From contig JAICGZ010000013.1 of NCBI GenBank assembly GCA_025922875.1, positions 1-42,682 on the forward strand: a stretch of DNA of 42,682 bases, in the 5' to 3' direction. The position numbers and the translations under genes are program-made. The notes below the pieces were generated by a model. That model was not told the DNA's origin, ran no database searches, and was given only the letters and a program-made list of their open reading frames with translations. The stretch is from Pyrinomonadaceae bacterium. GTDB lineage: Bacteria; Acidobacteriota; Blastocatellia; Pyrinomonadales; Pyrinomonadaceae. Of the stretch, positions 1-42,682 are shown one piece after another. The first letter of the stretch is position 1. The number at the start of each line of letters is the position of its first letter.

Positions 1-91
1 AATTATTGGGGGGGCGCCCAGGGTGGGCCGCCCCTACAATTGCGCTGATTGTGGCCCAAAGCCCGATCATCATGACTTTTGAGGCAAAGCT
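1..91. repeat. Partial type-C repeat: GCCGCCCCTACAATTGCGC arm plus GACTTTTGAGGCAAAGC end
   Basis: GGCCGCCCCTACAATTGCGC at about 26-45 and GACTTTTGAGGCAAAGC at about 74-90 match the right half of the element at 38042-38183. Confidence 0.6.
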
Positions 92-139
92 TTGTATCGT
101 GTATCGCAGCGTACTGAACTAAATACTAAAATTGACAGC

Positions 140-568
140 ATGGATTTAGATTGGACCAGGATCTTCACACATCTGATTAGTGTGACTGTGGCTTACGTAC
201 TTGCGCTCCCCGTCGGCTGGGACCGTGAGAAGGAAGTCAGAAGTGCCGGACTGCGGACGTTTCCGCTCGTGGCTGTTGCGAGCTGCGGCTACATGTTGAT
301 CGCGATGAGTATCCTTGGCAGCGGGGCCGACAGTGTGTCTCGAATAATTCAAGGCCTCATCACGGGCATTGGCTTCATCGGCGGCGGCGCCATCCTGAAA
401 GATCGTGGAAGCGTGCACGGTACGGCGACAGCAGCCAGCATCTGGAACACGGGAGCTATCGGCGCGGCCGCTGCTTTCAATCGCTATGAGATTGCGATCG
501 TTTTGAGCGTCATCAACTTCGCGACGTTACGCCTGTTAACGCCATTCAAGCAGAAGGTGAAAAGTTGA
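140..568 (+). CDS. MgtC/SapB family membrane protein
   Basis: ORF track 92..568. Motifs LPVGWDREKEVRSAGLRTFPLVAVASCGYM and GLITGIGFIGGGAILKDRGSVHGTATAASIWNTGAIGAAAA are typical of MgtC. The internal ATG (MDLDW) at about 140 is the more likely start. Confidence 0.9.
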   Translation: MDLDWTRIFTHLISVTVAYVLALPVGWDREKEVRSAGLRTFPLVAVASCGYMLIAMSILGSGADSVSRIIQGLITGIGFIGGGAILKDRGSVHGTATAASIWNTGAIGAAAAFNRYEIAIVLSVINFATLRLLTPFKQKVKS

Positions 569-599
569 CGTGCCGTTGAAGCAAAGGGATCTTACCTGC

Positions 600-1514
600 T
601 TATGCAGGGGCGCTCGGGTTTTCAGTTTGTTGAATCGGATGCGCGATGAGCAACGGGCACCGCGTCTCTCGCAGCACTCTGTCTACATTCGAACCAAATA
701 CAGTGTGTATACCAAAACCGGCGCCGTGCGCTCCCATGGCGATGAGATCGATATCGTTGTCCTGTGCGTAGGTCAGGATCTCGGAATAAGGCTGGCCATA
801 CTGCACTGCATGTTTCACGCTGGACCACAAATAGACTTCGGCAGGAATTGCTTCCTGAAGCCGGCGAGCAGCCTGATGATAGGGAGTGTCTGTCTGATTT
901 ACCCAGGCAATCTCCGGCTGACCCACGATAGGTGGAGGCAACACGTGTAAAATGTGCAAACCAGCCTGATATTGCTGCGCCAGGGTCAGTGCATATCGAA
1001 GCGCAAGTTGTGAGTGCGACGAGAAGTCGTAAGCGACAAGGACATTGCGCAGAGAAATCTCACCAGTCGTATTGTCGAGCCACTCCGTCTCATCAGCGTG
1101 CATGACCAGCACCGGACATGGCGCAAGACGTGAGACAGCCTCGGCGGTGGAGCCAAGCAACGCGGCGGCTAGTGGACGACGCCGCGAGCGCATGAAGATT
1201 AGATCCGCTCGCTTCAACTCAGCTTCGCGCGTAATTGTTGCTCCCAGATCAGAACCGTCGAGCATGACAGTCTCCCAATCGATGCTCGGAAGATTGTGAG
1301 TGAGTGCGGAAGGAAACGTGAGGCCCGCCGTGATGAGTGTTTCAATCTTGACCAAAGCCGATTCCTGATCGGCAGCTGTCTTCGGACGATAACAAACAAA
1401 CAGTTTAGCCCCCGAAGCGCGTGTTATCGCGACGGCGTAGCGAATCGTGCGCTCTGAATCATCGGAGAGATCGATAGGGCACAGGATACGGTCAAGTTTG
1501 ATCATCGAAAACAT
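600..1514 (-). CDS. Universal stress protein, two tandem UspA domains
   Basis: ILCPIDLSDDSERTIRYAVAITR and a second VLVAYDFSSHSQLALRYALTLAQ ... DLIAMGAHGAGFGIHTVFGSNVDRVLRETRCPLLIAH. Confidence 0.93.
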   Translation of the reverse strand: MFSMIKLDRILCPIDLSDDSERTIRYAVAITRASGAKLFVCYRPKTAADQESALVKIETLITAGLTFPSALTHNLPSIDWETVMLDGSDLGATITREAELKRADLIFMRSRRRPLAAALLGSTAEAVSRLAPCPVLVMHADETEWLDNTTGEISLRNVLVAYDFSSHSQLALRYALTLAQQYQAGLHILHVLPPPIVGQPEIAWVNQTDTPYHQAARRLQEAIPAEVYLWSSVKHAVQYGQPYSEILTYAQDNDIDLIAMGAHGAGFGIHTVFGSNVDRVLRETRCPLLIAHPIQQTENPSAPA

Positions 1515-1539
1515 CCTCGCTCAAGTAGAATAACTCATC

Positions 1540-3417
1540 ATGTTCGATTTCTCGTTCGATGCCGTAACGATAAAAGCCGTTGTGACGCTGCTCATTTTAG
1601 CCGCGGCAATGTATGGCTTCGTTAGCGAGCGACTCGCGCCCGATGTCACGGCGTTACTTGCGCTGCTCGCGTTGCTTCTGACCGGCGTGTTGACGCCATA
1701 TGAAGCGTTCTCCGGATTCAGCCATCCGGCGACGATTTCCGTAGCGGCCGTCCTGGTTTTGTCTGCGGGTGTAGAGCGGACGGGTGCTCTCACGTACATT
1801 GCTCGACGGCTGCTCACTCCGATGGGAAATTCCGAGCTGACACTCACAGTGGTGATCATGGTGATCATCAGTGCGATTTCCGCATTCATCAACAACACGG
1901 CTGCTGTCGCTGTGTTTATTCCCGTCGTCATAGAAGTGTGCCGCCGTACATCGGCGAGCCCGAGTCGCGTGCTGATGCCGATGTCGCATGCGGCAACTTT
2001 TGGAGGCATGTGTACGCTCATCGGTACCTCCACAAATCTGGTCGCACACGAGTTTGCCGTTAGCCAGGGTTTACCAGGGTTCTCAATGTTCGAGTTGGGT
2101 AAAGTCGGATTACCGATGCTCCTCGCAGGCTTTACGTACATGCTTTTTGTAGGCCGAAAATTCCTGCCGCGCACGCAACCAGGTGATGTTCTGGCGATGC
2201 AACTTGGTGAGCGTTACATCGCCGAGTTGATCGTTGAACCTGGTAGCTCATGGACCGGAAGAGAAGTTAATGCTCAGCATTTCGAACGCGATTACGACGT
2301 GGATTTGATTGGCGTGCTGCGCGGTGGCCAAGCCCTGCCGGTCGGTGAACTCGATCTGGTGTTGGCGCCTTATGATTCGCTGCTGGTTCGTGGAACACTG
2401 GAACACGTTTTGACACTCACGTCGCAAAACGGCCTGGTGTTGCAGCGCCCAAAAATGTTTGCTCGTGAGGAGCAACAAGAAGCTAATGACGAAACGCAGG
2501 AAGGTTCGAACTCCACCAGCAGGAAGGCAGAGGACGAACATAAAAAGCGAGACACGAAGTCGCAACTCGCAGAAGTTGTGGTCTTAACCACATCAGGTTT
2601 GGTCGGTCGCACACTCAAGGCAGCACGCTTCGCCGACAAGTATGATGCGGTGGTGCTGGCGCTACGCCGGCGCGGCGAAGTAAGGGAGCGACCGTCGATC
2701 ACGCCACTATCGGCAGGCGATATGTTGCTTGTGGAAGGTAAACCCGATGCGCTTCAGGCGCTGGCGGAAACCAGAGGATTTCTTGTCGTGGGGACTCCAG
2801 CCCATCCCGAACAGCGACCGGGAAAACTTGTGATTACGATCGTCACCCTAATGGCCGTGGTGCTGCTTGTATCGTTTGGCGTTCTGCCAATTGTTACTGC
2901 CGCCACGGCAGGTTGTGCCGCTTTGATGTTGACGGGCTGCATGCGTCCCAGCGAAGTTTATCGAGCGATAGATCTGAGTCTGGTATTTATATTGGCGGGT
3001 TCGCTCGCCCTTGGAGCGGCACTCAATAAAACAGGCATTACCACAGTCCTGGCCGACTGGTTGGCGGGCGTCTCCACTGACACTGGTCCATTTCTCATAA
3101 TGGTTGCCTTCTTTGTACTGGCTGTTGTGATCTCGGAACTGATGTCAAACAGTGGTACTGTGGCACTGCTTGGACCAATCACTATTGCAGTTGCTTCAAA
3201 GATGGGCATCAATCCGATGTCGTTGCTGGCGGCAATAACGTTCGGATCATCGGCTGCGTTCGCGATGCCTATCGGCTATCAAACAAGTCTGATGATTTAT
3301 GGACCAGGTGGTTACCGGTTCAAGGATTTTATTCTAATGGGTATTCCTCTGGATCTGATTCTCGCGTTACTCGCTTTGCTCCTGATTCCGTACTTCTGGC
3401 CCCTCGGAGTGCGTTGA
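1540..3417 (+). CDS. SLC13/CitMHS-type permease with two central TrkA-C (RCK_C) domains
   Basis: Hydrophobic halves with [16 protein letters not shown] and [16 protein letters not shown], separated by RCK_C-like segments ([59 protein letters not shown]). Confidence 0.92.
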
Positions 3418-3421
3418 AGCA

Positions 3422-3549
3422 GCTTTGCCCGAAAAGTCTGATTCTCTGTGCAACCTCTGTGGCCCCCTGTATCTGTGGTTGTTTTTACGAATGATCCTTA
3501 ACCACAGAGGCACAGAGAAGAAGCGAAAATAAACTTTCGGGCAAAGCCC
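3422..3549. repeat. CTCTGTG-heptad intergenic palindrome with both terminal motifs
   Basis: GCTTTGCCCGAAAAGT...CTCTGTGCAACCTCTGTGG...ATCTGTGGTT / AACCACAGAGGCACAGAGAAGAAG...ACTTTCGGGCAAAGC. Confidence 0.9.
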
Positions 3550-3576
3550 GTTGAAGCCACAAAGAGCGCCGCCCAA

Positions 3577-6036
3577 TCATCGCGGGCTCATGTCTGAAAG
3601 ATCGCCGGGGTGCGGACTCTCCTCTCGCAACATCGATGCTTTCGCTGCATCTGCGGCCGACTCCACAGTTAGCGCAGGCGCGGGGTTGAATCCCGGATAT
3701 TTGACTCTGCGATGGTGAATATTCATCAGTGCGTGGACAATGGCCTCCCTGACGCGCGCCACCTCGTCGAGCGTGATCCCGCACTCGTCGAGCTGATCGT
3801 CGGCCAACACCGCGTCCGAGATCCGGCGGATGATAGCCTCGACTTGTTCGCGCTCGGGCTCATCGAGGCTGCGAACGGCGGCTTCGCTCCCGTCGGCGAG
3901 CATCAGGATGGCCGACTCGCGAGTCTGCGGCTTGGGTCCCGGATAATGAAACAATCGTTCGTCAACGGGCACGCCGGGGCGCGCCTGTCTCTTCGCCTTT
4001 TCCAGGAAGAAGTGGATGGGCCGCGTGCCGTGGTGGCCCGTGATCATCTCGACGACCTGCTCCGGGAGGCCCGCCTCTCGAGCCAGTTCGACCCCGTAGG
4101 AGACGTGCCGCATGATTTGACGCGCGCTCTCGAGCGGATCCATGTCGTCGTGCGGATTCAGCCCGGCGTGCTGATTCTCGACGAAGAGGTGCGGCGCGTG
4201 GAGCTTTCCGATGTCATGGTAGTAGGCACCGATCCGGACGAGCAGCGGATTAGCGCCGATCGCCTTCGCGGCCTCCGTGGCGACGGAGCTCATGATGTAA
4301 GAGTGCTGGTGGGTGCCGGGCGCGCGAACCGCGAGTTCACGCAGGAGTCTGTGGTCCGCGTTGGCGAGTTCCAGCAGCCTAACGTCACTCGGGATGTCGA
4401 ATACCCATTCTGCCGCCGGCAGCACCAGCGCTGCTAATCCGGCGCTGAGGAGCGCACTAAAAGCGGCGGCTCCGAAGTTTGCCAACAAGGTGCTCGGCGG
4501 TGGAAACGTCGGAGCCGCCATCAGTGTGATGATCGCGATTGCTAACGTGTTAGCTGCGATCAGCACGAGCCCCGCTCGCAATACGATGAGCCGTGCACGA
4601 TAGCGAGCGGCACTCCAGAGCACCGCGGTTGAACCCACGGCCGCATACATTCCGATGGCGATGCCACCGCCGTACTGGCCCTGAGTCATGAGAGAGATGA
4701 GCGGAAGAATGACCAGTGCGAGCGCCAGCGCCAGCGCTCTGCTTACGAGAAGTGCGATGACGAGGGGACCGATCGCGAAGGGGATCGCAAAGAGAAACTG
4801 CGTCGCACCCACGCCGCCGAGTGGTATCGTTCCGAGCCGATCCGCGCCGATCGCGCCGAGCCTCGCAATTGCGATCTGAATGAGGAGCATGAGCGCCACG
4901 AAGAGGAACGTTCGTGCCCGCGATAATCTCGTTCGCATGCTCGTGCCGGAAAGTTTCCAGAGGGCGTAGAGGAGGACTCCGATAAACGCAGCGAGCGCTC
5001 CCCACCGCGGTCCGAGGCTCCTCGCTTGCGTCTGTAGCCTGAGCACTGCAAGCGCTCGCGCGATACGTGCATCGACTGGTTGGCCACGATAGGCGATCAC
5101 GTCGTTAGCGCGGTACTCGTCGGTTGCTTCCGGTACGTTCTCTCTTGCAGCCTGCCTTGCCTGCTCAGTCAGAGCGACGTTAGGCAAGATTGTCGGCGCA
5201 ACGATGGAATCGAAGGTCTCAGCGAGTTCGCTGCGTTCCTGCAGAGTGAGACTACCAACCCGACCGAAGTCCTCACGCAGTGCGCTCTTCGCATCAGAGA
5301 GGCGCACCACGTCACGAAACAGCAAGGGGTACGCTCCGCCGCCGCGCGCGTCACGCACGAGCAACTGCGGGCTGGCGGCTTGGTCATCTCCGATGATATA
5401 GCCCGAGGTGCGGCGACTGATGATGCGGACGATCTGGTCAGTGAGCGCGGAGTTGAATTTGTGGCGTGCGAGAATGGCGAGCGTCTCGCTGCCTCCAAAC
5501 GGGAACTCCTGGCTATGTCTGGCGACAAACTCATCGGGTTCGAGTGTGCCCGCTAAGCTGGCTGCAGCTTCCTCTTCGTAGACCGTACGCAGCGAACGGA
5601 GTGACGAGGCCAGCCCTTCGACGGCCCTTGCGTTCTTCTCAGGAGCGTAATCGAAGACGCGCAGTACACTCTCCTCCGCCATCCGCTGCATCTCAGCGGT
5701 GCGTTCCGGATCAGGGACGGACAATAACCGTGGCGCAATGATCTCTGAGGGGACGATGTCGCCGATGCGGTAGTCGAAATTCGGCTTGGCTGTCGCGCTG
5801 ACGACAAGCCACGAAGACACGCCGGCAACGGCGCAGGCGACGAGGGCGACGAGCACGCGTGAGGCAGCCGGCGATGTGAAAAAGCGGTGTGGCGTGAGCC
5901 CGAACAAGCGCAAGCGATCGCACCTCCTCAAAGAAATCTCGTCCGCGCAACTGAATGGCGTGAACTGAGTGTTTTTCTTATCAGGTGCCGGCGGAGCTTG
6001 CAATGGCGCGGAAAGCAAAGCCGGTTCAAGGGTCAA
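3577..6036 (-). CDS. 7TM-HD family phosphodiesterase (PgpH/YqfF-like, HDIG domain)
   Basis: HQHSYIMSSVATEAAKAIGANPLLVRIGAYYHDIGKL ... ITGHHGTRPIHFF after multiple TM segments and an extracytoplasmic domain. The true start may be TTG at 5913 (in frame), preceded by the Shine-Dalgarno-like GAGGAGG; upstream residues look non-conserved. Confidence 0.9.
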   Translation of the reverse strand: MTLEPALLSAPLQAPPAPDKKNTQFTPFSCADEISLRRCDRLRLFGLTPHRFFTSPAASRVLVALVACAVAGVSSWLVVSATAKPNFDYRIGDIVPSEIIAPRLLSVPDPERTAEMQRMAEESVLRVFDYAPEKNARAVEGLASSLRSLRTVYEEEAAASLAGTLEPDEFVARHSQEFPFGGSETLAILARHKFNSALTDQIVRIISRRTSGYIIGDDQAASPQLLVRDARGGGAYPLLFRDVVRLSDAKSALREDFGRVGSLTLQERSELAETFDSIVAPTILPNVALTEQARQAARENVPEATDEYRANDVIAYRGQPVDARIARALAVLRLQTQARSLGPRWGALAAFIGVLLYALWKLSGTSMRTRLSRARTFLFVALMLLIQIAIARLGAIGADRLGTIPLGGVGATQFLFAIPFAIGPLVIALLVSRALALALALVILPLISLMTQGQYGGGIAIGMYAAVGSTAVLWSAARYRARLIVLRAGLVLIAANTLAIAIITLMAAPTFPPPSTLLANFGAAAFSALLSAGLAALVLPAAEWVFDIPSDVRLLELANADHRLLRELAVRAPGTHQHSYIMSSVATEAAKAIGANPLLVRIGAYYHDIGKLHAPHLFVENQHAGLNPHDDMDPLESARQIMRHVSYGVELAREAGLPEQVVEMITGHHGTRPIHFFLEKAKRQARPGVPVDERLFHYPGPKPQTRESAILMLADGSEAAVRSLDEPEREQVEAIIRRISDAVLADDQLDECGITLDEVARVREAIVHALMNIHHRRVKYPGFNPAPALTVESAADAAKASMLREESPHPGDLSDMSPR

Positions 6037-6040
6037 GGGG

Positions 6041-6275
6041 CTTTGCCGAAAAGTACCTCTTTAGGAGCGCTACCGCGTCTCCAGGTTTTCTTTGCGCCTT
6101 TGCGTGAGAAAAGGTTACGCAGAGGTCTCCTGCTTTGCCCGAAAAAGTGGGGCATACACGCTCTTCTCTGTGCCACCTCTGTGTTCTCTGTGTCTCTGTG
6201 GTTGTTTTTTTCCAAAGCACAGTGAACCACAGAGGTTGCACAGAGAAGAAGCGAAAATAGACTTTCGGGCAAAGC
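6041..6275. repeat. Compound repeat: TTTGCGCCTTTGCGTGAGAAAA core followed by CTCTGTG palindrome, three terminal motifs
   Basis: GCTTTGCCGAAAAGT...CTTTGCGCCTTTGCGTGAGAAAAGG...CAGAGGTCTCCTGCTTTGCCCGAAAAAGT...CTTCTCTGTG...CACAGAGAAGAAG...ACTTTCGGGCAAAGC. Confidence 0.88.
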
Positions 6276-6283
6276 ATTAATCC

Positions 6284-7681
6284 TTACCGAAGCATACTCT
6301 CGCCTCTCACCGTCAGCTCATTAGTTACTCCGAATAGTCCCGGCACTCCTCGCGCGCGAAGATATGCCTGGTCCTTGTCGGCCTGAGTGTCAACCACTCC
6401 TTTGAGCCTGGCGCGTCCGCCCTCGACAATGATGTGAATCGCCTGGCGCGATCCTATGCCGTATCTGAACAGCGGTGAGTTGCCGCCATAGATCGCGTTG
6501 TAAAGTTCGCGACGCAGGCGCTCATCGTTCGGTGAAACCGGCAACACTCGGATTTCATTGACCACTCGGCTTACGCCTTGCACGTCCTTGACCACTGCTT
6601 CCGCCCGCGATTTTGTGTCAGGCGGGGTAGTGACTTCTCCTCTAAGAACAACTGTGTTGTCAGGCAACACCTCAAATTCGATCCAATCGAAGACCGTGTA
6701 ATAAGGTAGCTCCGACAGAAGTTCATGTCTGACTTCGCGTGCAACCGCGTTCATCGGCCGACCAGTCATCAACCCGACGCGTTCACCCTGAGCTTGCGGA
6801 ACGTTCGCCGCAACCGGTGGGGTGTTCGTTATCATGCTCCAGTTCCATGCGACCCGATTAACAAAAGCAAGATCGGCGAGGTTTGCTTTTACACGAGCCC
6901 AGTCGCGCCGCGTCCGTTCGGGAAGGGTATGCCGCCTTAAGAACTCATCGATTGCATCTGCATTGTTTAAAGCCAATCTGATGTCAGTCGATTTGAGCTC
7001 CTTTGAGCTTTCGGCATCCTGCTCCAGCTTGTCCACTGACCGTTCAAACTGAGCCATGACAGTGTTCATGAAGTCTTCATACGCCGAACCATCGATGCGA
7101 CTGCGATCAAGACCGGAATCGAAGCTGTCGCGAAACTGGTCCGTGGTCTCTTCCAGACGTTGAATGATCTGCCTGGCCCAGGTTTTGTTCAGCGCGGGAG
7201 TCTGTATCGTTTGTGGCGCCCACGTCCACGTCACACGGTAAAGACGGGCCAGTTGGTCCAGATCAAAGCGTACCATGCGCCAGTCGCGTTCTGCCGCGGG
7301 CGAAAAATTGTGCCGCTGCATGAACATGTCGAGATACATACCGCGCCGGAGAACTGCATTGACGTCGAACGTGTTGACGATATTGTCGTCAGCCCTGTCT
7401 TTCAGCCGATCAGTTGCAAATTCGAGTTCATCCACCAGTGCATTGGCCTGGTCTTCGACGTCGGTGCTGTTGAAGCGACTTCTATCCAGCGCGGCATCAA
7501 TGCTCCTGCTGAACCGGTCGGTGTTTGTTTCCAATCGGTTGAGCATGTTTTCTATTTGCGCCGTTGTCCTAAACCCCTGGCCGGCTACATTGCTTGCGCC
7601 TGCCATGATCATCAAGAGAGCGGCCGTTATTACCAGCAAACCTGATGACCTGATCCTCGTAAGTATTTTCATAATTTCCAT
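6284..7681 (-). CDS. Secreted protein with two N-terminal helical WxW modules and two C-terminal BON domains
   Basis: Signal peptide ILTRIRSSGLLVITAALLMIMAGASNVAGQ. BON-like VLPDNTVVLRGEVTTPPDTKSRAEAVVKDVQGVSRVVNEIRV and IIVEGGRARLKGVVDTQADKDQAYLRARGVPGLFGVTNEL. Paralogue of 34514..35899. Confidence 0.85.
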   Translation of the reverse strand: MEIMKILTRIRSSGLLVITAALLMIMAGASNVAGQGFRTTAQIENMLNRLETNTDRFSRSIDAALDRSRFNSTDVEDQANALVDELEFATDRLKDRADDNIVNTFDVNAVLRRGMYLDMFMQRHNFSPAAERDWRMVRFDLDQLARLYRVTWTWAPQTIQTPALNKTWARQIIQRLEETTDQFRDSFDSGLDRSRIDGSAYEDFMNTVMAQFERSVDKLEQDAESSKELKSTDIRLALNNADAIDEFLRRHTLPERTRRDWARVKANLADLAFVNRVAWNWSMITNTPPVAANVPQAQGERVGLMTGRPMNAVAREVRHELLSELPYYTVFDWIEFEVLPDNTVVLRGEVTTPPDTKSRAEAVVKDVQGVSRVVNEIRVLPVSPNDERLRRELYNAIYGGNSPLFRYGIGSRQAIHIIVEGGRARLKGVVDTQADKDQAYLRARGVPGLFGVTNELTVRGESMLR

Positions 7682-7863
7682 AGTTTCCCTCCGTTTTAAA
7701 ATAGCCTAGCAAGCAGACAGGCGGGCGAAACCGTGGCATCTCCTAGCTCCCGTAAGTGGTAACACTCAGCACACGTCTTATAAGGAAGCTTTGGTCAACT
7801 TTTACATAGGTCTTCAACTGTTTCGCGACTTATTGCGTACACAATGGCGGCAGTTGTTCGATC

Positions 7864-8775
7864 ATGTTTTTGGGTTTTCAAGAGACACCAACTCCGGCGC
7901 GGCCATTCGATCCTGACATTGTCTGGCAGGTGTTCAGTCAACTCCTGGCCAGGTTCATGGGCCATCTGCCGTATCTAATACTCGGCGCCTTCGTATTTGT
8001 TCTCTTTCTTGTAGGCGCGCGCCTGATAAAACGTATTTTAATCGTGGCCGGCCGGCGAACCCGGCTTGATCTAACACTCGCCGATCTGCTGGGCCGCCTC
8101 GTTTCCGCGTTTACGATTATTCTCGGCCTATTTGTAGCCGCCGTTGTTATCTTTCCTACTTTCAATCCCGGAGACTTGATTACAGGACTCGGAATCACGT
8201 CCGTGGCGATCGGATTTGCATTCAAGGATGTGCTGCAAAACTTTTTTGCGGGCATACTCATTCTCTGGCGACGCCCTTTTGTTGTCGGTGATGAGATCAA
8301 GGTCAGCGGTTATGAAGGCACCGTCGAAGAAATAACGACTCGATCAACCAGAGTTCTTACTTACGACGGAGAACGCGCTGTTTTGCCAAACGGGGATGTT
8401 TATACGAATGCTGTTCTCGTGCGCACGGCTTACAACAAACGACGAGTTCGTCTGAGTGTCGGGATCGGTTATCAGGATTCAATCGAGCGTGCGCGGTCCG
8501 TCATTCGCGAGGTGCTCCACAAGACGGAGGGAGTGTTACACGAACCTGCGCCATCGGTGTTTGTCGCGGACCTTGCGCCATCGTCAGTTAATCTGAATGT
8601 TTTCTTTTGGACGAATTCTCGTCAGGGAAGTGTGCTGAAAGTTACTGACAGCGCTATAACTGGGATCAAATCGGCGTTGGATCAGGCCGGGATCGAAATT
8701 CCGTACCCGCATACAGTGGTGCTGAACCAGTCACCGGCAACCCGGCAGGATGGCACGTTTCCCGGCAACGGCTAG
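7864..8775 (+). CDS. Small-conductance mechanosensitive channel (MscS family)
   Basis: GLGITSVAIGFAFKDVLQNFFAGILILWRRPFVVGDEIKVSGYEGTVEEITTRSTRVLTYDGERAVLPNGDVYTN is a canonical MscS segment. Confidence 0.95.
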   Translation: MFLGFQETPTPARPFDPDIVWQVFSQLLARFMGHLPYLILGAFVFVLFLVGARLIKRILIVAGRRTRLDLTLADLLGRLVSAFTIILGLFVAAVVIFPTFNPGDLITGLGITSVAIGFAFKDVLQNFFAGILILWRRPFVVGDEIKVSGYEGTVEEITTRSTRVLTYDGERAVLPNGDVYTNAVLVRTAYNKRRVRLSVGIGYQDSIERARSVIREVLHKTEGVLHEPAPSVFVADLAPSSVNLNVFFWTNSRQGSVLKVTDSAITGIKSALDQAGIEIPYPHTVVLNQSPATRQDGTFPGNG

Positions 8776-8981
8776 TTACTATCGATTTGCCCGTGATTAC
8801 TTATGGCAGGCAACACATTTTCAGCAATTCTGCGAACGACGAAACTGGAACTGCAATTCTTGCACTCGTACCTATCACCTTCTACCAGGCCAGGCGTAAG
8901 CCAGGTCATGTTGCAGTTCGGGCAGGTTGTTAATGGAAGATTAAAGCTTCGATCGACGGGTATTGATTTTTCACTCTGCAT
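8772..8981 (-). CDS. Small zinc-ribbon-like protein
   Basis: 69 aa with CPNCNMTWLTPGLVEGDRYECKNCSSSF (two CxxC pairs); convergent 4-nt overlap with the mscS stop. Confidence 0.5.
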   Translation of the reverse strand: MQSEKSIPVDRSFNLPLTTCPNCNMTWLTPGLVEGDRYECKNCSSSFVVRRIAENVLPAISNHGQIDSN

Positions 8982-9102
8982 TGTTGCATCTATGCTAGGA
9001 AGAAATGCATGACGCAGAAACAGAACAATTACTTAGGCGATCTGGGTGATTCCACTCATTCGGCTACGGAATTTTTTGCGATACTTCAGCAAAGGTTGTT
9101 TG

Positions 9103-10542
9103 ATGTTTAAAAGACTGGCACTTGTAATTGCGCTGATCTCAGTCAGTGGTTGCGACAGAGAGGAGAAGGTCACCCTTCCTCCACCTGCGGTTTCTCCGCC
9201 AACAACGAGCGCTGCTCTGCGCACCTCGTACGCCGAAATAGTCAATCGCGTTTCAACGGCTGTTGTGACTATCAGGACTGAATCACGTGCACGTGCACCG
9301 CGCCAGTTCCCGTTCATGGACGATCCGTTCTTTCGCCGGTTCTTTGGTGAGCCGCCAACACCTCCTCCCGAGCAACTCGTTAGAGGATTGGGATCAGGCG
9401 TAATAGTAACGGACGATGGATACATTCTCACGAACCACCATGTGATTGACGGTGCGCAACAGATCGAAGTTGAACTGCAAGGATCGCGAACGATAACCGC
9501 AAAACTGATCGGCTCTGATCCTCCAAGCGATCTCGCAGTACTGAAAATTGACGACGGCGGGTTGTCACCGCTGGCTCTGGCCGATTCAGATAAGGTTCAG
9601 GTGGGCGACATCGTGCTTGCAATCGGAAATCCTTTGGGTATCGGTCAAACCGTTACCTTAGGAATCATTAGCGCAAAGAGCCGTCGCACCGGCCTCAGCG
9701 ATGGCAGCTTCGAAGACTTTCTGCAGACCGATGCTCCGATCAACCGAGGGAACTCCGGCGGCGCATTGATCAACGGCAACGGGGAATTGGTGGGAATCAA
9801 CTCGCAAATCCTTTCACCTTCCGGAGGCAGTATCGGGATTGGTTTCGCAATACCTTCAAACATGGCGCGCGACGTGTTGGACCAGATTGTCAAGCATGGG
9901 AAAGTTACTCGTGGGCATCTTGGAATAGTGGTCCAACCGGTGACTGAAGACATTGCCGCGAGCTTGAATTTGACTAGTGCGAGGGGAGTAATTGTTAGTC
10001 AGGTCCAGGCGGGCAGCGCGGCGGAGCGAGCCGGGTTGAAAAGGGGTGACGTGATTCTTGCGCTAAATGGAGACGTCGTTTCCGATTCGAACAGTTTCCG
10101 TAACGACATCGCCGGAACACCACCGGGACGTACGGTGACCTTACGAATCTGGCGAGAGGGAAGCGAACAGGAGTTGCGACCGACACTCGGCGAGTATGTT
10201 GCTGAAGAACGCTCGACGAGATCAACTGAAGAACGGTCACCGGAAGCAGAAGGAAACGACAGGAGACTCGGTATCGCAGTACAACCGCTAACGCCGGCAC
10301 TTGCAAGTCAATTAGGTATAACTTCTGACACACAGGGATTGGTGGTTGTGGAAGTGGATCCTTTTGGTCCAGCCGCGGATGCGGGAATTCAGCGCGGCGA
10401 CGTTATTGAGCAGGTAAATCAGCAGCCAGTGCGTTCGATTGCCGACCTCAGATCAGCGATGGATCGGGCCGGCAAGAATCCACTCCTGCTACTCGTAAAC
10501 CATCGCGGCACGACGATATTCGTGACGGTTAGACCTCGTTAA
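9103..10542 (+). CDS. degP: DegP/HtrA-type serine protease, lipoprotein, two PDZ domains
   Basis: Lipobox-like MFKRLALVIALISVSGCDRE; catalytic LTNHHVIDGA, SDLAVLKID, TDAPINRGNSGGALIN; two PDZ segments (GHLGIVVQPV...; RLGIAVQPLTP...). Track ORF starts at 9046; the ATG at 9103 fits the signal peptide. Confidence 0.93.
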   Translation: MFKRLALVIALISVSGCDREEKVTLPPPAVSPPTTSAALRTSYAEIVNRVSTAVVTIRTESRARAPRQFPFMDDPFFRRFFGEPPTPPPEQLVRGLGSGVIVTDDGYILTNHHVIDGAQQIEVELQGSRTITAKLIGSDPPSDLAVLKIDDGGLSPLALADSDKVQVGDIVLAIGNPLGIGQTVTLGIISAKSRRTGLSDGSFEDFLQTDAPINRGNSGGALINGNGELVGINSQILSPSGGSIGIGFAIPSNMARDVLDQIVKHGKVTRGHLGIVVQPVTEDIAASLNLTSARGVIVSQVQAGSAAERAGLKRGDVILALNGDVVSDSNSFRNDIAGTPPGRTVTLRIWREGSEQELRPTLGEYVAEERSTRSTEERSPEAEGNDRRLGIAVQPLTPALASQLGITSDTQGLVVVEVDPFGPAADAGIQRGDVIEQVNQQPVRSIADLRSAMDRAGKNPLLLLVNHRGTTIFVTVRPR

Positions 10543-10555
10543 CTGTAGGTGCGCT

Positions 10556-10666
10556 ACTTCTTCTGTGTGCAACCTCTGTGTCCTCTGTGTCTCCGTGGCC
10601 GATTTCCTGATATTCATTAACCACGGAGAACACAGAGGTTGCACAGAGAACCTTTCCAGACAAAGC
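10556..10666. repeat. CTCTGTG-heptad intergenic palindrome
   Basis: GTGCAACCTCTGTGTCCTCTGTGTCTCCGTGG / AACCACGGAGAACACAGAGGTTGCACAGAGAA. Confidence 0.9.
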
Positions 10667-10675
10667 TGGGTGCCA

Positions 10676-12346
10676 TCAGAAACGGGAGGCAGTGAGCGTG
10701 ACGTCGGCGAGACGCCAAACGTCGCGAAAACGTTGGGCCACCGCATTAGCCTCTTCAGTCTTACCCTGAGCCCGCAGACTCGCGAGTAATCCATACAGCG
10801 ACCAGCCGTTTGCCGGGTGGCGCTTCAAATCTTCCCGGTAAATCTTTTCAGCCTCTGCGGCGTTTCCTGCCTTCAGTAATGCAGCGCCGTAAATCTGCCT
10901 TGCGGGGTGATGCCAGTAGGGTGGTTCCATGTAAGGCAGCTTGTCTTCGAGTTGAATAGCAGTAGTGAACTCTTTGTTCATTTCAGCAGCTTGCCCGCGC
11001 CGCGCTGCGAGTTCGCCGGCAAGAATATGTTTGCTGAGCACGATGAGGTCGCCGGCAGGGAACGGGAACTCCTGTTGAGCAGGCCCTTTTATTCGCGGGT
11101 CCGCGGCGATGCGCTCCAGTGCGTTCAGCTCCTGCAAAGTGCGGTCAAGATCGAGTTTTGCGGCGTGGGCCATTCCGCGTGCATAGTGAAACATTGCGGT
11201 CGCAAAGAGCTGATCGGCGGGTGGCATGCGTTCAGCAAGGACCTCGTCCCATTTACCGAAGCGCGCAAGCGTCAGGATCAAAAGCGGGCTAAATCTTTTT
11301 CCCTCGGCCAGATTCTGATGCTCGTTCATGCGATCGATCTCGCGCGCCGCGCGAATTGCGAGTTCGCTCCGGCCTTCCATGCCCGCGGTATACCAAAGGA
11401 AGTGGCGGTTATGTGGATAGTAGGCGACGGGGTAGAAACCCTGTGCACGGCATTGCGTGATGTACGACTGATCGGCTTTAACAGCCTCCTGGTTTGCAAG
11501 CGTCGCATCGTGATAGCGTCCTACTCGCAAGTAAATATGCGACGGCATATGGACCAGGTGTCCCGCGCCCGGCGCGATCTCTCCGAGCCGTTCGGCGCTT
11601 GGCAAAGCGCGCTCAGGGTAAGGGCTTGCCTCAACGGCGTGAATGTAATAGTGGTTGGCCCCCGGATGCTTCGGATCTTTGGCGAGCACGAACTCAAGGG
11701 CTCTGATCAGTTCCTGCGTGACGGCCTTTGGCCGGCGATCCTCCATGTAATAGTCCCACGGCATCGTATCCATCAGGGCTTCGGCGAACAGCGTCGCTGC
11801 GTCCAAATCATCAGGGTAGCGCTTCATGACGTCGCGCATCGCATTGGCATATGCCAGATCAAGCGAGCGCCGATCGGCAACGGCCTGTTGACTGTAGCGG
11901 GTCTCGAGTGCATTGATATAAGCCTTTTCTTTCTCAGTCGCATTCGCCGCGAGCCGTTTGGCTTGTTGCAACGCATCCCAGGCCCGCGGCACATCGGCGG
12001 CGTCCATCGGCTTGTTAATGTTTGGTCCTAATGCAAGTGCGACTCCCCAGTAGCACATTGCACAGTTTGAATCGAGGCGGATGGCTTCTTGAAATGATCG
12101 GATCGCTTCTCCGTGATTGAACCCGTAAGTCAGTATCAAACCTTGATTGAAATACTGCTGGGCGTGAGGCGACTTTGTGGATATAGCGTACTGGTGATTG
12201 CCTAGATCGTTAAAAAGTGGTGCGCCGCGTTCGCTGACCTCACCTGCGGTCTTCGTTTGTGCTGCGCTATAGCTGATAAACATAAGCGTCGCTATGACGG
12301 GACTTATGACCCACAACCCAATCCTTCGCACACATGTTCTTTGCAT
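10676..12346 (-). CDS. Secreted TPR-repeat protein
   Basis: Signal peptide; HAQQYFNQGLILTYGFNHGEAIRSFQEAIRLDSNCAMCYWGVALALGPN and C-terminal YGAALLKAGNAAEAEKIYREDLKRHPANGWSLYGL. Confidence 0.85.
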   Translation of the reverse strand: MQRTCVRRIGLWVISPVIATLMFISYSAAQTKTAGEVSERGAPLFNDLGNHQYAISTKSPHAQQYFNQGLILTYGFNHGEAIRSFQEAIRLDSNCAMCYWGVALALGPNINKPMDAADVPRAWDALQQAKRLAANATEKEKAYINALETRYSQQAVADRRSLDLAYANAMRDVMKRYPDDLDAATLFAEALMDTMPWDYYMEDRRPKAVTQELIRALEFVLAKDPKHPGANHYYIHAVEASPYPERALPSAERLGEIAPGAGHLVHMPSHIYLRVGRYHDATLANQEAVKADQSYITQCRAQGFYPVAYYPHNRHFLWYTAGMEGRSELAIRAAREIDRMNEHQNLAEGKRFSPLLILTLARFGKWDEVLAERMPPADQLFATAMFHYARGMAHAAKLDLDRTLQELNALERIAADPRIKGPAQQEFPFPAGDLIVLSKHILAGELAARRGQAAEMNKEFTTAIQLEDKLPYMEPPYWHHPARQIYGAALLKAGNAAEAEKIYREDLKRHPANGWSLYGLLASLRAQGKTEEANAVAQRFRDVWRLADVTLTASRF

Positions 12347-12367
12347 TTCGCCTCTCCCCTTATTTTT

Positions 12368-12421
12368 GAATTAATTCGTTCTCACCAGATTTTTGGATTG
12401 ATTCGTCCTCACCAGATTAAC
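12368..12421. repeat. Two imperfect 27-bp tandem direct repeats upstream of the TPR gene
   Basis: GAATTAATTCGTTCTCACCAGATTTTT / GGATTGATTCGTCCTCACCAGATTAAC. Confidence 0.75.
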
Positions 12422-12639
12422 AAGCATGGCGAACGAAAAAATCAGTGGAATCTCTCACCACTATGAGTAATTGCACGATGCCTGAGGGTAAATACTCATG
12501 CGCCTCTGTGTTTATACGGATTCACCACGATCGCATTTGTGACTACGATGGCTTTGGGTTGTCGGGCCGGGTTAGGTGTGACTAACGAAGTCCGGCAGTG
12601 CGGTTCTTCTTTTGAACTGAAGCAGAAAGAGAGAGCGCA

Positions 12640-13122
12640 ATGAGAGCGGTAGGGCAACACGCGACCAGTGAGAGCAACGTTTCGAGTTCGAAGATCTCGG
12701 CGATTGAGATTCCGTGGAAGCGTATTGCCCTGTACGCAACGCTATCGATCGGATTCTTCCTCCTTGGATTCGTGCCGACGTCGTTAAAAACCTCGCGCGC
12801 AATCGAGCAACGTGACGCAGCCCAGCGCGGCGTGCGTCTGGCGCAACTTCAAAACACCCTGGCCGCTGCGGTCATTGACGTTCAACGCGGGCAGTACGAA
12901 CCGGCCCGTCAACTGATCAGCGATTTCTACACAAACCTTCGCCGGCAAGTCGATGGGGATAACGGATCTCTGTTCACTCCCGCGCAGCATGAAGGTGTCA
13001 GGTATTTGCTCGCCGAGCGTGACGAGTTGATATCTCTGTTGGCCCGAAGCGATCCCGCAGCAGCAGATCGTGTTTTCAACGTTTACTCTAATTACAATAA
13101 GCTCGCAAATGATGCTGGTTAA
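12640..13122 (+). CDS. Single-TM hypothetical protein (paralogue of 33147..33602)
   Basis: 160 aa: one TM helix (ALYATLSIGFFLLGFVPTSLK), then a helical domain ending RDELISLLARSDPAAADRVFNVYSNYNKLA. Confidence 0.75.
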   Translation: MRAVGQHATSESNVSSSKISAIEIPWKRIALYATLSIGFFLLGFVPTSLKTSRAIEQRDAAQRGVRLAQLQNTLAAAVIDVQRGQYEPARQLISDFYTNLRRQVDGDNGSLFTPAQHEGVRYLLAERDELISLLARSDPAAADRVFNVYSNYNKLANDAG

Positions 13123-13124
13123 CT

Positions 13125-13883
13125 CTACCGGTACGGCTGAGCCGACGGTTCTGAAATCGCACCAAGCACATCCGCAACCGCACGTCGCTCACCACTGCCT
13201 CGATGATGTTCTGCGTGGCGCGCCAGATCGCCCTGACTGACGATGCCAACCACATGACCAGCACGGTCGACGATCGGCATTCGTCGCACCTGATGACGCG
13301 ACATCTCGCGCATACAGTCGTCAATCGAACTCGTCTCCTGACAAGCGAAGGCATCGTCCGTCATGCAATCGTGAACGCGCGCGTCGCGAATGTTTGCGCC
13401 GCGTGCTACCAGTCGAACTGCGAGATCGCGATCCGTGATCATTCCCATGAGCCGTCCTTCCCGATCGACCACCGGAAGGGCTCCGCAATCGCAGTCTCGC
13501 ATTAAGCGTGCAGCGTACTCCGCAGAGTCAGTTGGATGCACACATGCGACATCAAACGTCATGACGTCACGCGCGCGCGCATTGGTCCACCTTTCTGTTC
13601 GTTGAGAATAGTCTCGTCGCTCGTCCATGCGGCGCCGTCTTTCCGCCTCTTCATCGCCAAACCACGATCGCACCTCGTCACCGGTGCGCTCGAGGAATCC
13701 GCGATCTTCTCTCCCGCGTCCACCGCGTTCCATTCCTTCTTTGTTAAGACGACCGCCATAAGCGTAACGGCCGTAGTCACTACGGGCGCTGCCCCAATTA
13801 GGACGGCCCGCCGCCGCCTGGGCGCCCCTATCTCTTCCACTGTAGCGGTCTTGTTCGTTGCGTGTGTACCTTTCGTTCCACAT
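13125..13883 (-). CDS. CBS-pair protein with Arg/Gly-rich N-terminus and SWFGD-type motif
   Basis: VRSWFGDEEAERRRRMDERR followed by two CBS domains (ARDVMTFDVACVHPTDSAEYAARLM...; VHDCMTDDAFACQETSSIDDCMREMSRHQVRRMPIVD). Confidence 0.88.
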   Translation of the reverse strand: MWNERYTRNEQDRYSGRDRGAQAAAGRPNWGSARSDYGRYAYGGRLNKEGMERGGRGREDRGFLERTGDEVRSWFGDEEAERRRRMDERRDYSQRTERWTNARARDVMTFDVACVHPTDSAEYAARLMRDCDCGALPVVDREGRLMGMITDRDLAVRLVARGANIRDARVHDCMTDDAFACQETSSIDDCMREMSRHQVRRMPIVDRAGHVVGIVSQGDLARHAEHHRGSGERRAVADVLGAISEPSAQPYR

Positions 13884-13910
13884 TTACGCTTGTCCTTTCT
13901 AATCGCTGTG

Positions 13911-14408
13911 TTAACTGTTCGTACTCGCGGAAACCGTGAGGTTATTGCGAACGCTTGTGACGTCATCAACTCCTTGTGCGATCCTGCCGGCGGTCGCCTT
14001 CTGTTGGTTCGTTGCAACTGAACCAGTCAGTGTGACCACCCCATTTTCCACATCGACGTTGATCGTCGAATCGCGCAATTCGTCTTCCGCGGCGAGCAGG
14101 GCGCGTGTCTTGGTCCACAACCAGCCGTCGTTTACACCCGAGCCAATCGTGCGCCCGAGTCTTCGAGCCTCTTGGGCCCACGAGTCCTTGTCCCGTTCGT
14201 ACTCGGCTCGGCTGATATTCGCGTTCAGCGACGTGTTTGCGTTCCCGTTTGCGTTGATGTTCGCATTTACGCTCGCATTGGTATTAGCATTCGTGTTGGC
14301 GTTCACGGCGTTCGCGTTTGTGTTGTAGTTTGCGTTCTGACACCCAGTTGATGTCACTGCGAGTAGCGTGAACAAAGTCAGCACCACAACCACACTGTGG
14401 CTCTTCAT
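13911..14408 (-). CDS. BON-domain lipoprotein with Asn/Ala-rich linker
   Basis: MKSHSVVVVLTLFTLLAVTSTGCQN lipobox, Asn/Ala/Thr-rich linker, then RALLAAEDELRDSTINVDVENGVVTLTGSVATNQQKATAGRIAQGVDDVTSVRNNLTV. Start moved to the ATG at 14408, preceded by GGAGGAG. Confidence 0.88.
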   Translation of the reverse strand: MKSHSVVVVLTLFTLLAVTSTGCQNANYNTNANAVNANTNANTNASVNANINANGNANTSLNANISRAEYERDKDSWAQEARRLGRTIGSGVNDGWLWTKTRALLAAEDELRDSTINVDVENGVVTLTGSVATNQQKATAGRIAQGVDDVTSVRNNLTVSASTNS

Positions 14409-14547
14409 AGATTTCTCCTCCTCTGGGGAATGTATATAAGTGTCAGTTTCGCAAACACGAAAGTCTGTACTTTCCCGGACACAACATAGGAAAGTAATCA
14501 AATTGAGAAATTTCAGCGCATGACATTGCGCAGTGTTGATGAAGGCG

Positions 14548-15828
14548 TCAGTGACGAAGTCTCAGGCTAAAGCTCTCGGTGGGAAGTATGTCTCGCCACT
14601 GTTGGATCAGTTGTTTGAAACTTTCGCCGACGGGTCTGATCTTCCGGTCGAGATCGTAAAGACCGAGCGGATTGACGTTACCGTTGTCTTGCCTGAGAGC
14701 AGTGTCCCAATCAACCTGATCGGTCAGGCTGTACCAGGTAAATCCGAGAATTGGCACGCCGTCCAGCTTCAGGCTGTGCATGTTTGACCACTGCTTGCGT
14801 AGCCAATGAGGCGCTTTCTCGGGATCCATCAGATTTGTCTCAGTATGCATAACGGGTAAGCGATAGCGATCGTAGTATTGCCTGGTTATAACGTAATAAC
14901 CAAAGATCTCACCTGCTGGTGATGTGCTTCCGTCGTGATGGACCAGATGTTCATTCGTAAGATAGTAGTCGTTCCCCATTATCGAAATGGCTTTGTTGTG
15001 ATTCTCAAGGAACCAGTGGTATTCATCGCGAGTCATCCCGTTATCAAGTAGGTACTCGTACATTGTTGAGCTGACTGGATAGCCGTACGTCAAATCGAGC
15101 GCAAGGAAGCGCTTCTCATTATAAAACTGCGCGAACTGCAGGCAGCGCGGGTCTTCGGCGTGAAAATACTCCGTCGATTCACTTTGGATAAAGGTGGCTT
15201 TGCTCTGCACCTTCAGAATTGCAAACTCCGCCAATTCATTCGCCTTGCAAAGATTTTTCAAAGCATTGACGAAAGCCCGGTCCGAAGACAAACGTTCATT
15301 CCACCAGCCATACTGGGCGGAAAACGTAGCGGCGATAAATATCTCGTTGATCGGCGTGAACAACCTGACCCAGGGATAGCGTTTTGCGAATGCCTCCGCG
15401 TACTCAGCAAAAAACTCCGGGAAATCGGGATTCTGAAAATTTTCGAGCCAGTCAGGCACGCCGAAATGACAGAGATCAGCAATCGGAGTGATTTCCAGTT
15501 CTTGCAATGACGCAAAAGTTTCATCGGCAAAGCTCCAGTCGTAATCACCCGGGCCTTTGTGAGTTGAGTAATATGGAGGCCCATATCGCAAGTACTCCAG
15601 CCCGAGCTCCTTCACCAGTTGAAAATCTTCGCGCCAGCGCTCGTAGTGGAAACACTTGGCCATTTCATCGACACGTTTGATCTTGCCGTCCTCGGTTGCA
15701 ATCGTGGGATAGCTGTTTTCGATTCCGGTCGCGAACATAAACGGCCGCTCAAGACTGAACCCGGATGCGGTTTTTGTGTATTGCTGGCTGTCTGAAGTCA
15801 AGCCTTTCATAAACGTCGTTTCCTTCAA
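14548..15828 (-). CDS. Glycoside hydrolase family 1-like protein
   Basis: (beta/alpha)8-like features: YERWREDFQLVKELGLEYLRYGPPYY, PIADLCHFGVPDWL, RLFTPINEIFIAA, LPVMHTETNLMD, DGVPILGFTWYSLTDQVDWDTAL. Confidence 0.78.
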   Translation of the reverse strand: MKETTFMKGLTSDSQQYTKTASGFSLERPFMFATGIENSYPTIATEDGKIKRVDEMAKCFHYERWREDFQLVKELGLEYLRYGPPYYSTHKGPGDYDWSFADETFASLQELEITPIADLCHFGVPDWLENFQNPDFPEFFAEYAEAFAKRYPWVRLFTPINEIFIAATFSAQYGWWNERLSSDRAFVNALKNLCKANELAEFAILKVQSKATFIQSESTEYFHAEDPRCLQFAQFYNEKRFLALDLTYGYPVSSTMYEYLLDNGMTRDEYHWFLENHNKAISIMGNDYYLTNEHLVHHDGSTSPAGEIFGYYVITRQYYDRYRLPVMHTETNLMDPEKAPHWLRKQWSNMHSLKLDGVPILGFTWYSLTDQVDWDTALRQDNGNVNPLGLYDLDRKIRPVGESFKQLIQQWRDILPTESFSLRLRH

Positions 15829-15846
15829 CTTTCCTTACCGGCCTCC

Positions 15847-17220
15847 TCACGTATCGCCGGTGAACCTCCTTGCCAGTTTGGCCGCGGCGCCTAAGGCCAG
15901 AAACAACAACGCGGCGCCAGCTAAGGGTTTTACAATCGTAGTGAGCTTTCGCGCCGGCGCTCCATATTCCAAATTGTGCTTACCCCAGCGTTCAAATTGT
16001 TGCCACTTCATTACCGCGTGTCCCGGCCACGACAGGCCAAAACCTCGCATCAATTCCGGTAACGCTGTTTGGAGAACTGGATGACCAGGGATGAAGTAGA
16101 CCCGGGGATCGGACTTGTACTTCGGCTTTGCTGCGTCGTCGAAGACGATATATGGTCCTTCTTTCAAATGTTCTTCGAAGAGCGGGTCGTCGATCTCGCC
16201 AACCATAATGGTTGGGGTTCCCTTGAGCCAGATCACATCATTCAGATCGCCGCGCCTGAGCATGCTGTCCAAAACGCTTTTGACGTGCCCGGTAGTCCCG
16301 GGCAGCGTCACATGTTTTCCGATCAAAAAGTTGATCGGGAGGTAGTTCGAATCTTTGTGACCGGCCCACGCTTCAATAGCGACCTCTTCTAATGGCGTCC
16401 CAACAAACTCGATCGGCTCGCGTATTCCGAGGCCGCGTTCCTCAGCTTCTCTGGCGAAATTCAGTTTGCGCCAGTCATGGCCCAATAACCGGCAGATCGC
16501 GATGTCCGTTGCGACTGGATCAGTCGAAGCAAGAATGCATCCGATCCAGTGTGGTTGATTAGCTATTGGTCCATCTCCTTCGCCCGCAATCAAGGCGTCA
16601 ACCACACAGAGCGTCGGGCGCGTGACCATCATTATGTCCATGAACCGTCCGATCATATCCACGTCGCCATGATGTTGATTACGCCACTGCTGGTTAACGG
16701 CCCCGACCCAATTCTTCAAGGCGCCAGTGATCGGCTCGATGTGGTGGTTCTTTGCTTTTGGCGCATTGATAATTACGTCCGCATCGAGAAGTGGTACGGG
16801 CAAAGGCACACTTTGAATAACTCGACCGCCGGCAATCGCCACGGTACGATTTGGTGTCTCGTTACTGCCCAAATCGATCAATTCGGCGCCCTCTTTTTCG
16901 GCGACTGCCGCCACGCCCGTAATCGACATGCACTCCAAAGACGAGAAGAACCCACCCGACGACTCCGCCACCTGCACCCTTGCCGCACCCGCGCGTTTTA
17001 CGATGCGAATCAAAGCGGCAACGACGAGAGGGTCGGTAGTGCATCCTTCTTCAGCCGAGTAGTAAACCGTCTGGTTGGGTTTGATCAGCACCGTGTGGCC
17101 AGGTTTGACAAACTGTCCAATCCCACCAAGTAGATCGAGAGCGCCCTCGACCAACTTCTCTACCCGTTCGGGCGAGCGATGCTTCTCATTTGTGTGCGTG
17201 ATTGCAACTGTCGCAGTCAT
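15847..17220 (-). CDS. DUF362 domain protein with C-terminal hydrophobic tail
   Basis: VKPGHTVLIKPNQ, CTTDPLVVAALIRIVKRAGAARVQVAESS, DADVIINAPKAKNHHIEPITGALKNWVGAV. Tail: IVKPLAGAALLFLALGAAAKLARRF. Confidence 0.85.
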   Translation of the reverse strand: MTATVAITHTNEKHRSPERVEKLVEGALDLLGGIGQFVKPGHTVLIKPNQTVYYSAEEGCTTDPLVVAALIRIVKRAGAARVQVAESSGGFFSSLECMSITGVAAVAEKEGAELIDLGSNETPNRTVAIAGGRVIQSVPLPVPLLDADVIINAPKAKNHHIEPITGALKNWVGAVNQQWRNQHHGDVDMIGRFMDIMMVTRPTLCVVDALIAGEGDGPIANQPHWIGCILASTDPVATDIAICRLLGHDWRKLNFAREAEERGLGIREPIEFVGTPLEEVAIEAWAGHKDSNYLPINFLIGKHVTLPGTTGHVKSVLDSMLRRGDLNDVIWLKGTPTIMVGEIDDPLFEEHLKEGPYIVFDDAAKPKYKSDPRVYFIPGHPVLQTALPELMRGFGLSWPGHAVMKWQQFERWGKHNLEYGAPARKLTTIVKPLAGAALLFLALGAAAKLARRFTGDT

Positions 17221-17239
17221 GATTCACTTGGCTCCCCAC

Positions 17240-17683
17240 TCAGTCACCAGCAGTAAGATCGATCAGCGCCAGGCCCGACTCGCGGTCCGGCCGGCGCCTG
17301 AGATATGCCGGAGATTCGACGAGCACCACCTCCAGCGTGGGCCGTACATAAGCCTCCAGTAGATGTCCGCCGTGCGCGGTACCGTCGGACTTTCCCACCA
17401 CCACATGCGCATGTACTTTGGGACGTCCATCATCCAGCGCGATATCGCCGGTGAGTGAAACGACCTCGACCTGCTCCAGCAGTGGTATCCTCCGATAGTC
17501 CTTTTGTTCCCAATCAAAGTAGCCGAGCGTCACACGCTCGAATGCGCCGATCGCAGTGAAGTGGCTTGCAGAAAGACGATTCTCTTCGGCGAAGTTATGA
17601 AGTCCCGCGGTCACCTCATCGCCTGCTGCAAACACAATCGCAAATGTTCGGCCGCCTTGTTCTGAAAGCAGTTTTGATTTCAT
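17240..17683 (-). CDS. PPC/DUF296 domain protein
   Basis: GDEVTAGLHNFAEENRLSASHFTAIGAFERVTLGYFD ... PKVHAHVVVGKSDGTAHGGHLLEAYVRPTLEVVLVE. Upstream part of the track ORF (to 17836) is translated repeat sequence; real start is ATG 17683 (MKSKLLSEQ). Confidence 0.85.
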   Translation of the reverse strand: MKSKLLSEQGGRTFAIVFAAGDEVTAGLHNFAEENRLSASHFTAIGAFERVTLGYFDWEQKDYRRIPLLEQVEVVSLTGDIALDDGRPKVHAHVVVGKSDGTAHGGHLLEAYVRPTLEVVLVESPAYLRRRPDRESGLALIDLTAGD

Positions 17684-17700
17684 TTGATCGCCCTTTAAAT

Positions 17701-17797
17701 TTCTTCTCTGTGCAACCTTTGTGTTCTCTGTATCTCTGTGGTGGTGATCACTTTTCAACCACAGACACACAGAGAACACAGAGGCTTCACAGAGATA
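17701..17797. repeat. CTCTGTG-heptad intergenic palindrome
   Basis: TTCTTCTCTGTGCAACCTTTGTGTTCTCTGTATCTCTGTGG / CAACCACAGACACACAGAGAACACAGAGGCTTCACAGAGA. Confidence 0.9.
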
Positions 17798-17799
17798 AT

Positions 17800-20700
17800 T
17801 TAAGACCTGCCACGCATCAGTGTTCGCAATCCCCATCCCATTCCGCCAGCCACTAACGCACCGGCGCCGATTAAGAGAGCTGCTTCGGGTTTCGAAAGCG
17901 TTGCACTATTGCCGTTCGCGAAATACTTTTGCTCCGGGTATTCAGTGATCATGCTTTCGCCGCGGTTGCGCAGTGCCAGTTGCATCACCTCCGCGAGATG
18001 TATGGCTTTCCGATCCGTCGTTTGTTCAATCTGTTCACGACAACTGAATCCATCGGTCACTATTAGTGTGTCCTTTGCTGCTTTGCGCACCGCGGGGAGC
18101 AACACGCGCTCGCCGCAACGAAGCGAAACGTCGTAGTGTTCCTTTTCAAAACCGAATGCGCCCGCCATGCCGCAGCAGCCAGTCTCCGGCATGGTAACGT
18201 CCACTTCCATCTGCTTGAGCACCCACAATTCATCGTCCATTTTCATGATTGCTTTGTGATGGCAGTGACCATGGACCAGGGCTTTCAGCGGGAGCTTTGG
18301 AAGTGGGAATTGCGGGGCTTCCTTTCGCAGAAACTCACTCAACAGAAACGTCTGTGACGCGAGTCGTTTCGCGTCTTCTGAATTTGGAAAGAGGTTAATC
18401 AACTCTTCTCGAAAGACGGTCGCGCAGCTTGGTTCGAGCACTACCACGGGTGTGCCCCTTTGAATGTGATCGCTCAACACGTCAAGAATGCGTGCCAACA
18501 TCGCTTTCGCTTGCTCGAGCATGCCCCAGTCATACAGCGGCCGGCCGCAACAAAGGTTCTGCCGGGGTACTTCAACCTGAAATCCTGCGGCCTCCAGAAC
18601 GTCAACCGCCGCTTGTGATGTCTGCGGATGAAAGAAGTTGTTGAACGTGTCGGGCCACAGGAGAACGTGAGGTTTGTTCTCACTTTGAGCGTTATCGCTG
18701 CGATGCTCTTCACGTCTGCGAAACCACTGTGCAAACGTTTCGCGTGCAAAGCGTGGTATCGATCTATCCGGATGCACGCCGGCGACAAACCTGGCGATCG
18801 ATCGCGCCAGAGGCGCATGCGAAAGAAAATTCGCGATGCCAGGCACGAGCGCCGCGATTCGGGCCCAGAAATGGATTTGGCCCATGGTGTGTGCCGAGCG
18901 CGGTCTGAAGTGGTGCTCGAAATAGTGTGAAAGAAACTCCGCCTTGTAGGTTGCGACATCAACCTGCACGGGACATTCCCCCTTACATCCTTTGCATGCA
19001 AGACACAGGTCCAACGCTTCTCTTACTTCCTCACTCCTCCAGCCGTCCCGGATCGTTTCGCCGCGAATCATTTCGCCAAGCAGACGAGCCCGGCCGCGCG
19101 TGGAGTGTTTCTCTTCCAGGGTGACCATGTAGCTCGGGCACATCGTTCCGCCTTCTAATCGCCGGCACACTCCCGCGCCGACGCAACGCTCAGTCGCCTC
19201 AGCGAAACTGAAACTGTCGTCTGGATAGCTAAAATGGGTCTTGACCGGTGGCGGGTCCCACGAAGTGCCCAACCGCAGATGTTCATCCACTCGATAAGAA
19301 TCGATCAGCTTGCCAGGATTCATCTTCCACTCCGGGTCCCAAATCTTCTTGAATTCCTGGAATGCCTCGATCGTCTCTTCGTCAAACAGCCGCGGTAGAA
19401 GTTCGCCACGTGCCTGACCGTCGCCGTGTTCGCCTGAAAGGGAACCACCCCACGAGACAACGAGGTCGGCGGCCTCCTTTAAAAAGGAGCGAAAATTCTC
19501 GATGCCCTGCGCCGTTTTCAGATCGAATGTCAGTCGCGTATGGACGCAGCCATCACCAAAATGACCGTAAAGTGCTCCCTCGTAACGGTATTTATCCAAC
19601 AACGCACGAAGACTGCGGAGATAGCCGCCGAGGTTTTCGGGTGGAACGGCTGAATCCTCCCACCCTTCGTGATTCTCCGGCTCGCCGGGAATCTTTGCGG
19701 TGGCGCCTAAACCTTCTTCGCGTAGCGTCCAGATCAACCTCTCTTCAGCCGCATCGTCGAAAAGCTTGAACGAGACGGCGCTACCCGTCTTCTCCAGGAC
19801 TTCCATCAACGCACGCGCGCCGGCGTTCGCGTCCTCCTTTGTTCTTCCTCCAAATTCAACGAGCAGCCACGCAGATCCGTCCGGCATCATTTTCAGATGT
19901 TGCGGATGCATTCCTTTCTTCTTCATGTCGTCGATGAAGCTGTCGTCGAGTGCTTCCACCGCGAGCGGGTCATACCGCAAAGGTTCAACTACGTGATCCG
20001 CGGCGTCGAAGATGTCCTCGTACCCGATGACCAGAAGTGATCGCGCCGGAGGCCAGTCGACGAGTTTCGTTGTGGCTTCGAGGACAAGAACACACGTGCA
20101 TTCCGAGCCAACCAGAGCACGGGCAACATGAAATCCGTTCTCAGGCAACAGCGCGGGCAGGTTGTAACCGGAGACACGTCTCGGAAGCTGAGGGAAGTTC
20201 CGACGAATCAAATCGGAGTAATTGTCTCTGAACGCCTTGAGCTGAGCATAAATCTCTCCACGCCGGCCGCCCTCGTGAATCAGGCGTTCGCATTCATCAT
20301 CAGTTGTCGCGCCGACGCGCATACGCGTTCCATCATAGGTGAGTATTTCGAGTTCCTCGATGTTGTCCGAGGTGCGACCGGCCATGACGGAGTGGACGCC
20401 ACAAGAGTTGTTTCCGATCATTCCGCCGAGCGTGCAGCGACTATGCGTGGCGGGATCCGGACCAAACGTGAGGTCATGCTTGTTTGCTTCCTTTCGCAGA
20501 ACGTCGAGCACCAGGCCGGGTTCAACGCGCGCGCGTTTCTTCTGCGGCTCGAGCTCGAGAATTCGATTCATGTACTTGGAGAAATCGACTACGACTCCGA
20601 AGTTGACTGTTTGTCCCGGAATCGCGGTACCTCCTCCGCGTGCAAGAATTGGAGCACCGTGCGCACGACACGCTTGCACGGTTTCTACAACGTCATCCGC

Positions 20701-20979
20701 TTCTTTCGGCAGGACGACTCCCAAAGGGACCATGCGGTAATTCGAAGCATCTGACGCATACAAACCGCGATCGCCCAACTCAAAGCGGACTTCTCCCTTG
20801 ATCGCTTTACGCAACGTTCGTTCAAGAGACGCGACATCAATCGTCAATTCGCCGTTTGTTCCCGTCTGCAGACGGTTTTCAATTTTCACGGGCGGTGTTT
20901 TGGTCGCAATCGTTACGAGCCGCTGTGCAACGGTTTTCAGTTTCCCATCCGTTGATTTGTTCAAATAAGGAATAGTCAA
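17800..20979 (-). CDS. FAD-binding oxidase / Fe-S (CCG-domain) fusion, D-lactate dehydrogenase-like, with C-terminal hydrophobic tail
   Basis: PILARGGGTAIPGQTVNFGVVVDFSKYMNRIL, GGMIGNNSCGVHS, GSLSGEHGDGQARGELL, CLACKGCKGECPVQVDVATYKAEF, EPSCATVFREEL, CCGMAGAFGFEKEHYDVS. Start is TTG and overlaps the upstream stop. Confidence 0.9.
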   Translation of the reverse strand: MTIPYLNKSTDGKLKTVAQRLVTIATKTPPVKIENRLQTGTNGELTIDVASLERTLRKAIKGEVRFELGDRGLYASDASNYRMVPLGVVLPKEADDVVETVQACRAHGAPILARGGGTAIPGQTVNFGVVVDFSKYMNRILELEPQKKRARVEPGLVLDVLRKEANKHDLTFGPDPATHSRCTLGGMIGNNSCGVHSVMAGRTSDNIEELEILTYDGTRMRVGATTDDECERLIHEGGRRGEIYAQLKAFRDNYSDLIRRNFPQLPRRVSGYNLPALLPENGFHVARALVGSECTCVLVLEATTKLVDWPPARSLLVIGYEDIFDAADHVVEPLRYDPLAVEALDDSFIDDMKKKGMHPQHLKMMPDGSAWLLVEFGGRTKEDANAGARALMEVLEKTGSAVSFKLFDDAAEERLIWTLREEGLGATAKIPGEPENHEGWEDSAVPPENLGGYLRSLRALLDKYRYEGALYGHFGDGCVHTRLTFDLKTAQGIENFRSFLKEAADLVVSWGGSLSGEHGDGQARGELLPRLFDEETIEAFQEFKKIWDPEWKMNPGKLIDSYRVDEHLRLGTSWDPPPVKTHFSYPDDSFSFAEATERCVGAGVCRRLEGGTMCPSYMVTLEEKHSTRGRARLLGEMIRGETIRDGWRSEEVREALDLCLACKGCKGECPVQVDVATYKAEFLSHYFEHHFRPRSAHTMGQIHFWARIAALVPGIANFLSHAPLARSIARFVAGVHPDRSIPRFARETFAQWFRRREEHRSDNAQSENKPHVLLWPDTFNNFFHPQTSQAAVDVLEAAGFQVEVPRQNLCCGRPLYDWGMLEQAKAMLARILDVLSDHIQRGTPVVVLEPSCATVFREELINLFPNSEDAKRLASQTFLLSEFLRKEAPQFPLPKLPLKALVHGHCHHKAIMKMDDELWVLKQMEVDVTMPETGCCGMAGAFGFEKEHYDVSLRCGERVLLPAVRKAAKDTLIVTDGFSCREQIEQTTDRKAIHLAEVMQLALRNRGESMITEYPEQKYFANGNSATLSKPEAALLIGAGALVAGGMGWGLRTLMRGRS

Positions 20980-22235
20980 AACAGATTCCCTGCGTTATCG
21001 AACTCCATAGGCGACAGGGGGCCATCTACAATTAGCTTTGAATTTTGCTCAGCCTCCTTCAGCAACGGCGCCGACAGCCACAGCTCGTCAAGTGATGCTG
21101 TGTTACGGATGCGACACACGCGCGGTTGTTCCGGGGCGAGTGAGGAGAACAGTGCGACTTCGATCGCGTCTCTGTCCGACGCGAGGGCGAGAGGCGGTGG
21201 ACCTTCCCTTGTGTTGATTACGCCGGGTTCCGTAGCGGTCAACAGATTCACATACGTGACGTGTGGATCGTAATCATTCAAAAACCGCCTGGTAGTGAAA
21301 TCAGCGAGACCGATGCCGAGTCCATTGCCCAGCGACTCAGGCGTCAACGAAAGGACCACGATGCGCTTGTAATCCGGTTCGCGTGCGCCGCCTTTCAAAC
21401 GCCAATCCCCGATCACGTTCAGATCCATTCCCGTGCCGGAAATATTCTTGCCGAGTTGATCGACGACGAGCAGGTCGATGGTGGAGAAGGGAATTTTTGC
21501 GACGTGAGGTTTTGCCAGATCAAGCAAGCGCCTGTCTGTTTGCTCAAACTGGTCATAATCAGGCGGCACAACTTCGATGTGTACCGGCTGCTGGAATCCG
21601 TTTTCAACCACGGCGACGCCCGCGAGGATCTTCGCGTGTGCAAGCGTCAACTTTGGCACCGCCTTCACTGATTCCCAGAGACCATTCGTATGCGCCTCCT
21701 GAGCTCCGCGCTGCTTGCCCAAGCCGACGGTTGCCATCTTCAAAAGCCCGGAGGCTACCCCCGACGCATTCTCGGGATGCGTCTTGATGCGTGCCAGCAC
21801 GATGATGCCGTCCGCTTGAGCAGCGATCTCGTCGAGATGTGCCACAGCTCCCGTAGCCGCGGTACCAAGCGCCTGCGTGTTCATCGTGGCGCGAATCGGC
21901 GTGCGAACGGTGTCTTCAGTAATGCCGAATCGTTTGAGAATTTCTACCTGACCATCTGCTGTAGCACCACCGTGGCTGCCCATGGCGGGAATGATGAACG
22001 GGTCACCACCGGAATGTCTTACGGCCTCGACGATACCGGTCAATATATCGACTGAAGCGCGAATCCCACGGCTACCGGCGGTGATGGCTATTTTGTCGCC
22101 CTTGTTTATTCGCTCCAGCAGTCCTGATTGGACCAGTCGCTGGTAAGTTTCAATGCGAGGATCAGTGATGTGGTTTGACGGCAGTTTTTGTCTGACGTGA
22201 CCGAGGAACGGCACAGCGCGTCGTGGTAAAGTCAT
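20976..22235 (-). CDS. LarA/DUF2088-family protein (lactate racemase-like)
   Basis: GDKIAITAGSRGI, PAMGSHGGATADGQ, ARIKTHPENASGVASGLLKMATVGLGKQRGAQEAH. Likely start is ATG 22235 (MTLPRRAVPFLG); the track extension to 22367 is repeat-derived. Confidence 0.85.
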   Translation of the reverse strand: MTLPRRAVPFLGHVRQKLPSNHITDPRIETYQRLVQSGLLERINKGDKIAITAGSRGIRASVDILTGIVEAVRHSGGDPFIIPAMGSHGGATADGQVEILKRFGITEDTVRTPIRATMNTQALGTAATGAVAHLDEIAAQADGIIVLARIKTHPENASGVASGLLKMATVGLGKQRGAQEAHTNGLWESVKAVPKLTLAHAKILAGVAVVENGFQQPVHIEVVPPDYDQFEQTDRRLLDLAKPHVAKIPFSTIDLLVVDQLGKNISGTGMDLNVIGDWRLKGGAREPDYKRIVVLSLTPESLGNGLGIGLADFTTRRFLNDYDPHVTYVNLLTATEPGVINTREGPPPLALASDRDAIEVALFSSLAPEQPRVCRIRNTASLDELWLSAPLLKEAEQNSKLIVDGPLSPMEFDNAGNLF

Positions 22236-22276
22236 TGCTGGATGCCGCTTCAAAACTACGTCCCCCCTTGCGCGAC

Positions 22277-22357
22277 TACTTCTCTGTGCAATCTCTGTGT
22301 TCTCTGTGTCTCTGTGGTTGTATTCTTCATTAACCACCAGAGTTTGCAGTGAGAAGA
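22277..22357. repeat. CTCTGTG-heptad palindrome, degenerate right arm
   Basis: ACTTCTCTGTGCAATCTCTGTGTTCTCTGTGTCTCTGTGGTT / TTAACCACCAGAGTTTGCAGTGAGAAG. Confidence 0.85.
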
Positions 22358-22379
22358 GCCTGTACACCGGCGTTTCCCG

Positions 22380-24131
22380 TCAAATTATCTCGCGTACTTT
22401 GTTTTCCACGACCGTTTTCAGGATCTGCCAGCGATCTTCCTCTCCTCTTAATAGAGCCTGCGCGAATTTCAGACTCTGGTCCATCGTGATGTTTCCAGGC
22501 AACGGTGGTTCGTGCGGATCGATGACTGCTTCGACAAGCGCGGGACCGGGAGTTTGTAGCGCCTGCCGTAGCACGGATGAAGTTTCACCGGGCTGCTCCA
22601 ACGTGAATCCTTCCGCTCCGCAAGCGCGTGCAAAAGCGGCAAAATCAATCGGCTCCAAATCGACGCCGAACGACGGATTGCCTTCAAGCACGATCTGCTC
22701 CCATTTGATCATTCCTAACGAGTTGTTCTTGATTACGATCACCTTCACCGGCAGTTTGTATTTGACAAGTGTCGCCATCTCGCACATGAGCATGCTGAAT
22801 CCCCCGTCGCCGACAATGCAGATGACCTGGCGGTCCGGAAAAGCAACTGCGGCGCCGATGCTGTAGGGCACAGCATTCGCCATAGTCGCCAGAGTTCCGG
22901 AAAGCGAGAATTGCATTCCGTCTTTGATGTCGATATAGCGAGCGGCCCACGTTGCAATCGTGCCACTGTCCGTCGAAACGATCGCGTTGTGCTCGAGAAG
23001 TTTGTTCAACTCGAAAGCGACCACCTGCGGTTTGAGTGGTAGATCCGATCGAGTGCCGCGAGTCTGGAGTAACTCTCGCCACTGTTTCATGTTGCTCTGC
23101 GCCGTCTCTAAAAAGCTGCGGTCCTTATTTTGACGAAGCAGTGGAAGCAGGGCCTGCAACACCTCGCTGCAATGTCCGACCAGACCGACGTCGACAGGAT
23201 GCCGCAAGCCGATTCGCGCCGGATCGATGTCGATCTGCACAACCTTCGCTTTTCCGGGTTTCGGATAGAACTCGAGATACGGGAAGCTGGTCCCCGCCAT
23301 AATGAGCGTGTCGCAGTTTTTTGCCGCTTCGTGCGACGGAGCTGTGCCCAGCAATCCGAGCCCGCCTGTTGTGTAGGGGCTGTCGTCAGGAACGACTGCC
23401 TTGCCGAGCAGCGGTTTGATGATTACGCCTGCTGTTCGTTCAGCCGTTTCCAAAACCTGCTTGCGAGCCTTGAGGCAGCCGGCGCCCGCGAGGATCACCA
23501 CGCGCGAGCCGTTGTTGATCAAGTCCGCGGCCTGCTGAAGTAGTTGCGCGTGAGGCAACGGAGTTGCCGGTGCGTAGATGTCATCACTGTGATGCGGGAT
23601 GTTTGCGTCAGAGCGTTTGCCGTCCGACTCCCAGTCTTGAATGTCTTTGGGGATCGTCAGGTGGGCCACCCCTCTACGCGCCAGCGCAGTTTTAACTGCT
23701 TGATCCACTGCGTTCGCGACGTGCGCGGGACCCATTATTCGTTGACTGTAGACTGCGACGTCCATGAAAAGCTTGTCGAGGTCCACGTCCTGCTGAAAAT
23801 GTGTGCCGATTAGATCGTGAAAAGTATGGCCGGTTATGGCTAACACGGGTTGTCCGTCAAACTTCGCGTCATATAGCCCGTTCAGCAAGTGAATGCCGCC
23901 GGGGCCCGACGTGGCCACACAAACACCCAGTCTTCCGGTGTATTTGGCGTATCCGCAGGCAGCGAATGCGGCCGCTTCTTCGTGGCGCACTTGAATGAAA
24001 CGTATCTTCTCCTGATTTGTCCTCAGCGCCTCGAAGATTCCATTCACGCCGTCACCGGGAAGACCGAAGACCGTATCAACTCCCCAATCAATAAGACGTC
24101 CGATCAAAATCTCGGCAACTGTTTTAGCCAT
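22380..24131 (-). CDS. ThDP-dependent enzyme, pyruvate oxidase/acetolactate synthase-like
   Basis: FGLPGDGVNGIFEALR, RHEEAAAFAACGYAKYTGRLGVCVATSGPGGIHLLNGLYDAK, GDGGFSMLMCEMATLVKYKLPVKVIVIKNNSLGMIKWEQ. Confidence 0.92.
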   Translation of the reverse strand: MAKTVAEILIGRLIDWGVDTVFGLPGDGVNGIFEALRTNQEKIRFIQVRHEEAAAFAACGYAKYTGRLGVCVATSGPGGIHLLNGLYDAKFDGQPVLAITGHTFHDLIGTHFQQDVDLDKLFMDVAVYSQRIMGPAHVANAVDQAVKTALARRGVAHLTIPKDIQDWESDGKRSDANIPHHSDDIYAPATPLPHAQLLQQAADLINNGSRVVILAGAGCLKARKQVLETAERTAGVIIKPLLGKAVVPDDSPYTTGGLGLLGTAPSHEAAKNCDTLIMAGTSFPYLEFYPKPGKAKVVQIDIDPARIGLRHPVDVGLVGHCSEVLQALLPLLRQNKDRSFLETAQSNMKQWRELLQTRGTRSDLPLKPQVVAFELNKLLEHNAIVSTDSGTIATWAARYIDIKDGMQFSLSGTLATMANAVPYSIGAAVAFPDRQVICIVGDGGFSMLMCEMATLVKYKLPVKVIVIKNNSLGMIKWEQIVLEGNPSFGVDLEPIDFAAFARACGAEGFTLEQPGETSSVLRQALQTPGPALVEAVIDPHEPPLPGNITMDQSLKFAQALLRGEEDRWQILKTVVENKVREII

Positions 24132-24432
24132 CTTTTGTGTCCCTTCAACTTGCGCGTACTCTTCTCCTTGATGGTGAGCGCTTTATCTTCTCTCTCACAT
24201 TTCATGAATTCATCATGCTTTTGCCTCATTGGTCGTGAATATGTGATAGGTAGTTTCGCAAATATACTCATCGTGAACTGCGGACGTACTCGCTTGAGTG
24301 ATTACACTCATTAACGAGAAGGGCGCAGCGCAGTCGCCGCAACTTCTAACTAACCCAAGATGATCGACATTGTTTCGCGATAGGTGGTCTGTTGAATTCT
24401 GCAACGCCCCTAATGCGGCTTGCACGAAACTA

Positions 24433-24533
24433 GTCTTCTCTGTGCAATCTCTGTGTTCTCTGTGCCTCTGTGGTTAATGAAATGCTTAGAAGACAACCAC
24501 AGAAGCACAGAGAACACAGAGATTGCACAGATT
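24433..24533. repeat. CTCTGTG-heptad intergenic palindrome
   Basis: GTCTTCTCTGTGCAATCTCTGTGTTCTCTGTGCCTCTGTGGTT / AACCACAGAAGCACAGAGAACACAGAGATTGCACAGA. Confidence 0.92.
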
Positions 24534-24546
24534 TGGATGGTCCAAT

Positions 24547-25608
24547 ATGCCGTGGGTACGGTTCAGTACATATCCGCTTCTTGTAAATCTGGTTGTCTTC
24601 ACTGCGGCCGGACTCGTGGTCTGGTTCGCCGGTGTGCGACTCTCCACTTACGCTGATGCAGTGTCCATTCGCATGCGACTGAGCCAGGCATTTCTCGGAA
24701 TCGCGCTACTCGGTGTTGCTACTTCTCTGGCTGAAGTGGCCACAACTATCACGGCAGCGTCGATCGGCAACGCCGATCTGGTTTCGGGAAATCTTTTCGG
24801 TGGAGTTGCTCTGCAAATCACGGTACTGGCGATCGTCGATCTGATGGTCGTGCGCGGAGCGCTAACCTACTTCACGCCGAGCGCAGTGTTGTTATTCCAG
24901 GGCGCAATGCTTCTTTTAATGTTGTCGCTCGCGCTGGCTGGCGGTGCGATTGGTGAACCCATCGTCGTTTTCGGAGTTGGCTTGACGTCAATCCTGCTGG
25001 CCGGCGGGTATTTGCTTACACTGCGGATTTCAAAGGACGAGACGTACTTGCCGCGCTGGCGTCCTTCAGATGAATCGGCGCCCGTCAGCAAACAAAAACA
25101 GGTCGAACCCGACGGTGTTCCCGAAGGCCGGAAGCTCTACTGGTACATAGCTGTCATGGTTTTGCTGATCTTCGCCGGCGGCTGGGTTCTGGCTCAGACG
25201 GGAGATGCAATTGCACAACAAACGAATTTGGGCGCCAGTTTTGTCGGCGCGGCACTGGTCGCAGGCGCTACTTCTTTGCCTGAGCTGAGCACGACGTTAA
25301 CCGCTGCTCGTCACGGCAATCATGAGATGGCTGTCTCAAACATCCTCGGCACCAATTGTCTTGAGATGGCGCTCTTCTTCATTGGTGACTTGTTTTTCTC
25401 GCGCGGCGCGATTCTCGCCGAGATGAACCGCTCAGCTTTTGTCGCCGGAACTCTCAGTCTTATCGTCACGTGCATCTTCCTGCTTGGTCTCCTGGAACGA
25501 CGTAATCGCACGGTGCTTGGGATGGGCGTCGATTCACTGGCGGTTCTAATCACTTACATTGTCGGACTGGGCGGGCTTTATTACGTACGAAATGAACCGG
25601 GGTTCTAA
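24547..25608 (+). CDS. Sodium/calcium exchanger-type membrane protein
   Basis: Two inverted repeats with GVATSLAEVATTITAASIGNADLVSGNLFGG and AGATSLPELSTTLTAARHGNHEMAVSNILGTNCLE. Start set to MPWVRF at 24547. Confidence 0.9.
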   Translation: MPWVRFSTYPLLVNLVVFTAAGLVVWFAGVRLSTYADAVSIRMRLSQAFLGIALLGVATSLAEVATTITAASIGNADLVSGNLFGGVALQITVLAIVDLMVVRGALTYFTPSAVLLFQGAMLLLMLSLALAGGAIGEPIVVFGVGLTSILLAGGYLLTLRISKDETYLPRWRPSDESAPVSKQKQVEPDGVPEGRKLYWYIAVMVLLIFAGGWVLAQTGDAIAQQTNLGASFVGAALVAGATSLPELSTTLTAARHGNHEMAVSNILGTNCLEMALFFIGDLFFSRGAILAEMNRSAFVAGTLSLIVTCIFLLGLLERRNRTVLGMGVDSLAVLITYIVGLGGLYYVRNEPGF

Positions 25609-25611
25609 TCA

Positions 25612-26643
25612 GTGAATCATGCTGTTGAGCGAAATGATCTCCGCAAGCGGTGTAGCGGCATCGCTATGCGCGGCTGTGTCGCGCTCTTCACGCTAACAAT
25701 TCTTTCCGGTTGCACTGGAGTTCAATCCGCTCTCGATCCTGCCGGAAGAGAGGCCGGCACGATTGCGCGGTTATTCTGGTGGATGACCATCGGCTCGATG
25801 ATTGTCTGGCTGGGAGTGATCGTCCTTCTCATTTACTCAGTGCGTACTCGAGCTGAGTCGTTCACGCGACGCAAGGCAAGAATAATGATCGTCGGGGGCG
25901 GCGTGGTCGTGCCGGTAGTGGTCTTAACTGTCCTGCTTTTGTATGGATTGGCGCCGATCCCGGCAATGTTGGCGCCTGCGCCGCCGGGCAGTCTCAAGAT
26001 CGCGGTGTCAGGCGAACAGTGGTGGTGGCGCGTGCATTACTTGCCACCGGGTCAGGCCCCAATTCCATCGGCGAACGAGATTCGACTGCCGGTCGGAGAA
26101 CCGGTGGAATTTCATCTGGAGAGCCCGGACGTAATCCATTCGTTCTGGATCCCACCTCTGGGCGGCAAGATGGACATGATCCCCGGACGCAAAACGCGTC
26201 TGGTTCTTACACCATCGCGGACGGGTGTGTTTCGTGGCGCGTGTGCTGAATACTGTGGCGCTTCACATGCATTGATGGCGTTCTCAGTGGTGGTCCAACA
26301 GAGAGAGGAATTTGCCGCGTGGCTCAGTCATCAATCGCAGCCAGCCGAATCGCCGCAGGAATTGTTGGCGATACAGGGAGCACATTTATTTCTTGCCAAT
26401 GGGTGCAGTGCCTGCCACACGATTCGTGGTACCGCCGCCGCGGGAGTTGTTGGTCCGGACCTCACGCACGTTGGTAGTCGCTTGAGTCTCGCCGCGGGAA
26501 TCTTACCCAACGACCCGAATGCTTTTGAACGCTGGATAGGGCAGACCCACGACCTAAAACCCGAAGTACTGATGCCCGCGTTTCACATGCTCCCTCCTGA
26601 GGACACTCGCGCTCTAGCCGCATATCTGGAAGGCCTCAAATGA
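25612..26643 (+). CDS. coxB: Cytochrome c oxidase subunit II with fused cytochrome c domain (caa3 type)
   Basis: Copper-A segment CAEYCGASHALMAF; EQWWWRVHY; C-terminal heme motif NGCSACHTIRGT ... VGPDLTHVGSR. Confidence 0.95.
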   Translation: MNHAVERNDLRKRCSGIAMRGCVALFTLTILSGCTGVQSALDPAGREAGTIARLFWWMTIGSMIVWLGVIVLLIYSVRTRAESFTRRKARIMIVGGGVVVPVVVLTVLLLYGLAPIPAMLAPAPPGSLKIAVSGEQWWWRVHYLPPGQAPIPSANEIRLPVGEPVEFHLESPDVIHSFWIPPLGGKMDMIPGRKTRLVLTPSRTGVFRGACAEYCGASHALMAFSVVVQQREEFAAWLSHQSQPAESPQELLAIQGAHLFLANGCSACHTIRGTAAAGVVGPDLTHVGSRLSLAAGILPNDPNAFERWIGQTHDLKPEVLMPAFHMLPPEDTRALAAYLEGLK

Positions 26644-29204
26644 GGGCACGCAACACAATCGATCAATTGGCAACCGATGTTGAGCCTCTGAAGAGCGCTC
26701 CGCCGGAGGATGTTCAAGCAGCTCAAACTGAGCGTCTGCTTAAGGCCTGGAAAACTCCGACCGGCTGGCGTTACTGGTCTGCCGTAAACAACTCTGAAGT
26801 CGGACTCTGGTACACGGCCGCCACTTTTTTCTTTCTGCTCTTTGGCGGTGTTCTGGCGTTGCTGATGCGTATTCAGTTGGCGCGTCCGCGGAATGATTTC
26901 TTATCAGCTGAAGTCTACAACCAGGCCTTTACGGTTCATGGATCGGTGATGATGTTCTTGTTTGCGATACCGGTCTTTGAAGCTCTTGCCGTCATGTTCC
27001 TGCCGCAGATGCTGGGGGCGCGTGACCTTCCGTTTCCGCGATTGTCGGCCTTTGGTTTTTGGGCCTTCCTGCTCGGCGGCATTTTTCTCGCCGGCTCGAT
27101 CTTCTTCAATGCCGCGCCACAAGGCGGCTGGTTCATGTATCCGCCGTTGACTTCGAGCTATCAGAAGGGCATTGGACCTGATATCTGGTTGCTGGGATTC
27201 TCATTCATTGAGATTGCCGCGATCGCTGCCGCTGTCGAAATGATTGTGGGATCGCTCAAGTGCCGGCCCCCGGGAATGCGCATAAACCTCATCCCGCTTT
27301 ACGTCTGGTACGTGCTCGTAGCATCGATAATGATCCTGTTTGCGTTTCCACCGCTGATCGCCGGAAGCATGTTGTTGGAAGTCGAACGCGCGTTCGGCTG
27401 GCCCTTTTTCAATCCCGCAGGCGGCGGCGATCCACTGCTCTGGCAACACCTGTTCTGGCTGTTTGGGCATCCCGAGGTCTATATCATATTCCTGCCTTCG
27501 GTCGCGTTGATCGCCATGATCGTTCCTACATTTGCGAGGCGTGCGATCGTTGGTTACACATGGATCGTCCTGGCAGCAATTGGAACGGGCTTTCTCAGTT
27601 TTGGACTGTGGGTCCATCACATGTTCACCACCGGCTTGCCGGGCATTTCACTGGGCCTTTTCTCAGCGGCTTCGGAAGCGGTGGCCATTCCCACCGGAGT
27701 TCAGATCTTTTGTTTTCTTGCGACTATCGCGGCGGGTCGAGTAGTGCGGTCGGTCGCCATGCTCTTTTCAATGGGCGCTCTCGTGATCTTCGTGCTCGGT
27801 GGATTGACGGGGGTGATGGTCGCAATCGCACCTTTTGATTTTCAGGCGCACGATACATTTTTTGTCGTCGGACATTTTCATTATGTGTTAATCGGCGGGG
27901 CACTCTTTCCTATATTCGCGGCCTGTTACTACTTCTTTCCACTCGTCAACGGCAAGCAGCTCTCCGAAAAATTAGGAAGAGTTGGTTTCTGGATCGCCTT
28001 TATCGGCTTCAATGTCGCGTTCTTGCCTATGCACGTGACCGGCTTGCGCGGCATGCCACGGCGCGTTTTCACGTATGAAGCCGGAATCGGATTTGACGCG
28101 CTGAACCTTACTACCAGTATTGGCGCGTTTGTCCTCGCGATAGGCATCGGCGTGATTTTTTGGGACTTGCTGCGGCCCAAGGGAAAACAGCCCTACTCCG
28201 AACGCAACCCATGGAACGCGGGAACCTTGGAATGGACTCAGGAGATGCCGGGCAAGCCATGGGGCATTCGTTCTATACCGGAAATCGACAGCCGTTATCC
28301 CCTGTGGGACCAGCCGGATTTCATTCGCGACGTCGACGAAGGACGGTTCTACTTACCTGATGCCGAAGAAGGACTGAGAGAGACAATCGTCACGTCTCCG
28401 GTTGACGCCACGCCTGAGCAGATTCAACGGTTGCCTGGTCCGAGTTTCATTACTCTTATCGCCGCCCTGGCAACTGGTGGGTTTTTCGTATTCGGCACTT
28501 TTCACTGGTGGTGGCCTGCTTTGGGGAGCCTCGTGCTCGCGACGGGAGTAATCATTTACTGGTTGTGGACGGGAACCGGTCTCATACCTGAGAAACACGA
28601 AAAGGATGCAGGCCTCGGCTTAACGCTTCCACTCTACAGTTCAGGGCCTTCGTCAGTTTCGTGGTGGGCCGTCGTGATCACGATGCTGGCTGACTTCACT
28701 GCCTTCATGTGCGTCATCTTTGGTTACTTCTTTTTTTGGACCATCCATGATGATTTTCCTCCCGCAAACATCAACGGCCCGGGCGTGATGTGGCCCACCA
28801 TCGCCGCAATCACACTGTTGCTTGCATGGGCCTCCACGCTGCTCGCTCGACGCTGGAACAGGATGGATTGGCCCACCGGGTTCTATGCCGGAATTGTCGC
28901 CGCCGTCGTGCTGGCGCTTGCCGGCACAGCGTTCCTTTTGGCTGGTCCATGGTTTACTCGGCTCGATCCCACGAGCCACGTCTATTCAGCTACTGTTTGG
29001 ATACTGGTTATCTGGACCGCATTCCACATCGTGATAGGTGTCGTGATGCACGGTTATTGCGCTGCCCGAAGAATCGCACGCCGCATGACCGCGCGTTACG
29101 ACAGCGAAATCGTAAATGTCGCGGTCTACTGGCATTTCGTGGCGTTGACGGTAGTCATAACCGTGGCGGTGATCGCCGGCTTTCCGCTGCTGACCAGAGG
29201 TTGA
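26640..29204 (+). CDS. ctaD: Cytochrome c oxidase subunit I fused to subunit III
   Basis: FTVHGSVMMF, LFWLFGHPEVYIIFLP, WVHHMFTTG, HDTFFVVGHFHYVLIGG (subunit I), then a C-terminal subunit III-like multi-TM region. ATGA overlap with coxB. Confidence 0.95.
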   Translation: MRARNTIDQLATDVEPLKSAPPEDVQAAQTERLLKAWKTPTGWRYWSAVNNSEVGLWYTAATFFFLLFGGVLALLMRIQLARPRNDFLSAEVYNQAFTVHGSVMMFLFAIPVFEALAVMFLPQMLGARDLPFPRLSAFGFWAFLLGGIFLAGSIFFNAAPQGGWFMYPPLTSSYQKGIGPDIWLLGFSFIEIAAIAAAVEMIVGSLKCRPPGMRINLIPLYVWYVLVASIMILFAFPPLIAGSMLLEVERAFGWPFFNPAGGGDPLLWQHLFWLFGHPEVYIIFLPSVALIAMIVPTFARRAIVGYTWIVLAAIGTGFLSFGLWVHHMFTTGLPGISLGLFSAASEAVAIPTGVQIFCFLATIAAGRVVRSVAMLFSMGALVIFVLGGLTGVMVAIAPFDFQAHDTFFVVGHFHYVLIGGALFPIFAACYYFFPLVNGKQLSEKLGRVGFWIAFIGFNVAFLPMHVTGLRGMPRRVFTYEAGIGFDALNLTTSIGAFVLAIGIGVIFWDLLRPKGKQPYSERNPWNAGTLEWTQEMPGKPWGIRSIPEIDSRYPLWDQPDFIRDVDEGRFYLPDAEEGLRETIVTSPVDATPEQIQRLPGPSFITLIAALATGGFFVFGTFHWWWPALGSLVLATGVIIYWLWTGTGLIPEKHEKDAGLGLTLPLYSSGPSSVSWWAVVITMLADFTAFMCVIFGYFFFWTIHDDFPPANINGPGVMWPTIAAITLLLAWASTLLARRWNRMDWPTGFYAGIVAAVVLALAGTAFLLAGPWFTRLDPTSHVYSATVWILVIWTAFHIVIGVVMHGYCAARRIARRMTARYDSEIVNVAVYWHFVALTVVITVAVIAGFPLLTRG

Positions 29205-29207
29205 AGA

Positions 29208-29582
29208 ATGAGAGAGACGGTGAACAAGCAGGAGACCCTCTGGTTGCTGGCGTTCTCGCCCGCGATTTGGGCCATCCACTTTCTATTGAGTTATGCGACC
29301 GCCTCCGTCTGGTGTGCAAAGATCTCAGGTCGTGATAACCCGATCGACGGCGCGCTACTGGCGATACTCGTGTACACCGTGCTCGCGCTGGCGGGAATTT
29401 TCGTCGTGGGCTGGCTTGGTTACAGGCGACACCGGATCGGCAACGGTAATTTGCCGCATGACGACGATACGCCGGAGGATCGAACTCGCTTTCTTGGTTT
29501 CGCGACCTTGCTGCTGTCGGGCCTGAGCGCGGTCGCGACGACGTTTTCTGCATTCGTGCTCTTTTTCTTCAGGAGATGTTGA
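29208..29582 (+). CDS. Small integral membrane protein of cytochrome oxidase operon
   Basis: 124 aa with about three TM helices, tightly packed between ctaD and ctaG. Confidence 0.75.
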   Translation: MRETVNKQETLWLLAFSPAIWAIHFLLSYATASVWCAKISGRDNPIDGALLAILVYTVLALAGIFVVGWLGYRRHRIGNGNLPHDDDTPEDRTRFLGFATLLLSGLSAVATTFSAFVLFFFRRC

Positions 29583-30211
29583 CGATGCGTCGTGCGTTCC
29601 TGATTGCGGGATTAGCAACACTACTCGCAGCCTGGCTTGGTCCACTGCCACGGCTGGCGCAAACGTCTTTCTCTGCACACATGATCATGCACATGGGCGT
29701 TGTCGCCGTTGCCTGTCCTTTGCTCGCTTTAGGGTTAAGGCAGACGAGACTTGACCCCGTACTCTTTGCTCCCGCGTTATTCGCGCCGATCGTTGCTTCG
29801 ATGCTGGAACTGATTGTTGTTTGGGCATGGCATGCTCCGGTCTTGCATCACCTTGCTCGCCACACCACCCTGGGACTTTTTCTCGAGCAATCAACGTTTT
29901 TGGTTTGCGGGTTACTGTTGTGGCTCTCAGCTTTCGGCGGCAATGAGGCAGAGCACAATTCAAGACGCGGCGCCGGCGTTATCGCGCTGCTGCTGACTTC
30001 AATGCACATGACGTTACTCGGAGCGTTGCTGGCCCTGGCGCCGCGACCGCTTTATCAACACGACACGCACACGGCGGCGCTCGCGGACCAACATCTGGGC
30101 GGCGCTGTGATGTTGATCGTAGGTGGCGTTTCGTATCTCGCCGGTGGGCTTGCGCTCGCCTTCGGGCTGTTGCGCGGATTCTCTCTTAAGACAGATAAGG
30201 CAAGACTCTGA
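29576..30211 (+). CDS. ctaG: Cytochrome c oxidase assembly factor CtaG-like
   Basis: SAHMIMHMGVVAVACPLLALGL, VVWAWHAPVLHHLARH, TSMHMTLLGALLALAPRPLY; caa3_CtaG-like. Confidence 0.9.
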   Translation: MLTMRRAFLIAGLATLLAAWLGPLPRLAQTSFSAHMIMHMGVVAVACPLLALGLRQTRLDPVLFAPALFAPIVASMLELIVVWAWHAPVLHHLARHTTLGLFLEQSTFLVCGLLLWLSAFGGNEAEHNSRRGAGVIALLLTSMHMTLLGALLALAPRPLYQHDTHTAALADQHLGGAVMLIVGGVSYLAGGLALAFGLLRGFSLKTDKARL

Positions 30212-31425
30212 TGCGGCAGTCCGTGAAAATCTTGTTGCTATTGGCTGCCGGCGCAGCAGGTCTGTTCAAAAAAGTTGCGGCCGCTCCTTCCGATCGCGAA
30301 ATAAATAGTAAAGACGAACAAAAGCATTCGAAGCTAACGCTTTGGCAAGCGGCTAAGGTACTGATCCTGGCGGGAGTTGCCGTTGGAGTTATCGGGTTCC
30401 TGGTGTTGATTTCGGGGCTGGTGCCAATCAAAGCAAGTTCCGGACATTGGAGAGTGACGCGCTGGTTTCTTACCTTCGCGATGCATCGCTCCGTTGGGAC
30501 CTACAGTACGCCGATCGAGGCGCCGCCGCTTTCAGATCCGGTGCTCGTGCAAAAGGGAGCGAGTGCTTATGAAAACAATTGTCGTGTTTGTCACGGCAGT
30601 CCGAAGCTGCCGCATCCACCTGTGGCGCAACACATGCTTCCGCGCCCGCCATACTTGCCCCATGTCGTTTCAGAGTGGGACACCGAGGAACTCTTTCATA
30701 TCGTAAAACACGGTCTTAAGTTTACGGGAATGCCCGCCTGGCCCTCGCAGCAACGTGATGATGAGGTATGGGCTGTAGTTGCGTTTTTGCTGGAATTCCC
30801 GAAGTTGGATCAAAACAGTTATCGCGGTCTGGTTGGAACTGATGCGGCGGCGGAGTTTGGTGAGGCGTTCGATCAGGTGCTGAGACATTGTGAAAGCTGT
30901 CATGGCCCACAGGGAATGGGGCGTGGATTTGGCGCAGCACCACGGCTCGCCGGGCAAAAAGTGGACTACCTTTATTCATCTTTATCGGCATACGCTCGTC
31001 AACAGCGATACAGCGGAATCATGCAACCAGTAGCAGCGCGATTGAATGAGGAGCAGATGCAGAGACTCGCGCAGCATTACGCAAATCTGCCGCGCAATCT
31101 TCCAACTGAAACACCTGATGCGGCTGGGGCTGTTGAGCGCGGGCAGAAGATTGCAAACGAGGGAATCCGCGAGCAACGCATACCGGCATGCAACTCGTGT
31201 CATCGACAAAGCGGCCCGAGAAATCCGATCTATCCGGAACTGTCAGGACAGTACGCGAATTACATCGTCCTGCAATTGAAACTCTTCCAGCGCGAGCAAC
31301 GAGGCGGCACTTCCTATGCTCACCTGATGAGACACGTTGCGCCGAATCTAAGCAACGATCAAATGCAGGACGTCGCTAACTACTACGAATCGCTAGCCCC
31401 TCAAGTCGCTTCCGCTGCCCGGTAA
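30211..31425 (+). CDS. Membrane-anchored multiheme cytochrome c (three CxxCH)
   Basis: Three heme motifs: NCRVCHGS, HCESCHGPQGMG, ACNSCHRQSGP; N-terminal TM. Confidence 0.92.
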   Translation: MRQSVKILLLLAAGAAGLFKKVAAAPSDREINSKDEQKHSKLTLWQAAKVLILAGVAVGVIGFLVLISGLVPIKASSGHWRVTRWFLTFAMHRSVGTYSTPIEAPPLSDPVLVQKGASAYENNCRVCHGSPKLPHPPVAQHMLPRPPYLPHVVSEWDTEELFHIVKHGLKFTGMPAWPSQQRDDEVWAVVAFLLEFPKLDQNSYRGLVGTDAAAEFGEAFDQVLRHCESCHGPQGMGRGFGAAPRLAGQKVDYLYSSLSAYARQQRYSGIMQPVAARLNEEQMQRLAQHYANLPRNLPTETPDAAGAVERGQKIANEGIREQRIPACNSCHRQSGPRNPIYPELSGQYANYIVLQLKLFQREQRGGTSYAHLMRHVAPNLSNDQMQDVANYYESLAPQVASAAR

Positions 31426-31529
31426 CTTCTCTGTGCAATCTCTGTGTTTTCTGTGTCTCTGTGGTTAATAATTGTTGGGGAAACACAAACCACAGCGACA
31501 CAGAGAACACAGAGGTTGCACAGAGAAGA
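31426..31529. repeat. CTCTGTG-heptad intergenic palindrome
   Basis: ACTTCTCTGTGCAATCTCTGTGTTTTCTGTGTCTCTGTGGTT / AACCACAGCGACACAGAGAACACAGAGGTTGCACAGAGAAG; begins right after the cytochrome c stop codon. Confidence 0.92.
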
Positions 31530-31637
31530 CCTGATAGGTTAGCGGTGACACAAAAGTGAGACGGCTAACATCCCGGATATACATGCAATCGTTATTGTTT
31601 TGGAAACTAATGTAAGAAAAACAAGGAGGAGAACATC

Positions 31638-31820
31638 ATGGCAATGACACATCGCGATCCGGTATGCAATATGGAAGTTGACGAGCAAACTGCTGCCGGT
31701 CGCTCTCAATATCAGGGTGAGAATTATTATTTTTGCAGTCAAGACTGCAAACAGAAATTCGATCGGAACCCTGAGCAGTACGCGAAACAGAAAGGCCAAG
31801 GTGCAGGTAGAACCAGCTAA
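31638..31820 (+). CDS. YHS-domain metal-binding protein
   Basis: HRDPVCNMEVDEQTAAGRSQYQGENYYFCSQDCKQKFDRNPEQY; strong SD AAGGAGGAGAA upstream. Confidence 0.9.
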   Translation: MAMTHRDPVCNMEVDEQTAAGRSQYQGENYYFCSQDCKQKFDRNPEQYAKQKGQGAGRTS

Positions 31821-31857
31821 TCACAGCCAACAAATCTCCGACCCGCCTGGTTCGCAC

Positions 31858-32400
31858 GTGACCATTTCACGACGAATCGGAGGCGGGGTTGTGCGGCTTT
31901 TTGGTTTTTCCATTTTGCTGCTGGTCCTGTTGGCGCTCGGCTGCGGAGTGCCGAGCGCCATCTCGCCAGGTTCGCCGTCCGAGACCGCTCCCGGAGAAGT
32001 CAGTTTCCAGTTGGCAGGACCGAACGAGGCCGCGATGATTGTTCGCGTGAAGATTAACGGACAGGGGCCATATGACTTTGTACTCGACACAGGCGCGACC
32101 TTCACCTGCGTTGATCGACAACTGTCAGAAGAGTTGAAACTTCCCGATTGGAGTGGTCCCCTCGGATCCGTTGTTATCACGGGTGGTGAGGGTCAAATGG
32201 GATTCGTGAAGATCGATAGACTGGAACTAGGCGACACAGCCAGTGCAACAGACCTTGTCGCCTGCAAGCTGGACCTGAGCCGGATGCAGCCTCCGGGCTT
32301 CGGAATAAAAGGGCTGGTCGGGCTGAACTTCCTGAAAAGTTACCGCATGACGATTGACTTTGAGCGCAACACGCTGCGGCTGGATAAGCCGGGAGGGTAA
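31858..32400 (+). CDS. Retropepsin-like aspartyl protease family lipoprotein
   Basis: FVLDTGATFTCVD active-site motif; lipobox-like LLLVLLALGC. Start ambiguous; GTG 31858 gives a coherent signal peptide and avoids overlap with the YHS gene. Confidence 0.75.
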   Translation: MTISRRIGGGVVRLFGFSILLLVLLALGCGVPSAISPGSPSETAPGEVSFQLAGPNEAAMIVRVKINGQGPYDFVLDTGATFTCVDRQLSEELKLPDWSGPLGSVVITGGEGQMGFVKIDRLELGDTASATDLVACKLDLSRMQPPGFGIKGLVGLNFLKSYRMTIDFERNTLRLDKPGG

Positions 32401-32455
32401 CCGCAAACAGACCGCCGCGTGCGGCATGCAGAAGAAGAAGAAAGCAGATGCTGAG

Positions 32456-32998
32456 ATGAAAAGTTTATTCAGCGCACCTTTACCAGTAGTACTCGTCCTG
32501 ATCTCATGGCTGGGCGTTGTCACAGTCGCGCAGAAGAGTAATTCATATAAAGTCAGTCCGGAACAGGTTGGAGAACTCCTGCACCGCCTTGACGAACATG
32601 CCGAGAGTTACCGCTCTCTCGTGGACATTCTGCTCGAGGTAAGCCGGCTTGACGGAACACCGCGCGAGAAGCGTTTAGATCTGCTGGTCGAAGAGTTCGA
32701 GCGTGAGGTTGACGCCCTCGAAGAACGATTTAACAAAAACGCTTCGACTGACACCGATGTAGAGCGCGTGCTGCGGGCCGCCGCGCGCGTTGACGCACCG
32801 CTCACGCGCGCACTTTCCGACCAGAGCCTTTCACCAGACGCTTCTCTGCGCGAAAGAGCGCGGACCGAGTGGGCTTTGCTCAAATCGAGCCTGAATAATC
32901 TTGCCGACTTCTACGAGATTAAGTGGGAGTGGGGCGAGCCGCCCGCACGCGCTGCAAGTGATGCGGCATCTGACGCGCGCACTGTTGGGCAGCGTTAA
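32456..32998 (+). CDS. Secreted protein with one WxW helical module
   Basis: Signal peptide MKSLFSAPLPVVLVLISWLGVVTVAQ; module ends LLKSSLNNLADFYEIKWEWG, similar to the modules of the BON proteins. Confidence 0.75.
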   Translation: MKSLFSAPLPVVLVLISWLGVVTVAQKSNSYKVSPEQVGELLHRLDEHAESYRSLVDILLEVSRLDGTPREKRLDLLVEEFEREVDALEERFNKNASTDTDVERVLRAAARVDAPLTRALSDQSLSPDASLRERARTEWALLKSSLNNLADFYEIKWEWGEPPARAASDAASDARTVGQR

Positions 32999-33023
32999 TG
33001 ATTCCGTGATTGGACTTACTTGC

Positions 33024-33120
33024 TCTTCTCTGTGCAATCTCTGTGTTCTCTGTGTCTCTGTGGTTGTTTTTCTTAAGCAATTCATAACCACAGAGAACAC
33101 AGAGATTGCACAGAGAAGAA
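33024..33120. repeat. CTCTGTG-heptad intergenic palindrome
   Basis: CTTCTCTGTGCAATCTCTGTGTTCTCTGTGTCTCTGTGGTT / AACCACAGAGAACACAGAGATTGCACAGAGAAG. Confidence 0.92.
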
Positions 33121-33146
33121 GTCGCGCAAGAGAGTTTTGTGCAAAG

Positions 33147-33602
33147 TCAGACCATCGCTTTATTAAACGCCATATATAACTCGGACAAACGATCCGTGGC
33201 GGCCGGATCGCTCCGCGCAAGCAATGTGATTAGTTCGTCTCGCTGATTCAATAACGGTCTCAGACTCTCCCTCTGAGCCGGCGTTAAGTCTGAAGGCCGG
33301 CCCAGTTCATCCACCTGTTCGAGTAATGAGGTGAAAAAATTACTGGCCGCCAAACGTGCACGCTCATATTCGCCGCGCCGCGCGTCAACTACTGCTGATG
33401 CAAGATCGTTCTCCAACCGGCAGAGTCTCAAGTTGCGCTCCGCTACATCGAGCTGGGCGCCGCGTTGGCGAGCTACAAGCCACATGGGAACCAAACCAAT
33501 GAGAAAAACTGCTACCAACACGACGGCATAAATAATGAAGCGACGACGCGTCGAACTATCCGCCTGCTCGTGTTCTTCGGGTTTTTCGCTGCTCATGTTC
33601 AA
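33147..33602 (-). CDS. Single-TM hypothetical protein (paralogue of 12640..13122)
   Basis: TM AVVLVAVFLIGLVPMWLV, then ENDLASAVVDARRGEYERARLAASNFFTSLLEQVDE...RDELITLLARSDPAATDRLSELYMAFNKA. Confidence 0.8.
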   Translation of the reverse strand: MNMSSEKPEEHEQADSSTRRRFIIYAVVLVAVFLIGLVPMWLVARQRGAQLDVAERNLRLCRLENDLASAVVDARRGEYERARLAASNFFTSLLEQVDELGRPSDLTPAQRESLRPLLNQRDELITLLARSDPAATDRLSELYMAFNKAMV

Positions 33603-33688
33603 TTCCTTTCGTTGTCAATATTCACTGCCACAGAGAAAGCGGCGAGTGTCGCCACTCGCCACTAAGGTTCTACTGCTCCGTGACGCCG

Positions 33689-34483
33689 CTACAGCCGTGG
33701 CTCCCAATACTTGGGGCGGCTGTAGTACTCGTAAAGCACGTCCTCGTAGGCGCGGCTCATCATCGTACGCGGATCATATTCAGGAGCATTCTTTATCTCC
33801 TGTCTCGAAAGACTTACGCTGACTCTCGAGTTGGGCCAACTGACCCCCGTGATCCACTCCGGCGAAACGACTACTTTCTTTCCTGGCCACCAATTCACCG
33901 TATCCACGACCATGTAGCGAATGACCCAGTTGGTATCGTCGACAATGAAATCTTCGACGTGGCCGATTTCGCCATCAGTCGCCTCGATGTAGTAACCCGT
34001 CACTTCAGCAGCGCTCCGCAGATGCGTGTCTTCAGCTTCCGGCAGCCGCTCAATCCGTGGCGCGGCCGCACTGCCGGTGGAACCGCTGACGCGGTCAGGG
34101 TATTTCATCGACCGTGTATCGTCCGGATAAAGTGGATATGCCGTTGCGCCCCAAAGAGCGGGACCACGCCAGTAGTACGGATAGCCAAAGTAATTCAGGT
34201 ATTCAGCTTCGCGCTGGCGCGAGACGGGCCGGTCTGTATATATGTCGGGGCTGTTCTTGATCTGTTCCTTGCTCAGCGTAGTTCGGAGTTCATCCGCCCG
34301 TTGCTTTGTCCTCAATGAAACGGGCGAAATCAGTACCTGCCTCCCTGGTATCCACTTGCCGGTATCGACGACGAGATAGCGGATAGCCCAATTCTCGTCG
34401 TCGAAAAGGAAGTCATCAACGCTACCGAAGTCGCCATCGGTAGCGTGAATCGTTTCGCCTCTCAGGCTCTTGATACTTAACAT
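33689..34483 (-). CDS. Tandem PRC-barrel domain protein
   Basis: GETIHATDGDFGSVDDFLFDDENWAIRYLVVDTGKWIPGRQVLISP and GYYIEATDGEIGHVEDFIVDDTNWVIRYMVVDTVNWWPGKKVVVSPEWI. Confidence 0.92.
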   Translation of the reverse strand: MLSIKSLRGETIHATDGDFGSVDDFLFDDENWAIRYLVVDTGKWIPGRQVLISPVSLRTKQRADELRTTLSKEQIKNSPDIYTDRPVSRQREAEYLNYFGYPYYWRGPALWGATAYPLYPDDTRSMKYPDRVSGSTGSAAAPRIERLPEAEDTHLRSAAEVTGYYIEATDGEIGHVEDFIVDDTNWVIRYMVVDTVNWWPGKKVVVSPEWITGVSWPNSRVSVSLSRQEIKNAPEYDPRTMMSRAYEDVLYEYYSRPKYWEPRL

Positions 34484-34513
34484 CTTTCACTTCTCCTTTA
34501 CATGCATAGCTCG

Positions 34514-35899
34514 TTAACGCGGCATCTGGCTCTCGACCATCAACTCATTGTTGACTGCAAAAAGACCGGGAACGCTCCGCGCGCGTGCATACGCAACGTT
34601 CCTGTCGCCCTCGTTATCCACCACGCCCTTGAGTGTCGCTCGTCCGCGATCGACGATTATGTGAATGGCCTGACGCGAACCGACACCGTATCTGAACAGT
34701 GGTGAATCGAAACCATAGATCTCGCGATAGAGCGCTCGACGAAGCCGCTCGTCGTTGGGTGAAACCGGCAGCACTTCGATCTCGTTGATTACGCGACTGA
34801 CGCCCGATATGTCCTCGATTACGTCTTCGGCTCTCGATTTGGTATCGGGCGGAGTCGTAACCTGGCCGCGCAGCACCACCGTGTTGTCGGGAAGTACTTC
34901 AAACTCGATCCAATCGAAAACACTGTAGTACGGAAGATCGGAAAGCAATTCGTGCCTGACCTCACGAGCAATCGCGCCTGCCGAGGGTGCGAGGCGGCGA
35001 TTAAGACTCACGCGTTGTCCCTGGGCACTTTGCGAGTTACTTTGTCGCGGCATACTCCGCGAATTTCGCGCGGCGATGGGCGCCGCTGGTCTCGACCAGT
35101 TCCAGGTGACATGATTCAAGAACGCCAAATCGTCGAGATTCGCTCTCACGCGAAACCAGTCGCGCATCGCCCTCGCGCTGGTATTGTGCTTTCGCAAAAA
35201 GTCGTCGATCGCTTTGGCATTGTTTAAGACTATGTTCAAGTCATCCGTGTTCAAGTTGCCTGATCTATCGGATTCATCCTCGAGCCGGTCAAGAGTGTTC
35301 TCAAACGTCGCGACGACCTTATTCATGAAGTCCTCGTACACCGTATCATCGAGGCGGCTACGGTCAAGCGACCCTTCAAAGCTGTCGCGAAAATCGTTCG
35401 CGGCCTCCTCCAGGCGGTCGATCACCTGTCGCGTCGACGCTCTGTTCATCGCCGTATCAGTAGATGGTACCCATACCCAGGCGATCGAGTACGCGCGGGC
35501 CAGTTGCTCGAGATTCGTCTTTACGTGATTCCAGTTTGTCTGCGCGGCAGGCGTGAGCTTGTGACTCTTCATAAACATGTCCAGTTGCAGACCGCGGCGA
35601 AGCACCTCTCTCACGTCCGACGCGATAGTGAAGTCGTCATCCATCCGGTCCTTGAGTCGATCGGCCGCTAACTCAAATTCATCTACCAGCGCATTGAACT
35701 GGTCTTCCAAATTGCTGTCGTCAAGCCGGCCTCGATCCAGCGCCGCGTCCACGCTGGTGCTAAATCGATCCGTATTCGTTTCCAGGCTGCTGATTAACTG
35801 CTTCGTTGCAGCCGTCGTCCTCAGCTGTTGACCATCCGCCGCGGGCACCTGGAGGACGGCGAGCAATATAACGAAGGTTAAAAGTGCAAACAATCTCAT
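34514..35899 (-). CDS. Secreted protein with two WxW helical modules and two BON domains (paralogue of 6284..7681)
   Basis: Same architecture as 6284..7681, with near-identical blocks such as REVRHELLSDLPYYSVFDWIEFEVLPDNTVVLRGQVTTPPDTKSRAE. Confidence 0.87.
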   Translation of the reverse strand: MRLFALLTFVILLAVLQVPAADGQQLRTTAATKQLISSLETNTDRFSTSVDAALDRGRLDDSNLEDQFNALVDEFELAADRLKDRMDDDFTIASDVREVLRRGLQLDMFMKSHKLTPAAQTNWNHVKTNLEQLARAYSIAWVWVPSTDTAMNRASTRQVIDRLEEAANDFRDSFEGSLDRSRLDDTVYEDFMNKVVATFENTLDRLEDESDRSGNLNTDDLNIVLNNAKAIDDFLRKHNTSARAMRDWFRVRANLDDLAFLNHVTWNWSRPAAPIAARNSRSMPRQSNSQSAQGQRVSLNRRLAPSAGAIAREVRHELLSDLPYYSVFDWIEFEVLPDNTVVLRGQVTTPPDTKSRAEDVIEDISGVSRVINEIEVLPVSPNDERLRRALYREIYGFDSPLFRYGVGSRQAIHIIVDRGRATLKGVVDNEGDRNVAYARARSVPGLFAVNNELMVESQMPR

Positions 35900-36303
35900 T
35901 TCCTCTCGTCTCCTTTCTTGGTTGGCTCACAATAGTTGAGCATTCGTCAAAAACAACAAAACTTACAAAACGCCAGAAAGCTTTCGTTCAGTCGTCGAGA
36001 AGAGATGATCGGGATCGTGTAACGGTTACAATCGCAGGTTGTATCGTTTCCAGCCCGAATGCGAACAGTTATCTGCTCTCTCGTCTCGATCATGCGGAAA
36101 GACCTGGCTAGTTGATTAATAGACACAAGTATAATGCCCCGGTAACTACAGTTCTTGCGCTATTCGTGAAGAAGTTTGGAAGTTATTGTTGCTTCAAAGT
36201 TCGTGCTGTTCGACACCGATCACAACCTGGACCACACACGATAGGACGTGAGTAAAATCACTTCTTGTGCAGGTGTAATCACCTACGTTGTGTTCACTGC
36301 AAC

Positions 36304-36490
36304 GGCTTTGCCCGAAGAGTTTGATTTCTCTGTGCAACCTCTGTGTCCTCTGTGTCTCTGTGGTGGTTTTTACGAATCATCTCCAATTAGGAGAAGAACT
36401 CTCGCGCAAAGGCGCAAAGCGCTACCGCGTTTCCAGGGGGTTTTCTTTGCGCCTTTGCGTGAGAAAAATGTTTCGCACAGAGGTCTCCAA
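36304..36490. repeat. Compound repeat: left CTCTGTG arm joined to CGCAAAGGCGCAAAG...CTTTGCGCCTTTGCG core
   Basis: GGCTTTGCCCGAAGAGT...CTCTGTGCAACCTCTGTG...CTCTGTGG then CTCGCGCAAAGGCGCAAAGCGCTACCGCGTTTCCAGGGGGTTTTCTTTGCGCCTTTGCGTGAGAAAAATGTTTCGCACAGAGGTCTCC. Confidence 0.88.
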
Positions 36491-36510
36491 ATGTGAGCGC
36501 TTTCGGTTTA

Positions 36511-37860
36511 TCACCCCGGCTCGTCCTTAGCCCGCTGGGCAATAAGAGACACAGTCTTCCCACTTTCAAGCGCGCGCCCCGCCTCGATATCGGAGATCCG
36601 CACCACGAACTGTTCGTCGTCGCTCACTCGCCCGAGCAACTTCACCAGCGTTTCGCCGTCGAGTCTTGATGTGTCGACGCCGCTCGACCGCAGCTCCTCG
36701 CGCAGTTTCTCCGCCGTGTTCGTGCCGCGGTCGTAAACATCCGGGTAGAGATGTAGTACGCCTGCCTCAATGACTGCAGTGTCGTAGTTAATGTCGACGG
36801 GCAGCGATTCGTCGAGGGTTAAGACGATGCGTTCGGTGCTGCTCCTCGCCCGCTCGATCTTCTTGCGGGCATCGGAGAGCCGCCGTGCCGACGCGATCTT
36901 TTTCGTCAAGTCGAAGATGTCGTCCGTGAGCATGCGTATGCAGCCGTGCGAGACGAGATTACCGATGTCGGAGGGTTTGGCCGCTTCGTGGATCAGGTAC
37001 GCGTCGCCGAGTGGAATCTTTATCTTACCGATCGGATTTCTTGGATCGTTCGCGGGGATACGTTCGTAAGGCTCGACCGATGACTGCCGGACCCACGCGC
37101 TGTTGGGCGGAATCCAGGCTGGATTCAGAATGATTCTGTTGGCCGCGCGCTCACCTATAGGGACTGGAAAAGCTTTGCGGCCGATGCCTACCGGATAAGT
37201 TTTGACCTCTTTGCCGTCTTGCCAGAGCGTCAGCAGAAACGCGGGCACGTTGAGGCTGATGCTGATGTTCCCCTGTCCTCCTTTCAGCGATGTCCGCACA
37301 ATACGCCCGCCGGTCAACTCATCCGAACGTACCGATTCATCAATGCCGATTGCGTCATTAGTCGACGTCATCTGCCCTGACGTAACGGGTGGACCAACTG
37401 CTGTCTGCGTTGTTAAAGCAATCGGTTCCGTCCGCCTGGTTTCATCGGCGTAAGTGATCTGCGCCCAGACTTCGCCGGCGAAATCCTCAGGAGTTTCAAT
37501 TTGAGTTTGGAACGTGCCGCTGCCCTGTTCGGTAGGTTGGGGAATCGTCTTGAGTTCGACGAAACGATCATCGTCGGCGATGATCGGGCGGTACAAGAGC
37601 CTGGCGTCTCTTGCGCCCGGCGCGCGGACGGTGAACGTCACCTCTTCAGCCGTAGCAATCTTCCAGTCTCCTGCGCCCTCGTCGACGGGCGACACTTCAA
37701 GCAGCGGCTGTCTGGCGGCAGCATCGGCCGGGCGCTCGCCTGCGCCAGCACTGGATGCCGTCCCCGTATTATCAACAACCTCTCGGCAAGCTCCTGCCAG
37801 AGTGGTGAGCACTATCACCACAACGAGTACGGCGCAATTCTTACTAACCGTCAAACTCAA
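36511..37860 (-). CDS. L,D-transpeptidase (YkuD) family protein
   Basis: DPRNPIGKIKIPLGDAYLIHEAAKPSDIGNLVSHGCIRMLTDDIFDL; N-terminal lipobox-like LTTLAGACRE. Confidence 0.92.
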   Translation of the reverse strand: MSLTVSKNCAVLVVVIVLTTLAGACREVVDNTGTASSAGAGERPADAAARQPLLEVSPVDEGAGDWKIATAEEVTFTVRAPGARDARLLYRPIIADDDRFVELKTIPQPTEQGSGTFQTQIETPEDFAGEVWAQITYADETRRTEPIALTTQTAVGPPVTSGQMTSTNDAIGIDESVRSDELTGGRIVRTSLKGGQGNISISLNVPAFLLTLWQDGKEVKTYPVGIGRKAFPVPIGERAANRIILNPAWIPPNSAWVRQSSVEPYERIPANDPRNPIGKIKIPLGDAYLIHEAAKPSDIGNLVSHGCIRMLTDDIFDLTKKIASARRLSDARKKIERARSSTERIVLTLDESLPVDINYDTAVIEAGVLHLYPDVYDRGTNTAEKLREELRSSGVDTSRLDGETLVKLLGRVSDDEQFVVRISDIEAGRALESGKTVSLIAQRAKDEPG

Positions 37861-38041
37861 CTTTACCCTCCTCCTTTGACGATCTGCTTCGGACAGCAGC
37901 GCGCCGAAATCAAATATGTTCTAAGTTAACTTTGGGCGACGATGCCGGCATCGGTCGGACCACCTAAGACGCGTGAGTGATTTCAGCCAGGCGCAAACAT
38001 TTTGAAATCAATCGGACATGGTTCAGACAGAGATCGCAGCG

Positions 38042-38183
38042 GTGCTTTGCCTCGAAAGTCTGATGATAAGGTGATCGTGCAAAGCCTGATAAGGGTATTG
38101 AGGGCGGCGACCGGCGCAACTGTAGGGGCGGCTACGGAGTGCCGCCCCTACAGTTGCGCCCTTGAAGTTCTGACTCTTGAGCA
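38042..38183. repeat. Type-C repeat: perfect 20-bp inverted repeat in degenerate terminal motifs
   Basis: GGCGCAACTGTAGGGGCGGC (38113-38132), 8-nt spacer, GCCGCCCCTACAGTTGCGCC (38141-38160); flanks GCTTTGCCTCGAAAGT and GACTCTTGAGCAAAGCC. Confidence 0.85.
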
Positions 38184-38295
38184 AAGCCCGCTACTCAGCG
38201 CCGATCTCTAATGTAGGTGTTACCACTTAACTCTTGAGTGAAAGTTCGGACGAACGTGTTCTTTGACGTTGTTATGCTCGTTCAAGGGGGGAACA

Positions 38296-38522
38296 ATGAG
38301 AGGAAAAATTGTTGCGGCACTGATCTCGGGAATCGTGCTTATGAGTTTTATGGCGGGCTGTGATCGTGAAGACCCAAAGTTCGTGTAACGGGAACAGTCC
38401 GCGCAGTGGCTCTCGTCGATCTCGAGCGTGAGATAGGCTGGGATCTCGATCCGCAAATCGAGGCTGAACTTGAAGACGTTAAAGCGGTGATCGTTGCTTC
38501 GTCTGTACAGCGATTGCAGTAA
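38296..38522 (+). pseudogene. Small lipoprotein split by a -1 frame change (pseudogene, sequence error, or frameshift gene)
   Basis: Frame A: MRGKIVAALISGIVLMSFMAGCDREDPKFV*. Frame -1 continues from CCCAAAG: VRVTGTVRAVALVDLEREIGWDLDPQIEAELEDVKAVIVASSVQRLQ*. Confidence 0.5.
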
Positions 38523-38524
38523 CC

Positions 38525-38630
38525 GGCTTTGCCCGAAAAGTCCTGATCGGACTTCTTCTCTGTGCAATCTCTGTGTCCTCTGTGCCTTTGTGTTAAGGAT
38601 CATTCGTAAAAACAACCACAGAGACACAGG
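38525..38630. repeat. CTCTGTG palindrome, right arm truncated
   Basis: GGCTTTGCCCGAAAAGTC...CTTCTCTGTGCAATCTCTGTGTCCTCTGTGCC / ACAACCACAGAGACACAGG then unique sequence. Confidence 0.88.
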
Positions 38631-38761
38631 CGTTGATTTCGGCTGCCTGCTCGACCCGCCTGAATTTCTTATCCCTCAAGCTGTTGGCCCACCGGCGATC
38701 TTTCGGCCGAAACCGTTCCGGATACACATCCGGTTCGGACAGGCGTTTTAGCGCAAATAGT

Positions 38762-39637
38762 ATGGCGAGTCTATGGAACATGGGTGGGCTGACATTGAGA
38801 GAATTGGCCGGGCGCGTCTGGGGTGAACTCAGTGAAGATTCCATCCTTGGCTGGTCGGCGCAGCTCTCCTTTTATTTCCTGCTCTCCATGTTCCCGACAC
38901 TCTTCTTTCTGTTGGTCCTCTTTGGCTTTTCCGTCGGCCAGGGAACTGAGATACGCGAGGCCCTGATCGGTTACTTCGGCGCACTTGCACCCGAATCGGC
39001 CACCCGATTGGTCGATCGGATCATCCGCCAGATTACTGAAGGAGCCAGCGGAAGCGGACTTCTCTGGAGCCTGCTCGTAGCGGTCTGGGCGGGATCGAGT
39101 GGTATGACGGCAATAATCAGCGCGCTCAACCGCGCCTACGAAGTTGAAGAGACACGTCCCTGGTGGAAGGCGCGCTTGGTTGCTATCGCTCTGATGCTTG
39201 CGCTCGTCCTGCTAATGAGCTCTGCGCTTGTCTTACTGCTTTACGGCGCCAAGCTCGCGGAGCTGGTCGCGTCCCACTTCGGTCTCGGGAGCGGCTTCTC
39301 GATTATCTGGTCCATCCTGCGTTGGCCAGTCGTGCTTGCCTTCGTCCTGCTGGCGTTTAACCTGCTCTACCTTTACGCACCCAACCTAAAGCATTGGGAC
39401 TGGCAGTGGCTGATGCCCGGCACAGTTGTAGGGGTTGGTCTATGGTTGCTGGTGTCGGTCGGGTTCGACTTCTACCTCTCTTACTTCAACACGTATGACA
39501 TGACGTATGGCTCGCTCGGGACGGTGGTTGTGCTGTTACTCTGGTTCTACCTGACAGGAATAGCCATCCTCGTCGGAGGTGAGGTCAACTCCGAGATCGA
39601 GCGAGCTTCCGACAAAGTGGGGGACGCGGAACCGTAA
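38762..39637 (+). CDS. YihY/BrkB family membrane protein
   Basis: AQLSFYFLLSMFPTLFFLLVLF, SGMTAIISALNRAYEVEETRPWWKARL, YGSLGTVVVLLLWFYLTGIAILVGGEVNSEIE. Start set at ATG 38762. Confidence 0.92.
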   Translation: MASLWNMGGLTLRELAGRVWGELSEDSILGWSAQLSFYFLLSMFPTLFFLLVLFGFSVGQGTEIREALIGYFGALAPESATRLVDRIIRQITEGASGSGLLWSLLVAVWAGSSGMTAIISALNRAYEVEETRPWWKARLVAIALMLALVLLMSSALVLLLYGAKLAELVASHFGLGSGFSIIWSILRWPVVLAFVLLAFNLLYLYAPNLKHWDWQWLMPGTVVGVGLWLLVSVGFDFYLSYFNTYDMTYGSLGTVVVLLLWFYLTGIAILVGGEVNSEIERASDKVGDAEP

Positions 39638-39700
39638 ATCCAATGGCTTTACACAAGAGAGACAATGGCTCGCTTCTCGCAGCCTCAATTGTTTTGATCG

Positions 39701-39767
39701 ATTTGCGTGAGAAAAATGTTTCGCACAGAGGTCTCCAAAGATGATTTGAGTACTTTCGGGCAAAGCC
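39701..39767. repeat. Right-end fragment of compound repeat
   Basis: TTTGCGTGAGAAAAATGTTTCGCACAGAGGTCTCCAAA matches 36457-36491; ends ACTTTCGGGCAAAGCC. Confidence 0.85.
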
Positions 39768-39829
39768 TATCGGATTATTGGAGCATGTCATACCGCGGTA
39801 CGATCCCGTACAGATGACAGACACGCGAT

Positions 39830-40987
39830 ATGGTACTTAGGGCAATTTCGATGTCCCACCGGACGCGCCAATTCCTGCTTGTTTACTTGTTGCCGTTACT
39901 CACAGTTCCGGCGGCCACCGGGCTTACGATTGCGCTTATTCACCTGACTAATGAGAATCGAACTCTTTCTCTTTTGTTCTTTGCCGCCATCATGGTGAGC
40001 ACGTGGTGTGGCGGTAAAATTTCCGGTCTGATCGCTACAGCATTCTCGCTCGTCAGTCTCGCGTTCTTATTAAGAGAGCCTTTCACTAGTTACAGCGTGC
40101 TCGAGTCTGACATGCCGCTGCTCTTAGTTTTTTCGCTGCTGGCAATCGTCATGATCTATCTGGCTGATTTCCGTCACCGTTCGGAAATGCAGCTACGCCG
40201 CACCAATGAAGAATTGGAGCGACGTGTTGCCGAACGCACGGCCGAACTCGCAGAAGCCAACGCCGTGAAAGACGAGTTCCTCGGAATGGTGTCTCACGAT
40301 CTCCGCACCCCGTTAACTTCAATCCTCGGATGGCTCGAGATAGCGGAGCGAGGTGGTGTCGCAAATGAGTCAACCGCAAAGGCGCTGTCAGTAATTAAAA
40401 GAAATGCCGTGATGCAATCGGAGTTAATTAACAATCTGCTCGATGTCACTGCAATGACTGACGGCAAGCTAAAGCTGGATCTGAAGGCTGTGGATGTAAG
40501 CAGCCTCATCGAATCGGGCAGCCAGCGCTTTTACCCAACCATTGCAGAGAAAAGAATAAAGCTCGAGCGCGAAATCAAAGATGACATTCCCACTGTATAT
40601 GCCGACCAGGACCGTCTCGCTCAAGTAATCGATAATCTTCTGGCTAATGCGATCAAATTCACTCCGCCCGAGGGACGCATCCGGGTAGGGTTGGAGAAGA
40701 TTGATTCAAGCGTCCGGCTGACTGTCGCCGATACAGGTGAGGGGATTGATTCGGAGTTGTTGCCGTATGTCTTCAATCGGTTCCGTCAAGGTCTAGCGCA
40801 TCGGGCTCCCCATAGCGTCGGACTTGGTCTATCGATCGTAAAGCAGGTAATCGAAGCTCACGGCGGCACCGTCGAAGCCAGCAGCAATGGCCGGGGAAAA
40901 GGGGCCACTTTTATAGTCACGCTGCCTTACCAGCAGGCTACTACCAGGACTCCAAAATATTTCAAGGTAGCGCAGATGAAGAATTAG
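39830..40987 (+). CDS. Membrane sensor histidine kinase
   Basis: N-terminal TM region, DEFLGMVSHDLRTPLTSILGWLEIAE (H box), NLLANAIKFTPPEGRI, DTGEGIDSELLPYVFNRFRQ, GLGLSIVKQVIEAHGG. Confidence 0.95.
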   Translation: MVLRAISMSHRTRQFLLVYLLPLLTVPAATGLTIALIHLTNENRTLSLLFFAAIMVSTWCGGKISGLIATAFSLVSLAFLLREPFTSYSVLESDMPLLLVFSLLAIVMIYLADFRHRSEMQLRRTNEELERRVAERTAELAEANAVKDEFLGMVSHDLRTPLTSILGWLEIAERGGVANESTAKALSVIKRNAVMQSELINNLLDVTAMTDGKLKLDLKAVDVSSLIESGSQRFYPTIAEKRIKLEREIKDDIPTVYADQDRLAQVIDNLLANAIKFTPPEGRIRVGLEKIDSSVRLTVADTGEGIDSELLPYVFNRFRQGLAHRAPHSVGLGLSIVKQVIEAHGGTVEASSNGRGKGATFIVTLPYQQATTRTPKYFKVAQMKN

Positions 40988-41027
40988 GTTGCGGCTGGGA
41001 AGTGGCGGCCACGAACAAACACAATGA

Positions 41028-41618
41028 TCAGCCGGCAATCCACTTGCCGATTACGCCGAAAGCACTTAAGAGACCAAGGATCGTTAGGCCGGCGATCGCG
41101 GCAAGCGCACTCGCAACCCACCACCCTCGCCGCGGCGAATTGCTCAAGGCTCCGGCCCAACCGATGGCAGCCCACAGCAGTCCTTCGATCAAAAACCAAG
41201 GCTCGTTGAAGAAAAGCGCTTGCAAGTCGGCTTGGCGCCGGTCGATCGTCTTCCAGAAGGGATATGGAATCGTAAGTTGACCGGTAAGGCTCGCGATCCG
41301 CTGGATAATTCCGATCAGCGCGTGTGATACACATGCGACTGCGATGAACCAGCAGAGGGCGAGTAGAACAGGATGTGCGCTGGAACGTCGCCAGGCATTT
41401 CTCAACACGAGAGGTAGTGCCGCCGCTACAAACAACAGCACGCCGGCGATGGCGTTAATTCGTCGAAACTGCTCGATAGACACTGGCGTGCCCAGCATTC
41501 CGAAAGTACCACCGGCGGCGTAGTACGATCGATAGAGCCCGTAACAGAAAGCCCAAAAGGCCGCAAGCCAACTCGCCTGGCTCAGCAATCGCGCGCGTGA
41601 CTGAGAGACGGACTGCAT
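41028..41618 (-). CDS. Hypothetical multi-TM protein
   Basis: 196 aa, several hydrophobic segments, plausible coding bias. Confidence 0.7.
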   Translation of the reverse strand: MQSVSQSRARLLSQASWLAAFWAFCYGLYRSYYAAGGTFGMLGTPVSIEQFRRINAIAGVLLFVAAALPLVLRNAWRRSSAHPVLLALCWFIAVACVSHALIGIIQRIASLTGQLTIPYPFWKTIDRRQADLQALFFNEPWFLIEGLLWAAIGWAGALSNSPRRGWWVASALAAIAGLTILGLLSAFGVIGKWIAG

Positions 41619-41703
41619 AAATCCTTATTCAACGACTCCGGACCTGGTTGCGCGAAAGAAGTGAACTACACGGTTGCGCTTCGATTTGGAACGAGATCGC
41701 TGA

Positions 41704-42402
41704 TTACACTGGCGCGGGGTCTGACCAGATGCGGTAGCCGAGATATCCGAGGCCAATCATCAAAAGCACTATTCCCATGTTCGACAGCAGGTTGATAACC
41801 AAATTTGACGCAGGACCGGTCGGAGCGAGAACGACGTTTCCGACAATCGCCCAGACTGCTGAGACAAGCAGCAAGTAGCCTAACCATGCCGGCTGGGCCC
41901 GGCGGCGAATGAACGGGAGCGCGACCAACACGGCTCCGAGGAGCCATGCAAGCAGTCCAGCGAAAAAGGCGACAACGAACGCGAGCGGAGGCGGCGAAGA
42001 GGCGCCAACCAGCGATGGCGCTTTGGCAGCCAACCACGGTAGTACGAGCACGGCATAGAGACTTAAGAACAAACCGAAGAACATCCAGGCTGCCGCGAGC
42101 AGTGTTACTCCGATATCTGTCATGGATGGAGAGCCAGTAATTCGACCATAGAGCACCGGCATCCCCAGGACCACCAGTACAGCACCTATCACACCAGTAA
42201 CATTAATCAGTATCCAGAGCCACTCGCGGGCAGAGGTGGCGGGGTCGGCGCCGGCCGTGATGACCGACCGTAGCACCGTGTGAACAATAAAGGCGATAGC
42301 ACCGATCACCAGGGCCAATCCACCGGCTCGGCGGAGCTGCCTGTTCGTCATCTGTTGGTACCTTTCGAATCCGAGTCTCGTGCTGCCGACTTCTGCCTTC
42401 AT
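41704..42402 (-). CDS. Hypothetical multi-TM protein
   Basis: About six hydrophobic segments; start either ATG 42402 or MTNRQLRR further downstream. Confidence 0.72.
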   Translation of the reverse strand: MKAEVGSTRLGFERYQQMTNRQLRRAGGLALVIGAIAFIVHTVLRSVITAGADPATSAREWLWILINVTGVIGAVLVVLGMPVLYGRITGSPSMTDIGVTLLAAAWMFFGLFLSLYAVLVLPWLAAKAPSLVGASSPPPLAFVVAFFAGLLAWLLGAVLVALPFIRRRAQPAWLGYLLLVSAVWAIVGNVVLAPTGPASNLVINLLSNMGIVLLMIGLGYLGYRIWSDPAPV

Positions 42403-42501
42403 TAGTTCTGACCGGGGCTGCACTCAGCAATATGCATGGTACCAACCGCTCCGAAGAAGGTCAGCGCGGCAACGTACATCAGCAAGGTTCAATACGCAGT
42501 T

Positions 42502-42630
42502 TACCCTCTGTGCAACCTCAGTGTTCTCTGTGCCTCCGTGGTTAGTATTTCCCAGTAACAACCACAGCGACACAGAGAGCACTGAGTTTGCACTGAGAAG
42601 AAGTCCACCAAGAGACTTTTCGGGCAAAGC
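42502..42630. repeat. CTCTGTG-heptad palindrome with right terminal motif
   Basis: CCTCTGTGCAACCTCAGTGTTCTCTGTGCCTCCGTGGTT / AACCACAGCGACACAGAGAGCACTGAGTTTGCACTGAGAAG...GACTTTTCGGGCAAAGC. Confidence 0.9.
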
Positions 42631-42682
42631 CTGTTGGATCAGGTCAGTACCGTAACGCGTAGCGTCGGGTTAATGTCGAAAA

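Follow-up and report, generated by a model that had tools for sequence, protein, structure and literature searches.

The palindromes of CTCTGTG heptads scattered through the window (the whole 42,682-nt stretch of acidobacterial DNA analysed here) have arms that match inverted heptad arrays bracketing small GxxExxY genes (TIGR04256, PD-(D/E)XK nuclease superfamily) in Acidobacteriota, Bacteroidota, Gemmatimonadota and Proteobacteria. From sequence comparison we lean towards the reading that GxxExxY cassettes gave rise to the palindromes as gene-less derivatives, with the nuclease as the proposed mover by break repair and with one lineage captured in a MITE. The match of arms suggests a kind of mobile DNA that has gone unrecognised; no earlier description of a heptad palindrome/GxxExxY element was found in the literature searched. 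Two layers are present: a MITE with terminal inverted repeats (TIRs), and a separate, older mobile heptad palindrome that is separable from it.

Within the window CTCTGTG occurs 58 times against 5.4 expected, the largest count among 100 shuffles being 10. A repeat search recovered the same eleven palindromes that the first-pass annotation had described, ten of them grouping in a 60-nt family and all eleven in a 23-nt family, and these copies are evidently real (Table 1). The basic repeat unit is an arm of ~40 bp with four CTCTGTG heptads, whose starts lie 11, 9 and 8 bp apart, usually as an inverted pair, and the window copies follow this layout (~11, 9 and 8 bp, plus an inverted partner arm). 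The pairing of each arm with an inverted partner, as originally claimed, holds generally but fails at 22277, where the right arm is decayed, at 36304, which is joined to a CGCAAAG palindrome, and at 38525, which is truncated. All copies are intergenic, as had been proposed; the apparent in-ORF positions at 17701, 22277 and 38525 arise from over-called ORFs reading through the repeat. Spurious protein starts of the type 'HRDTENTE' and 'TQRTQR' are translated heptads. Clear flanking TIRs, which the first-pass annotation had not named, were observed at 3422, 6132, 36304, 38525 and 42502, and possible TIR remnants at 10556, 24433 and 33024.

Table 1. Heptad palindromes and associated elements in the window.
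Feature	Position	Strand	Description
Copy 1	3421..3548	+	Heptad palindrome within TIR element; target duplication CGTTGAAGC at 3412-3420 and 3549-3557
Partial TIR element	6038..6130	+	CTTTGCG heptads (second heptad family)
Copy 2	6131..6276	+	Heptad palindrome within TIR element; adjoins TIR-led CTTTGCG element 6038-6130
Copy 3	10559..10650	+	Heptad palindrome; decayed right TIR at most
Copy 4	17704..17796	+	Heptad palindrome without TIR
Copy 5	22280..22356	+	Left arm intact, right arm decayed, without TIR
Copy 6	24417..24532	+	Decayed left TIR 24417-24434; heptad palindrome 24436-24532
Copy 7	31427..31527	+	Heptad palindrome; begins immediately after a gene's stop codon (gene end 31425)
Copy 8	33026..33118	+	Best-preserved palindrome, DNA fold z = -11.4; possible decayed right TIR 33132-33148
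Copy 9	36304..36364	+	Left TIR and left heptad arm only
CGCAAAG heptad palindrome	36401..36470	+	Fused to copy 9
Copy 10	38525..38627	+	Left TIR, left arm, truncated right arm
Right end of CTTTGCG-type TIR element	39702..39772	+	Includes right TIR TTTCGGGCAAAGCC; without CTCTGTG palindrome
Copy 11	42504..42631	+	Heptad palindrome; right TIR intact at 42614-42631

The link to GxxExxY was obtained from arms ~415 bp apart in two genera. The proteins enclosed score 140.8 and 154.0 bits with TIGR04256 (cut-off 35) and 136.7 and 147.8 bits with PF13366 (PDDEXK_3, cut-off 22), which together with the D...ExK...Q catalytic pattern, invariant in 13/13 GxxExxY proteins, places the cassette gene in the GxxExxY/PDDEXK_3 family. 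A third cassette was predicted from arm spacing and then confirmed. The arms of a cassette from this genus (L069) contain a four-heptad 11/9/8 unit identical in layout to those of the window, and a Gemmatirosa replicon carries a GxxExxY gene and several gene-less palindromes with identical CGCAGAG arms. When GxxExxY genes were picked by protein alone, without heptads as bait (n = 10 only), four gave flanking inverted-repeat scores of 20-32, whereas the highest-scoring of 250 control ORFs reached 14. Three more had direct repeats scoring 18-34, the best of 177 controls again reaching 14. That the repeats beside some GxxExxY genes (Prevotella, Fusobacteria, Persicobacter) are direct rather than inverted counts against the cassette reading. 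For two cassettes, the corresponding sites in relatives are empty. No solved structure related to the protein was found by sequence, nor any biochemical report of DNA cleavage by it in the literature searched. A phage or viral origin was set aside, as viral contigs gave no exact match and neither phage records nor a single-protein scan of viral contigs gave a GxxExxY protein.

It is conceivable, though we consider it unlikely, that the heptad palindromes move by another mechanism and that GxxExxY genes are passengers caught between two arms. Most elements contain no gene and their interior varies freely in the genera read, and in Nostoc heptad arms occur within a MITE-like palindrome that is unrelated, all of which would suit such an explanation. 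Of the 6.8-Mb genome, ~0.94 Mb was read as large pieces, together with smaller loci. This part also fits, as it yielded two GxxExxY genes, one with CACGGAT arrays and one without arrays, and none with CTCTGTG arms. That finding weighs against the cassette reading, as does the lack of a GxxExxY gene in ~0.2 Mb around the heptad arrays of a copy-rich relative (G057). Against the passenger explanation, GxxExxY proteins recur in several phyla between arms that differ in heptad sequence, which would not be expected of a random passenger, and their catalytic residues stay invariant.

The abundance of the palindrome extends well beyond the window. Exact heptad pairs number 410 genome-wide against 3 for a reversed control pattern, and ~32 copies explain the ~100 listed matches, from which ~100-130 copies were estimated in 6.8 Mb. 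The window is a hot spot with 11 copies in a 43-kb contig; a further 799-kb genome sample held two, but it comprised mostly contigs without listed matches and is therefore not a density estimate. The heptads are highly conserved. RNA pairing was rejected as the cause of this conservation because in other genera the spacers that separate heptads in one arm often fail to complement those of the other arm. In this genome, the spacer match within copies is confounded by subfamilies.

Many of the heptad copies are nested in a genuine MITE, which ends in the terminal repeats GGCTTTGCCCGAAAAGTC and is flanked by 9-bp target duplications. The TIR gave 105 matches versus none for the control, and 18 of the 53 candidate TIR pairs had at least 7/9 flanking bases matching, compared with 2.0 in shuffles (maximum 8 in 2000). 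The clear pairs are ~46-265 bp long with no transposase gene within, that is, short and non-coding. In relatives, GGCTTTGCnCRAAAAGTC ends bound full elements of 2.3-4.3 kb with perfect or one-mismatch 9-bp duplications, and those examined encode a SWIM plus DDE_Tnp_1 transposase, of which only fragments were found in the own genome. This transposase scores 114.8 and 111.2 bits with the NCBIfam IS5 equivalog, under the cut-off of 140, and is thus not assigned to IS5. One further candidate for a full TIR element, C63:85-1636, was discarded as it encodes no recognisable transposase. In our proposal one palindrome lineage of this genome would have been captured inside the MITE, which would be moved by the SWIM-zinc-finger DDE transposase with 9-bp duplication at RGTTNAARY-like sites.

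The copies without TIRs have been mobile recently as well. At four intergenic sites (DUF151-ParA, FtsY-RibD, AckA-phosphoketolase and FAHD-transaldolase) a palindrome is present here while nearly all congeners compared are empty, a site being vacant in as many as eight of them; the comparison used a chimeric housekeeping query, the congeners having no orthologue of the FAD-oxidase gene. Neither a target duplication nor a TIR remnant was visible at these four sites against the empty orthologues, so that the TIR-less palindromes lack the hallmarks of a MITE. It is therefore very unlikely that a single MITE family, mobilised by the SWIM-DDE transposase, accounts for the whole set, with the heptads as internal filler and the TIR-less copies having lost their ends. 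Such a view finds support in clear target duplications and full partner elements, and in the TIR-like flank on at least one side of 50 of the 68 collected copies, but these 68 were partly gathered by TIR search. Moreover, heptad-rich relatives are almost without TIRs (G057 gave 0 matches), and the spacer types differ, TIR copies being mostly TC and TIR-less copies mostly TT.

Highly improbable, too, is the possibility that selection maintains the palindromes for a function as RNA or DNA (as terminators, processing sites or protein-binding sites) and that they are not mobile DNA. Their hairpins are very stable, their heptads conserved, and TIR-less copies lie at a median of 9 bp from a gene 3′ end, often directly after the stop codon; yet nearly all congeners compared lack them at the orthologous sites, they have no Rfam match, their position next to particular genes is not kept between species at the four sites read, and within one phylum genomes range from 0 heptad pairs to hundreds. 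Least probable of all is a REPIN/RAYT nature, with the palindromes as REP doublets that a Y1 REP-associated tyrosine transposase moves: the doublets are inverted and intergenic, lack target duplication, and share the genome with one REP_Tyr_transpos gene above the NCBIfam cut-off, but the 3.2-kb locus of that gene contains no heptads, four genomes with palindromes (G057, G021, G024 and G010, three of them 87-91% complete) yielded no Y1 transposase, and the repeat has no GTAG or CGTC foot and no single arm that is itself a hairpin. Taken together, TIRs with 9-bp duplications, empty orthologous sites and patchy copy number bear out the first-pass view of a non-autonomous, high-copy mobile element. 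The description 'MITE- or REP-like' survives in its first half for the TIR-bearing copies, whose ends are shared by the SWIM-DDE elements of relatives, and falls in its second, as the RAYT does not track the palindrome. From the window alone, the first-pass view could not reveal that palindrome and MITE are separable or that arms of this kind border GxxExxY genes elsewhere.

Returning to the GxxExxY cassette, the inverted pairs of heptad arms would be the ends of a mobile unit whose full form carries the GxxExxY gene. The nuclease would recognise the arms and cut there, and DNA between or beside the arms would be copied into new sites during break repair. Insertions made by such copying would lack a target duplication and would survive in gaps between genes, often just after stop codons. 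The sequences show that the palindromes are mobile, that the MITE has its ends, duplications and a transposase partner in relatives, and that GxxExxY cassettes share the arms, insert and keep their catalytic residues; the nuclease as mover and the copying step are what we infer. With the balance even, there may exist a widespread class of bacterial mobile elements in which a GxxExxY nuclease gene is bounded by inverted CRCRRAK heptad arrays (CACAGAG, CGCAAAG, CACGGAT, CGCAGAG, CGCGAAG and others), which would move without a transposase and leave high-copy gene-less palindromes. If this holds, many anonymous heptad repeats of environmental genomes would belong to the class. Such repeats are scattered through these genomes, and no explanation for them was found in the literature searched; GxxExxY genes are annotated in many phyla, to our knowledge without a known role and barely studied. 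Linking them gives each an identity that can be tested, namely a nuclease equipped with repeat ends of its own, which would work in the manner of REPIN/RAYT through an unrelated enzyme. Movement without transposase or target duplication, if correct, would add a way by which short DNA spreads in bacteria.

Free-standing homing endonuclease genes are nuclease genes that insert between genes in many lineages; GxxExxY cassettes differ from them in ending in inverted heptad arrays and in having high-copy gene-less derivatives. The REPIN/RAYT system, in which REP doublets are accompanied by a domesticated Y1 transposase (PMC3116915, PMC3733652), is alike in its inverted pairs of short arms, intergenic position, high copy number, lack of target duplication and proposed movement in trans by a dedicated enzyme. 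However, the arms here are heptad arrays rather than imperfect palindromes with a GTAG/CGTC foot, there is no RAYT link, and the candidate enzyme belongs to the PD-(D/E)XK nuclease family, its gene lying between the arms. IS-derived MITEs such as MITEAba12 (PMC6382973) resemble the TIR-bearing copies in being short and gene-free, with a 9-bp duplication and TIRs common with a full element, whereas the copies here hold a separately mobile palindrome and have a SWIM-finger DDE partner below the NCBIfam IS5 cut-offs. BrickBuilt of Porphyromonas gingivalis (PMC4596501) is likewise a short tandem repeat within a MITE and always intergenic, but its 23-bp units are unidirectional and belong to one species, in contrast to inverted heptad arms found in many phyla with a linked nuclease gene. 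Finally, the heptameric tandem repeats of Nostoc and Xanthomonas are also of high copy number and are G-rich and quadruplex-forming (PMC4692102), while the heptads described here form inverted arms and share their ends with a gene cassette.

The 42.7-kb window contains 58 copies of the heptad CTCTGTG, against an expectation of 5.4. All eleven palindromes listed in the first-pass annotation are present, each with arms of 3–4 heptads and an inverted partner, and the best copy gives a DNA fold of −35.8 kcal/mol versus −9.8 in shuffles. The own genome is metagenome-assembled (6.8 Mb, 542 contigs, the window being contig 13), and the excess extends throughout it, as that annotation had proposed to check, with 410 exact heptad pairs versus 3 for the reversed pattern. 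Its class is probably Blastocatellia (Acidobacteriota), since exact matches to the arm among named contigs come solely from one Blastocatellia MAG, apparently relative G057. As about 32 copies among the matches listed yield ~100 of these pairs, ~100–130 copies are estimated genome-wide. The window contig is a clear hot spot, holding 11 of the 32 copies among the matches listed. Every copy is intergenic, as had been claimed; the few that overlap an ORF do so where the frame continues across the repeat and the called gene start is over-extended. Such false starts arise from heptads read as coding (e.g., HHRDTENT, TKAQRTQRLHREE).

Coordinates of the features discussed in the text
Feature	Location	Remark
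Best palindrome copy	window 33026-33118
False gene start	window 17240-17836
False gene start	window 20976-22367
False gene start	window 38220-38627
Unrelated palindromic repeat	window 11-45
Unrelated palindromic repeat	window 38125-38159
Gene with BON domain	window 6284-7681	one of two similar genes 28 kb apart; repeats ~71% alike
Second similar gene	window 34514-35899
Full SWIM-DDE element, L204	G048:C10:127464-131804	passenger, ORF 2790-5240
Row of three elements, L205	G034:C27:116579-120273
Integrase-like fragment, L123	G000:C63, 358-624	between two TIR copies

Many copies have GGCTTTGCCCGAAAAGTC at one border and its inverse at the other as a terminal inverted repeat (TIR). The 16-base core of this TIR occurs 105 times in the own genome and 0 times in the reversed control. 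The cargo between these TIRs differs and may be a CTCTGTG palindrome, a CTTTGCG palindrome, a third palindrome (GGCGCGGC) or almost nothing (46–57 bp). The flanking 9-mers match at seven or more positions in 18 of 53 candidate TIR pairs, against a mean of 2.0 and a maximum of 8 pairs in 2000 shuffles, and the signal is lost in shifted registers. The target sites that are duplicated look like RGTTNAARY, and at copy 1 of the window the duplication, CGTTGAAGC, is perfect. Relatives contain elements of 2.3–4.3 kb with the same TIRs and duplications such as TCCAAAAGC, AATCACTCG and AGCTACAGC. Those full elements examined encode a protein of ~420 residues that combines a SWIM zinc finger with a DDE_Tnp_1 domain; its top NCBIfam match, under the cut-off, is the IS5 family. 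Fragments of this SWIM-DDE transposase are retained in the own genome, and the TIRs are common in this species only.

The 816-residue passenger of L204 looks, by eye, like a DNA methyltransferase, so that SWIM-DDE transposons may spread modification/restriction genes. L205 comprises two 99-bp MITEs and a 3.5-kb transposase element in a row with the identical 9-mer TGTCCTAAA between them, as if each element had entered another's duplication. The fragment at L123 resembles, again by eye, an integron integrase C-terminus.

A TIR is absent from both sides of 18 of the 68 collected copies, and the true share is probably higher because the set was gathered partly via the TIR. Nine same-genus genomes, the own included, were searched with a chimeric protein of genes flanking several TIR-less copies, and the intergenic gaps were read at four sites. 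Empty orthologous sites, which the first-pass annotation had suggested seeking, were present at all four. The palindrome of the own genome is absent from the DUF151–ParA gap in 7/7 congeners, from FtsY–RibD in all eight (one having an unrelated insert), from AckA–phosphoketolase in 3/3 and from FAHD–transaldolase in 7/8. In the eighth, G003, a separate heptad palindrome lies elsewhere in the FAHD–transaldolase gap. No target duplication was visible on comparing these four insertion sites with the empty gaps. The median distance between a TIR-less copy and the 3′ end of the adjoining gene is 9 bp (e.g., TAA followed by TCTCTGTG). The spacer between heptads two and three is TC in most TIR copies and TT in most TIR-less copies, as expected if the MITE captured one palindrome lineage. 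The AckA–phosphoketolase gap of congener G004 (L314) contains an unrelated palindromic repeat, GGGGTGGCC/GGGGCGGCC..CCGCCCCTACA, and the window has two repeats resembling it.

A search for wider arm spacing revealed inverted arms ~415 bp apart enclosing a small gene in two genera. Both genes encode GxxExxY proteins (TIGR04256 and PF13366) of the PD-(D/E)XK nuclease superfamily. In G324, an arm spacing of 398 bp led to the prediction of a third cassette, which was then confirmed; G222 yielded a fourth. The cassette at L069, from the same genus as the own genome, has a four-heptad arm exactly as in the window copies. Ten further GxxExxY genes were collected bait-free by protein similarity (8 plasmid-collection records and 2 from further own-genome DNA). 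Inverted arrays scoring 20–32 flank four of them (Bacteroides and Bernardetia, CACAGAG; Gemmatirosa, CGCAGAG; Sphingomonas, CGCGAAG), the highest score among 250 control ORFs being 14. Two more (Treponema; one own-genome gene, CACGGAT) score 12 versus a control 95th percentile of 11, and three others have direct repeats scoring 18–34, the control maximum being 14. In Sphingomonas the cassette separates fabD from fabG, which adjoin without it in S. paeninsulae; the Bacteroides cassette, directly preceded by a stop codon as are many window palindromes, lies between radA and an FAD-protein gene, which adjoin without it in Parabacteroides distasonis. On the Gemmatirosa replicon, the CGCAGAG arms that flank the GxxExxY gene recur, within 40 kb, in several palindromes that lack a gene.

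The most economical reading takes GxxExxY genes flanked by inverted heptad arrays as mobile cassettes and the window copies as their gene-less derivatives; some of these derivatives would later have entered a MITE. The D, ExK and Q residues are invariant in 13 GxxExxY proteins; with catalytic residues intact and the gene lying between arms in many lineages, we infer that the nuclease probably does the moving. That the genes are passengers between the arms is a less likely alternative, a reading kept alive chiefly by the readable parts of the own genome, which show no CTCTGTG-armed GxxExxY gene.

The palindromes are patchy in the class (31/59 genomes) and in the phylum (86/297), with similar forward and reverse counts (e.g., 134/126 versus 0 in G298). 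In several other genera the arms face the opposite way from those here, enclose 40–110 bp of unrelated sequence and lie between genes. Nostoc and Anabaena plasmids have single arms; in two Nostoc cases (L253, L255) the arm sits within an unrelated palindrome whose ends resemble GGGAYTTCCAAATAAA. In G057, apparently Blastocatellia SKYG65 (L063, L091, L092, L348–L358), one arm is expanded into long CACAGAG/CACAAAG arrays, several copies in <1 kb. Tandem CRCRRAK pairs number 175 versus 0 in the reversed control in 799 kb of the own genome, where an unrestricted all-heptad search ranked CGCAAAG, CACGGAT and CACAGAG near the top by frequency. At least two further families are scattered there (L366–L405 and the window), with 61 CGCAAAG and 29 CACGGAT clusters in ~0.84 Mb.

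Novelty is judged from the open-access literature. Among 5.39 million open-access papers, two name GxxExxY, neither tying it to repeats, and the heptad strings match a single article, which concerns the capsule loci of Bacteroides fragilis. RAYT was rejected as a tracking partner, as none was found in G057 (among the richest genomes), G010, G021 and G024, three of these four assemblies being 87–91% complete. For the family, initially described as MITE- or REP-like, the REP/RAYT model is not supported, and its TIR-bearing copies, with their TIRs and 9-bp duplications, are MITEs.
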